DNA of 64,000 nt, from contig JAZARR010000267.1 of assembly GCA_037389465.1 (NCBI GenBank), positions 83,637-147,636 of the forward strand, given 5' to 3'. Numbering within the stretch: the first letter of the stretch is position 1; each line of letters begins with the position of its first letter. This stretch comes from Baylisascaris procyonis. Its lineage: Eukaryota; Nematoda; Chromadorea; Rhabditida; Ascarididae. A program made the position numbers and the translations under genes. The notes under the pieces were generated by a model that was not told the origin of the DNA, ran no database searches, and saw only the letters and a program-made list of their open reading frames with translations. This document shows positions 1-64,000 of the stretch, one piece after another.

Positions 1-1204
1 ATCCAATTCGATTTCAAATTTTCTTGTTGCTGAAACTTAAAGTTGGTTTTCCCATACCTAGATGGATACTTTTATTGGTAACTGATTGCAGGGGAAACAA
101 TAATGATCGCTGGGCCAGCAAATTCAAAAACGGTTCAAGGAAAGTGCTAGTGGCTATGATCCGTACCATATGATAGGGCTTACATTTATAATCCAACAGG
201 AGCTTGTATTTTAGAGCTCCATTAAAGAGGTTTTTATGGACAATGGAGAGGTGGATAAACGAGGAGATATTTTGGTTTTGTTATTCAATAGTTTTTGCAT
301 TACAGTGTTCTCGGTCTGTATGTGTGTACGTGTTTGTATATAGTATCATCAAGTTGCATTCCAGGAGATCTGAAGAATGAAGTTTGTTAAGTTCACCACT
401 TCTTGGCCTGTTATGTTTTATTCTGGATGAAAACTTCAGTTTTATGGGTCATTATTTTCTTTTTTTATGTGACACAGGAATGTCACAGAAAATTTCAATT
501 CGCGAGGGGAAAACTGTCCAGAAGTTGAAATTATTATTGCAAACAATAACTGGAAGGGAAAGAGGGGGGAGGAACGCAACGAGACCACACAAACACATGA
601 TTCAGCCTAGATATGAATGCATGATCATCTTAGCCGTCCCACTCGTACCACACCATCCCATTAGTTCAACGTACCCCTATGATCCCTTTTCAGGTCAAGT
701 CGGAATAGTGAGCCTTGCAGAGTAAGTCAAAGAAAGTCAAGAGCTCATGGGAAGAAGAAACGACTGCTCAGCGTGTGTTGCAAGTAGCCTCAGGCAGAAT
801 AGGGAGGGCATAAAAGGGGATGATGTGCTCATGCATTCATTGCAGATTCTATGTTGTTCGTAGGGCAGAGTGAGCTTAAATGTGGTCGTTGAAACGCATG
901 ACGCGATCGCTTGCAACTTGAAGTTCGCAAGGTGCGGTTACGCTGATCCTGCCAACGGTGGGAGCCCACTAGGATGACTTCCACGTTGGCGCGATGCTGC
1001 TTCTCGTTTGTCACCTTATTGTGTAAGGGTGATAAAGTGTTCGCCCTTATGCCTGTGTCATCCTGCAGTTTACTCGACCGCATCTTGACAGAAGGTGCAG
1101 ATCTTCATAGAGACCTAACGACTAGTTTGCCAAGGGGACATAACCCTTACAGCTACCAATTCGCTGGTTCGTAAGGTGTCTCGACTTTCTGGCCCGCCTC
1201 CCCC
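1..1204. other. Left flank, no gene recognised
   Basis: AT-rich at first, becoming richer in G and C from about 540 onward. Several short open frames overlap on both strands (for example 384-725 plus, 829-1083 minus, 974-1174 plus), but none has a recognisable domain, a clear splice context or a convincing start. I see no RNA gene or repeat here. Confidence 0.5.
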
Positions 1205-1300
1205 TCATCCCAACCGCCCTTTCACCTCTTTCTTGGCCAGATCATACATGCGGACTTTCGTTTTGAAATCTTCGAGATCGAATTGTTTTCCGCTGCCCTT
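1205..1300 (-). CDS. Candidate last exon of an unknown gene, next to the retrotransposon
   Basis: On the minus strand an acceptor-like CATCCTGACAG ends at 1301. It is followed by 31 codons of well-mixed composition (start KGSGKQFDLEDFKT, end EVKGRLG) and a TGA at 1205-1207. Acidic and basic residues alternate as in real proteins, and the other frames are poorer. The family is not recognised. The BEL element inserted 24-28 bp upstream of this exon on the coding strand, so it may sit in an intron of this gene; the 5' part would then lie beyond 9748. Chance coding potential is a real alternative, as the exon is short. Confidence 0.3.
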   Translation of the reverse strand, partial: KGSGKQFDLEDFKTKVRMYDLAKKEVKGRLG

Positions 1301-1323
1301 CTGTCAGGATGTTATTTTCCACA

Positions 1324-1328
1324 GATGT
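1324..1328. repeat. 5' target site duplication GATGT
   Basis: GATGT immediately precedes the 5' LTR and is repeated exactly at 9743-9747 immediately after the 3' LTR. A 5-bp duplication is in the usual range for BEL/Pao integrases and fixes the element ends at TGT...ACA. Confidence 0.93.
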
Positions 1329-1559
1329 TGTCGCGAATAGCGAGTGCATGCATGAAGGCTCATGCCGTCATGGCGACTCGCTGGCGCCGCTGAATAGCAA
1401 AAGACGGTCAGCCGTCTCAGCGGCGCCAGCTAAGATGGACAGCCGATGCATCAGCACCGGAAACGGAACGATGCTAAAAGGAATCATGGCCCACAAAAAG
1501 AGGCGTGAGACCGTATCGGAAAGGGCCAACGTAATGGAAGGCGGAGTTGCGCAAAGGGA

Positions 1560-1565
1560 TATAAG
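1560..1565 (+). promoter_or_regulatory. TATA-like box in the LTR
   Basis: TATAAG in the context GGGATATAAGCAGCC, in the middle of the LTR where a U3 promoter would lie. Transcription would start roughly 25-35 bp downstream, near 1590. The motif match is direct; promoter function is inferred. Confidence 0.45.
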
Positions 1566-1639
1566 CAGCCCAAGCTCAACTCCGCCATTGGCTTGCTAGC
1601 CATCGGCCACTTAGTGGCCTTCACGCTTCGCCCGCACTG

Positions 1640-1755
1640 CCTTCAACAGTACGTCGTCTCCAACAGTGCCTTCAACAGTACGTCGTCTCCAACAGTGCCT
1701 TCAACAGTACGTCGTCTCCAACAGTGCCTTCAACAGTACGTCGTCTCCAACATCA
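1640..1755 (+). repeat. 29-bp tandem repeat block in the LTR, four units
   Basis: Three near-perfect units and a fourth with a divergent 3' end (unit starts 1640, 1669, 1698, 1727; each begins CCTTCAACAGTACGTCG), then a decayed partial unit. The same block lies at 9461-9576 in the 3' LTR. Repeats of this kind in LTRs are often enhancer or copy-number-variable segments; here the role is unknown. Confidence 0.9.
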
Positions 1756-1870
1756 CCTTCAACGGAACGTCGCCTTCGGTCGTCAACAGCAGTGCTCCGT
1801 TCTCGTGCGCCTGCCATCGTCTTGTTTTCGTTCTATACTGATTCCGCATCAGCGTGATCTACTACTGAAC

Positions 1871-1876
1871 GTGAGT
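1871..1876 (+). promoter_or_regulatory. Splice-donor consensus near the 5' LTR end
   Basis: GAAC followed by GTGAGTATTT matches a strong donor and lies upstream of gag, where a donor would have to be for a spliced subgenomic envelope message. I did not identify a unique acceptor upstream of the envelope region near 7300-7380. Confidence 0.35.
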
Positions 1877-1921
1877 ATTTTGCAACCCTTGCAAACATAA
1901 TTTTTTCACTCGTACAGTACA

Positions 1922-1935
1922 TGGGGGCTCAAGCC
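1922..1935 (+). promoter_or_regulatory. Primer binding site, tRNA-Pro-like
   Basis: TGGGGGCTCAAGCC starts on the base after the LTR. Its first nine bases complement the 3' end expected for a eukaryotic tRNA-Pro (GAGCCC + CCA with discriminator C); the last five match less well. The position makes it the minus-strand primer site; the tRNA identity is an inference from general knowledge. Confidence 0.65.
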
Positions 1936-1956
1936 AAAGCGTAACCGTGAGCACCA

Positions 1957-4200
1957 ATGGCATCCACTGCATACCAAGCGTCTCTAAAAGTGAAAGCTAA
2001 CCTATTAAAGGCTGCTACCAGCAGCATACATTTTCCCGACTTGCGTCAGCTCGCCGCCGAACCTGACCCACAAGCGGCATTCCGGACAGCCATTTTGCAA
2101 GTGGAGGCGGCAATTCGAAAACTCGAACGCCATATTTCCGATATTGAGGCTGACCATAGCGCATGGCACGAATATATAAAGCAGCTACGCACCGCCGCGG
2201 AAAGAACCAACGAAGCTTCTATTTATCAGGCTCTCGTGGAAGCACCAGGTAATTTTCTGATCGTATTGGGTGATGCCCGAAACGTGCTTGATGACCTTAT
2301 TACCGCCAAGCAAAATCTTGAGCTGCACATAACCCGACCAATCTCGCCAAGTGGTAGCGTCCCTACGGGAAACAGCACGCCTGTGCACCAACCGCAGCAG
2401 ACTACGCCTATGAACACGATCCAGTTGCCTAGAATGCAAATTCCGAAGTTCGATGGACAGTACCGCAAATGGCCACAATTCTGGGCCACGTTTCTTCACA
2501 CAGTTGACTCCCAACCACTCGCAGAAATCCAGAAGCTTTCCTATCTGCTGTCTTTCCTCGAAGGCAAAGCGCTAGAGGCAGTAGGGGGATTCACGGTAGC
2601 CCCGGAAAATTATGAAGCCGTCAAAACAACGCTCCAACAACGATTCGGGAGATCAGAAGTGCTATTGAAGTCATTGTACGCGGAGTTACAAGACACAGCA
2701 CCCCCCGCAAAGGACCTCGAAGAATGCGTTGCGACCGTCGAGCGCATTCTACAGCAACTGGAGCAAATGGGAGAAAATATCGACAATGCGCAAACCGAGC
2801 TTTGCATTGAAAAACGGCTACCGCGTTGGGCGCTATTGGAAGTTGAAAAAGCGAAAGAGGCCGATGCAGCCTGGAGCGTTCAAAAACTGAGGAGCAAACT
2901 TCAAGCAATTGTCCGCATTCGGGAGAACATGCGAAGCGCGATCACAGAGAGGGCGCCACAGGAGGACCGCCAAGCCCAAAGACACGACGGAAGGCGAGGA
3001 CGAAGAAATTCGGGAGGTGGAAAACGCGAAGAATGTTTGAGCCATACGTCAGCGTTACCCGCAGTAGCGAAGCGGCAAATCGAAAGCAGGAAAGCACGCG
3101 AATCTAACCGAACGGTATGTGCATTCTGCAATGAAGCACATTGGGCCGATGCTTGCCCACATTATGTCACTTTGAAGGAGCGGTTTGACCGCACCAGGCA
3201 ATTACGCCTTTGCTTTAAGTGCCTCAGAGAAGGACACAATCAAAACGATTGTACGCGAAATGTCTCCTGCTACCATTGCAAGCGCAAGGGACATCCAACG
3301 GCATTATGCAAAACGTGGCATCGATCGCAGCAGCAGAAAGAAGAGACTCCTCGCGGAGAGACCCAAGCTCAGACGGTTCGCACAGCGACAGCTATCGCGA
3401 CACCAGACCAGCAAACGCAAGACGGAACGGTGTTACTCCTATCCACCATTGTCGACGTGAAGGCGGATGCGCCACATGCGAAGATGCTCAAGGTGCCTGT
3501 GCTATTCGATACAGGGAGCGAACGCTCGTTTATCACGGAAGAAATGGTCCAGAAACTGGGCATAAGGACGGAGCACAAGCAACCGTTGGTTGTCGACGGA
3601 TTCGGCGGAACGCAAACTATGCGCTGCACGTCTGCGCGCGTCAAACTCAAGATGAAGCGCACTGATGGACGATCGTTCACCATGTACGCGAACTCAGTAC
3701 CAAAATTGGTAAGCGAAATTGCAGTCGCCAAGCTAACGGGGAAAATACTACAGCAGATCAGTTCGGCAAGGAGCGTCAGTCTACCGACAGTCATGGTCAA
3801 GCCCCAGATCCTCGTGGGAGCGGACTATTTCCATGAAATCTTCAGAGAGAGCTCCTCAACAAAGCTGCCTTCAGGATTCCATTTAATACGCACCTGTCTA
3901 GGCGACATGGTCAGCGGAAAAGGACGTAGCAAGCGGTATTGCGGCCTTTCAAAGACCCCAACAAAGCCTTCGAACCGTTATTGCTGTAATGTTGCTAACG
4001 TAAAGGACGAGTTGGAAAAATTCTGGTCACTGGAACTGGTAGGAGTCCAGGACCCCCTCTACAAACGGACGACGAGCCCGCCACGAAACAATTCAACGAA
4101 AGCATTACCTTCAAGAACGGGCGATACTACTGCAGCTGGCCCTGGAAGCGTAATGGAAATAAGCTCGGCAGCAACTTCGGCCTTTGTTTGGGTCGCCTAA
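1957..4200 (+). CDS. Gag and aspartic protease of the BEL/Pao element
   Basis: 747 codons from the first ATG after the primer site. The region from about residue 155 to 300 has the PKFDG...W..FW pattern of the DUF1759 gag domain. Three Cys-His knuckles follow: a spacing-variant one at C388/C391/H395/C400, then classical CX2CX4HX4C at 419-432 and 438-451, for nucleic-acid binding. The retroviral-type aspartic protease motif DTGS lies at 518-521 (DUF1758-like). Family similarity holds to about residue 700; from about nucleotide 4057, after a run of five C, the frame stops resembling the family and runs into an accidental stop at 4198-4200. In related elements gag and pol are normally one frame, so this end is probably not genuine. 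Confidence 0.85.
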   Translation: MASTAYQASLKVKANLLKAATSSIHFPDLRQLAAEPDPQAAFRTAILQVEAAIRKLERHISDIEADHSAWHEYIKQLRTAAERTNEASIYQALVEAPGNFLIVLGDARNVLDDLITAKQNLELHITRPISPSGSVPTGNSTPVHQPQQTTPMNTIQLPRMQIPKFDGQYRKWPQFWATFLHTVDSQPLAEIQKLSYLLSFLEGKALEAVGGFTVAPENYEAVKTTLQQRFGRSEVLLKSLYAELQDTAPPAKDLEECVATVERILQQLEQMGENIDNAQTELCIEKRLPRWALLEVEKAKEADAAWSVQKLRSKLQAIVRIRENMRSAITERAPQEDRQAQRHDGRRGRRNSGGGKREECLSHTSALPAVAKRQIESRKARESNRTVCAFCNEAHWADACPHYVTLKERFDRTRQLRLCFKCLREGHNQNDCTRNVSCYHCKRKGHPTALCKTWHRSQQQKEETPRGETQAQTVRTATAIATPDQQTQDGTVLLLSTIVDVKADAPHAKMLKVPVLFDTGSERSFITEEMVQKLGIRTEHKQPLVVDGFGGTQTMRCTSARVKLKMKRTDGRSFTMYANSVPKLVSEIAVAKLTGKILQQISSARSVSLPTVMVKPQILVGADYFHEIFRESSSTKLPSGFHLIRTCLGDMVSGKGRSKRYCGLSKTPTKPSNRYCCNVANVKDELEKFWSLELVGVQDPLYKRTTSPPRNNSTKALPSRTGDTTAAGPGSVMEISSAATSAFVWVA

Positions 4201-4463
4201 AGACGTCACTTAAACGGCTCCAAAAGGATCCCGACCTGCTCAAGGCATATGAAAAGACATTCGACGAGCAGCTGAAGATGGGCGTAATCGAAGAGGTCAC
4301 AAATGCAAAGCCAGAAGGCCCACTGTACTACATGCCACACCAGGCGGTCGTTCGGCCAGACAAGGCTACGACGAAATTCAGGATCGTATACGACGCGTCC
4401 TCGAAAGCAGGGAAAGACGAACGCTCGTTGAACGATATGCTGCTCAGAGGGCCACTTCTCTAG
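4058..4463 (+). pseudogene. Reverse transcriptase, N-terminal part, frame-displaced
   Basis: The second reading frame of pol, displaced by minus one from gag. It covers the linker and the fingers of the reverse transcriptase, with recognisable blocks LPHQAVV-like (4330s), KFRIVYDASSK (4370s) and SLNDMLLRGP (4430s). It has no ATG and is entered only after the break near 4057; it ends at a TAG at 4461-4463, created by another minus-one displacement. The residues themselves look intact. Confidence 0.8.
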
Positions 4464-5731
4464 CAAATCTGTGCGGAATTTTACTTCGGGCCCGACTAGC
4501 TCCGATACTCATAACCGCGGACGTCGAGAAAGCATTCTTACAGTTAGGTCTGCATGACGACCAACGAGATGCGGTACGATTCATCTGGGTGAAGGACGTA
4601 ACCGCGCCAGTCGATTCGTCAAATCTAAGGGTGTTCAGATTTACTCGCGTACCCTTTGGTGTAATCTCCTCACCATTCCTGCTGAACGCCACAATCCGAC
4701 ACCACCTAAAACGGAAAACGACCGAGTTGAGAGAGGAGATACAAGACAACATTTACGTGGACAATGTATTCCTGACCGCACAGCAGGTGTCCACGGCAAT
4801 CATGAAGAGCCAAGAGGCAAAGAGCATCTTTGAAGAAGCTCATATGAATCTTCGAGAGTTTCGAAGCAACAGTTTAGAAGTCCTTTCTGCATTGAACGAG
4901 GACTCAGAACAAGCGCAGCACAAGGCTACGTTACTGGGAGTCACATGGGACCTCCGGAACGACAAGATGATCTTCAACACTAAGAAGTGCAACAAAAGCC
5001 CAGCAACCAAACGACAATTCCTTTCATATACGGCAGAGTTCTACGACCCCCTGGGGCTACTCACGCCGGCCACGCTTCCGTTGAAACTATTTCTTCAACA
5101 GTTGTGGAAGAAGGAATACGACTGGGATCAACCCTTCGACAACGCTGACCGTCAAGATGCTGAGACACTACTGCAGCGTTTTCAAGGGCAATCACTCAAG
5201 CTGGGCCGGAAACTCACAGCGGAATTAGACGAAGAATGCGCCGAAATTCACGTCTTCGTGGACGCCTCTAAAGATGCGTACGCCGCCGTGGCGTATTTAC
5301 GCTCATACAGCGAAAATCGTTATGTAAGTTCACTATTGATGTCCAAGAGCAGAGTGGCTCCAGTACGCGGCATTACGATTCCGCGACTCGAACTGATGGC
5401 AGCCCTAATCGGCAGCAGGCTGCTCCGTTTCATACAGGAACAGCTGAAGCACACCGGACCGACGTTTCTCTGGAGCGATTCGGAGGCAACCCTGCACTGG
5501 ATCGCGACAGCTACCACCGTGGACCGCTTTGTCGACAATCGAGTTGCCGAAATTCGCAGAAGCCCGGCACAGTTTCGCTACGTCGAAAGTGCCAACAATC
5601 CTGCGGACCTAGCGTCCCGTGGTCTCACCATCGCAGAACTTGAGCGATGCATTCAATGGTGGCAGGGACCCTCATTTCTGCAACAAGGAAGCGAGTATTG
5701 GCCTGCATGGACGTTCCACGCAACCCAGTGA
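4460..5731 (+). pseudogene. Reverse transcriptase palm, A17 linker and RNase H, frame-displaced
   Basis: Third pol frame, open from the break near 4457 to the TGA at 5731. The first catalytic Asp of reverse transcriptase is in the TADVEKAF block (codon at 4520), and the YXDD box is present as YVDN (Tyr codon at 4754), with Asn in the last position. The A17-type region follows. RNase H has its acidic residues in FVDAS (5261), RLELM (5390), WSDSEA (5477) and NNPADLASRG (5606). The frame breaks again near 5715-5731. No internal stop occurs between the breaks, which argues for recent damage or sequence error. Confidence 0.85.
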
Positions 5732-8700
5732 CGCTGGTGACTATCTCAAAACCGCTACTGCCGGCCGGCATTATTGAATGCGAAAGGTTCAGCTGCTTCA
5801 ACAAACTTAGACGAACAACAATACAAGTGCTTCGAGCCATCAAGCGCATGCTGAGAAGCACCCAAGTCCACCTACAACGGCAGTTCTGGGAAGTGGTAAG
5901 ACTGGAGGGACCCACCACAGCGAGCGAACTGGAGTGGGCAGAGGTTATCCTCATCTCACAGGAGCAAACTAAGGCAGACGAGGAAGTCGAGCGGAACACC
6001 GGCAACGTCGACCTTTATCAGGACGAACGAGGAGTCTTGAGATGCATAGGAAGGCTGCAGCATGCAGCACTACCGGAAGAGACGATTCACCCAGTCTTCC
6101 TCCCGAAGTCATCGGCCCTCACTAAACTCATTATTCTAGCCCGACACAAGGAATCGGGGCATACTGGAGTGTCACAGACGTTGGCCAGCGTCAGAGAACG
6201 CTACTGGGTTCCACAGGGTCGAGCGACGGTCAAGCGCGTACTTCGACGACACTGCATGACGTGCCGCAAATGGAATGCACAGCCCTTCAAACTTCCGGCC
6301 TTCCCTCCATTACCAGAAGAGAGGACACGTGCAGCGCGAGCCTTCCAGAACGTTGGCCTGGACTACATGGGACCTATAACAGTACGCGACTCTGGAGGCC
6401 TTTGCAAACGATGGATAGCCCTCTTCACCTGCCTGGCCACTCGAGCCATCCACTTGGAAACCGCAAACAACCTGTCCGCAGAACAGTTCCTACACGTCTT
6501 GAGACGGTTTATTGCCAGGAACGGTTACCCTACCAGTGTGATACTGGACAACGCGCCTCAATTCCAGTTGGTCAAACAGGTCATGCATAATGCCGTTGCC
6601 ACATCTATTACATGGCGATTCATTACGCCCTTCGCACCCTGGCAAGGAGGAGTATATGAACGGCTGGTAGGCCTAACTAAAACAGCTTTCCGCAAAGCAG
6701 TCGGCAGAAGGCTGTTGACCGAGGAAGAATTCACAACGATAGCGATTGAATGTGAAGCTATAGTGAATAGCCGACCACTCACCTACGTAGACTCAGCCAT
6801 TGGAGAGATACTAAGGCCAATTGACTTCCTCCGACCGCGGGCAATTATAGCAGAACGAGAACCAAGCTCCGACAGCGACAAAGACCCAGACTACACAGAA
6901 GGCAATCGCGGAAAGCTGCTGAGGCTCTGGAAGGCAACAGTCGGTAGCTTAGACCGTTTCTGGAAGCTCTGGACGCAAGAATATTTGTTGAGCCTCCGAG
7001 AAAGGTACCGCAGGGAACATCAACAGTCCTGCCGAGTTACGTGCCGTGCACCACGAGAACATGAAGTCGTCATTGTCGCCGAAGATGGTCTGCCCAGAGC
7101 GGAATGGAAGCTAGGCAAAGTTGAAAAGGTGCACAAGGACAGCAGCGGGAAAACGAAGACGGTAGACGTCAGAATGCCAAATGGTCATGTGCTAAAGAGA
7201 CCAGTGAACATGCTCTACCCCCTCGAAGTGTCTGAGGAAGAAAAGGAAACGCAAATAGCGTCACACAGGGAACAATTCGTGAAACACCCTGCAGACGGAA
7301 ACCTGCAGGAAGAGGAAACTGAGGAAGCGGTGGAGAATCGAAACGAGCGTAAAACTCCCAGAAGATTGTACTCACACACGTTGTCCACAGTAATGGTCGT
7401 ACTACTCGCAACCTTCGTATTGGCAAGCAGCGCGCCAGCGAAACCACTATTTCACATATGCGTCAAACGCGGCCACGGCCTGTATATGAAGATGCCCGAC
7501 AAATTAAACTGTACGGACGTCCGCGAGGAAACACACGGCTACCCGCAAACCGTGGAAGTGTTGAACAGGGCGTTCATTTCGGCGAATGCAACTTTCTGCA
7601 CGCAAATAACGCGCACCGTCTGCACCAATTGCTTCTTTCGATGGAGTATGGCTGTCACCCGCGATGAGACAACAGTCCAAAACGTCACTCCATCGCAATG
7701 TTGGGAGATGCGACAAACGCTGGAGCTCAGTGGCATACGTCTCGAAGCAATTGACGAAAACCGATGGGCATCCAGACAGCCAACTGAGTATAGCTACGGT
7801 TGGATCGGAACACGATGCCATGCAACCACAAATTACCGTATGGAACAGGGAGTAATCAAGTTCTACGATGGCTTAAGTCGTTCATTGGGATGCGACAAGA
7901 CTCTGGGAAAATGCGTCACAGCCTCGGAGACGATACTGTGGGACCCGAGCGAAGTGGCCGATCAATGTCCTTATCGAACGCTGGGAAAGGTGACCGCTCA
8001 AGTATCAAACCGATTCGTCACAATTCCTTCAATGCAAGCCGTATTCGTCAGAACCAGAGAGACGCAGAACGGTACAAGCGTCGACACAATATGCAAATTT
8101 CGGAGAGCCGAGATGATGAAAAACGGAATCATTATAGAATTCAGTCCCGAAGGACAGCTCTCTCGAGAAGAACGAAATCGTGTGCTCAGCGGGAGGACGC
8201 TGTTTGTCGAACAACTACCAGAAGAAATCAATAAGAAAAGCGACCTCTCCGTGAACGCTAAATTACAGTTCCTGTGGAACAGCCTCAATGAACGAGAACA
8301 AGGAGTGACTCGGGAAATTCGGCACAGAATTTGCGAGCAACACAACCGCCTCCTTTGGCTCATCGAAGCTCTGAGCAGAACTGACCCAACTACGGCAGCG
8401 CGAATGCTCCTCAAACGGACGGATGTCACTGCACAGAATATAGGGGACCTTCTGAAAGTATTCCCATGTAAGAAACTGGAGATATCCAAGGTCTTCATAG
8501 ACCACAAAGTCGGCGGCAAGTGCTACCGAGATCTCCCGGTAAGCTACAAGGACAGGATCTTGTTCGTCCAGCCAAGATCACAGGAACTCAAGACCGCAGC
8601 GGAAGAAATCGCCTGTAGCGAGATCAGAATGAAACAGGACAAAAGAATTGCGGAGGAATGGGCACGTCAAACAGACGAAGAGGAGCCAATTTTCGACGCG

Positions 8701-9420
8701 CCACCGCTCACGGACATATCTGAGGAAAGGCTTCAGTCCATGCTAAACATGTTCGAGAGGGGGCACCAAGCATGGGAACAACCCCCAAAGGAAAGAGAAA
8801 AGTCGATGGCCGACTCCATACGAGACGAAGTGGAGGAAATTATCGAGGCTGCCAGCGAAACAATCGACAAATCCACTGTCGCTATCGCGAAGGAGCTCGA
8901 GGCCATCGCCTCGCAATGGCGGTGGATCATAGTTGCGGCGATCGCGGTGGGATTAGGAGTCGCAGGCGCCGCGGCGGCATACTTCGGGCGACAGTACGTC
9001 CTCTACCTGACGGGATGCTGCCGTGTAAGAAGTCGACCGAAGAAAAGAAGAGCGACCGGGGCAGCACACGAAGAGACAGAAACTCCCGCGAGGATGCAGA
9101 GGTTTGAACCGATCTGGGTGCCTCTTGCAAACTTCCAAGGCGGCGGGAGTGTCGCGAATAGCGAGTGCATGCATGAAGGCTCATGCCGTCATGGCGACTC
9201 GCTGGCGCCGCTGAATAGCAAAAGACGGTCAGCCGTCTCAGCGGCGCCAGCTAAGATGGACAGCCGATGCATCAGCACCGGAAACGGAACGATGCTAAAA
9301 GGAATCATGGCCCACAAAAAGAGGCGTGAGACCGTATCGGAAAGGGCCAACGTAATGGAAGGCGGAGTTGCGCAAAGGGATATAAGCAGCCCAAGCTCAA
9401 CTCCGCCATTGGCTTGCTAG
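5647..9420 (+). CDS. Integrase and envelope-like polyprotein of the BEL/Pao element
   Basis: 1257 codons open; the first 20-30 codons are out of frame with pol, and true pol sequence resumes at about 5730. Integrase: zinc domain H167/H172/C203/C206, then catalytic D239 (LDYMGP), D301 (LDNAPQF) and E338 (GGVYERLV). The last two are 37 residues apart, as expected for DDE retroviral-type integrases. A DUF5641-like C-terminal domain covers about 450-540. The envelope-like region follows in the same frame from about residue 575. The frame does not stop before the 3' LTR but continues 271 nt into it, adding 90 LTR-encoded residues. Integrase function is well supported; whether the envelope is made from a spliced message or by cleavage is unknown. 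Confidence 0.88.
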   Translation: MHSMVAGTLISATRKRVLACMDVPRNPVTLVTISKPLLPAGIIECERFSCFNKLRRTTIQVLRAIKRMLRSTQVHLQRQFWEVVRLEGPTTASELEWAEVILISQEQTKADEEVERNTGNVDLYQDERGVLRCIGRLQHAALPEETIHPVFLPKSSALTKLIILARHKESGHTGVSQTLASVRERYWVPQGRATVKRVLRRHCMTCRKWNAQPFKLPAFPPLPEERTRAARAFQNVGLDYMGPITVRDSGGLCKRWIALFTCLATRAIHLETANNLSAEQFLHVLRRFIARNGYPTSVILDNAPQFQLVKQVMHNAVATSITWRFITPFAPWQGGVYERLVGLTKTAFRKAVGRRLLTEEEFTTIAIECEAIVNSRPLTYVDSAIGEILRPIDFLRPRAIIAEREPSSDSDKDPDYTEGNRGKLLRLWKATVGSLDRFWKLWTQEYLLSLRERYRREHQQSCRVTCRAPREHEVVIVAEDGLPRAEWKLGKVEKVHKDSSGKTKTVDVRMPNGHVLKRPVNMLYPLEVSEEEKETQIASHREQFVKHPADGNLQEEETEEAVENRNERKTPRRLYSHTLSTVMVVLLATFVLASSAPAKPLFHICVKRGHGLYMKMPDKLNCTDVREETHGYPQTVEVLNRAFISANATFCTQITRTVCTNCFFRWSMAVTRDETTVQNVTPSQCWEMRQTLELSGIRLEAIDENRWASRQPTEYSYGWIGTRCHATTNYRMEQGVIKFYDGLSRSLGCDKTLGKCVTASETILWDPSEVADQCPYRTLGKVTAQVSNRFVTIPSMQAVFVRTRETQNGTSVDTICKFRRAEMMKNGIIIEFSPEGQLSREERNRVLSGRTLFVEQLPEEINKKSDLSVNAKLQFLWNSLNEREQGVTREIRHRICEQHNRLLWLIEALSRTDPTTAARMLLKRTDVTAQNIGDLLKVFPCKKLEISKVFIDHKVGGKCYRDLPVSYKDRILFVQPRSQELKTAAEEIACSEIRMKQDKRIAEEWARQTDEEEPIFDAPPLTDISEERLQSMLNMFERGHQAWEQPPKEREKSMADSIRDEVEEIIEAASETIDKSTVAIAKELEAIASQWRWIIVAAIAVGLGVAGAAAAYFGRQYVLYLTGCCRVRSRPKKRRATGAAHEETETPARMQRFEPIWVPLANFQGGGSVANSECMHEGSCRHGDSLAPLNSKRRSAVSAAPAKMDSRCISTGNGTMLKGIMAHKKRRETVSERANVMEGGVAQRDISSPSSTPPLAC
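7375..9149 (+). other. Envelope-like glycoprotein region of the retrotransposon
   Basis: Within the integrase frame. A hydrophobic signal-like segment (about residues 579-598) is followed by a Cys-rich ectodomain with four N-glycosylation sequons (N621, N647, N679, N808), a heptad-like charged stretch (about 1060-1090), a single membrane anchor (about 1091-1115) and a short tail with CC and basic residues. This is the plan of a captured type I viral fusion glycoprotein. Nematode BEL elements such as Tas are known to carry an envelope proposed to come from phleboviruses, and BEL elements of other animals have captured chuvirus-like glycoproteins. I cannot assign the source of this one by eye. 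Confidence 0.7.
9137..9149 (+). promoter_or_regulatory. Polypurine tract
   Basis: AAGGCGGCGGGAG directly abuts the 3' LTR. It is purine-rich with two C interruptions; position rather than composition identifies it as the plus-strand primer. Confidence 0.6.
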
Positions 9421-9742
9421 CCATCGGCCACTTAGTGGCCTTCACGCTTCGCCCGCACTGCCTTCAACAGTACGTCGTCTCCAACAGTGCCTTCAACAGT
9501 ACGTCGTCTCCAACAGTGCCTTCAACAGTACGTCGTCTCCAACAGTGCCTTCAACAGTACGTCGTCTCCAACATCACCTTCAACGGAACGTCGCCTTCGG
9601 TCGTCAACAGCAGTGCTCCGTTCTCGTGCGCCTGCCATCGTCTTGTTTTCGTTCTATACTGATTCCGCATCAGCGTGATCTACTACTGAACGTGAGTATT
9701 TTGCAACCCTTGCAAACATAATTTTTTCACTCGTTCAGTACA
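9150..9742 (+). repeat. 3' LTR
   Basis: 593 bp, same ends and internal blocks as the 5' copy, including the four 29-bp units at 9461-9576. The first 271 bp are read through by the integrase-envelope frame. The single difference found is T at 9735 against A at 1914. Confidence 0.95.
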
Positions 9743-9747
9743 GATGT
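9743..9747. repeat. 3' target site duplication GATGT
   Basis: Exact copy of 1324-1328 and directly adjacent to the LTR end. Confidence 0.93.
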
Positions 9748-11377
9748 ACTGCGTTCCTATTCGCGAAAAAAAAGTTTTTCATAAACGCTACGAGACTGCA
9801 TATACGTTGTTTGAAATCACTTGAAATAGCAGCAAACTGTGACAGCTAAAGTTCATCCCTTACCTTGCCTCAACCTGAACGTACTAAACAGCGTCAGCAA
9901 TCGCATTTCGCAACTACCTTCTGTTTCCGTTTTGTGCGGTCTCTAGCGAGCGTTTGCCGCATTTTTACGTATATCGCCACTGTTTTGATGTGCCAGTTGT
10001 TGGCAGTTTGTTTCGTTGATGTTTTGAATTGCTCGACGTCTGGACATTGGCATAGTGATCGCTTATCATGTCTCTATTCGCTTGGTGCGTCCACGCTTAC
10101 TTCGCTGTTCCTTATCAGAATGCTATGAGTCGACGATATTTGCATATAAACTGTTAGCACTCATATATTTGCACATTGCCTCTGTGTGAGCATACAAATT
10201 GTTATCCTTTCGGCTGTTTCAATGAACAATCCTGCAGAAAGCGAATATCATGAAAGTTTCGATGATTAGTTTTCAATGACGTGCTCACAAACTTGTTATT
10301 CACTTTTTCCATCAGTTTTATAGTGGATTTCAAGTATTTTAAGTTCGCACAGATGCTGCTGAAAATATTCCAGTCTTCTTACTGATGACTTCAGTGCTAG
10401 CAGAAAAATATTGGAAAAGTCTTATCACCCAAGTGCATCCAGTGTATTCTTCCTTTTTTGTCTGTCAGCATGGTTCTTTTCCCTTTCCTTACCTACCTCG
10501 TCGGGAATGAACTGAGATTTGCTGTTCACCTGCAAGCTCGTTTTTTGACCGAAATTTGCCGCTAAAAACAAGTTATTTTGAAGAGTGGGGTGATTTCGTA
10601 CCGTTTGGAGCGCATTCGGTTTACGTTAATAATGTTTGTAGCATGATAAAGTACGAACGGCGTAAGGCAATAAAAACAACGCTTGTTTCTGCGAAATGCC
10701 GTTTCAAATTTCACCAACTGCAAGTTGATTTTTAAACTGAAATAAACTGCACTGATTGCGATGCACAATCGCTATGTTTCCCATCTGCCACAGCCTTTTT
10801 TTAAAATTTAACCCTTCGAACTGAAAGTAAATTATTCATAAAATTGTCTGCCAACTGTATTGATTTTTCCCTGATAATGACGTCATATCTGAGAGGTGGA
10901 AGTCACCGTCAAATTAGAAGTTCACCTTAATAATAAAATCTCATTGCTTATTAAGGTGTTTAGGTAGTGAATACGAATTCTTGACGATGCTAGTGAATGC
11001 TGCTGCTGAAATATATCTTTGTTTCGTATGACTTGTTCTGCAGTGCTTATCTATCTTCCTTTCCGAATGGAAAGTTTTTATCAGTTGATAGAAGATTTGA
11101 TGCAATGTGTTATACGTAATGCCATGTTGTAATCTTATGAAAACACTAATCTTTCAACCCATAGTAAATTCACCGCACATTTGTAGCTCTGTATTACAAT
11201 GCGGAAAAAACAACCATTTGCTTCTAATTGTTTTTATGCGATATGTCATAGGGACGAAAATGCGTGCCCACCAGAGAGAACGCTTTGGATCATAATCAAA
11301 GTGCATTTTTATTCGATCAGATCAAAACAGACAAAAATTCGTACATGGTTGCTGTGTCATTGGCGTTTTATTTTGAG
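9748..11377. other. Intergenic interval between retrotransposon and palindrome
   Basis: AT-rich with T-rich runs. The longest open frame (9865-10128 plus) has no recognised domain. Apart from a hairpin at 10923-10958 I see no gene, RNA or repeat. Whether this interval is also mirrored beyond 64000 cannot be seen. Confidence 0.5.
10923..10958. repeat. Perfect 11-bp hairpin
   Basis: CACCTTAATAA (10923-10933) and its exact reverse complement TTATTAAGGTG (10948-10958) enclose 14 bp. It could be a stem-loop or the end structure of a small transposon relic; there is no T-run to suggest termination. Confidence 0.7.
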
Positions 11378-11447
11378 TCGTTGCCTGCGAGAATGAAATT
11401 ACAATTATGAAAATAACTGTAATATTAGAAGAGTTTCAGGAATCAGA

Positions 11448-11546
11448 ATGGCCACCATTGAAGGGAGCCATCAAAGCTTTGGATTTTCATTTCCATCAGT
11501 TGTTTATCAATTGCATACAGCTCAAGTGGTCGCATTATTCCTTGAG
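11448..11546 (+). CDS. Candidate exon 1 of paralogue A (left arm)
   Basis: ATG at 11448, 33 open codons and a donor (TTGAG/GTAATT) at 11547. It ends in phase 0, as exon 2 at 12001 requires. The encoded segment ends in a hydrophobic stretch (VVYQLHTAQVVALFLE). A second open frame (from ATG 11407, includes EFQESEWPPLKGAI) overlaps but ends in a different phase, so the frame choice rests on phase only. Identical in the right arm at 63832-63930. Confidence 0.3.
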
Positions 11547-12000
11547 GTAATTTGCATATTTTCGTTTTCATGAAATGAATTCCCCTCAGTTTATCTTCTA
11601 ACCCAATTCCCTATTGAGCATAATGGGGAGCGTATGTATGGGAAGAGTATTGCAATAAACATTTCGAGTATTTGTATATTTCTATAAATCCATCTTTTTT
11701 GTTGTTGATGTACTTACAAGTATTGGAGAATGAATCTGAACTTTAATTTATCAGGAACAAAGTTTTCCAATGTTTATCTATTCCATTTGAGTAGGCGGAT
11801 AGGAGAGAGGAGGAAAATTTCAAGCTTGAGATATGCAATCAGAAAAAATGGAAATATTAGCAACGAGTAAAATAAAAACGTATAATATCTACCTGCGGTA
11901 TGAAAAGGGAGATGCTGCTGAAAAAGAATGAATGCAGTGCACTATGATACATTTTGTTCTTCCAGTAGTTGTAGTTTGTGATGGTTGAAACAATTTGCAG

Positions 12001-12181
12001 GTGTGTATTCTCTATATGGAGTACGATCGCATCGGACTGTAATTCCTCATTCCTCTCGCAGTACACCTCCTTAACATATATCATATTGGCTTACGTCTCT
12101 ACTGCAATATTGATGGACGTTACGATCTCAAACAAATGATTTCCGTCAAATATATTAATATCAAAGCGAAATATGCTTTCG
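12001..12181 (+). pseudogene. Exon 2 of paralogue A, carrying an in-frame stop (left arm)
   Basis: Acceptor CAATTTGCAG ends at 12000, donor G/GTTAAG at 12182; 181 nt, phase 0 in and phase 1 out. It aligns codon by codon without gaps with the exon at 18600-18780: the shared pattern is P.AVH..N.YH.G.R.YC.IDGR.D.KQ..S. At the position where paralogue B has TCA this copy has TAA (12040-12042), so it is a pseudogene unless read differently. The right-arm copy has the same stop. Confidence 0.6.
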
Positions 12182-13060
12182 GTTAAGTATTAAGTGAAAG
12201 AAAAATGTATTATTAGAGAGGTTTCGCATAAAAACGCTATATGTAACTCTCTTGAGGATAAAGTGGATAGGTAAGTTCCAATGAGAGGTGGAGGGTGATG
12301 AAGGAATGGAAATTGGGCTAAAAGTTCTGAAATGCTTAGCAATAATTCGTTTCCGACGTTTTCATGATGAAAGACTCCAACTGATGCTTTTGATTAGTTA
12401 GCGACCGTGAGTTTCTTAAGTCATTCTTGTAATTTGGCTCACCTTTTCCCATCTGACCCCCTTTTTCGAGTGCTTTAAATAAATATTTGGATTAAAATTT
12501 GCAAGAAGTTAACGATTTATCATTGAATGAATATGAAGTCAGATGTTCGCAGGTAAGGTCCCATTCGTTGAAGATGAAGCTCACATTATGGGTGGAATTG
12601 TAGGATGGCTTCAAGATTACTGTTGAACTGCCAGCATACATAATGATTATTTTTATGGAGGCATCAGTAAGACACTGGAGTATGTGGTAAGGAGACTACA
12701 TTTAGAGGGACGACCAGAATGGATCAAATTAAGTTTGTATTTGTTCATAGTAATTCCTTTATAGAATTTTAGAGGTAATCTGTTCCTTATTTAAAACCTT
12801 CGATGACAGTAAGTTGGCTAGAGAATACTTTCCACAGAAACAAAGTGAGGTGGTGGAGGGAGGAATCAAGATAAGTGAACTTCGAATGCATTCGCATTTG
12901 ATTGCTGAGCATTTTCCCGCCTTGCGAAACTTGTTAAGCCAGTATGAATATCCTCGCATCAAGTTTCTAGCAAAACTTAAAATTGGTTTCACTTAGAAAC
13001 TTAAAATTCTTTCAGACTTTAATTTAGCTTGACAGTTCAGCAATTTCAAAATGTTTTCAG

Positions 13061-13230
13061 CTGTATTCGGAAGCGTTGTTTTGGAGTTCATTGGGCACTT
13101 TATTGTTGGTTCGATTCCATCAACCCTCAGTGCTCTCATATACAACCTTTCCGATTACGCATCATTGGTTGCCGCTAGTGGTGTACTCGCAGCCGAAATA
13201 TATGAAACATACAAACCCTCAAGCGAATAA
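13061..13230 (+). CDS. Last exon of paralogue A, membrane segment (left arm)
   Basis: Acceptor ATGTTTTCAG ends at 13060. The phase-1 join to exon 2 gives Ala, then VFGSVVLEFIGHFIVGS, a probable membrane helix, and a second mildly hydrophobic stretch (SLVAASGVLAAEIYE), ending at TAA 13228-13230. The first half matches the exon at 18972 (VFGSILLALVAHFVL) and the C-terminus also aligns (YASLVAASGV with YVSIACAGVV). The right-arm copy changes Glu to Ala and Phe to Leu in the helix. Confidence 0.5.
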
Positions 13231-15344
13231 AACACTCCAGTAAGTGTTGCTGAGTTTTCAACAATACGTTGTAGTAATAAATTTTTCGTTTTTAAATTTG
13301 CGTTTAACTTCGGTACTTTTCCTGTCGTTTGTGATTGCTGGCAAGGTCGTTTTTTAACAGTGTTGACTTTTAATTCGAAAATGATATGTTTTTGTAACTC
13401 TGCAATTTTTGTTGAAAACGAATGCAAAGTGTTGGCAAAAGAATGCGGATTCTTCTAGCTGAAGGGATGGACTTCTTTCTGAGCACGGAGGGTGATGGCT
13501 AACCAGTGAATAATTGGCGCCATGGGAGAGTGAGTATTACTCTTGAAAAGTTTTTTTCGAAAACCATGGTCACTTGCCAAAAATTTTGAAAGAAAAATTT
13601 CCACTGGAAAATTTGCAGACGTATTTTGGAACCAAAAGGTCGTCTACATATGTTACTACTGCGGTATACTGCTATATTAGAATTTTAAATTACGATACAA
13701 TATCGTAGGTATTTCTTCAGTGTTTTTATTTTACCATATATGTTTGCACTGAGCAGTTTTGGAGGTGATACAGTATGTGAATATCTGTAAATTTTTTATC
13801 ATTTATGATGATGAATTCGATTCGATGTTTCTTTATTAAAAAACAAACCTTGACAAGATGCCAGTATTCAAGAAAAAGCGCCACGTTTTGCAGTGGAGTT
13901 GAAGTATTTTCGACAATTTTGATGGCTGCTTTATTTGTCTGTAATAGCTTCAGTATCTTTGACTGTAGAGAAACACTGAAATTCTGCGATATACTGTAGT
14001 AAATTCACATTGCTTCGTTTCACTTTTCGTTTCTGTCACTCAGATAAACGATCGAAAACTATCATAGAGTGCCGAATAAGACCTGCCGGGTTTTGCATCT
14101 TTCTTAAAAAATCGGGTGAATAGCATTTAAAATAGGGGAGAAGTTTCAAAGGTAATTTTCCTCATCTTTGTGTGTTTTCATGGCTGAGTATTCATTTCAT
14201 TATATAAAGACGTTAATGGACACCTTAATTCAATAGCAAAAATTTACGATTCAAATTTTTATGCCGCGTTAAATGTTGCGGCTAGCATAAAACGATTTTT
14301 TCTGAAGGGCTTTGCAGAACTAATCAATTTCTTAAGATGTTTTTCAACTGTTTTTCGAAAAACTTCAGGACTGTTCGCCTGCCGTGGTGAGATGGAAAAG
14401 GCGCATATAGTTCTCTTTCCATGGCTCACTTATTTACTTATTTTACCGTTTCTCATTATTAAACAATAAACAGAATGCATCAAACGACGAAATTTCTATG
14501 AAGGAAAGAATATATTTCAAAATGAGCGCAAAATGTGAAAAAACGCAATCGCATAAACATTGCATCATTTTTCACAGACATGTGGTTTATGTCAAAGGTG
14601 CGATCCGTTTGTTTGAATTTGTTTTTTTTGTGTGTCAGCATCATCTTGTTTCAAATAAAACTTCTTTAAACGTCGTCTGCTGACTAAAAAGTTTCGTAAC
14701 ATAATTCAAGCATTAGAACATTTAACAAAAATTGGAATCGTGTTAACGTGTTGAAGCCAAATGTTAGCAGGGTGAGTCCATAATTTCAGCGTTATATCTC
14801 ACTTTTTCCTTCACATGCGGAATGCTGTGTCTGTGTTCCGCTTTCCCTTCCTCCAGCAATTTGCGCAATTTAATTTTTCTCTGTCCCTTATTCCCTACAT
14901 TTTAACAACTACAGTTGCTCATATTTGCATGCATACAGGCATATCTATAAAATGCGCCATATATACTTTCTATGTGTTTGCGTACACATATCTTGATTCA
15001 AATATATAAAACACAGCATGTATGAGTGTGCTACGAGTCCAAATTTGAATTATAGGCAGCAGTGCTTACATGTTCATTTGCTTACTTAATTGCGGCGGTG
15101 AAGAAATCAGAGCGCGCAATAATGTGTAATATTTTGAATATATTTATAATAAATTTCTGTTTGCATTTATATTTAATTGTATGTCTGTCCACTTGGAAGT
15201 ACTAACTCATGAAGCATCGAAGCTTGCAGTTACGAAATTTGTATATACTATAAGTTGACCACATATATTTCATACTGATCCACCGAATTTGGAAAAAAGT
15301 AACGCATATTACAAGTTAAAAGAAATCTGCAGACATTTTTCACT
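13231..15344. other. Arm interval without supported gene (mirror 60027-62146)
   Basis: AT-rich. Short frames at 13805, 14498 and 14815 (plus) recur in the mirror copy only because the DNA does. I see no paired splice sites or domain. A GGTTCGATTCC box just upstream at 13108 is not a tRNA. Confidence 0.4.
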
Positions 15345-15539
15345 TCACACCGGTCGAATAACTAAAGAGGAAATCTTTCGTGGGTGACTTGTACGATTGG
15401 CTAGGTTGATAAAAATGGTGAAATAATTTTGCATATTTATTGCTTGATGAAAATTTATAAAACTAGTTGAACAAATATGCAAATGCAAAGATTGTGTCAG
15501 CTGCTTTGGCATGTTTGTGCACTGTTTTCTTTCGAGCAA
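15345..15539 (-). CDS. Candidate last exon, unknown protein (left arm)
   Basis: An outward-strand frame of 64 codons ending at a stop at 15345, with ordinary composition (contains KQLTQSLHLHICSTS). It differs from the right copy (59832-60026) by one Ser/Asn change. There is no recognised domain and the exon start is uncertain. It may belong to the gene at 15810-16269. Confidence 0.2.
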   Translation of the reverse strand: MLERKQCTNMPKQLTQSLHLHICSTSFINFHQAINMQNYFTIFINLANRTSHPRKISSLVIRPV

Positions 15540-15809
15540 ATGATGAGCTAGTAATCTGATACCGGTTCAGTAAGTTTTCAAAGAGAATTCACAAATTATT
15601 GTTCGGCTTTTTCAGCGAAGCTAACCGGTGGGTGTCAAGAAAGCGGAGAAGCATAGCAAAGCAACTGACGTGATGTGCAGTTTTGCACTCCACTGAACTG
15701 ATCACATATCATCAAGAATAATTATTTTATGCAGAATATCGATTTAATATTTCCTTCATAGCACGGAAACAAATTTTATGCGTAAAATTTCTTGCATGCG
15801 CGGCTCTAT

Positions 15810-16269
15810 TTATGTGAAACTGAGGTCCGACTCAAGCAGTAAGGAGCAAATTTGTTGGCACTTCTGAATTACTACAACTTTTATTAAAACTGATGAACCA
15901 ACGTAACTCATGGTGCAGAAGAACATTTTTTCATGAACATTGTGCACGCCAAATTTATTTTGCAACTTCAGTAATTTCGAAGTTGAAACTATGGGAAGAG
16001 AGATGTACACATACACATGTGCCGACATAGCGTCAACATACTGCGATTTTGTAAAAGAATTCGGGAAAGGAATTTGCAGAAATGCAATAGAAAGTTCGAA
16101 TAAAATGTTCCAGCTTCGTCAGTGTTTCCTGCGTGCAAGTATTTATATGCAAATATTCCTCAATAAGTGATGAATGCAAACTTTGAAACGGCAATGCATT
16201 CAAGACTTCTGTTGTGATTTCGGTTGGTTCACTTTTGTTATTGAATAGTGGAGCCAGGAAAGGTTTCAA
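15810..16269 (-). pseudogene. Outward-strand gene fragment, split into two frames (left arm)
   Basis: Two frames of 78 and 72 codons that are one continuous 152-codon frame in the right arm. Near 16065 the left copy has one extra A relative to the right, which separates them. The upstream part is good coding-like sequence (TEITTEVLNALPF, SLIEEYLHINTCTQETL). The family is not recognised. A further open frame just upstream (right arm about 58990-59120, with GWRWEVPLRSALL) may be a preceding exon. Confidence 0.35.
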
Positions 16270-17332
16270 TCGTCAACTGTTCCTTCACTTGATACTCAGC
16301 TTTTAGCAAAGCACTAGGCAAAGGCACTTCCCACCTCCAACCTTCAGTACCACTATGTGTCAAGTGATGTCAGGAGCGCGTGCCATATTTACCATACCTT
16401 AGGCAACCATTGCAGCTTAGCGATCTTTAACCCCTACCGTTAGTCGAAATTTTCGGTTATCAGTTCTCGTAAGCACTAATAATTTTCACCGTAAGTACTG
16501 TAATTATTGCCTACACTTTTTCCATGTGAAACATAAATTATAACTTCAGAAATCTCAACGGTATACTTTGACAATTCCCTCTCATAACATTTTTGAGTAT
16601 TTACGAATACCTCTTTGCACCATTATTACCAGCCTGGCATTACTTGTTTCACTCAATAGCGTGATTCAATAGATTCGCCTAATGAATGATTCCTTTACAA
16701 CGAACTCACTTCTTCTGTGTTTCATGAGAAAACGTTCCCATTCTGCTATAGCCACTGTTCATCCTTACAGCCGTTTTTGGCAGACGTCGTTTAACTCCCC
16801 CTCTAGGCGCGCCTCACTTCTCCTCGTGCGGACTTTTTAGGAAACCGGTGACTTCGAGAGTTTTATCGAGGCGGCGTAGTAGCTGAACAAGTCAACTTCA
16901 GGGTGTTCATATTTCCTCAGGTTGGAGATTCACAGCAACTCACTGGCGCACAGTGTCGGTGACAGCTGCAAGACTTATCTTCCCTAGGTATCCTTCCATT
17001 AATCTAATAGTGAAGGTAGCGACTGCCGAATAAATTCAAATCACAAATGCAAGGACACTTAAGTGGAAGTTTACTGTCAAATGGCTGCCTTAACGAACAG
17101 GCTGACAATGCGGTTGCTATGCTGCTTGATGCCGAACACTCACTTATCATATCCGATGGATACTCACTTTTCATAAAGAATACAGTCAATGGAAGAATGC
17201 TAAACTAGACTAGATAAGAATGAATGGCCCATAAGCAGCATACACACAAAGTCCTACCAAGAAACGGAATTTTCTGCAGGAGGTAGGGGAAGGAGAAGGA
17301 CGGATAGGAGGAGCAGCAGGTAATGTACTCAC

Positions 17333-17400
17333 TCAGTATTTTTTCATCCCAGGTATTCTGCGTGCCACGACGTGATGTGCCCAATGCGACCTGTCAAAAT
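17333..17400 (-). CDS. Last exon of outward gene D (left arm)
   Basis: Mirror of 57975-58042 with the same splice signals and stop. Confidence 0.4.
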
Positions 17401-17447
17401 CTAAAAGTTTGAGTTTCAAAATTAGTCAACTGTGAAGTGAATGTTAC

Positions 17448-17558
17448 CTTCAAAAGCCTTCTTTAATGCGTCGTCAGTGATCTTAATTTGGATCACCCAT
17501 GCAGAGTGGATTGTAACAATGCATAAGCTTATTGCTCTCTTCTTCTTTCGGGAGGAAA
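17448..17558 (-). CDS. Internal exon of outward gene D (left arm)
   Basis: Mirror of 57817-57927; identical as far as checked. Confidence 0.4.
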
Positions 17559-17853
17559 CTTAGAGAAACACTAACTGCAAATTTGGGAATTTCCGGTATC
17601 CGATACCCAGTCAAACGATAGATAAGCATAGAAAGAATCGAAAACCTCTTCAACGAGTGCCGTAAAGAGTATGAATTTCTTGCGTTTGCATTATTATAAA
17701 ATTGTGAAAAACTTTGTCTAAGACAACCTCTATCAACATAGTGCTGCAATCCCAGTTTTGTAGTGATGAAAAAGATTATCTGCAAGATGCTAATTTTGAA
17801 TTACGAATTCTTGTTGTGGATTTTGCAAAAACTAATCCGTAACCACTGTTGGC

Positions 17854-18051
17854 ATGCAAATTGCTAAGCCCCAAAGTTTAGACTGGACGGTTAGCATGTT
17901 CAAGTTCGATTTGATGCGAAACTTTCCATTCTATGAGCAGATCATAAAACATAAAAGTGCTGTTTGCAGAAAATACGCTCAAATGACTAGCAGCAACCCA
18001 CTTACGAGCTCTACCCACGAATCGCATATAATATGCGAACTGCTCAGATGA
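17854..18051 (+). CDS. Candidate small frame MQIAKPQSLDW (left arm)
   Basis: 65 codons from a true ATG, identical in the right arm at 57324-57521 (minus), of even composition (contains MFKFDLMRNFPFYEQIIKHK). It lies 0.75 kb upstream of paralogue B on the same strand. No domain and no splice support, so function is unknown. Confidence 0.2.
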   Translation: MQIAKPQSLDWTVSMFKFDLMRNFPFYEQIIKHKSAVCRKYAQMTSSNPLTSSTHESHIICELLR

Positions 18052-18599
18052 TTACAGTTATCATTCAGGTGTTCCTTAAAGAGATTGAGGGTCATTTCTT
18101 CCAGTTTTCGAGAAAATGGTCAGCTACGAGGACTTGCATAGTGTGGCGAGAAGATCACCAATAGTTGCGCAACAACACTGCTGTTCCGGTGTTATACGCA
18201 ATTCCATAATGCGGCATCCTCACAGCTACAAGTTTCCTAATCGGTGCACACATAAAACATAAGTTACCATCTTAAATAGTTCTTTGTTACGATTGGATTC
18301 ACTGTTCACTAAAGTGCTGAAGATTTCCGGTTAGGAAGGGGACTATTTGCCTCAGAGGACAGAGGGGAGGCGGTTTGCCAGAATTTTCTTTTGAAACGTG
18401 AGATTTAATTATTGAAAATGGAGTGTTGATTACAGTTGCAAGGAAAAAATAACTCACTTTCACAATAAGCCGATTGCAAACTTCTGAAAAAATTTCCCTC
18501 CCACATGAAAATTCGAATTTGGAACGATAGCCACTCTGTGAACCCTTAACGGCACATGTGTACCGGGGCGGTTTTGGCTTATACGACAAATTTTTACAG

Positions 18600-18780
18600 A
18601 TAGCAGTCCTGTATTGGGAGTCCGAACGTCTTGGAATATCATTTCTGTTCCCTGCAGCGGTACATGCTATCAACTTGTATCATACCGGTTATCGTTGGTA
18701 CTATTGCATCGACGGTCGTCATGATTTCAAGCAGCTTCTTTCTATGAATGATTTCAACTATAAGCTGCCCTATATTTTCG
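18600..18780 (+). CDS. Middle exon of paralogue B, small membrane protein (left arm)
   Basis: Acceptor AATTTTTACAG ends at 18599 and donor TTCG/GTTCGT follows; 181 nt, the same length and phases (0 in, 1 out) as the exon at 12001-12181. The residues include LYWESERLGISFLFP, AAVHAINLYHTGYRWYYCID and GRHDFKQLLS, with no stop. This is a nematode-type family I do not recognise. The pattern of hydrophobic and Tyr/Trp-rich segments suggests membrane association. An upstream exon equivalent to 11448-11546 was not found; an open ATG frame at 18117 (MVSYEDLHSVARR) is a weak candidate. Confidence 0.5.
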
Positions 18781-18971
18781 GTTCGTATCCAAATATTTTT
18801 TTAGCAAGAAGAATACCGTAGAAATGTATTTCTCTTTATTTCATGAGAAATAGAGAAATGAAATGCGTGAGAGACATTGAAAAGAACAGCAGCAGTCATA
18901 AACGACTGCAAGAAACATTTATTTCGCACAACACGTTTCTTATATGATGATGCTGATGCACTTGATTTCAG

Positions 18972-19122
18972 GAGTATTTGGGAGCATTTTGCTTGCTCTA
19001 GTGGCACATTTTGTGCTTTATATCCCAGGCTGTATCGCATATTCAGGTATGTATCGATCGCATGTGCTGGAGTGGTGATTGCTGTTGAATTTCTTGAGGC
19101 AGTTTTGAGCAAACTTATATAA
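18972..19122 (+). pseudogene. Last exon of paralogue B, frame-displaced (left arm)
   Basis: Acceptor TTGATTTCAG ends at 18971. The phase-1 join gives Gly and then VFGSILLALVAHFVLYIPG, a clear membrane helix equivalent to the exon at 13061. The C-terminal homology (YVSIACAGVVIAVEF) continues in a frame displaced by minus one, with its stop at 19120-19122; the original frame stops at 19076-19078. Both arms share this state. It is either a damaged gene or a one-base deletion error; GTATGT after position 19047 could also be a donor. Confidence 0.45.
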
Positions 19123-19209
19123 AGCAACCTATATTTGTGTGCAACCTTTAATAAATATGAGGCTGCGATGTCCTACTACAGGGTTTTATTAGCAAGGATG
19201 TTTATTCAG

Positions 19210-19417
19210 GTGGCACTGTTTCTTTCAACATTTTGGCAACAATCCAGCAATCGTATATAGCCCATGAGCATGCAAAAATAGTTCATCTTCCTGAATTTCT
19301 TGATGAAATGATGGAAAAAACTTTGTTGTGGAAGATTTGGGAGGAACGGGGAGGAGGAAACTTGCTGAAGCCGAAATTTTTTCCTGCGAAACTGAGAAGC
19401 GATATATTTCACTAAGG
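19210..19417 (+). pseudogene. Exon of unknown gene V, missing one G (left arm)
   Basis: Acceptor TGTTTATTCAG ends at 19209, donor CTAAGG/GTAAGG at 19418. The frame (TIQQSYIAHEHAKIVHLPEF, then EMMEKTLLWKIWEE) is good coding sequence but is lost after the GGAGGAGGAAAC run, where the right arm has one more G. The right copy shows the intact version. Confidence 0.45.
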
Positions 19418-19668
19418 GTAAGGTTTATTTGAGGCTGTTAGACAGGTTAAAGTGTTCGCTTTTTGCAACATTATTTGCTACTCTTCTTTTTAAATGAAAG
19501 CATTTGTATAACATTGAAAAAAAGTTCGCTAACGTTGGCTAGCAGCGTCATTTATGTGTGGCAACCTCTACCATTCGGCTAGTCGAATATGTTTAATTTC
19601 TGTACTAGAAGACCTGTAGAAAACAGCATAAGCTTTGCAAACTTCTTTTACCAATTTCTACTTTCGAG

Positions 19669-19834
19669 TATGGTTTTATGAAGTGGGGCTCGAAAATCGA
19701 GAAATTGAAGCCACTTTGTTGAGCAAACCAACGTCAGAGCTAGAGATCAGAGGTATCCGATTGGCCAAAGTCACCAACGAGATTCCAATTTCATCTGAAT
19801 TCGAAAACTTTGGGTTGGTGAAATATATATTTTG
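19669..19834 (+). CDS. Candidate exon of gene V or a neighbour (left arm)
   Basis: Acceptor-like CTACTTTCGAG ends at 19668 and a strong donor TTTTG/GTAAGT lies at 19835. The open frame includes YEVGLENREIEATLLSKP, SELEIRGIRLAKVTNEIP and ENFGLVKYIFW. The composition is clearly protein-like, but the phase (1 in) does not match the exon at 19210, so an exon is missing or the boundary is wrong. Confidence 0.4.
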
Positions 19835-20519
19835 GTAAGTGATAATTATCAACTATTCTATGAGAGTTTCAATAGAGACATTTTGTAGCAATATTCTTGC
19901 TAAGCTATTTAATGAAGGAAGTAGAAAGGGTTGATTTTTTGAACTAAATATCTCATTCCTTGGTCTTATTGGCGCCATATAATCGCTTCGGGAAAAATCT
20001 AAACACTATGGCTGAAAGCTGCCAAATACTAAAATTTGATCGAATTTCGTCCTGAAAAAGAGTTCTGTTTATATCACGCGTCAAGTCTTCCGCAAATCGG
20101 AAAAATCTGAATTCCGATGGAACGCGAGTTTTGTCATTAACCTTTCGAACGACAAAGGTATGTTCAGCATTAAGCGACGACCGTTCTCCTCCATATCAGA
20201 TCATGAAAATAAGGGTGTCACATCATTCGCTTCCTCTGCCATGAAATGCGGCAATAACTGCTCATTTGATTTCATTAAAAAACTCATTCATCGAGATATC
20301 TAATCACACACCTAAAATCTCCGGCCTTATCAGTGTACACAGTTAGTGGAGTTATTATCCGAAATTCCTTCTCAATCATTTTGCACTAAAGCAATTTTCA
20401 CTTCAAATGTGTTCGGATCTGTAAAGGGCGAAATCGAGAGTTCTGTAAGGGTGTTTAGTTTGTCTTGAGGTTTTCACCATGTACTCTGAGAAGCCGGCAC
20501 AGTAAAAGAAGTCAAGGTT

Positions 20520-20789
20520 TTATTCAACGCTTAAAATAAATTGACGTAAAACGGCACACAAATAAGGAGATCGGGGATGGGGAAGGGAGGACGAAGACTT
20601 GCCCAACACGGCCTCCGCACTATCCACAGTGCCCCTGTGCGATTGACGATCATAGCACGCCGCTCCAACGCCGACGCACCCGATGCTCTTCGAATCCGTC
20701 AGGAACATCGAAACTAACACTGACTCTGCAAGCAAATACGCTCCCCCGAGTTTTGCCTCAAGGCATTTATAGACAGGTTGTTCAACCAT
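20520..20789 (-). other. GC-richer block with outward 89-codon frame (left arm)
   Basis: A locally GC-rich island in AT-rich DNA. The outward frame from ATG (MVEQ..YKCLEAKLGGAY) is matched in the right arm (54585-54854) with a few changes. Upstream in the same frame an imperfect duplicate of the start (DQTVYECFDDL against EQTVYKCLEAKL) suggests an old tandem duplication or repeat-derived sequence. I suspect a dispersed repeat but cannot name it. Confidence 0.3.
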
Positions 20790-22666
20790 GAGATCATCAA
20801 AGCATTCGTAGACAGTTTGATCTGTCCTGTGTTCGTCCTTTCTACTGCTCTACACGGAAGCAGTTGATCTGGCCTTTGCTGATATTCCTTGCAGTTCCTC
20901 GTTGTTTAGCGTCTTATCAGCGCTACTTAATGGCACTTCTATATTTAAGTAATAGCAATCGCCGATGTGCACCCATGCGCCTGCATGCATTTTTCATTAA
21001 CCCATCAGTGCATTTATTTGCATATTGGGGTGGAATTCAGTAGTTTCTGTTGTTTTTCACCACCTGTTAACATAATCTGCAGAATAAAGGTAAAAATGCA
21101 CGCACTGAACAACAAATCGAGAAAATGTTCAAGGGTGAAGAAAGTGACGGAAAATTTCATTGTCCACATGCTTCATAAAATTCATCTACAATAGATTAAT
21201 ACCATTTTTAAAACAGACTTTTGTGAAACGTCCTTTTGAAAAATTGTCTTTTTTCAAAGCGCTTGGAAAGCTAATAAATCAAAAGAAATGCCGCTGAGAT
21301 AAAACCGCTAGAATTGTTCTTAGCAGCACTTCTCATCAGTTTACCGTTCTGTCATGAAATTGCCTAAGATTTCAAATGAAATTCGAGAGGCTTCTATTAT
21401 GAGGTTATTTCGAGTCATCATGGACTAATACCTTCTTGAGAAAACAAAGTGCTTAAATTGGGCCAGGACACTTCCGAAGATTCTTGAGTAGATTCTAGTA
21501 TGAAGGAACTTTGCCGTAAGTCTGATTCAAAAATCTCAATAATGTCATTGTGAGACCTTCGCCGTTAAATAACTTCGCTGCTTACACCTTTCCAACATAA
21601 TGGAAGAAAAAATGGCATTGATGGCATGGACCGGCTTTTCAATGCATACATGGGCAAGCACTTTCCGTTCCGCCTAAGTCTTCTCTTAAGTGAATTTTTC
21701 TACTTTCTCCTTTTTGAATCTGCCGAAAAAATTACATACTAACATGTATCTAGTTCTGTCAGGAAAATCGATCAGAAAAGTCGTCAGCAAACACAATTAG
21801 GAAAAATTTATATATTAGAAGCAAGATCAACTTCTACTGCTTGACCACTCTCACAATATTATACTTTCGTTGTGTTTACATCATCCGCAAAGCAGGTAAG
21901 TGCGTTACAGGCATCGCGAAAAAGACGTCAAAGTGAATTAACGGCTTTATTATTTTACGAAATAGCGATAACTGGAGTGATACCCAGTGCATCTGACCTG
22001 TGCAACAAAATCGATCATCACAATTACTTGCCGTGGTTTGCAAAATAAAATTAAATGTTCTTTATCCAAACCGATTTTAAAGAACGTCGAAATCCCATGA
22101 AGATCCACCAGTTTATCACAAAAATAGGAAAAGTTCTAGCCGATTGGTAAAACATGTACTTTTATCTGAAAATCTTCATCAAAGCTGGACCACAAAAGGT
22201 TCCAGACAGAAACAACTGCGGATGCTTCTAATCACATTTTTAATTTATTTGTTGAGATAGGACAAGCGCTTTGCTTGTCACTCCCCTTTCCCTTTCCACA
22301 TATCTTAAACAGAACGCTATTAATCTGTCGGTCGCTAGTTACACACAGGGTAACAATTGTTCCACAGCCTCCTTTCCCACCTGATTTACAGACTTCTTTT
22401 GTATCACAACTCGAAGGCAACGTTGAAATGGCGACGTTTTGAATCGAGTGAAACGACAGGAGGAAAATTAGCTAGGAGCGCTTGGAGTATCGGGAAGGAA
22501 CGCTCGGAAATGTTTGAATGATGGAAACGCCACTACCAACGGTGTACCAACGGTAAGACGAGTGCTTTGATGGTAAGAAGACCGAATGGGCCTGAAACAT
22601 AGTGGAAATTTCAAAAATTCGCGGATTTTTCGGACAAAGCGCTGAATCATATAAAAATGTCATGAG

Positions 22667-22667
<1 letters not shown>

Positions 22668-22707
<40 letters not shown>
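22668..22707. repeat. (TA)n microsatellite, left arm, proximal
   Basis: About 20 TA units. The right-arm equivalent is 52708-52748. The sequence just to its left (about 40 bp) is missing in the right arm. Confidence 0.95.
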
Positions 22708-22709
<2 letters not shown>

Positions 22710-22838
22710 GTCAACATGGAGAAGAAAAGCAGTAGACAGATCGTTATGGAAGGGCCCATGCGGAACGTCGCCACGGGACTGTCTGTTGCGACAGGGACAT
22801 CTCGTTGAATAACGACTTCTAAGTAATGTAAGTAAGCA

Positions 22839-22864
22839 ATATATATATATATATATATATATAT
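22839..22864. repeat. (TA)n microsatellite, left arm, distal
   Basis: 13 AT units; the right arm has 11 at 52556-52577. Together with 22668-22707 it brackets a GC-richer island. Confidence 0.95.
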
Positions 22865-24645
22865 CCATTTTGCATAAAAAAAATCGCGTTTTCATTTTTC
22901 ATCCGAGCCCATTTTCCATTCAACTTTCTAGCGAGGATACCGCATAACCCACTGATTTGCTTATATGTATTTCCGAGCAAAATTAAAGTTTTCTTTTCAG
23001 TTTCATATGATCTCAGTTTTTCAGTTTTTGGTGTCGTTCGCGGTTTGTTCTACATAAAGTCCATAAATCGATGAATTCGGAGGCCTTTTAAATTTCTCGA
23101 TATGCCAGCTGCAGTTTATATCACTCCTGCTACCGCTGAGGTTCAAGTTGCAAATTTTTCTCCACTTAGTCACTTTAAGATCTAAATGAGTGTTGTATTA
23201 GGCGGAAAGCATCAAAAATAAGATTGATTATGGTCGAGGTTGGTGCACGAAAAGGATTATTTAAACGTTGACCAATTCGGCACGTAATAAAATGTGAGAC
23301 CGACAATGTGACCTTCCATTGATCAATTCATGCAGAAGTTCTTCTTCACGTTAATGAGCAGATGCATACATAATAGTCATGCAACAATGTACCTATGAGG
23401 CAGATTGGTGTTTTACCGGCATTAGTTCAGTTTACGCATTGTTTTAACGCTTTACCTCTAGCGAGATGCACAAAAAATAGCACTCTGAAGACAACAAAGG
23501 AAATGTCTTCTCAAACGGCGACAAGTTCAGATAACAACTGCTGGTGGTCTTTCAAGACATCGAATGTTGTGTGTTGGAGATCAGCGTGTCGCTTTTAAAG
23601 TAAAACTAAAAAGTCGATATTTCAAATATTACAAGGTTGGCATAGCACATCTGTTTCAAAATGAAGTATTCTATGAAGTTTGGAATGTTTATTTAAATTC
23701 AGTAGGGCTCTAATTTTGTTGATATCACGATGTGCACTTTTTGACACTCTTCTTCAATACATCTGCAATCTAACTTTTTATTGTTTTATTTGCTGTCCAA
23801 TGATTTTTTTCGTGATACATCCGTCATACATTCCTTTTATTACTCGTTCGGTGTCTATCATTTTTTCGCTTCCATTAAGATTCTACAAAAGTTCTTTGAA
23901 ATCCACTATCTGGTTAAGTTTGCTTCTTTCTTTCCTTGTGGATTCCTCCAGCGCATAAATTCATCAAATACATACTACCACTATTCTGCACGTAAATTTC
24001 GTCTAGATTCAGTTGCTAACCTTTCAGTCTCCAAATTTTCTTAATGGCAAGCTTCTAATCTCTACTACTTAGTCAGTTAACCTACCCCTCCCCCTCCCCA
24101 CTCTTTTGATTTCTTATGTTTTGTTATCTTTATCCACTATTGTTGAGAACATCGCGTTGATCTTATATTTTCTGGCAGTTATCACCACTCTGAGTGACCC
24201 TCGCTCAAATAAATACGGTGATAAAACTGAATGATAAAAGTGAATCTCGATGTGAAAAGACCTCATCTTACCACACTATCTTCTGACTATTTAAAAATCG
24301 CGACTGTTCATCAAAAATCAGATTCCCCTAATTTGCGTGCTTGTTTCGCTGTGGTTTCGCTGTGAGTTCATCATCCTCTCGATCAGTATATCAGCCCATG
24401 CACATCCCAAAGAAAGTGTTCTTTTTTCCAAAAAAAACTCTCAAGGTATTTCTATGTGACGTGATTATTTCATTTTCACTGAAAATTAAGAAATGCGTTT
24501 TTTTTTACTTTTCAGTTTTCTTCACTCTTTCATCGCAGCGCTCGTGAACTTTTAGTATATCGCCGGATATGTATTACATCTGAAAAAAAATTCAACTCAA
24601 AAATAAATGATGCAGTGATAATTGAAGCTATCGTGAAATTCAATT

Positions 24646-24861
24646 CTACGGGTAGTCTAGTCCACCTGTAAGATAAACTGCCCTAATAACGGCATGAAGA
24701 AGGGCAGATAATGAAATCCGTTCAATTTTTAAATTAACAATCTTGTTGTGAGACAATTCCCTCACAAAAGCATTCGAGAGGGATGTCGACGTCACGAGCC
24801 TTTCTAAAATTTGTTCCTCACATACGTCAGAGCCCCAATCCTCATGAACTTCCTTGGTCAT
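24646..24861 (-). CDS. Small outward gene candidate, 71 codons (left arm)
   Basis: True ATG start, acidic N-terminus (MTKEVHEDWGSDVCEEQILE), helix-prone middle (LSNAFVRELSHNKIVNLKIE) and a C-terminal hydrophobic segment (ALLHAVIRAVYL). Identical to the right-arm copy. A CTTACAG/GTGGAC near the end could be a splice site. No family recognised. Confidence 0.35.
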   Translation of the reverse strand: MTKEVHEDWGSDVCEEQILERLVTSTSLSNAFVRELSHNKIVNLKIERISLSALLHAVIRAVYLTGGLDYP

Positions 24862-25346
24862 CGCTGCCAGTTAGATAGGCCGTCTCTAGCCAATATCAGG
24901 CTATTTTACATCATATGAGACTGGCCCCGTCAGTGGCGAGTGTTCCTGTAAAGCTGAACGCGGCTTCTCAAATTATGTTTGGCCGGGTGATATATGAACA
25001 GTTGAAGTCACGGTTGCTGCTCCATCCGTGAGAGTGCGTCAGAAAAACACCGGTGATAATGCCGTCGTTTATTTAGAACCTTAGCACGATAATGTTGGCC
25101 GTTTATTAGAGCCGAAAGACGAGCAATAATCATTACAAATAGGTTATGAAAACACCATCGACGCAAACAAAGCCGCCACTACCTGTTCATTTCCGAATAC
25201 GGCCATCGAAGGGGAAATTATAACCCGCAGTGTTAAAGAAATCAAGACCAATCGAACGAACACAGCTTTGAGCAAAACAACTTGCCATATTAAATTAAGA
25301 TAAAAGAGATCGCAATAAACTACTTTCGACGTTAAAATATAACACA

Positions 25347-25604
25347 TCACTCTTCACCAAGACCTTTACTCACAAATTCCCACACTTCTTTTCTAGCATT
25401 TCCTGTGAACAATAATTTCCACAATAAGGGATAGTATAGCACAACCGACAAAAGGGGCAGTAATAAAAAGCAAGTTATTGTCTTTATGCAACAACCTTCA
25501 GATAGTGATTTCATGAAAACAGCAAATATATGGGTGCATTGGTATTTCTGAAAACATATGAGCAATTTTTGAATTTTCGACAAGTGCAACATAATGCGCC
25601 GCAC
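25347..25604 (-). CDS. Candidate last exon of an outward membrane protein (left arm)
   Basis: An acceptor TATGTTTTCAG occurs inside the frame, followed by KYQCTHIFAVFMKSLSEGCC, a long membrane helix (TCFLLLPLLSVVLYYPLLW) and a polar tail KEVWEFVSKGLGEE before the stop. It reads open in the left arm only. An overlapping hydrophobic frame at 25144-25350 is less convincing. Confidence 0.4.
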   Translation of the reverse strand: MRRIMLHLSKIQKLLICFQKYQCTHIFAVFMKSLSEGCCIKTITCFLLLPLLSVVLYYPLLWKLLFTGNARKEVWEFVSKGLGEE

Positions 25605-27149
25605 GGGACAAACTAAAAGTCACTTATTGTGGCTTTCTTGAGATTGTCTTATTTCTCGCGTCGATTTATTAAAAAAAAAACGCTATTCCTCTCATCTATA
25701 TTGAAAAGGAGATGAGAATCGATGATATTCCAGTAACGTGGTCGATCCTGAGGTGACGAAATAATTTCTGAATGCATAAACCGACTTAAAACGAGCTGAT
25801 CAAATACTCCACTCTTACTCGATTAGAAGCAACGCAACAATTTGCATGGCTATTCATCTTCATTGATATACTTGTAATTAACCATATTAAACTGTTTTTC
25901 ATAAGAAATGACCAGTCGCAAATGTGACAGCAAATGAAAGAAATTTCGTCATCAACTCATGCGGTAAATTTTTGACGATAGGTAGTAAAGTCAATGATGG
26001 AATTTGAAGAAAAGGATACCAAATGTTGGATGCTCATATTTTCAAACGGTCAATTCAAAACGAACGATCTGTACGAGTGCAACTACTGTGATGAGTAATT
26101 CGGTGTTACTCATTCAATGCAAATACAGCAAACTGTGAGATGTGTTTTGTTGTCGGCACCTAGCATCTTGTGTTGTTATCACATGAGGCCACCAGTGAAT
26201 GACATGAGGTGCTCCTCGCATATAAAGTATCTCTCAAATTTGCGATCTCTTGCAGAAAATAATTTATTGAAGAGTTACGCCGTTAAATAACAACTCTTTG
26301 AAAGCATGAGCACGATTTATGTTTAAAAAAAAACATTCTCGCTCTTCCTTTATAGGCCATTTGCGAGAACATAAAGTAGCAATTCTCGAGAGAAAGCAGT
26401 TTCCGCTCTCACCACCACTTTGAAGGAAAACTTTCATTTCAGGTGGCATGATGGTTTGAGAGAATCCCCCTTCATAGACACCCCTTTCGCCAAAGATTTT
26501 CTTCTGAACCTCGCTGCATTCATATGTGAGTGTTAAGATGTTTCAAAAGAGATGTTGACAAATCGTTTTTTCCAGCCCGGGAAGGTTGGTGGCAATTATT
26601 TGTCACCGCGTTACATAATCGCGCCTTCCTGCTATGACCCTCGAGAGCCATTCATTAGAGGCGCTGAAATTGGCGAAACTAAATTCAAAATAATCAGTAA
26701 GTTTGTTCGCAATTGAAGTATTTTTACGCTGGCGATATTTGTTTCTAAAAACAGAAAAATTCGCGAGTAATGTAGTTTGAATGTATAGTACTAGTAATTT
26801 TATAATGAAACACATATCAAAATTGCAGTGGAGAAGAAATAAAGACTGTGGAAGATGAGGAAGGCAACATCATCGCTGCCTGTTCCTCGTTTATTCAAAA
26901 GTAGACAAATAAATTGCGTCTGATCTCTTGCTTCATTTCTTTCTTTCTTTCTCATTGGTGAAGTTAAAATCCAATAAATAGGAAAATAATAAACGCAATG
27001 TTGAAGTATGCATTAAATGGCGGAAACACTCTTCGCCATTTTCACTGTGATGCTATGAACTGCCGTCATTTGAAATCTACAAAGTGCTTGTCGGACCATT
27101 TCCGTTCCATGCGTAGCTCTGTAGCTACTCTGGCCCCGAATGAATTGTC

Positions 27150-27165
27150 GCGCCGCTTTTATAGC
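27150..27165 (-). promoter_or_regulatory. TATA-like box CTATAAAAGC on the outward strand (left arm)
   Basis: A perfect TATAAAA in a GC-richer patch on the minus strand, about 40-60 bp upstream of an ATG (MERKWSDKHFVDF). Mirrored at about 48246-48261. It is not matched to a convincing gene, so promoter function is speculative. Confidence 0.25.
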
Positions 27166-27236
27166 CTCGTCGAGATCCGTCGTTCGCATCCATAGCCGCT
27201 GGTTATCTTGATGACAATGTTGTCAGTTAGCAGTCG

Positions 27237-27542
27237 TTGGAATGTGCTGTGAGAGCGTTTGAAGTCTTAGTCATATTGTTTTGTCTTTTTGCGTTCATGA
27301 AGAATTCGATTCGAAGATCACTTCGACAGTGCTCTTTCATAAACCATCGGATAACAACAGCTCTAATCTCTATGATTTGTACAGCCGTTTGTCATTTTAT
27401 AGTTGTTGATGGTGGAGTCATAACTCACAATGACATCTCATTTGGAATAACTGTTACTGACAAAGGACAAATTTGGAGGTGCAAACAGGTCGGTGATCTG
27501 CACTCTACATCAATTCATTCAACCATTGTAAGTGCAGGCTGA
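27237..27542 (+). CDS. Membrane-protein exon candidate (left arm)
   Basis: An open frame with ATG at 27297 (MKNSIRRSLRQCSFINHR), a membrane helix (TALISMICTAVCHFIVV) and an ectodomain-like stretch ending in GQIWRCKQVGDLHSTSIH, closed by a donor ACCATT/GTAAGT. This resembles the first helix and loop of a small multi-pass protein. It may be upstream of 27576-27854 and 27961-28208 in one gene; phases could not be reconciled. Mirror: 47869-48174. Confidence 0.35.
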   Translation: MECAVRAFEVLVILFCLFAFMKNSIRRSLRQCSFINHRITTALISMICTAVCHFIVVDGGVITHNDISFGITVTDKGQIWRCKQVGDLHSTSIHSTIVSAG

Positions 27543-27575
27543 ATTTAAAAAAAAAGACTGAAATATGAATATTTA

Positions 27576-27854
27576 ATGTCGGTCATTCGATTAATCCAAA
27601 TAATGGTTGTATTTTTGATAGTTCAATCTCGGATAAACAGTAGGTGTCGTACAATGACATTTCAATTGTTCGTTGTTTTTCTTTTTTTTTGCGTGAGCTT
27701 AACTATGTTGATTGCAAAATTTAGCGATAGAGATGAGACAGCGGGAATGTTAGGTGATTGTTGGAATATTCCAGTCGAAGTTGAAGTGACTGGAATTAAC
27801 TCAGTGTTAACAATTGAGCATTTACACGCAGTGATAGTCACACTAACATCTTGA
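27576..27854 (+). CDS. Membrane-protein exon candidate, second part (left arm)
   Basis: An open frame with a strong helix (FQLFVVFLFFCVSLTMLIA) followed by a polar segment containing DETAGMLGDCWNIPVEVEV. The mirror frame in the right arm (47556-47795) is shortened at its start by a one-base difference. No family recognised. Confidence 0.3.
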   Translation: MSVIRLIQIMVVFLIVQSRINSRCRTMTFQLFVVFLFFCVSLTMLIAKFSDRDETAGMLGDCWNIPVEVEVTGINSVLTIEHLHAVIVTLTS

Positions 27855-27960
27855 TAAAATTTTTTCATTGTTTCAAAGCACCTTTATTCGGATGGCATAG
27901 CTAAGCAACCTGCCTAAAAATGCATGCTGCTAAACTACAACACCCATATTTTTCTTCCAG

Positions 27961-28208
27961 TGGATTACTGACTGGTGGATTACTGATGGTACATGTGGAA
28001 AATTAATTACATTACTGGATTCGAAAAAAGCTACTAACCTAACGGGGTGTGGTGGTGAAAAATAGGGAAAGTGGAAGTCGCATTTCATGATGTGCCCGGA
28101 AGCGGTCTTTCTGGAGCAATACAAGGCATTGTCACGATAGGCTTCTTTGTAGCAACTCTAAATTGTCTGATGTACATTTCAGTCAGTAGAAGAAGAGATA
28201 CGTATTGA
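27961..28208 (+). pseudogene. Last exon of a membrane protein, one frame break (left arm)
   Basis: Acceptor TTTTTCTTCCAG ends at 27960. The first frame (WITDWWITDGTCGKLITLL, then a Cys-containing segment) reaches TAG at 28063 inside a GAAAAATAGGG run. The minus-one frame continues VEVAFHDVPGSG, a membrane helix (GAIQGIVTIGFFVATLNCLM) and a basic tail SRRRDTY with TGA at 28206. Both halves look coding, so the break is either a mutation shared by both arms or an under-called A run. Mirror: 47202-47449. Confidence 0.4.
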
Positions 28209-28449
28209 AGAGGAAATAGAAGAACAAGATTCGGAAGAAGGTATTGTCTGTGGATACTTTCTTAGTGTTGTAGAGTAAAAACCGATATCTATGTGGTAAG
28301 AATGCATCAACTAAAACGGCAGTGCAAGTAAGACCCGTAAACAAAAGAGCGATTTGGTTATCCCCGCAAACCAGATCTCCTTCAATCACTCTAATACCTT
28401 TTTCGTATCCCACCGCCGTCCTAACCCTTGGAATGTTGTCTTTGCACAA
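28183..28449 (-). CDS. Alternative outward frame with a membrane helix (left arm)
   Basis: An outward frame whose core (AVGYEKGIRVIEGDLVCGDN, then IALLFTGLTCTAVLVDAFL) looks protein-like; a GTTTTT after HRYR could end it. It overlaps the downstream side of the inward exon only slightly and is identical in the right arm (46961-47227). Unknown function. Confidence 0.25.
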   Translation of the reverse strand: MCKDNIPRVRTAVGYEKGIRVIEGDLVCGDNQIALLFTGLTCTAVLVDAFLPHRYRFLLYNTKKVSTDNTFFRILFFYFLFNTYLFFY

Positions 28450-28699
28450 TGAAAAAAATGCAAAGTATTTAGAGCATCCACTTGGCAGTCGTACACATAG
28501 AAGTACTAGATTAAGATCTGTACTCGCTTCCCCTCCCTCCTCCCGCCTAATCTATGCGAACGGAAACCTCCACGCATACCTTTCAAGGTTGCTTGAAATA
28601 ATGATGGGCGGTTTGAAATAACATCGACTTCATATAGGAGGGAAAGCCCATAAAAGAGTACGCTTCGTTGAATTTTTGATGATGTGAACATTCACATGT

Positions 28700-30749
28700 T
28701 GTCAACTATTGAAATAATGAGAAGGAGTGTTCAACAAAAACGCCGATAGCAAATGAAATCATTCGAAAGACTAGAAGGACGAGGAACGAATTGTTTACCC
28801 ATTTCCAACAAGTGGAAGAAATGCATTTAGCTCATTCATAAAATATACGCCGAAAGCGCAATCTTTTTTAAACACTAAGTTAGACAACAGAGATCACCTT
28901 CAATACTCTTTCATCGAACATCACTCAACGGTTTTATAGTTGAATTTTTGATTTATCTCAGCGAATGCTTAGATATTTTTGATATAACCGCTGAAGTTAG
29001 GTATACCAAAAGCTGCGAGAGGAATTGAATTTGCGGCAATACCTTATTATTATAATTTTACGATTATCTATTCAGCAGAAGTACTTGTGGAGAATTCTGA
29101 CAATGACGATAAAAGACAACGTTTGTTTCCATCTTTCTCTTATTTTATGGTGACTTTTTATCATAAATGTTGAGATATATAATCCTTCTGCCTTTCAAAG
29201 GAGTGGTCGCTTATTGAAAGCTATAATTATAAAATAATCAATATTCTACAAAAGATTTAGAAAAAAACGACTAGGAACAGAAAATTCCTCGCGGAATTCA
29301 ACATATTCGATCTTTTGGCAGCCTAAAAGAGAATGCGTTTAGCTTTCAAGAAGATGAGACAGGAAATTGATGCGTTTAAATGTGCTCATCATGACAACGC
29401 TGGAAACCAATTAGTCTCTTTTTTCGTTTCCTTTTGCTTTCAAATTCCTTGAAAGCCAACACATTTTGTGGATAAAACAGCATTTCTTTCATATTGCTTA
29501 TGAAGTTAACGAGAAACCATTAAGTTAATTTTACTGCAGTTTCTTTTCACATTAATTTTGTAAATGAAATTCAACAATGAACCAACTTTAAGTAAGTAGT
29601 GAATTCTTGATGACAGTTTGAAAGGTACATTGAAGAGCAAAAGAAACTCACTTTTGTATGAACTTCCTGAGATGCAATCCTGCTGCCCGCATCACATTCT
29701 AAGGCTGAGGTTTAAAGATCCAAGATGTTCCCTCAAGCAGTAAAGGTTTTTCGGTCGATTGGTCGAATAACAAAGGCTGCCAAACTTCAATGACCAAATA
29801 TTTTGGAAAATAATGACCGAATATCCTAGAAAATCTTCTTGTTTTTACTTTTCAACTTCTTGCTTCAAGTGAAACTTGAAAATCTTCACATGCTAACTTT
29901 ACCTTTTTAAAACTTCATTATCGCTCACCTTTAATCACAAAGAACTTATCTGATCAAGGTCCTTGAGCCAATCCTTGAGCCAATCGAATTTTGAATAGTT
30001 GACAGTTATTCTTTCCTGAAGTTCAGTTCGACTAGTTTTTGGATTTACTGCTGTAAACGAAACGACGTTAACTTCTCAAAAGTTTCCATCTTCTCTATTG
30101 CTGCGTGTAGATTTCGCATACATCTGTTTAATTTCATAAACTGGATGGGAAAATCGCAAATTTTTGGCCACTTATTGGTGTATTAAATTCAAAAGATAAA
30201 AACCGAACTTGTTCAATCGATTCATACGCTGCATAGTAACTCATACATACTCAGTATTACAAATTGATGTTGAAAAAAATGCGCCGAACGTCTGCTGTGC
30301 CGTTTCGAAAAATATATTGTTTCATTGCACGTGAGGAAGCGTGACTTTCTCGGAATTTTTATCGTTTCATTTCGAAAAAGCCAAATATTTTTTTCAAGTG
30401 TTTCATCTATCCCATTTTGGTTATTTCGAAGTAATTTTATTTTCATTCTTATTTTGAGATCCTTGAATGGGAAAAGCACAAAAGGTAAATGAATAAGAAG
30501 AATATATCAATAAAACAAATAATAAAAGCAACAACAAAATGAAAAAAGTAGAACGATCGCAGAGTATTTCGAGCAAATAGACTCAGACACCTTAGGGGTT
30601 AATGTGCCATAACAGCAATAATTTGACGATCAAAAACTAATCGCAGTGACGTTACTCCTTTATTTTTTGCATAATTTGATTTGACTTCTTGTGCATACAG
30701 AAGAGTAATGAATTTTTTCTTATTTCATTGAATTTGTTTCGATTCACAG
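28700..30749. other. Arm interval without supported gene (mirror about 44660-46710)
   Basis: AT-rich, many short A and T runs, no long open frame and no matching splice pair. The only unusual item is a short direct duplication of TTGAGCCAATC at about 29965-29985. Confidence 0.45.
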
Positions 30750-31261
30750 ATAACTCCGAAGAAAACGATAGCAGCGGTGAACCCAATAAAGCGCGCAGAA
30801 ATGATAAGGTGGAATCGACGCCGAAATCAATGCAAAGAAATACTGAGAAGGAGCGATTGTCTTCGGAGGAAAAGCTGCCAGAGAATGTCAAAGAATACGA
30901 GCGTTCACCTTCAAAGAGAAAATCGATAGAGAGGACCGTTCAGCAGAAACGACCGCGTTCAAGAAGACAATCGGTAGTAAGATGTATGGAACAAGAACTG
31001 CCACTCTCAAAGAGTGAACGAGAACGACAGCTCTCGAAACTAAAAGCACGGGAGAGATTCAGAGAAAAAGAAAGAGTATTACCTACAAAGAAGTCTGTCG
31101 AACGATTACTGGAGAAAGGACGGTTTCCACTGAAAAGAAACTTGCTCCGACGAGTTGAAGAGGAGAGAGCACAACAAGGTTGGCGGTTAAATGCATCGTA
31201 CATCTTCACTCGAAAGCCATTTCGCGAAAGCATTTACTCTGGGTTATCACTGATTTTATAG
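30750..31261 (+). CDS. Highly charged Lys/Arg/Glu/Ser-rich protein exon, gene C (left arm)
   Basis: Acceptor GATTCACAG ends at 30749; about 170 open codons to TAG at 31259. Roughly half of the residues are K, R, E or S, with quasi-repeats of the type SPSKRKSIERTVQQKRPRSR and RERQLSKLKARERFREKER. This looks like a disordered or coiled, nuclear or RNA-binding type region; no family can be named. The real donor is uncertain (CAACAAG/GTTGGC at about 31180 is one option). Downstream small exons follow on the same strand. Identical protein in the right arm. Confidence 0.5.
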
Positions 31262-31857
31262 CATTCCTCTTAGCTAGGTAAGCCGCCTCCAGCATACCTA
31301 TTGCTATTTTATTTCAATGCATTTAGTGTACAAAACGGACAAATGAGCAGAACTTTCAGAATGATAAAGTGATTGTTTTCTTAAAAATGCAAATTTTCAG
31401 CGATCGCAAGAATTCTAAGTCTGAGAACGTTTTCTGCGCTTGTTTTATTCCCTTCACACGAATTCGCATTCATTTTACCTCGCATAGAATGTAAAAATCT
31501 ACGAAAAATTACGAAATTTCTTATTGAATGATTTCGAAAGTTTTCACAAATTTTCCGAGGAAGGGCTGAGCCATCAAAAACGAGTCATATTTTCTGAATC
31601 ACCATTTAAATCTAAACGCAATTCGCATTCAGTATCACCGATTTCTGATGGAAAATGGTTGCCGAACAACATCAACAGCTTTGCATTTCAAGTAACAGAA
31701 AGTGGATAATTTTCCAAACTTCGATTTTTGAGCTTTTCGAAACGATTGGAAATTGCATGAACTGATTTTTGAAATGGCTAAGGTACAAAAAAGTAACCAT
31801 TTGAGAAGAAACTGAAGTCTTCTACGGATGCAGCGAATGATCAAGGATTCTTTTCAG

Positions 31858-31890
31858 GGTCCGAACGAGAACCGAGTTCTGCATCTTCCG
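31858..31890 (+). CDS. Micro-exon of gene C (left arm)
   Basis: 33 nt between a perfect acceptor (ATTCTTTTCAG) and a donor GTAATT. Phase 1 in and phase 1 out give SEREPSSASS, matching the Ser/Arg/Glu style of 30750-31261. Phase agrees with the next exon at 32011. Confidence 0.4.
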
Positions 31891-32010
31891 GTAATTTTAA
31901 AATGTGTACATCTGCTCAATCATTTAAAAGTTAGCAAGTGTTGGCAAAAGCAGACCATAACGGTACGTCGCGGAGCGTGGAGAAAATTGATTAACTTCTT
32001 CTCCTCAAAG

Positions 32011-32158
32011 GTAACGTGGAAGAAAGTGAGGGATAAAAATGACAGGAATAAAAAACTATCAAAGAAAAACCTTTCATGTGGATGAGTGGCCTCTATTATC
32101 CTCCACCGGAAACAGTGAGAACGTAGCCTTGATGGAACTGAAACGAGATCCATATGAG
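32011..32158 (+). pseudogene. Exon of gene C with one frame break (left arm)
   Basis: Polypyrimidine acceptor CTTCTTCTCCTCAAAG ends at 32010, donor CATATGAG/GTATGA at 32159. The phase-1 join gives GNVEESEG; the frame then stops in GGATAAAAATGA, while the minus-one frame continues GIKNYQRKTFHVDEWPLL and NSENVALMELKRDPYE to the donor. Same state in the right arm (43250-43397). A possible further exon is 32360-32413 (contains SDKALDFDGWAEFDW). Confidence 0.4.
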
Positions 32159-32626
32159 GTATGATTAGGAAGAATCTGGCTTTCATCCCTTTCGAAATGT
32201 TTTTCTTCTGTATTTACGCAGTGATCCCGCAGATTCCACTTCCCCTCAGGCATTCCCTGTAGGCCTTTGTCCTAAACCACTGCAAGCAATTGCTGTAATC
32301 CGGCTTGTATCTCCTTCATCGTGTCAAACGGCTCCACTTTGGCCTTAATCTCATTTTAGAAGGCAAAAAAGTGACAAGGCATTGGATTTTGATGGATGGG
32401 CTGAATTCGATTGGTAATTTCTTAGGCGGTAACCGGACGAGCATCACGAAGAGCTCCGGCTTTCGGCCTCCCTTAGATGGGAGTGAGAGTGAAAACACTG
32501 AGTCTCGCCCACGGCTTCCTTCCTATGAACTCTCACATGCATTTAAAAGTAACAGTGGCATACTTTCCAATTTTAATGAAAAATTTCAAGCCATCCATTC
32601 GATCGCAGGGCAGCGCGGACAAAATG

Positions 32627-32836
32627 TTACGGAATTGCGCATAAAATGTTGCAGATTGACATTTGAAGGCCTATGGCATTGACCCTCAGTGAATCTAAAA
32701 CACTGACCTTCACAAGCACGAGGCCATGGCTCTCAGCAACATTAAGATGCTGACCCTCCACCGCACCAGCTCGTATATTTAGTGCTATTGCCAAGCAACA
32801 CCTCCGATTTCTTTCGCTAATTTTCTGCATTTTCAT
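32627..32836 (-). CDS. Small outward frame, 69 codons (left arm)
   Basis: True ATG (MKMQKISERNRRCCLAIAL), then NIRAGAVEGQHLNVAESHG and a CTTGTGAAG/GTCAGT donor-like site about 45 codons in. Even composition; identical in the right arm at 42572-42781. It overlaps no inward exon. Unknown function. Confidence 0.25.
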   Translation of the reverse strand: MKMQKISERNRRCCLAIALNIRAGAVEGQHLNVAESHGLVLVKVSVLDSLRVNAIGLQMSICNILCAIP

Positions 32837-32989
32837 CCTCTATCCAGCCATTAAAAATAAAATAACGAGTGATAAGATGTTTTAATTCAAAATTCTTGAC
32901 GGAAGAAGGGAGGGTTCTCAAATGTCTGTAACATGCTTAATCCCCTACACACTCATCTGTCATCTTATACCTGTAGAAACGTTCACTAG

Positions 32990-33056
32990 CATAGCCGGCG
33001 ATTTAATGGCATTAACGACGAAGACTTCTGTAAATTTGCTCTCCAAAAGATGGTTG
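32990..33056 (+). CDS. Gene B, first visible exon (left arm)
   Basis: Acceptor-like GTTCACTAG (or the AG at 32993-32994) precedes it. The open codons include RRFNGINDEDFCKFALQKMV, and a donor GTTG/GTGATA at 33057 leaves phase 1, as needed by the next exon. Beyond the donor the frame soon meets a TAG at 33089. No ATG is present, so upstream exons are missing. Confidence 0.45.
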
Positions 33057-33160
33057 GTGATATCCTACCTATGCTTATTGAACGCATATAGGACAAAGAG
33101 TCCTGGAGTTTTAATCGGTCCCATTTCATGCTTGATCGCAACTTTTGCCTTCATTTTTAG

Positions 33161-33271
33161 CTGACCAAATCAACAGCGACCGGTTGAATTCGCTCATCTT
33201 CTCCTTTTTACTACGGTCATTTTATGGGTCTATTTCCGAGGCATTGCACGACATGAGTTGGTTCTCTATAG
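33161..33271 (+). CDS. Gene B, internal exon (left arm)
   Basis: Perfect acceptor GCCTTCATTTTTAG ends at 33160; donor CTATAG/GTGCTA at 33272. 111 nt, phase 1 in and out, encoding DQINSDRLNSLIFSFLLRSF and YGSISEALHDMSWFSI. The introns on either side are 104 and 183 bp. The three-exon chain with three consistent phases is the best gene model in the arms. The protein looks alpha-helical and cytosolic; family not recognised. Confidence 0.55.
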
Positions 33272-33454
33272 GTGCTAGCAGACTACACCGCTGTTACTGC
33301 AGAATCAATTACTGTAGAATCACTCAAGACCGATGCGACTTGGACTGAAATATTTGGCACCTACTCGCAATATCCTTGTCAGGGTTTGGGGGGATGGGTT
33401 CGTGGGAACACTTTTACCACTTTACTTTCAGATCTTGATGTGACCTAATTTCAG

Positions 33455-33642
33455 GCAAAGTGGAGCAATGTGCAAGTGGTATATTTTCATCTCCTTTGAA
33501 ACTCGTGACTGTAATTGACGTGCTGAGGTCATTCCGTGAATCAGAAATAGAGAACGAGCTGTTATGTTACTGTTCACTAAATCTAAAAGAAGAGATCTAT
33601 CAGAAGCTCCAGAAAACATTAAAACCTCAAATGGATCATTGA
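33455..33642 (+). CDS. Gene B, last exon (left arm)
   Basis: Acceptor CCTAATTTCAG ends at 33454. The phase-1 join gives Gly, then KVEQCASGIFSSPLKLVTVI, DVLRSFRESEIENELLCYC and NLKEEIYQKLQKTLKPQMDH, with TGA at 33640-33642. 61 residues, identical in the right arm. Helical, charged, with CYC near the middle. Confidence 0.58.
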
Positions 33643-34099
33643 AAACTGTTTATTTACCACTGATATGTCGATGACTGCGATGCTAAGACGGAGTTCATTC
33701 AAAAAAGTGTTTCATATGCTGCAACCTCGATGCACTCTTACTAAAAGTTCTTTGTTTATTTGCACAGAATCATGGCCCTAACAGATACAGTCACCTGTTT
33801 TTATCGTATGAGAAATTAAATTTGCATATACGATGCATTCTGTCCATTACATTCAACGAATCGTTTGTCGAATCCGTAGAATGTTGATATTGGGCAGTGC
33901 ACAGTCAGAAGAGCTGGATATCTGAGAACAAAATGGCTCTCGATAAACATCCTTATAGTTCTCTATATCCTCTCATATCCTTTCCTCTTCGCCCAAAATG
34001 CAGACGATAGCCTTTCTTGTTCAGCCATCCCAGCACCGATTTTTCTAGCCAGACATTTTTTACAATTTTAGTCCTATAATTCAAACTGTTTCAATCTAG

Positions 34100-34221
34100 G
34101 GGCGAAATATGAGCTTGCAATGGAGGACAACCTGAGCAACTTTGAAAACTGCATATACTGTATTCGGTCACCTTACAATGCATTCGCGAAGCAATGCTTC
34201 CTAGATGCTTCATCTACTTAG
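34100..34221 (+). CDS. Cys-containing exon, unknown gene G (left arm)
   Basis: Acceptor ACTGTTTCAATCTAG ends at 34099. The phase-1 frame encodes KYELAMEDNLSNFENCIYC and SPYNAFAKQCFLDASST, then TAG at 34219. It has typical ectodomain composition with three Cys. A helix-containing open stretch (EIMVILIITYYKDCFRHTVR, about 34456-34512, then GTAAAA) lies 230 bp downstream and could be its membrane anchor. Mirror: 41187-41308. Confidence 0.35.
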
Positions 34222-34598
34222 TGTGGGATCAGACTTCAACAAGTGAAACTGTTCCACTGCCTCATAACGTTCGGCCACTCCGTAATCTTCGGTAGGTGAT
34301 GGCAGGTCCCCGAACAACAGAAGTCACTATCCTCGCTAATGAGCTTTGCTGAATATAGGCTATAGAATCTTCCATATGATTGGAATACAAGAGCCTGCTT
34401 TTGCTTTATATTGCATAAATTCAATGCGCAATCGAAATGTTCCCTTTATTAGCGAAATTATGGTTATTTTGATCATCACATATTACAAGGATTGTTTCCG
34501 GCATACTGTGCGGTAAAAGGAACATAAGAGTGAAGAAAACTAGAGTTATAGATCTAGCTATTTCTGACACCGAAAAGTTCATGCCGAATTTTTTTTAG

Positions 34599-34714
34599 AT
34601 CATCATTGCGACTATTTGTTCACCGAAAGTGAGTCAGGAGTGGAGACGCGCGGCTCATCATCACCGCAAGAAACGAAAGTCACCAAGAAAAGCAAGCGCA
34701 CAAGTAGAAAATAA
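34599..34714 (+). CDS. Candidate last exon, acidic then basic tail (left arm)
   Basis: Strong acceptor AATTTTTTTTAG ends at 34598. The phase-1 frame encodes HHCDYLFTESESGVETRGSS and QETKVTKKSKRTSRK, ending at TAA 34712-34714. The right-arm copy (40694-40807) lacks two bases within the GGAGTGGAGA run and is out of frame, so only the left copy reads through. Confidence 0.38.
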
Positions 34715-34849
34715 TCTCTCTACGCAGAAAACCCTTCTTAAATGTCCACTAATTCTTATGCAAACTAAAGGGATTGTAATCTTGTTGCGTTTGCATGGAA
34801 GCAAAGCAATGGAAACAAGCATGATGATGATGCTCGAACCCAAGTAGTA

Positions 34850-36539
34850 AACTTACAGTTATCATGGAAGTAAGTAAATTTTGGTGGTTTTTTACTCCTT
34901 CTTCCGGAATGCAAAAATTCCTTGCAGCATTTAGATTTGTATAGGCCGAGTGCGCTCAGTGTTCATTTGGTATACATGGAGAGCTTTGGGCGCTGTGCAT
35001 AACGCTAGTGTTTCTTCATACCAGGAGCAAAGAAGGGCGGAAGGTCAGAATTTCAATTTTAAGTAACAAGTCCCATCCAGAAAACCAGTAAAGTGTCGTT
35101 TTACTTCCTGTTAAGAGGTGCAGTTGTTTTCACGTCAGGCTTCAGGTCGGGGTCCTGCAGGATACAGCTGTTTCGAAGATGTAAAAGAGATCGAAATCAA
35201 TCCTATTACCCATATAATATTTATACTTTCAAACTTTATATTGGAGGGGTTTTGTGTATGAAGCGTTGCATGCGAATGAGAAATATTGAATGAGCGCTAA
35301 ATGTGAAATTAAATAGAGGAAGCAGTTGTATACGATGTTCAGCGCTCACCAAAAGCGCGTATACCCGCATAACCTGGAATAAAACTCATAAGGATTTTAT
35401 ACACATATACCCCATAAGTGAAAATCTGGGCGCTTTTATCAGGGGTAGACTTATTGACCGCGAAAAATCCCTTCTAAAAGGTCGAGAAACATGCGTTATT
35501 TGGGGGGGGGGAGTGCACGAGGAGGGGCGTTGAGAGAGATATTTTATTTGGGAAGTAAATCAAGCGTTGCTGTGAGAAATGAAATCCAAACCTAGAATTA
35601 TCAGCGATGTAAAAAAGGAATGGGATGACATCGCCTGCTATACATCAACGGGTTGTAGAATTAGAGAACGTAAGTATAATATCTTCTATAAAAAATCACA
35701 TCAAGCTATAAAATTGCAATACGATAAGGTATGACTTAAAACTCATCATTAACAACGCAATGCAAACAATAACGGTATTATGATGGGTTCGTTCTGGTAT
35801 GATTCAAGTGAGCCGATTGCTTATCGCCAACCTAGTATTCTAAATTTGAATTGCCAACACAATTAAAATATGCAATAAAATGTGTTCAAGTTTTCACAGA
35901 ACTGACAGCATATACAGGCCTTATAAAAATGATTGTTTGCTAACCTGACTGGCTGGGATGTCACCTCAGCAGTTGTAAAATGACCCTTCTTAAGCAATAT
36001 CTAGGTATATTTAAACGTCTGTAACGCCTTTCAAATCAGATGAATCTGCATGAAAGATATATAGCAATCACTCAGTGGTAAAGACCATACTGAGATATTT
36101 CTGCAATGCCACCTTCAAGTGGTTCGCGAGTTGGTGCTTTCGATCAGACATATACAAGCACACACATCGACATACATCAGCATGAAGTCATTATAATATA
36201 CTCTGCAACTACAAATTATAGAAAATAAAGTAAAAGGGATTAGAGTAAAATCGACTAACAGAAGGAACAGCGAAAGAAAACGTGCACGATTACGGTTTTA
36301 TTAATTAGCAGAGGGCTTATTAATAAAGGGTGATTTATGCTTAGTGAATTTGTGTAGCAAATTGTGCGAGACAACTTGCAATTACTTAGAGTGAGGGTTA
36401 GCCGTTGAGAGGTGTTCGATTCATTGGTGGATGAATCGATTCCATAATTTCGATAAAAAACACAAAAAAAGAAGAGGGAACGAACCAATTAACGAAGATT
36501 ATTTTTATTTTTTGAGCTTATCGTAGATTCAGCACCAAC
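34850..36539. other. Arm interval without supported gene (mirror 38875-40560)
   Basis: AT-rich. Short frames at 35093 and 35303 recur in the mirror. A G homopolymer at about 35502-35510 differs in length between the arms. No splice pair or domain found. Confidence 0.4.
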
Positions 36540-36752
36540 ATGAGGAACTCTGCCTCCAGCAACGGCTACTTTTTTGTAGCCGTATTACTCCTCATACATC
36601 TTAAAGCAGTTCCGGAAAATTTTTCATATTCAGGGTTTGTCTCACAAATCCGCACCCACCTCGAAAAATGTTCCCTGGACCCCCAAAATACAACGGAGGA
36701 AAGAAATCAAAAATCTAACTTAGAGACAAAACCTAAAAAGGAGAAAGCTTAA
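36540..36752 (+). CDS. Small secreted peptide candidate, 70 residues (left arm)
   Basis: ATG in the context CACCAACATGAGG. Residues 1-27 form a classical signal peptide (polar start, hydrophobic core GYFFVAVLLLIHL, cleavage near KAVPEN). The mature part is polar with one Cys and a Lys/Glu-rich end (TKPKKEKA). GTAGATTCAG just upstream of the ATG could be a spliced-leader acceptor. The mirror copy has Lys for Asn at residue 28. It may be a small secreted protein; family unknown. Confidence 0.45.
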   Translation: MRNSASSNGYFFVAVLLLIHLKAVPENFSYSGFVSQIRTHLEKCSLDPQNTTEERNQKSNLETKPKKEKA

Positions 36753-37132
36753 GTATGAAAAAATACTTAAACCGGGTTATTTCCGGAATTCACTCAACAA
36801 CATATCACGAAAAACTAATGGTCACGTTTGCGCCTTATCCTCAACACACATGCAAAAAATTAGCTGAAAATACATAAACCATAAAGAGATATCGTTGGGG
36901 AAAGCAAAAATGAGTTAGTGATCTTCTGTATATATATAGAACTTGCGTATTGCATTAACTCTTTGTTTTATTACTTTCGATCATTTTTCTATTGCTTTAT
37001 ATTGCATTACTTCTTTAACTCAATTTAATCCATGAAACTTTGCTCATATAATGTCAAGCTTTAGCTTTACTTCTGAGGAAATTTAAATCGTCAGGAGAAA
37101 AGAGTTGCCCATTTGGTCACGCAAAGTCCAAA

Positions 37133-37209
37133 TACTATTTCTTATCTTGGTCGGCCAAAATAAAGTCAGTGACACAAGTGGACACATATATAAGATAAGA
37201 AATAGTATA
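37133..37209. repeat. 17-bp perfect inverted repeat (mirror 38205-38281)
   Basis: ATACTATTTCTTATCTT (37133-37149) is exactly reverse-complemented at 37193-37209 around a 43-bp loop. It lies within the candidate last exon of gene E, so it would form a hairpin in that transcript. Confidence 0.8.
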
Positions 37210-37247
37210 CTTCCTATTGACGTAGGAATCATTTCTTATTCCATTCG
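37135..37247 (-). CDS. Gene E, candidate last exon (left arm)
   Basis: Outward strand; acceptor CTTCTTCTCTGTGCAG, phase 1 in. It encodes NGIRNDSYVNRKYTISYLIY and VSTCVTDFILADQDKK and ends in TAG at 37135. Phase fits the previous exon (37353-37440) read in its RTSTRH frame. Confidence 0.4.
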
Positions 37248-37352
37248 CTGCACAGAGAAGAAGGCTCTTAAAACTTTTAAATCCTTGCATCTATTTAAGT
37301 GTTATGAATGCTTGCAGGCGTATTGAGGTCTCTTGTTTGCAACAAAACTTAC

Positions 37353-37440
37353 TGAAGCAACGCATCCATGAAATTCCACTGTAACGTAGTATATGAACGC
37401 GTTTATCGTTTGCAGTAGAAATATGACGGGTAGAAGTGCG
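37353..37440 (-). CDS. Gene E, exon at the palindrome edge (left arm)
   Basis: Outward strand; acceptor AAAATTTCAG next to the axis, donor CTTCA/GTAAGT. Two frames are open. One (RTSTRHISTANDKRVHILRY) matches the phases of 37645-37685 and 37135-37247. The other reads back to an ATG at 37469 in the spacer and gives a signal-peptide-like N-terminus (MINKIVENFSALLPVIFLLQ). Only one is likely to be real. Confidence 0.4.
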
Positions 37441-37447
37441 CTGAAAT

Positions 37448-37966
37448 TTTCGACGATTTTGTTTATCATATCTCACTTGGTTGCAACTTAAATGGCACAT
37501 GCTAGAGCAACACTGACTGACAGTATTTGACATTAATGCTGACGATTCAATGCAGCGACGGTCTCCTCGTCTGCAATGAATCGTGCTTGTCGAGAGGCTT
37601 TAATTTGGATTCAAATAGAAGACTAGAATTTCAAGTATGCTTACCTTATTAGATGATTCATTGTTATCGCCACTTACGGTGGTTGCTGCAAAGTAAATAA
37701 ATAATTTATGAGTATTTCTTTATAATATATTTGCAAGCTTTCAAATCAATAAGTTCTGCTACATCTGCTTAGCATTATGTTCATCGTCTTCTCACCCCCT
37801 ACCCTTCTAGACTTCTTTCATATTCTTCAGTTTGCGGCACTGATAGCATTGAGATTAGTAATTTAATATAAAATGTTGAGAGATACTAAGAACTTCCTGG
37901 GCGGTCACAAAAATAATACTTAACAGCACTGGTGCACTTGATAACAAATGTTTCGTAAGGTACTCG
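37448..37966. other. Unshared spacer at the palindrome axis (519 bp)
   Basis: The two halves are not reverse complements of each other. The spacer contains a candidate minus-strand exon at 37645-37685 and, at each edge, an ATG in frame with the arm exon (minus ATG 37467-37469; plus ATG 37948-37950). It is AT-rich, with no recognised transposon end or tandem repeat. Confidence 0.9.
37645..37685 (-). CDS. Gene E, candidate exon inside the spacer
   Basis: Minus strand; acceptor TTACTTTGCAG and donor AATAAG/GTAAGC enclose 41 nt. Only one frame is open (TTVSGDNNESSNK), ending in phase 0 and joining the 37353-37440 exon. It exists once, because the spacer is unique, so only the left copy of gene E can use it. 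Confidence 0.35.
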
Positions 37967-38061
37967 ATTTCAGCGCACTTCTACCCGTCATATTTCTACT
38001 GCAAACGATAAACGCGTTCATATACTACGTTACAGTGGAATTTCATGGATGCGTTGCTTCA
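37948..38061 (+). CDS. Gene E-like first exon crossing the spacer/right-arm boundary
   Basis: ATG at 37948 in the spacer; the arm begins at 37967. The frame encodes MFRKVLDFSALLPVIFLLQ, an ideal signal peptide, then INAFIYYVTVEFHGCVAS before the GTAAGT donor at 38062. Read through instead, it stops after 54 codons. The mirror exon in the left arm joins a different N-terminus. A splice acceptor (TCGATTTCAG) also exists at 37964-37973, so spliced use is an alternative. Confidence 0.4.
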
Positions 38062-38166
38062 GTAAGTTTTGTTGCAAACAAGAGACCTCAATACGCCTGC
38101 AAGCATTCATAACACTTAAATAGATGCAAGGATTTAAAAGTTTTAAGAGCCTTCTTCTCTGTGCAG

Positions 38167-38279
38167 CGAATGGAATAAGAAATGATTCCTACGTCAATAG
38201 GAAGTATACTATTTCTTATCTTATATATGTGTCCACTTGTGTCACTGACTTTATTTTGGCCGACCAAGATAAGAAATAG
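38167..38279 (+). CDS. Gene E, candidate last exon (right arm)
   Basis: Mirror of 37135-37247. Its phase (1 in) fits the RTSTRH frame but not the signal-peptide frame of the exon at 37948, so in the right arm the two exons may not form a working gene. Confidence 0.35.
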
Positions 38280-38661
38280 TATTTGGACTTTGCGTGACCA
38301 AATGGGCAACTCTTTTCTCCTGACGATTTAAATTTCCTCAGAAGTAAAGCTAAAGCTTGACATTATATGAGCAAAGTTTCATGGATTAAATTGAGTTAAA
38401 GAAGTAATGCAATATAAAGCAATAGAAAAATGATCGAAAGTAATAAAACAAAGAGTTAATGCAATACGCAAGTTCTATATATATACAGAAGATCACTAAC
38501 TCATTTTTGCTTTCCCCAACGATATCTCTTTATGGTTTATGTATTTTCAGCTAATTTTTTGCATGTGTGTTGAGGATAAGGCGCAAACGTGACCATTAGT
38601 TTTTCGTGATATGTTGTTGAGTGAATTCCGGAAATAACCCGGTTTAAGTATTTTTTCATAC

Positions 38662-38874
38662 TTAAGCTTTCTCCTTTTTAGGTTTTGTCTCTAAGTTAGA
38701 TTTTTGATTTCTTTCCTCCGTTGTATTTTGGGGGTCCAGGGAACATTTTTCGAGGTGGGTGCGGATTTGTGAGACAAACCCTGAATATGAAAACTTTTCC
38801 GGAACTGCTTTAAGATGTATGAGGAGTAATACGGCTACAAAAAAGTAGCCGTTGCTGGAGGCAGAGTTCCTCAT
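38662..38874 (-). CDS. Small secreted peptide candidate (right arm)
   Basis: Mirror of 36540-36752; PEKFSY replaces PENFSY and everything else is identical. Confidence 0.45.
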   Translation of the reverse strand: MRNSASSNGYFFVAVLLLIHLKAVPEKFSYSGFVSQIRTHLEKCSLDPQNTTEERNQKSNLETKPKKEKA

Positions 38875-40693
38875 GTTGGTGCTGAATCTACGATAAGCTC
38901 AAAAAATAAAAATAATCTTCGTTAATTGGTTCGTTCCCTCTTCTTTTTTTGTGTTTTTTATCGAAATTATGGAATCGATTCATCCACCAATGAATCGAAC
39001 ACCTCTCAACGGCTAACCCTCACTCTAAGTAATTGCAAGTTGTCTCGCACAATTTGCTACACAAATTCACTAAGCATAAATCACCCTTTATTAATAAGCC
39101 CTCTGCTAATTAATAAAACCGTAATCGTGCACGTTTTCTTTCGCTGTTCCTTCTGTTAGTCGATTTTACTCTAATCCCTTTTACTTTATTTTCTATAATT
39201 TGTAGTTGCAGAGTATATTATAATGACTTCATGCTGATGTATGTCGATGTGTGTGCTTGTATATGTCTGATCGAAAGCACCAACTCGCGAACCACTTGAA
39301 GGTGGCATTGCAGAAATATCTCAGTATGGTCTTTACCACTGAGTGATTGCTATATATCTTTCATGCAGATTCATCTGATTTGAAAGGCGTTACAGACGTT
39401 TAAATATACCTAGATATTGCTTAAGAAGGGTCATTTTACAACTGCTGAGGTGACATCCCAGCCAGTCAGGTTAGCAAACAATCATTTTTATAAGGCCTGT
39501 ATATGCTGTCAGTTCTGTGAAAACTTGAACACATTTTATTGCATATTTTAATTGTGTTGGCAATTCAAATTTAGAATACTAGGTTGGCGATAAGCAATCG
39601 GCTCACTTGAATCATACCAGAACGAACCCATCATAATACCGTTATTGTTTGCATTGCGTTGTTAATGATGAGTTTTAAGTCATACCTTATCGTATTGCAA
39701 TTTTATAGCTTGATGTGATTTTTTATAGAAGATATTATACTTACGTTCTCTAATTCTACAACCCGTTGATGTATAGCAGGCGATGTCATCCCATTCCTTT
39801 TTTACATCGCTGATAATTCTAGGTTTGGATTTCATTTCTCACAGCAACGCTTGATTTACTTCCCAAATAAAATATCTCTCTCAACGCCCCTCCTCGTGCA
39901 CTCCCCCCCCAAATAACGCATGTTTCTCGACCTTTTAGAAGGGATTTTTCGCGGTCAATAAGTCTACCCCTGATAAAAGCGCCCAGATTTTCACTTATGG
40001 GGTATATGTGTATAAAATCCTTATGAGTTTTATTCCAGGTTATGCGGGTATACGCGCTTTTGGTGAGCGCTGAACATCGTATACAACTGCTTCCTCTATT
40101 TAATTTCACATTTAGCGCTCATTCAATATTTCTCATTCGCATGCAACGCTTCATACACAAAACCCTCCAATATAAAGTTTGAAAGTATAAATATTATATG
40201 GGTAATAGGATTGATTTCGATCTCTTTTACATCTTCGAAACAGCTGTATCCTGCAGGACCCCGACCTGAAGCCTGACGTGAAAACAACTGCACCTCTTAA
40301 CAGGAAGTAAAACGACACTTTACTGGTTTTCTGGATGGGACTTGTTACTTAAAATTGAAATTCTGACCTTCCGCCCTTCTTTGCTCCTGGTATGAAGAAA
40401 CACTAGCGTTATGCACAGCGCCCAAAGCTCTCCATGTATACCAAATGAACACTGAGCGCACTCGGCCTATACAAATCTAAATGCTGCAAGGAATTTTTGC
40501 ATTCCGGAAGAAGGAGTAAAAAACCACCAAAATTTACTTACTTCCATGATAACTGTAAGTTTACTACTTGGGTTCGAGCATCATCATCATGCTTGTTTCC
40601 ATTGCTTTGCTTCCATGCAAACGCAACAAGATTACAATCCCTTTAGTTTGCATAAGAATTAGTGGACATTTAAGAAGGGTTTTCTGCGTAGAG

Positions 40694-40807
40694 AGATTAT
40701 TTTCTACTTGTGCGCTTGCTTTTCTTGGTGACTTTCGTTTCTTGCGGTGATGATGAGCCGCGCGTCTCCTCCTGACTCACTTTCGGTGAACAAATAGTCG
40801 CAATGAT
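40694..40807 (-). pseudogene. Candidate last exon, shifted by two bases (right arm)
   Basis: Mirror of 34599-34714 with GGAGGAGA in place of GGAGTGGAGA, which breaks the acidic-basic tail frame. Confidence 0.35.
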
Positions 40808-41766
40808 GATCTAAAAAAATTCGGCATGAACTTTTCGGTGTCAGAAATAGCTAGATCTATAACTCTAGTTTTCTTCACTCTTATGTTCCTTTTACCGCAC
40901 AGTATGCCGGAAACAATCCTTGTAATATGTGATGATCAAAATAACCATAATTTCGCTAATAAAGGGAACATTTCGATTGCGCATTGAATTTATGCAATAT
41001 AAAGCAAAAGCAGGCTCTTGTATTCCAATCATATGGAAGATTCTATAGCCTATATTCAGCAAAGCTCATTAGCGAGGATAGTGACTTCTGTTGTTCGGGG
41101 ACCTGCCATCACCTACCGAAGATTACGGAGTGGCCGAACGTTATGAGGCAGTGGAACAGTTTCACTTGTTGAAGTCTGATCCCACACTAAGTAGATGAAG
41201 CATCTAGGAAGCATTGCTTCGCGAATGCATTGTAAGGTGACCGAATACAGTATATGCAGTTTTCAAAGTTGCTCAGGTTGTCCTCCATTGCAAGCTCATA
41301 TTTCGCCCCTAGATTGAAACAGTTTGAATTATAGGACTAAAATTGTAAAAAATGTTTGGCTAGAAAAAATCGGTGCTGGGATGGCTGAACAAGAAAGGCT
41401 ATCGTCTGCATTTTGGGCGAAGAGGAAAGGATATGAGAGGATATAGAGAACTATAAGGATGTTTATCGAGAGCCATTTTGTTCTCAGATATCCAGCTCTT
41501 CTGACTGTGCACTGCCCAATATCAACATTCTACGGATTCGACAAACGATTCGTTGAATGTAATGGACAGAATGCATCGTATATGCAAATTTAATTTCTCA
41601 TACGATAAAAACAGGTGACTGTATCTGTTAGGGCCATGATTCTGTGCAAATAAACAAAGAACTTTTAGTAAGAGTGCATCGAGGTTGCAGCATATGAAAC
41701 ACTTTTTTGAATGAACTCCGTCTTAGCATCGCAGTCATCGACATATCAGTGGTAAATAAACAGTTT

Positions 41767-41954
41767 TCAATGATCCATTTGAGGTTTTAATGTTTTCTGG
41801 AGCTTCTGATAGATCTCTTCTTTTAGATTTAGTGAACAGTAACATAACAGCTCGTTCTCTATTTCTGATTCACGGAATGACCTCAGCACGTCAATTACAG
41901 TCACGAGTTTCAAAGGAGATGAAAATATACCACTTGCACATTGCTCCACTTTGC
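41767..41954 (-). CDS. Gene B, last exon (right arm)
   Basis: Mirror of 33455-33642; identical protein. Confidence 0.55.
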
Positions 41955-42136
41955 CTGAAATTAGGTCACATCAAGATCTGAAAGTAAAGTGGTAAAAGTG
42001 TTCCCACGAACCCATCCCCCAAACCCTGACAAGGATATTGCGAGTAGGTGCCAAATATTTCAGTCCAAGTCGCATCGGTCTTGAGTGATTCTACAGTAAT
42101 TGATTCTGCAGTAACAGCGGTGTAGTCTGCTAGCAC

Positions 42137-42247
42137 CTATAGAGAACCAACTCATGTCGTGCAATGCCTCGGAAATAGACCCATAAAATGACCGTAGTAA
42201 AAAGGAGAAGATGAGCGAATTCAACCGGTCGCTGTTGATTTGGTCAG
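42137..42247 (-). CDS. Gene B, internal exon (right arm)
   Basis: Mirror of 33161-33271; identical protein and splice sites. Confidence 0.52.
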
Positions 42248-42351
42248 CTAAAAATGAAGGCAAAAGTTGCGATCAAGCATGAAATGGGACCGATTAAAAC
42301 TCCAGGACTCTTTGTCCTATATGCGTTCAATAAGCATAGGTAGGATATCAC

Positions 42352-42418
42352 CAACCATCTTTTGGAGAGCAAATTTACAGAAGTCTTCGTCGTTAATGCC
42401 ATTAAATCGCCGGCTATG
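42352..42418 (-). CDS. Gene B, first visible exon (right arm)
   Basis: Mirror of 32990-33056. Confidence 0.42.
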
Positions 42419-42571
42419 CTAGTGAACGTTTCTACAGGTATAAGATGACAGATGAGTGTGTAGGGGATTAAGCATGTTACAGACATTTGAGAACCCTCTC
42501 TTCTTCCGTCAAGAATTTTGAATTAAAACATCTTATCACTCGTTATTTTATTTTTAATGGCTGGATAGAGG

Positions 42572-42781
42572 ATGAAAATGCAGAAAATTAGCGAAAGAAA
42601 TCGGAGGTGTTGCTTGGCAATAGCACTAAATATACGAGCTGGTGCGGTGGAGGGTCAGCATCTTAATGTTGCTGAGAGCCATGGCCTCGTGCTTGTGAAG
42701 GTCAGTGTTTTAGATTCACTGAGGGTCAATGCCATAGGCCTTCAAATGTCAATCTGCAACATTTTATGCGCAATTCCGTAA
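42572..42781 (+). CDS. Small outward frame, 69 codons (right arm)
   Basis: Mirror of 32627-32836 with no difference in the protein. Confidence 0.25.
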   Translation: MKMQKISERNRRCCLAIALNIRAGAVEGQHLNVAESHGLVLVKVSVLDSLRVNAIGLQMSICNILCAIP

Positions 42782-43249
42782 CATTTTGTCCGCGCTGCCC
42801 TGCGATCGAATGGATGGCTTGAAATTTTTCATTAAAATTGGAAAGTATGCCACTGTTACTTTTAAATGCATGTGAGAGTTCATAGGAAGGAAGCCGTGGG
42901 CGAGACTCAGTGTTTTCACTCTCACTCCCATCTAAGGGAGGCCAAAAGCCGGAGCTCTTCGTGATGCTCGTCCGGTTACCGCCTAAGAAATTACCAATCG
43001 AATTCAGCCCATCCATCAAAATCCAATGCCTTGTCACTTTTTTGCCTTCTAAAATGAGATTAAGGCCAAAGTGGAGCCGTTTGACACGATGAAGGAGATA
43101 CAAGCCGGATTACAGCAATTGCTTGCAGTGGTTTAGGACAAAGGCCTACAGGGAATGCCTGAGGGGAAGTGGAATCTGCGGGATCACTGCGTAAATACAG
43201 AAGAAAAACATTTCGAAAGGGATGAAAGCCAGATTCTTCCTAATCATAC

Positions 43250-43397
43250 CTCATATGGATCTCGTTTCAGTTCCATCAAGGCTACGTTCTCACTGTTTCC
43301 GGTGGAGGATAATAGAGGCCACTCATCCACATGAAAGGTTTTTCTTTGATAGTTTCTTATTCCTGTCATTTTTATCCCTCACTTTCTTCCACGTTAC
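43250..43397 (-). pseudogene. Exon of gene C with one frame break (right arm)
   Basis: Mirror of 32011-32158; the same apparent one-base loss. Confidence 0.38.
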
Positions 43398-43517
43398 CTT
43401 TGAGGAGAAGAAGTTAATCAATTTTCTCCACGCTCCGCGACGTACCGTTATGGTCTGCTTTTGCCAACACTTGCTAACTTTTAAATGATTGAGCAGATGT
43501 ACACATTTTAAAATTAC

Positions 43518-43550
43518 CGGAAGATGCAGAACTCGGTTCTCGTTCGGACC
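43518..43550 (-). CDS. Micro-exon of gene C (right arm)
   Basis: Mirror of 31858-31890; splice signals unchanged. Confidence 0.38.
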
Positions 43551-44146
43551 CTGAAAAGAATCCTTGATCATTCGCTGCATCCGTAGAAGACTTCAGTTTC
43601 TTCTCAAATGGTTACTTTTTTGTACCTTAGCCATTTCAAAAATCAGTTCATGCAATTTCCAATCGTTTCGAAAAGCTCAAAAATCGAAGTTTGGAAAATT
43701 ATCCACTTTCTGTTACTTGAAATGCAAAGCTGTTGATGTTGTTCGGCAACCATTTTCCATCAGAAATCGGTGATACTGAATGCGAATTGCGTTTAGATTT
43801 AAATGGTGATTCAGAAAATATGACTCGTTTTTGATGGCTCAGCCCTTCCTCGGAAAATTTGTGAAAACTTTCGAAATCATTCAATAAGAAATTTCGTAAT
43901 TTTTCGTAGATTTTTACATTCTATGCGAGGTAAAATGAATGCGAATTCGTGTGAAGGGAATAAAACAAGCGCAGAAAACGTTCTCAGACTTAGAATTCTT
44001 GCGATCGCTGAAAATTTGCATTTTTAAGAAAACAATCACTTTATCATTCTGAAAGTTCTGCTCATTTGTCCGTTTTGTACACTAAATGCATTGAAATAAA
44101 ATAGCAATAGGTATGCTGGAGGCGGCTTACCTAGCTAAGAGGAATG

Positions 44147-44658
44147 CTATAAAATCAGTGATAACCCAGAGTAAATGCTTTCGCGAAATGGCTTTCGAGT
44201 GAAGATGTACGATGCATTTAACCGCCAACCTTGTTGTGCTCTCTCCTCTTCAACTCGTCGGAGCAAGTTTCTTTTCAGTGGAAACCGTCCTTTCTCCAGT
44301 AATCGTTCGACAGACTTCTTTGTAGGTAATACTCTTTCTTTTTCTCTGAATCTCTCCCGTGCTTTTAGTTTCGAGAGCTGTCGTTCTCGTTCACTCTTTG
44401 AGAGTGGCAGTTCTTGTTCCATACATCTTACTACCGATTGTCTTCTTGAACGCGGTCGTTTCTGCTGAACGGTCCTCTCTATCGATTTTCTCTTTGAAGG
44501 TGAACGCTCGTATTCTTTGACATTCTCTGGCAGCTTTTCCTCCGAAGACAATCGCTCCTTCTCAGTATTTCTTTGCATTGATTTCGGCGTCGATTCCACC
44601 TTATCATTTCTGCGCGCTTTATTGGGTTCACCGCTGCTATCGTTTTCTTCGGAGTTAT
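44147..44658 (-). CDS. Charged protein exon, gene C (right arm)
   Basis: Mirror of 30750-31261; the 190-codon frame containing it is identical in sequence. Confidence 0.5.
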
Positions 44659-47201
44659 CTGTGAATCGAAACAAATTCAATGAAATAAGAAAAAATTCAT
44701 TACTCTTCTGTATGCACAAGAAGTCAAATCAAATTATGCAAAAAATAAAGGAGTAACGTCACTGCGATTAGTTTTTGATCGTCAAATTATTGCTGTTATG
44801 GCACATTAACCCCTAAGGTGTCTGAGTCTATTTGCTCGAAATACTCTGCGATCGTTCTACTTTTTTCATTTTGTTGTTGCTTTTATTATTTGTTTTATTG
44901 ATATATTCTTCTTATTCATTTACCTTTTGTGCTTTTCCCATTCAAGGATCTCAAAATAAGAATGAAAATAAAATTACTTCGAAATAACCAAAATGGGATA
45001 GATGAAACACTTGAAAAAAATATTTGGCTTTTTCGAAATGAAACGATAAAAATTCCGAGAAAGTCATGCTTCCTCACGTGCAATGAAACAATATATTTTT
45101 CGAAACGGCACAGCAGACGTTCGGCGCATTTTTTTCAACATCAATTTGTAATACTGAGTATGTATGAGTTACTATGCAGCGTATGAATCGATTGAACAAG
45201 TTCGGTTTTTATCTTTTGAATTTAATACACCAATAAGTGGCCAAAAATTTGCGATTTTCCCATCCAGTTTATGAAATTAAACAGATGTATGCGAAATCTA
45301 CACGCAGCAATAGAGAAGATGGAAACTTTTGAGAAGTTAACGTCGTTTCGTTTACAGCAGTAAATCCAAAAACTAGTCGAACTGAACTTCAGGAAACAAT
45401 AACTGTCAACTATTCAAAATTCGATTGGCTCAAGGATTGGCTCAAGGACCTTGATCAGATAAGTTCTTTGTGATTAAAGGTGAGCGATAATGAAGTTTTA
45501 AAAAGGTAAAGTTAGCATGTGAAGATTTTCAAGTTTCACTTGAAGCAAGAAGTTGAAAAGTAAAAACAAGAAGATTTTCTAGGATATTCGGTCATTATTT
45601 TCCAAAATATTTGGTCATTGAAGTTTGGCAGCCTTTGTTATTCGACCAATCGACCGAAAAACCTTTACTGCTTGAGGGAACATCTTGGATCTTTAAACCT
45701 CAGCCTTAGAATGTGATGCGGGCAGCAGGATTGCATCTCAGGAAGTTCATACAAAAGTGAGTTTCTTTTGCTCTTCAATGTACCTTTCAAACTGTCATCA
45801 AGAATTCACTACTTACTTAAAGTTGGTTCATTGTCGAATTTCATTTACAAAATTAATGTGAAAAGAAACTGCAGTAAAATTAACTTAATGGTTTCTCGTT
45901 AACTTCATAAGCAATATGAAAGAAATGCTGTTTTATCCACAAAATGTGTTGGCTTCCAAGGAATTTGAAAGCAAAAGGAAACGAAAAAAGAGACTAATTG
46001 GTTTCCAGCGTTGTCATGATGAGCACATTTAAACGCATCAATTTCCTGTCTCATCTTCTTGAAAGCTAAACGCATTCTCTTTTAGGCTGCCAAAAGATCG
46101 AATATGTTGAATTCCGCGAGGAATTTTCTGTTCCTAGTCGTTTTTTTCTAAATCTTTTGTAGAATATTGATTATTTTATAATTATAGCTTTCAATAAGCG
46201 ACCACTCCTTTGAAAGGCAGAAGGATTATATATCTCAACATTTATGATAAAAAGTCACCATAAAATAAGAGAAAGATGGAAACAAACGTTGTCTTTTATC
46301 GTCATTGTCAGAATTCTCCACAAGTACTTCTGCTGAATAGATAATCGTAAAATTATAATAATAAGGTATTGCCGCAAATTCAATTCCTCTCGCAGCTTTT
46401 GGTATACCTAACTTCAGCGGTTATATCAAAAATATTTAAGCATTCGCTGAGATAAATCAAAAATTCAACTATAAAACCGTTGAGTGATGTTCGATGAAAG
46501 AGTATTGAAGGTGATCTCTGTTGTCTAACTTAGTGTTTAAAAAAAGATTGCGCTTTCGGCGTATATTTTATGAATGAGCTAAATGCATTTCTTCCACTTG
46601 TTGGAAATGGGTAAACAATTCGTTCCTCGTCCTTCTAGTCTTTCGAATGATTTCATTTGCTATCGGCGTTTTTGTTGAACACTCCTTCTCATTATTTCAA
46701 TAGTTGACAACATGTGAATGTTCACATCATCAAAAATTCAACGAAGCGTACTCTTTTATGGGCTTTCCCCTCCTATATGAAGTCGATTTTATTTCAAACC
46801 GCCCATCATTATTTCAAGCAACCTTGAAAGGTATGCGTGGAGGTTTCCGTTCGCATAGATTAGGCGGGAGGAGGGAGGGGAAGCGAGTACAGATCTTAAT
46901 CTAGTACTTCTATGTGTACGACTGCCAAGTGGATGCTCTAAATACTTTGCATTTTTTTCATTGTGCAAAGACAACATTCCAAGGGTTAGGACGGCGGTGG
47001 GATACGAAAAAGGTATTAGAGTGATTGAAGGAGATCTGGTTTGCGGGGATAACCAAATCGCTCTTTTGTTTACGGGTCTTACTTGCACTGCCGTTTTAGT
47101 TGATGCATTCTTACCACATAGATATCGGTTTTTACTCTACAACACTAAGAAAGTGTCCACAGACAATACCTTCTTCCGAATCTTGTTCTTCTATTTCCTC
47201 T

Positions 47202-47449
47202 TCAATACGTATCTCTTCTTCTACTGACTGAAATGTACATCAGACAATTTAGAGTTGCTACAAAGAAGCCTATCGTGACAATGCCTTGTATTGCTCCAGA
47301 AAGACCGCTTCCGGGCACATCATGAAATGCGACTTCCACTTTCCCTATTTTTCACCACCACACCCCGTTAGGTTAGTAGCTTTTTTCGAATCCAGTAATG
47401 TAATTAATTTTCCACATGTACCATCAGTAATCCACCAGTCAGTAATCCA
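47202..47449 (-). pseudogene. Last exon of a membrane protein, one frame break (right arm)
   Basis: Mirror of 27961-28208 with the same five-base A run and the same frame break. Confidence 0.4.
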
Positions 47450-49807
47450 CTGGAAGAAAAATATGGGTGTTGTAGTTTAGCAGCATGCATTTTTAGGCAG
47501 GTTGCTTAGCTATGCCATCCGAATAAAGGTGCTTTGAAACAATGAAAAAATTTTATCAAGATGTTAGTGTGACTATCACTGCGTGTAAATGCTCAATTGT
47601 TAACACTGAGTTAATTCCAGTCACTTCAACTTCGACTGGAATATTCCAACAATCACCTAACATTCCCGCTGTCTCATCTCTATCGCTAAATTTTGCAATC
47701 AACATAGTTAAGCTCACGCAAAAAAAAAGAAAAACAACGAACAATTGAAATGTCATTGTACGACACCTACTGTTTATCCGAGATTGAACTATCAAAAAAA
47801 TACAACCATTATTTGGATTAATCGAATGACCGACATTAAATATTCATATTTCAGTCTTTTTTTTAAATTCAGCCTGCACTTACAATGGTTGAATGAATTG
47901 ATGTAGAGTGCAGATCACCGACCTGTTTGCACCTCCAAATTTGTCCTTTGTCAGTAACAGTTATTCCAAATGAGATGTCATTGTGAGTTATGACTCCACC
48001 ATCAACAACTATAAAATGACAAACGGCTGTACAAATCATAGAGATTAGAGCTGTTGTTATCCGATGGTTTATGAAAGAGCACTGTCGAAGTGATCTTCGA
48101 ATCGAATTCTTCATGAACGCAAAAAGACAAAACAATATGACTAAGACTTCAAACGCTCTCACAGCACATTCCAACGACTGCTAACTGACAACATTGTCAT
48201 CAAGATAACCAGCGGCTATGGATGCGAACGACGGATCTCGACGAGGCTATAAAAGCGGCGCGACAATTCATTCGGGGCCAGAGTAGCTACAGAGCTACGC
48301 ATGGAACGGAAATGGTCCGACAAGCACTTTGTAGATTTCAAATGACGGCAGTTCATAGCATCACAGTGAAAATGGCGAAGAGTGTTTCCGCCATTTAATG
48401 CATACTTCAACATTGCGTTTATTATTTTCCTATTTATTGGATTTTAACTTCACCAATGAGAAAGAAAGAAAGAAATGAAGCAAGAGATCAGACGCAATTT
48501 ATTTGTCTACTTTTGAATAAACGAGGAACAGGCAGCGATGATGTTGCCTTCCTCATCTTCCACAGTCTTTATTTCTTCTCCACTGCAATTTTGATATGTG
48601 TTTCATTATAAAATTACTAGTACTATACATTCAAACTACATTACTCACGAATTTTTCTGTTTTTAGAAACAAATATCGCCAGCGTAAAAATACTTCAATT
48701 GCGAACAAACTTACTGATTATTTTGAATTTAGTTTCGCCAATTTCAGCGCCTCTAATGAATGGCTCTCGAGGGTCATAGCAGGAAGGCGCGATTATGTAA
48801 CGCGGTGACAAATAATTGCCACCAACCTTCCCGGGCTGGAAAAAACGATTTGTCAACATCTCTTTTGAAACATCTTAACACTCACATATGAATGCAGCGA
48901 GGTTCAGAAGAAAATCTTTGGCGAAAGGGGTGTCTATGAAGGGGGATTCTCTCAAACCATCATGCCACCTGAAATGAAAGTTTTCCTTCAAAGTGGTGGT
49001 GAGAGCGGAAACTGCTTTCTCTCGAGAATTGCTACTTTATGTTCTCGCAAATGGCCTATAAAGGAAGAGCGAGAATGTTTTTTTAAACATAAATCGTGCT
49101 CATGCTTTCAAAGAGTTGTTATTTAACGGCGTAACTCTTCAATAAATTATTTTCTGCAAGAGATCGCAAATTTGAGAGATACTTTATATGCGAGGAGCAC
49201 CTCATGTCATTCACTGGTGGCCTCATGTGATAACAACACAAGATGCTAGGTGCCGACAACAAAACACATCTCACAGTTTGCTGTATTTGCATTGAATGAG
49301 TAACACCGAATTACTCATCACAGTAGTTGCACTCGTACAGATCGTTCGTTTTGAATTGACCGTTTGAAAATATGAGCATCCAACATTTGGTATCCTTTTC
49401 TTCAAATTCCATCATTGACTTTACTACCTATCGTCAAAAATTTACCGCATGAGTTGATGACGAAATTTCTTTCATTTGCTGTCACATTTGCGACTGGTCA
49501 TTTCTTATGAAAAACAGTTTAATATGGTTAATTACAAGTATATCAATGAAGATGAATAGCCATGCAAATTGTTGCGTTGCTTCTAATCGAGTAAGAGTGG
49601 AGTATTTGATCAGCTCGTTTTAAGTCGGTTTATGCATTCAGAAATTATTTCGTCACCTCAGGATCGACCACGTTACTGGAATATCATCGATTCTCATCTC
49701 CTTTTCAATATAGATGAGAGGAATAGCGTTTTTTTTTAATAAATCGACGCGAGAAATAAGACAATCTCAAGAAAGCCACAATAAGTGACTTTTAGTTTGT
49801 CCCGTGC

Positions 49808-50063
49808 GGCGCATTATGTTGCACTTGTCGAAAATTCAAAAATTGCTCATATGTTTTCAGAAATACCAATGCACCCATATATTTGCTGTTTTCATGAAAT
49901 CACTATCTGAAGGTTGTTGCATAAAGAGACAATAACTTGCTTTTTATTACTGCCCCTTTTGTCGGTTGTGCTATACTATCCCTTATTGTGGAAATTATTG
50001 TTCACAGGAAATGCTAGAAAAGAAGTGTGGGAATTTGTGAGTAAAGGTCTTGGTGAAGAGTGA
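49808..50063 (+). pseudogene. Last exon of the outward membrane protein, broken (right arm)
   Basis: Mirror of 25347-25604; two extra bases (CATAAAGAGACAAT against CATAAAGACAAT in the left arm) destroy the frame just before the membrane helix. Confidence 0.4.
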
Positions 50064-50561
50064 TGTGTTATATTTTAACGACGAAAGTAGTTTATTGCGA
50101 TCTCTTTTATCTTAATTTAATATGGCAAGTTGTTTTGCTCAAAGCTGTGTTCGTTCGATTGGTCTTGATTTCTTTAACACTGCGGGTTATAATTTCCCCT
50201 TCGATGGCCGTATTCGGAAATGAACAGGTAGTGGCGGCTTTGTTTGCGTCGATGGTGTTTTCATAACCTATTTGTAATGATTATTGCTCGTCTTTCGGCT
50301 CTAATAAACGGCCAACATTATCGTGCTAAGGTTCTAAATAAACGACGGCATTATCACCGGTGTTTTTCTGACGCACTCTCACGGATGGAGCAACAACCGT
50401 AACTTCAACTGTTCATATATCACCCAGCCAAACATAATTTGAGAAGCCGCGTTCAGCTTTACAGGAAAATTTCACCAGTGCACTCGCCACTGACGGGGCC
50501 AGTCTCATATGATGTAAAATAGCCTGATATTGGCTAGAGACGGCCTATCTGACTGGCAGCG

Positions 50562-50777
50562 ATGACCAAGGAAGTTCATGAGGATTGGGGCTCTGACGTA
50601 TGTGAGGAACAAATTTTAGAAAGGCTCGTGACGTCGACATCCCTCTCGAATGCTTTTGTGAGGGAATTGTCTCACAACAAGATTGTTAATTTAAAAATTG
50701 AACGGATTTCATTATCTGCCCTTCTTCATGCCGTTATTAGGGCAGTTTATCTTACAGGTGGACTAGACTACCCGTAG
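50562..50777 (+). CDS. Small outward gene candidate, 71 codons (right arm)
   Basis: Mirror of 24646-24861 with no amino-acid difference, although a 13-bp indel lies only 90 bp upstream (near 50468). Confidence 0.35.
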   Translation: MTKEVHEDWGSDVCEEQILERLVTSTSLSNAFVRELSHNKIVNLKIERISLSALLHAVIRAVYLTGGLDYP

Positions 50778-52555
50778 AATTGAATTTCACGATAGCTTCA
50801 ATTATCACTGCATCATTTATTTTTGAGTTGAATTTTTTTCAGATGTAATACATATCCGGCGATATACTAAAAGTTCACGAGCGCTGCGATGAAAGAGTGA
50901 AGAAAACTGAAAAGTAAAAAAAACGCATTTCTTAATTTTCAGTGAAAATGAAATAATCACGTCACATAGAAATACCTTGAGAGTTTTTTTTGGAAAAAAG
51001 AACACTTTCTTTGGGATGTGCATGGGCTGATATACTGATCGAGAGGATGATGCACTCACAGCGAAACCACAGCGAAACAAGCACGCAAATTAGGGGAATC
51101 TGATTTTTGATGAACAGTCGCGATTTTTAAATAGTCAGAAGATAGTGTGGTAAGATGAGGTCTTTTCACATCGAGATTCACTTTTATCATTCAGTTTTAT
51201 CACCGTATTTATTTGAGCGAGGATCACTCAGAGTGGTGATAACTGCCAGAAAATATAAGATCAACGCGATGTTCTCAACAATAGTGGATAAAGATAACAA
51301 AACATAAGAAAGCAAAAGAGTGGGGAGGGGGAGGGGTAGGTTAACTGACTAAGTAGTAGAGATTAGAAGCTTGCCATTAAGAAAATTTGGAGACTGAAAG
51401 GTTAGCAACTGAATCTAGACGAAATTTACGTGCAGAATAGTGGTAGTATGTATTTGATGAATTTATGCGCTGGAGGAATCCACAAGGAAAGAAAGAAACA
51501 AACTTAACCAGATAGTGGATTTCAAAGAACTTTTGTAGAATCTTAATGGAAGCGAAAAAATGATAGACACCGAACGAGTAATAAAAGGAATGTATGACGG
51601 ATGTATCACGAAAAAAATCATTGGACAGCAAATAAAACAATAAAAAGTTAGATTGCAGATGTATTGAAGAAGAGTGTCAAAAAGTGCACATCGTGATATC
51701 AACAAAATTAGAGCCCTACTGAATTTAAATAAACATTCCAAACTTCATAGAATACTTCATTTTGAAACAGATGTGCTATGCCAACCTTGTAATATTTGAA
51801 ATATCGACTTTTTAGTTTTACTTTAAAAGCGACACGCTGATCTCCAACACACAACATTCGATGTCTTGAAAGACCACCAGCAGTTGTTATCTGAACTTGT
51901 CGCCGTTTGAGAAGACATTTCCTTTGTTGTCTTCAGAGTGCTATTTTTTGTGCATCTCGCTAGAGGTAAAGCGTTAAAACAATGCGTAAACTGAACTAAT
52001 GCCGGTAAAACACCAATCTGCCTCATAGGTACATTGTTGCATGACTATTATGTATGCATCTGCTCATTAACGTGAAGAAGAACTTCTGCATGAATTGATC
52101 AATGGAAGGTCACATTGTCGGTCTCACATTTTATTACGTGCCGAATTGGTCAACGTTTAAATAATCCTTTTCGTGCACCAACCTCGACCATAATCAATCT
52201 TATTTTTGATGCTTTCCGCCTAATACAACACTCATTTAGATCTTAAAGTGACTAAGTGGAGAAAAATTTGCAACTTGAACCTCAGCGGTAGCAGGAGTGA
52301 TATAAACTGCAGCTGGCATATCGAGAAATTTAAAAGGCCTCCGAATTCATCGATTTATGGACTTTATGTAGAACAAACCGCGAACGACACCAAAAACTGA
52401 AAAACTGAGATCATATGAAACTGAAAAGAAAACTTTAATTTTGCTCGGAAATACATATAAGCAAATCAGTGGGTTATGCGGTATCCTCGCTAGAAAGTTG
52501 AATGGAAAATGGGCTCGGATGAAAAATGAAAACGCGATTTTTTTATGCAAAATGG

Positions 52556-52577
52556 ATATATATATATATATATATAT
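52556..52577. repeat. (TA)n microsatellite, right arm, distal
   Basis: Shorter allele of the left-arm repeat at 22839-22864. Confidence 0.95.
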
Positions 52578-52705
52578 GCTTACTTACATTACTTAGAAGT
52601 CGTTATTCAACGAGATGTCCCTGTCGCAACAGACAGTCCCGTGGCGACGTTCCGCATGGGCCCTTCCATAACGATCTGTCTACTGCTTTTCTTCTCCATG
52701 TTGAC

Positions 52706-52707
<2 letters not shown>

Positions 52708-52748
<41 letters not shown>
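52708..52748. repeat. (TA)n microsatellite, right arm, proximal
   Basis: Mirror of 22668-22707; flanked on its right by a deletion relative to the left arm. Confidence 0.95.
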
Positions 52749-52751
<3 letters not shown>

Positions 52752-54584
52752 AACTCGCGCGTATTTTTGAAATTTCCACTATGTTTCAGGCCCATTCGGT
52801 CTTCTTACCATCAAAGCACTCCTCTTACCGTTGGTACACCGTTGGTAGTGGCGTTTCCATCATTCAAACATTTCCGAGCGTTCCTTCCCGATACTCCAAG
52901 CGCTCCTAGCTAATTTTCCTCCTGTCGTTTCACTCGATTCAAAACGTCGCCATTTCAACGTTGCCTTCGAGTTGTGATACAAAAGAAGTCTGTAAATCAG
53001 GTGGGAAAGGAGGCTGTGGAACAATTGTTACCCTGTGTGTAACTAGCGACCGACAGATTAATAGCGTTCTGTTTAAGATATGTGGAAAGGGAAAGGGGAG
53101 TGACAAGCAAAGCGCTTGTCCTATCTCAACAAATAAATTAAAAATGTGATTAGAAGCATCCGCAGTTGTTTCTGTCTGTTTTGTGGTCCAGCTTTGATGA
53201 AGATTTTCAGATAAAAGTACATGTTTTACCAATCGGCTAGAACTTTTCCTATTTTTGTGATAAACTCGTGGATCTTCATGGGATTTCGACGTTCTTTAAA
53301 ATCGGTTTGGATAAAGAACATTTAATTTTATTTTGCAAACCACGGCAAGTAATTGTGATGATCGATTTTGTTGCACAGGTCAGATGCACTGGGTATCACT
53401 CCAGTTATCGCTATTTCGTAAAATAATAAAGCCGTTAATTCACTTTGACGTCTTTTTCGCGATGCCTGTAACGCACTTACCTGCTTTGCGGATGATGTAA
53501 ACACAACGAAAGTATAATATTGTGAGAGTGGTCAAGCAGTAGAAGTTGATCTTGCTTCTAATATATAAATTTTTCTAATTGTGTTTGCTGACGACTTTTC
53601 TGATCGATTTTCCTGACAGAACTAGATACATGTTAGTATGTAATTTTTTCGGCAGATTCAAAAAGGAGAAAGTAGAAAAATTCACTTAAGAGAAGACTTA
53701 GGCGGAACGGAAAGTGCTTGCCCATGTATGCATTGAAAAGCCGGTCCATGCCATCAATGCCATTTTTTCTTCCATTATGTTGGAAAGGTGTAAGCAGCGA
53801 AGTTATTTAACGGCGAAGGTCTCACAATGACATTATTGAGATTTTTGAATCAGACTTACGGCAAAGTTCCTTCATACTAGAATCTACTCAAGAATCTTCG
53901 GAAGTGTCCTGGCCCAATTTAAGCACTTTGTTTTCTCAAGAAGGTATTAGTCCATGATGACTCGAAATAACCTCATAATAGAAGCCTCTCGAATTTCATT
54001 TGAAATCTTAGGCAATTTCATGACAGAACGGTAAACTGATGAGAAGTGCTGCTAAGAACAATTCTAGCGGTTTTATCTCAGCGGCATTTCTTTTGATTTA
54101 TTAGCTTTCCAAGCGCTTTGAAAAAAGACAATTTTTCAAAAGGACGTTTCACAAAAGTCTGTTTTAAAAATGGTATTAATCTATTGTAGATGAATTTTAT
54201 GAAGCATGTGGACAATGAAATTTTCCGTCACTTTCTTCACCCTTGAACATTTTCTCGATTTGTTGTTCAGTGCGTGCATTTTACCTTTATTCTGCAGATT
54301 ATGTTAACAGGTGGTGAAAAACAACAGAAACTACTGAATTCCACCCCAATATGCAAATAAATGCACTGATGGGTTAATGAAAAATGCATGCAGGCGCATG
54401 GGTGCACATCGGCGATTGCTATTACTTAAATATAGAAGTGCCATTAAGTAGCGCTGATAAGACGCTAAACAACGAGGAACTGCAAGGAATATCAGCAAAG
54501 GCCAGATCAACTGCTTCCGTGTAGAGCAGTAGAAAGGACGAACACAGGACAGATCAAACTGTCTACGAATGCTTTGATGATCTC

Positions 54585-54854
54585 ATGGTTGAACAAACTG
54601 TCTATAAATGCCTTGAGGCAAAACTCGGGGGAGCGTATTTGCTTGCAGAGTCAGTGTTAGTTTCGATGTTCCTGACGGATTCGAAGAGCATCGGGTGCGC
54701 CGGCGTTGGAGCGGCGTGCTATGATCGTCAATCGCACAGGGGCACTGTGGATAGTGCGGAGGCCATGTTGGGCAAGTCTTCGTCCTCCCTTCCCCATCCC
54801 CGATCTCCTTATTTGTGTGCCGTTTTACGTCAATTTATTTTAAGCGTTGAATAA
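54585..54854 (+). other. GC-richer block with outward 89-codon frame (right arm)
   Basis: Mirror of 20520-20789 with Thr for Pro, Ala for Val and Met for Val changes; the frame is conserved in length. Confidence 0.3.
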
Positions 54855-55539
54855 AACCTTGACTTCTTTTACTGTGCCGGCTTCTCAGAGTACATGGTGA
54901 AAACCTCAAGACAAACTAAACACCCTTACAGAACTCTCGATTTCGCCCTTTACAGATCCGAACACATTTGAAGTGAAAATTGCTTTAGTGCAAAATGATT
55001 GAGAAGGAATTTCGGATAATAACTCCACTAACTGTGTACACTGATAAGGCCGGAGATTTTAGGTGTGTGATTAGATATCTCGATGAATGAGTTTTTTAAT
55101 GAAATCAAATGAGCAGTTATTGCCGCATTTCATGGCAGAGGAAGCGAATGATGTGACACCCTTATTTTCATGATCTGATATGGAGGAGAACGGTCGTCGC
55201 TTAATGCTGAACATACCTTTGTCGTTCGAAAGGTTAATGACAAAACTCGCGTTCCATCGGAATTCAGATTTTTCCGATTTGCGGAAGACTTGACGCGTGA
55301 TATAAACAGAACTTTTTTTCAGGACGAAATTCGATCAAATTTTAGTATTTGGCAGCTTTCAGCCATAGTGTTTAGATTTTTCCCGAAGCGATTATATGGC
55401 GCCAATAAGACCAAGGAATGAGATATTTAGTTCAAAAAATCAACCCTTTCTACTTCCTTCATTAAATAGCTTAGCAAGAATATTGCTACAAAATGTCTCT
55501 ATTGAAACTCTCATAGAATAGTTGATAATTACCACTTAC

Positions 55540-55705
55540 CAAAATATATATTTCACCAACCCAAAGTTTTCGAATTCAGATGAAATTGGAATCTCGTTGG
55601 TGACTTTGGCCAATCGGATACCTCTGATCTCTAGCTCTGACGTTGGTTTGCTCAACAAAGTGGCTTCAATTTCTCGATTTTCGAGCCCCACTTCATAAAA
55701 CCATA
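55540..55705 (-). CDS. Candidate exon of gene V or a neighbour (right arm)
   Basis: Mirror of 19669-19834 with the same donor. Confidence 0.38.
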
Positions 55706-55957
55706 CTCTCGAAAGTAGAAATTGGTAAAGAAGTTTGCAAAGCTTATGCTGTTTTCTACAGGTCTTCTAGTACAGAAATTAAACATATTCGACTAGCCGA
55801 ATGGTAGAGGTTGCCACACATAAATGACGCTGCTAGCCAACGTTAGCGAACTTTTTTTCAATGTTATACAAATGCTTTCATTTAAAAAGAAGAGTAGCAA
55901 ATAATGTTGCAAAAAGCGAACACTTTAACCTGTCTAACAGCCTCAAATAAACCTTAC

Positions 55958-56166
55958 CCTTAGTGAAATATATCGCTTCTCAGTTTCGCAGGAAAAAATT
56001 TCGGCTTCAGCAAGTTTCCCTCCTCCCCGTTCCTCCCAAATCTTCCACAACAAAGTTTTTTCCATCATTTCATCAAGAAATTCAGGAAGATGAACTATTT
56101 TTGCATGCTCATGGGCTATATACGATTGCTGGATTGTTGCCAAAATGTTGAAAGAAACAGTGCCAC
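55958..56166 (-). CDS. Exon of unknown gene V, intact (right arm)
   Basis: 209 nt, phase 1 in, phase 0 out, 69 open codons between a TTTATTCAG acceptor and a GTAAGG donor. It encodes GTVSFNILATIQQS at the start and SCETEKRYISLR at the end: mixed, charged, helix-prone, no domain recognised. It is one base longer than the left copy and therefore in frame. Confidence 0.5.
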
Positions 56167-56253
56167 CTGAATAAACATCCTTGCTAATAAAACCCTGTAG
56201 TAGGACATCGCAGCCTCATATTTATTAAAGGTTGCACACAAATATAGGTTGCT

Positions 56254-56404
56254 TTATATAAGTTTGCTCAAAACTGCCTCAAGAAATTCAACAGCAATCA
56301 CCACTCCAGCACATGCGATCGATACATACCTGAATATGCGATACAGCCTGGGATATAAAGCACAAAATGTGCCACTAGAGCAAGCAAAATGCTCCCAAAT
56401 ACTC
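56254..56404 (-). pseudogene. Last exon of paralogue B (right arm)
   Basis: Mirror copy of 18972-19122 with the same frame displacement; the C-terminal frame is identical in sequence. Confidence 0.45.
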
Positions 56405-56595
56405 CTGAAATCAAGTGCATCAGCATCATCATATAAGAAACGTGTTGTGCGAAATAAATGTTTCTTGCAGTCGTTTATGACTGCTGCTGTTCTTTTCAAT
56501 GTCTCTCACGCATTTCATTTCTCTATTTCTCATGAAATAAAGAGAAATACATTTCTACGGTATTCTTCTTGCTAAAAAAATATTTGGATACGAAC

Positions 56596-56776
56596 CGAAA
56601 ATATAGGGCAGCTTATAGTTGAAATCATTCATAGAAAGAAGCTGCTTGAAATCATGACGACCGTCGATGCAATAGTACCAACGATAACCGGTATGATACA
56701 AGTTGATAGCATGTACCGCTGCAGGGAACAAAAATGATATTCCAAGACGTTCGGACTCCCAATACAGGAGTGCTAT
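56596..56776 (-). CDS. Middle exon of paralogue B (right arm)
   Basis: Mirror copy of 18600-18780 with a Val to Leu change next to the LYWESERLG motif. It remains fully open. Confidence 0.5.
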
Positions 56777-57816
56777 CTGTAAAAATTTGTCGTATAAGCC
56801 AAAACCGCCCCGGTACACATGTGCCGTTAAGGGTTCACAGAGTGGCTATCGTTCCAAATTCGAATTTTCGTGTGGGAGGGGAAATTTTTCAGAAGTTTGC
56901 ACTCGGCTTATTGTGAAAGTGAGTTATTTTTCCTTGCAACTGTAATCAACACTCCATTTTCAATAATTAAATCTCACGTTTCAAAAGAAAATTCTGGCAA
57001 ACCGCCTCCCCTCTGTCCTCTGGGGCAAATAGTTCCCTTCCTAACCGGAAATCTTCAGCACTTTAGTGAACAGTGAATCCAATCGTAACAAAGAACTATT
57101 TAAGATGGTAACTTATGTTTTATGTGTGCACCGATTAGGAAACTTGTAGCTGTGAGGATACCGCATTATGGAATTGCGTATAACACCGGAACAGCAGTGT
57201 TGTTGCGCAACTATTGGTGATCTTCTCGCCACACTATGCAAGTCCTCGTAGCTGACCATTTTCTCGAAAACTGGAAGAAATGACCCTCAATCTCTTTAAG
57301 GAACACCTGAATGATAACTGTAATCATCTGAGCAGTTCGCATATTATATGCGATTCGTGGGTAGAGCTCGTAAGTGGGTTGCTGCTAGTCATTTGAGCGT
57401 ATTTTCTGCAAACAGCACTTTTATGTTTTATGATCTGCTCATAGAATGGAAAGTTTCGCATCAAATCGAACTTGAACATGCTAACCGTCCAGTCTAAACT
57501 TTGGGGCTTAGCAATTTGCATGCCAACAGTGGTTACGGATTAGTTTTTGCAAAATCCACAACAAGAATTCGTAATTCAAAATTAGCATCTTGCAGATAAT
57601 CTTTTTCATCACTACAAAACTGGGATTGCAGCACTATGTTGATAGAGGTTGTCTTAGACAAAGTTTTTCACAATTTTATAATAATGCAAACGCAAGAAAT
57701 TCATACTCTTTACGGCACTCGTTGAAGAGGTTTTCGATTCTTTCTATGCTTATCTATCGTTTGACTGGGTATCGGATACCGGAAATTCCCAAATTTGCAG
57801 TTAGTGTTTCTCTAAG

Positions 57817-57927
57817 TTTCCTCCCGAAAGAAGAAGAGAGCAATAAGCTTATGCATTGTTACAATCCACTCTGCATGGGTGATCCAAATTAAGATCACTG
57901 ACGACGCATTAAAGAAGGCTTTTGAAG
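57817..57927 (+). CDS. Internal exon of outward gene D (right arm)
   Basis: Acceptor TGTTTCTCTAAG ends at 57816 and donor GAAG/GTAACA follows 57927. 111 nt, phase 1 in and phase 1 out. It encodes a basic stretch (SSRKKKR), a hydrophobic segment (AISLCIVTIHSAWVIQI) and KITDDALKKAFE. A competing 100-codon frame (57590-57892) overlaps but does not continue through the donor. No family recognised. Confidence 0.4.
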
Positions 57928-57974
57928 GTAACATTCACTTCACAGTTGACTAATTTTGAAACTCAAACTTTTAG

Positions 57975-58042
57975 ATTTTGACAGGTCGCATTGGGCACAT
58001 CACGTCGTGGCACGCAGAATACCTGGGATGAAAAAATACTGA
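57975..58042 (+). CDS. Last exon of outward gene D (right arm)
   Basis: Acceptor AAACTTTTAG ends at 57974; the intron is only 47 bp, typical for nematodes. The phase-1 join gives Asp, then FDRSHWAHHVVARRIPGMKK-Tyr and TGA at 58040-58042. GTGAGT follows the TGA directly, so the exon might instead splice on to the Cys/Ser-rich open stretch at 58186-58371. Confidence 0.4.
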
Positions 58043-59102
58043 GTGAGTACATTACCTGCTGCTCCTCCTATCCGTCCTTCTCCTTCCCCTACCTCCTGCA
58101 GAAAATTCCGTTTCTTGGTAGGACTTTGTGTGTATGCTGCTTATGGGCCATTCATTCTTATCTAGTCTAGTTTAGCATTCTTCCATTGACTGTATTCTTT
58201 ATGAAAAGTGAGTATCCATCGGATATGATAAGTGAGTGTTCGGCATCAAGCAGCATAGCAACCGCATTGTCAGCCTGTTCGTTAAGGCAGCCATTTGACA
58301 GTAAACTTCCACTTAAGTGTCCTTGCATTTGTGATTTGAATTTATTCGGCAGTCGCTACCTTCACTATTAGATTAATGGAAGGATACCTAGGGAAGATAA
58401 GTCTTGCAGCTGTCACCGACACTGTGCGCCAGTGAGTTGCTGTGAATCTCCAACCTGAGGAAATATGAACACCCTGAAGTTGACTTGTTCAGCTACTACG
58501 CCGCCTCGATAAAACTCTCGAAGTCACCGGTTTCCTAAAAAGTCCGCACGAGGAGAAGTGAGGCGCGCCTAGAGGAGTTAAACGACGTCTGCCAAAAACG
58601 GCTGTAAGGATGAACAGTGGCTATAGCAGAATGGGAACGTTTTCTCATGAAACACAGAAGAAGTGAGTTCGTTGTAAAGGAATCATTCATTAGGCGAATC
58701 TATTGAATCACGCTATTGAGTGAAACAAGTAATGCCAGGCTGGTAATAATGGTGCAAAGAGGTATTCGTAAATACTCAAAAATGTTATGAGAGGGAATTG
58801 TCAAAGTATACCGTTGAGATTTCTGAAGTTATAATTTATGTTTCACATGGAAAAAGTGTAGGCAATAATTACAGTACTTACGGTGAAAATTATTAGTGCT
58901 TACGAGAACTGATAACCGAAAATTTCGACTAACGGTAGGGGTTAAAGATCGCTAAGCTGCAATGGTTGCCTAAGGTATGGTAAATATGGCACGCGCTCCT
59001 GACATCACTTGACACATAGTGGTACTGAAGGTTGGAGGTGGGAAGTGCCTTTGCGTAGTGCTTTGCTAAAAGCTGAGTATCAAGTGAAGGAACAGTTGAC
59101 GA

Positions 59103-59561
59103 TTGAAACCTTTCCTGGCTCCACTATTCAATAACAAAAGTGAACCAACCGAAATCACAACAGAAGTCTTGAATGCATTGCCGTTTCAAAGTTTGCGTTC
59201 ATCACTTATTGAGGAATATTTGCATATAAATACTTGCACGCAGGAAACACTGACGAAGCTGGAACATTTTATTCGAACTTTCTATTGCATTTTTGCAATT
59301 CCTTTCCCGAATTCTTTTACAAAATCCCAGTATGTTGACGCTATGTCGGCACATGTGTATGTGTACATCTCTCTTCCCATAGTTTCAACTTCGAAATTAC
59401 TGAAGTTGCAAAATAAATTTGGCGTGCACAATGTTCATGAAAAAATGTTCTTCTGCACCATGAGTTACGTTGGTTCATCAGTTTTAATAAAAGTTGTAGT
59501 AATTCAGAAGTGCCAACAAATTTGCTCCTTACTGCTTGAGTCGGACCTCAGTTTCACATAA
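59103..59561 (+). CDS. Outward-strand gene fragment, continuous 152-codon frame (right arm)
   Basis: The longest uninterrupted arm frame with ordinary composition on this strand. It has an amphipathic N-terminal half with acidic residues and a hydrophobic C-terminal half (YVYISLPIVSTSKLLKL, VGSSVLIKVVVI). The first codon shown is TTG, so it is probably entered by splicing or an upstream frame. The left copy is frame-shifted by one A near 16065. No domain recognised. Confidence 0.38.
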   Translation: MKPFLAPLFNNKSEPTEITTEVLNALPFQSLRSSLIEEYLHINTCTQETLTKLEHFIRTFYCIFAIPFPNSFTKSQYVDAMSAHVYVYISLPIVSTSKLLKLQNKFGVHNVHEKMFFCTMSYVGSSVLIKVVVIQKCQQICSLLLESDLSFT

Positions 59562-59831
59562 ATAGAGCCGCGCATGCAAGAAATTTTACGCATAAAATTT
59601 GTTTCCGTGCTATGAAGGAAATATTAAATCGATATTCTGCATAAAATAATTATTCTTGATGATATGTGATCAGTTCAGTGGAGTGCAAAACTGCACATCA
59701 CGTCAGTTGCTTTGCTATGCTTCTCCGCTTTCTTGACACCCACCGGTTAGCTTCGCTGAAAAAGCCGAACAATAATTTGTGAATTCTCTTTGAAAACTTA
59801 CTGAACCGGTATCAGATTACTAGCTCATCGT

Positions 59832-60026
59832 TTGCTCGAAAGAAAACAGTGCACAAACATGCCAAAGCAGCTGACACAATCTTTGCATTTGCATATTTGT
59901 TCAACTAGTTTTATAAATTTTCATCAAGCAATAAATATGCAAAATTATTTCACCATTTTTATCAACCTAGCCAATCGTACAAATCACCCACGAAAGATTT
60001 CCTCTTTAGTTATTCGACCGGTGTGA
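59832..60026 (+). CDS. Candidate last exon, unknown protein (right arm)
   Basis: Mirror of 15345-15539; Asn replaces Ser in the segment NRTNHPRK. Confidence 0.2.
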   Translation: MLERKQCTNMPKQLTQSLHLHICSTSFINFHQAINMQNYFTIFINLANRTNHPRKISSLVIRPV

Positions 60027-62146
60027 AGTGAAAAATGTCTGCAGATTTCTTTTAACTTGTAATATGCGTTACTTTTTTCCAAATTCGGTGGATCAGTATG
60101 AAATATATGTGGTCAACTTATAGTATATACAAATTTCGTAACTGCAAGCTTCGATGCTTCATGAGTTAGTACTTCCAAGTGGACAGACATACAATTAAAT
60201 ATAAATGCAAACAGAAATTTATTATAAATATATTCAAAATATTACACATTATTGCGCGCTCTGATTTCTTCACCGCCGCAATTAAGTAAGCAAATGAACA
60301 TGTAAGCACTGCTGCCTATAATTCAAATTTGGACTCGTAGCACACTCATACATGCTGTGTTTTATATATTTGAATCAAGATATGTGTACGCAAACACATA
60401 GAAAGTATATATGGCGCATTTTATAGATATGCCTGTATGCATGCAAGTATGAGCAACTGTAGTTGTTAAAATGTAGGGAATAAGGGACAGAGAAAAATTA
60501 AATTGCGCAAATTGCTGGAGGAAGGGAAAGCGGAACACAGACACAGCATTCCGCATGTGAAGGAAAAAGTGAGATATAACGCTGAAATTATGGACTCACC
60601 CTGCTAACATTTGGCTTCAACACGTTAACACGATTCCAATTTTTGTTAAATGTTCTAATGCTTGAATTATGTTACGAAACTTTTTAGTCAGCAGACGACG
60701 TTTAAAGAAGTTTTATTTGAAACAAGATGATGCTGACACACAAAAAAAACAAATTCAAACAAACGGATCGCACCTTTGACATAAACCACATGTCTGTGAA
60801 AAATGATGCAATGTTTATGCGATTGCGTTTTTTCACATTTTGCGCTCATTTTGAAATATATTCTTTCCTTCATAGAAATTTCGTCGTTTGATGCATTCTG
60901 TTTATTGTTTAATAATGAGAAACACTTAGACGGTAAAATAAGTAAATAAGTGAGCCATGGAAAGAGAACTATATGCGCCTTTTCCATCTCACCACGGCAG
61001 GCGAACAGTCCTGAAGTTTTTCGAAAAACAGTTGAAAAACATCTTAAGAAATTGATTAGTTCTGCAAAGCACTTCAGAAAAAATCGTTTTATGCTAGCCG
61101 CAACATTTAACGCGGCATAAAAATTTGAATCGTAAATTTGCTATTGAATTAAGGTGTCCATTAACGTCTTTATATAATGAAATGAATACTCAGCCACGAA
61201 AACACACAAAGATGAGGAAAATTACCTTCGAAACTTCTCCCCTATTTTAAATGCTATTCATCCGATTTTTTAAGAAAGATGCAAAACCCGGCAGGTCTTA
61301 TTCGGCACTCTATGATAGTTTTCGATCGTTTATCTGAGTGACAGAAACGAAAAGTGAAACGAAGCAATGTGAATTTACTACAGTATATCGCAGAATTTCA
61401 GTGTTTCTCTACAGTCAAAGATACTGAAGCTATTACAGACAAATAAAGCAGCCATCAAATTTGTCGAAAATACTTCAACTCCACTGCAAAATGTGGCGCT
61501 TTTTCTTGAATACTGGCATCTTGTCAAGGTTTGTTTTTTAATAAAGAAACATCGAATCGAATTCATCATCATAAATGATAAAAAATTTACAGATATTCAC
61601 ATACTGTATCACCTCCAAAACTGCTCAGTGCAAACATATATGGTAAAATAAAAACACTGAAGAAATACCTACGATATTGTATCGTAATTTAAAATTCTAA
61701 TATAGCAGTATACCGCAGTAGTAACATATGTAGACGACCTTTTGGTTCCAAAATACGTCTGCAAATTTTCCAGTGGAAATTTTTCTTTCAAAATTTTTGG
61801 CAAGTGACCATGGTTTTCGAAAAAAACTTTTCAAGAGTAATACTCACTCTCCCATGGCGCCAATTATTCACTGGTTAGCCATCACCCTCCGTGCTCAGAA
61901 AGAAGTCCATCCCTTCAGCTAGAAGAATCCGCATTCTTTTGCCAACACTTTGCATTCGTTTTCAATAAAAACTGCAGAGTTACAAAAACATATCATTTTC
62001 GAATTAAAAGTCAACACTGTTAAAAAACGACCTTGCCAGCAATCACAAACGACAGGAAAAATACCGAAGTTAAACGCAAATTTAAAAACGAAAAATTTAT
62101 TACTACAACGTATTGTTGAAAACTCAGCAACACTTACTGGAGTGTT

Positions 62147-62316
62147 TTATTCGCTTGAGGGTTTGTATGTTTCATATATTTCGGCTGCGAGTACACCACT
62201 AGCGGCAACCAATGATGCGTAATCGGAAAGGTTGTATATGAGTGCACTGAGGGTTGATGGAATCGAACCAACAATTAAGTGCCCAATGAACGCCAAAACA
62301 ACGCTTCCGAATACAG
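62147..62316 (-). CDS. Last exon of paralogue A (right arm)
   Basis: Mirror copy of 13061-13230. The helix reads VVLAFIGHLIVGS, two conservative amino-acid changes from the left copy and an intact frame. Confidence 0.45.
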
Positions 62317-63196
62317 CTGAAAACATTTTGAAATTGCTGAACTGTCAAGCTAAATTAAAGTCTGAAAGAATTTTAAGTTTCTAAGTGAAACCAATTTTAA
62401 GTTTTGCTAGAAACTTGATGCGAGGATATTCATACTGGCTTAACAAGTTTCGCAAGGCGGAAAAATGCTCAGCAATCAAATGCGAATGCATTCGAAGTTC
62501 ACTTATCTTGATTCCTCCCCTCCACCACCTCACTTTGTTTCTGTGGAAAGTATTCTCTAGCCAACTTACTGTCATCGAAGGTTTTAAATAAGGAACAGAT
62601 TACCTCTAAAATTCTATAAAGGAATTACTATGAACAAATACAAACTTAATTTGATCCATTCTGGTCGTCCCTCTAAATGTAGTCTCCTTACCACATACTC
62701 CAGTGTCTTACTGATGCCTCCATAAAAATAATCATTATGTATGCTGGCAGTTCAACAGTAATCTTGAAGCCATCCTACAATTCCACCCATAATGTGAGCT
62801 TCATCTTCAACGAATGGGACCTTACCTGCGAACATCTGACTTCATATTCATTCAATGATAAATCGTTAACTTCTTGCAAATTTTAATCCAAATATTTATT
62901 TAAAGCACTCGAAAAAGGGGGTCAGATGGGAAAAGGTGAGCCAAATTACAAGAATGACTTAAGAAACTCACGGTCGCTAACTAATCAAAAGCATCAGTTG
63001 GAGTCTTTCATCATGAAAACGTCGGAAACGAATTATTGCTAAGCATTTCAGAACTTTTAGCCCAATTTCCATTCCTTCATCACCCTCCACCTCTCATTGG
63101 AACTTACCTATCCACTTTATCCTCAAGAGAGTTACATATAGCGTTTTTATGCGAAACCTCTCTAATAATACATTTTTCTTTCACTTAATACTTAAC

Positions 63197-63377
63197 CGAA
63201 AGCATATTTCGCTTTGATATTAATATATTTGACGGAAATCATTTGTTTGAGATCGTAACGTCCATCAATATTGCAGTAGAGACGTAAGCCAATATGATAT
63301 ATGTTAAGGAGGTGTACTGCGAGAGGAATGAGGAATTACAGTCCGATGCGATCGTACTCCATATAGAGAATACACAC
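63197..63377 (-). pseudogene. Exon 2 of paralogue A with the shared stop (right arm)
   Basis: Mirror copy of 12001-12181. The same in-frame TAA is present, so the stop predates the arm duplication or was spread by gene conversion. Confidence 0.55.
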
Positions 63378-63831
63378 CTGCAAATTGTTTCAACCATCAC
63401 AAACTACAACTACTGGAAGAACAAAATGTATCATAGTGCACTGCATTCATTCTTTTTCAGCAGCATCTCCCTTTTCATACCGCAGGTAGATATTATACGT
63501 TTTTATTTTACTCGTTGCTAATATTTCCATTTTTTTCTGATTGCATATCTCAAGCTTGAAATTTTCCTCCTCTCTCCTATCCGCCTACTCAAATGGAATA
63601 GATAAACATTGGAAAACTTTGTTCCTGATAAATTAAAGTTCAGATTCATTCTCCAATACTTGTAAGTACATCAACAACAAAAAAGATGGATTTATAGAAA
63701 TATACAAATACTCGAAATGTTTATTGCAATACTCTTCCCATACATACGCTCCCCATTATGCTCAATAGGGAATTGGGTTAGAAGATAAACTGAGGGAATT
63801 CATTTCATGAAAACGAAAATATGCAAATTAC

Positions 63832-63930
63832 CTCAAGGAATAATGCGACCACTTGAGCTGTATGCAATTGATAAACAACTGATGGAAATGAAAATCCAAA
63901 GCTTTGATGGCTCCCTTCAATGGTGGCCAT
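63832..63930 (-). CDS. Candidate exon 1 of paralogue A (right arm)
   Basis: Mirror copy of 11448-11546; no difference seen. Confidence 0.28.
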
Positions 63931-64000
63931 TCTGATTCCTGAAACTCTTCTAATATTACAGTTATTTTCATAATTGTAATTTCATTCTCGCAGGCAACGA

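Follow-up and report, generated by a model that had tools for sequence, protein, structure and literature searches.

The window analysed here, a stretch of 64,000 bases corresponding to positions 83637-147636 of contig C265 (147,636 bp), contains a large palindrome which is probably real and was probably born by a fold-back of the DNA. Its features are accounted for, in a reading that we hold to be fairly likely, by a germline fold-back inverted duplication followed by the formation of an inverted copy about 110 kb away and by exchange among arms weighted toward the axis. The structure is of a known kind but, in our judgement, its size and pairing are unusual for a nematode. The nematode origin of the genome is indicated by two adjacent stretches of C152 that resemble the major sperm protein 1msp at 79% and 83% (the latter listed with one TAG) and by at least 52 places with a match to the sperm-protein family, which includes other proteins too. 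Because 1msp comes from Ascaris and the best scored match to it reaches 83%, Ascaris was rejected as the organism. Positions 11378-37447 and 37967-64000 are inverted copies of each other with 99.379% identity over 26,103 alignment columns (60 mismatches and 40 gap openings in one continuous match), and a single-copy spacer of 519 bp (37448-37966) lies between them. This match is far beyond chance and bears out the initial annotation, which had described an inverted repeat with two arms of about 26 kb around a 519-bp spacer. Paired positions of the two arms keep a nearly constant coordinate sum, so that no rearrangement is present inside the arms; the unrearranged interior claimed in that annotation therefore holds, while the range of the sum is 75371-75423 instead of 75375-75421.

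The palindrome had been assigned an extent of 11378 to 64000, and of this assignment the match stands and the outer limits do not. Window position 64000 is the last base of C265, thus position 11378 merely mirrors the contig end and these outer edges are not biological. In the assembly searched (272.8 Mb in 293 contigs), contig C130 extends the arm. It overlaps the window locus in reverse in two blocks, C130 444349-472604 with C265 147636-119436 (99.6%) and C130 473001-503413 with C265 119039-88611 (99.8%), the 396 bp at C130 472605-473000 having been left out of the comparison; in addition, C130 442711-470435 matches C265 93376-121083 at 99.73%. The left arm of C130 corresponds to the left arm of the window up to a retrotransposon and then again on the other side of this element, as far as C265 84328 (window 692). 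On the basis of this overlap the arm measures about 28 kb without the insertion, running out to about window position 692. The parts of the palindrome in the window are the following:

11378-37447, forward strand: in-window part of the left arm (arm a3), defined by its 99.38% inverted match to 37967-64000.
37967-64000, reverse strand: right arm (arm a4), defined by the same inverted match and cut by the end of C265 at 64000.
37448-37966, no strand: spacer of 519 bp, read as a fold-back loop from the arm alignment and the comparison of the junction.
692-1328, forward strand: outermost stretch of the left arm, on the far side of the retrotransposon, with a 99.5% match to C130 442082-442718 (mirror arm).
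9743-11377, forward strand: left-arm part between the retrotransposon and 11378, whose mirror lies beyond the contig end, placed by the C130 alignment.

The manner in which the palindrome arose is suggested by its axis, where a dispersed repeat, here termed R, is interrupted at a short inverted microhomology. The elements around the axis are:

37343-37970, forward strand: dispersed repeat R, cut at the right edge of the spacer and continuing in three relatives.
37444-37447, forward strand: AAAT, left member of the 4-bp inverted microhomology, from the comparison of the junction with R copies.
37967-37970, forward strand: ATTT, right member of the 4-bp inverted microhomology, from the same comparison.
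36580-37041, no strand: dispersed repeat of about 460 bp near the axis, with copies of 76-88% identity on C255, C276, C130 and C132.

The mirror copy of the repeat of about 460 bp is located, by coordinate sum, at about 38373-38834.

In the palindrome, R stops at 37970 and the DNA folds back at AAAT/ATTT. In contigs C135, C255 and C93, R runs past the point that matches 37970; the 518 bp beyond this point are alike in the three contigs, and the likeness extends further in C255 and C93. Three marks of a fold-back are present at this site, namely a single-copy spacer between inverted copies (519 bp, in four assembled copies), a short inverted homology at the spacer edge (AAAT/ATTT, read against the three uninterrupted copies of R) and unrearranged sequence past the junction in related DNA (C135, C255 and C93). 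When 100,000 fold-back points were drawn at random in the same arm, 2.1% of them had inverted microhomology of at least 4 bp, a chance which makes it only moderate support. In the C265 copy of the second palindrome described below, the junction lacks about 8 bp and the mirrored sequence goes on for about 6 bp more. In C135, a block comprising R and the neighbouring 300 bp is inverted relative to the arm, so this contig does not represent a clean ancestral state. A palindrome built round a transposon with inverted ends of its own was considered as well and rejected, since none of the three relatives of R (C135, C255 and C93) is accompanied by an inverted partner within the 3.5-3.7 kb inspected.

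That the two arms are physically separate copies is well supported by an LTR retrotransposon inserted in one of them:

1329-9742, forward strand: BEL/Pao LTR retrotransposon of 8.4 kb in the left arm, recognised by its LTRs, Pfam domains, target duplication and empty mirror site.
1324-1328, no strand: target-site duplication GATGT, left copy, flanking the BEL/Pao element.
9743-9747, no strand: target-site duplication GATGT, right copy, flanking the BEL/Pao element.

The element is young, having LTRs of 593 bp each that are 99.83% identical, and carries the Pfam domains Peptidase_A17, RVT_1 and Integrase_H2C2. The empty site, with a single GATGT, is found in the mirror arm within the same contig C130, and likewise in C266. 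The presence of the element in one arm and of an empty site in its mirror implies that the insertion took place after the duplication and that each arm is a separate piece of DNA, which also sets the order of these events.

The palindrome of the window is not the only one in the contig. C265 holds two palindromes in inverted order, with their axes about 110 kb apart: positions 1-11344 mirror 23230-11844 (99.49%), and positions 1-32333 mirror 132972-100595 (99.35%). Contig C266 (1-42039) matches C265 43359-1238 in reverse at 99.25%, and from the overlaps of C130 and C266 with C265 it follows that each palindrome has been assembled in two contigs. The same axis recurs at four sites of the assembly (right and left in C265, and in C130 and C266), and pairwise comparison of the four spacers, taken with margins of 60 bp, gives 1-5 mismatches and 4-21 gap columns.

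Arm sequence, located with probes of 700-800 bases, occurs on five contigs (C265, C130, C266, C133 and C135). The identity with the arm probes is 95, 95 and 97% in C135 and 100% for two of three probes in C133, and no arm probe matches either of these contigs more than once. C133 is without about 6.3 kb of the arm, as judged by spacing; its likeness to the arm ceases where the match 82719-84846 ends, and its next 504 bases have no match among the sequences compared. Two probes from the region between the palindromes find C133 too (100%), and their spacing there (29.8 kb against 37.6) fits the absence of the 7.7-kb LTR element located at C265 62322-70052. An inter-palindrome probe matches C130 414752-415551 (100%) and C266 98011-98792 (94%) as well. 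From these matches the neighbourhood appears to be a wider complex of duplications.

In the scenario favoured here, a broken or stalled DNA end lying in the dispersed repeat would have been resected and folded back on itself, annealing via AAAT/ATTT with the two members 519 bp apart. Copying from the fold-back would then have made the palindrome and left the spacer as its loop, as the junction suggests. Instability is expected of a long palindrome whose spacer is short, and the spacer would be small here because it is the loop of the fold-back event. An inverted duplicate of the whole palindrome would next have been placed about 110 kb away, an order of events proposed for two palindromes that are seen to have the same junction. 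The BEL/Pao element, whose insertion is directly visible, later entered one arm, and arm-to-arm exchange, strongest near the axis, would keep the inner 7 kb of the sampled arms near-identical, a mechanism put forward to explain an observed contrast. A more specific version, in which a linked pair of nematode palindromes derives from one microhomology fold-back in a mobile repeat, undergoes axis-focused exchange among four arms and coexists with the persisting axis-less copies in C133 and C135, is offered tentatively and is more doubtful than the general scenario. If true, it would line up single copy, palindrome and palindrome-of-palindromes as a natural series.

The exchange proposed in this scenario concerns the distribution of differences along the arms. 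In the window, the outer bin (13,700-28,000) holds 42 differences in 14,235 positions and the inner bin (30,390-37,447) 5 in 7,051 (Fisher p=0.0005), and in C130 the figures are 20 in 14,299 and 1 in 6,662 (p=0.005), in tests that treat linked sites as independent. The arms of the left palindrome of C265 show 9 differences in 1,911 positions outside and 1 in 7,045 inside, and those of C266 show 599 in 12,982 and 8 in 7,035. In the window, the arm differences closest to the spacer lie at left-arm positions 36620 and 34052. Across six arms, the mean pairwise difference in seven bins from the outside inward is 0.393, 0.313, 0.407, 0.061, 0.184, 0.062 and 0.044%, with a step at about 25.5 kb and no smooth slope toward the axis. 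Divergence from copies outside the palindrome does not fall toward the axis, as far as it was sampled. C135 was compared base by base at 25.4-36.6 kb and over 341 columns further out, and differs from the window by 2.3-6.4% per 1-kb bin at 25.4-30.4 kb, by 2.6-5.6% per full 1-kb bin at 30.4-36.4 kb and by 10 mismatches in the 341 columns (21.4-21.7 kb), while window probes match it at 97% at 12.5 kb and 95% at 19.7 kb. The outer arm of C266 differs from the window by 3.6, 4.3 and 5.5% in three bins at 11.4-26.5 kb. Divergence between arms is thus lower near the axis but divergence from outside copies is not, which suggests gene conversion. Furthermore, arm a1 in C266 switches from C135-like to window-like sequence at about 29,390 (window coordinate), being 0-2.5% from C135 and 2.3-4.7% from the window outside this point, and 2.5-5.0% and 0-1%, respectively, inside it.

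The maintenance of the arms by arm-to-arm gene conversion, which the initial annotation had put forward, is plausible in view of the inner-outer contrast and of the C266 switch, with the qualifications that the fall is not smooth and that polishing may have contributed. Exchange focused on the axis fits the data, and a consensus of mixed reads could imitate part of the pattern. An unlikely reading, though the most serious of the competing ones, is that the palindromes are real and recent and have had no gene conversion, the inner identity being due to consensus errors through cross-arm polishing. The arms are hardly distinguishable near the axis, so mis-polishing would hide differences precisely there, and pairs of the same arm between contigs likewise drop inward, to a lesser degree (a3, p=0.13; a2, p=0.13; a4, p=0.03). 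However, polishing would hardly produce an arm like that of C266, which switches at about 29,390 and has 4.6% divergence outside this point, and four contig-level palindromes all show the contrast between inner and outer parts.

The extent to which individual arms can be recognised across contigs was assessed in six arms, that is, two assemblies each of a2, a3 and a4, which have 61 informative columns. Both assemblies of a2 are united by 32 sites; as a2 is the sole arm of the first palindrome in the set, these sites separate the palindromes and not the arms within one palindrome. Support at the level of the arm comes from the 12 sites that unite both a3 assemblies, whereas none of the 61 unites both a4 assemblies. 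Another 8 sites set both C130 arms and the left arm of the window against its right arm and a2, 3 unite a2 of C265 with the right arm of the window, 2 group the right arm of C130 with the two window arms against the other arms, and 4 further patterns are each seen at a single site, one such site joining the two arms of the window. Given the lack of sites for a4 and the 8 conflicting ones, arm identity is not clean.

That the assembly mirrored one real arm, either from fold-back reads or through a mis-walk of the repeat graph, is an explanation which we rate as somewhat less probable again than consensus error. It is in keeping with the lack of sites for a4, with the positions of the contig ends (both ends of C265 fall within arms, and C130 stops just outside one), with the copies in C133 and C135, which carry arm sequence and gave no match to the axis fold, and with the disagreement between C265 and C266 for arm a1, where 69 of 1,607 positions differ and the contigs do not agree on its palindrome-like extent. 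Fold-back read artefacts do exist, according to a report on their detection (PMC12870357). An artefact of this sort should return immediately to the same place with no real spacer; the junction found here has instead 519 bp, longer than the 200-bp default used for calling fold-back artefacts by the tool of that report, and it recurs with the same axis and a near-identical spacer in four assembled places. The insertion in one arm with its target duplication and the 12 a3-specific variants common to two contigs also argue against mirroring. The initial annotation had left the choice between a notable structure and an assembly product; the four-place axis and the one-arm insertion disfavour a simple artefact.

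The same annotation considered the arms gene-bearing, with several exon chains and all arm genes existing as mirror pairs, but neither statement found support in limited tests, which revealed no recognisable genes in the arms. The interval 9743-37966 holds 200 stop-to-stop frames of at least 50 aa, of which 17 were scanned against Pfam: 16 of these had no match and one gave a weak RNase III-like match of 16.2 bits, below the cut-off of 35. A homologue search with part of the longest frame (30752-31258), covering 103 candidates, yielded no relative at E 0.001. Between the window and C135 at 25.4-36.6 kb, overlapping frames of at least 28 codons on both strands contain 959 changing and 341 silent differences, the longest frame contains 10 changing and 4 silent ones, and no long frame in this interval shows a clear excess of silent changes relative to the diverged copy. 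A frame of 72 codons (30274-30489) has 5 silent changes and 1 changing one. Short or unusual genes may be present in the arms. A repeat of the plastid type was rejected, as the window has no tRNA under bacterial settings and no Rfam family at the gathering score.

These results bear on the possibility of an ampliconic palindrome of the sex-chromosome type, selected for the gene copies in its arms. Arm size and identity do resemble those of mammalian and willow sex-chromosome palindromes, as far as the accessible text on these systems describes them, yet no gene was found in the arms in the limited tests, and this origin is considered very improbable. A giant mobile element with long inverted ends, which would agree with the occurrence of arm sequence on five contigs, is hardly credible, because three of these contigs join by overlap into a single set of loci and the other two have arms that are single or truncated, the tested frames include no transposase, and R in C255 and C93 has no arm sequence next to it within the 3.5-3.7 kb inspected.

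A junction from which the birth of the palindrome can be read, relatives in which that junction is uninterrupted, an insertion in one arm and a contrast between inner and outer arm together make the origin and upkeep of a palindrome testable in an animal outside mammals. Among the papers listed in literature searches of partial coverage, none deals, as judged by title or beginning of abstract, with large near-identical palindromes in a nematode, and two nematode reviews use the word palindrome for other matters (PMC9071541, PMC9894435). The palindromes of asexual animals (Folsomia candida, PMC5490193, and Adineta vaga, cited there) are likewise inverted collinear blocks in an invertebrate genome; those of F. 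candida were found by gene order and span a wide range of Ks, whereas the palindrome of the window is near-identical DNA. The maintained inverted repeats of Caenorhabditis (PMC1803023) are also nematode inverted duplications whose arms stay alike. Two examples of them are built around gene pairs, and their intergenic arms measure 124-160 bp and their spacers 126-414 bp, in contrast with the window arms, which extend over tens of kb with no recognised genes.

Sex-chromosome palindromes, such as P6 of the human Y (PMC3723533) and those of the primate X (PMC8981503), resemble the present one in having arms more than 99% identical, and exchange on the scale of kilobases has been inferred in them (PMC3723533, PMC8981503). 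Identity in the palindrome of the window is highest near its axis. Unlike in those systems (PMC3723533, PMC8981503), no genes were found in the window arms in limited tests, and a palindrome pair of this kind would show that such structures need not centre on genes. Human fold-back inverted duplications (PMC3907307) are rearrangements of patients beside terminal deletions, whereas the palindrome of the window is part of an assembled genome and has a second palindrome as its partner. The likeness with them resides in the junction: 13 sequenced human junctions have 2-8 bp of inverted homology and a spacer that formed the loop (PMC3907307), and the palindrome of the window has 4 bp and an unduplicated spacer that is read in the same way.

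The last open frame of the BEL/Pao element that is inserted in the left arm (7399-9417) matches the Pfam family Monjiviricetes_fusion (E 1.7e-20), which comprises viral fusion glycoproteins, and because of this match the frame is predicted to be a captured envelope-like gene.

A further element and two dispersed repeats were recorded, the element between the two palindromes of the contig that contains the window (C265; stretches L015 and L016) and the repeats within the arm:

C265 62322-70052, second element, bounded at its two ends by direct repeats of ~1,151 bp that are 99.2% identical
20444-20894, dispersed repeat of ~450 bp inside the arm, with copies of 72-80% identity on many contigs
27089-27328, dispersed repeat of ~240 bp inside the arm, with copies of 93-99% identity on many contigs

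Judged by spacing, the second element is apparently missing from the corresponding region of C133, a contig with arm copies. Also between the palindromes, a frame at C265 71116-71391 (L016) resembles PUF (Pumilio repeats) in Pfam, below the cut-off (E 0.05).

The outer flank of the palindrome, represented on the overlapping contig C130 (439101-439900; stretch L031), has a 96% copy on contig C177 near 4.277 Mb.
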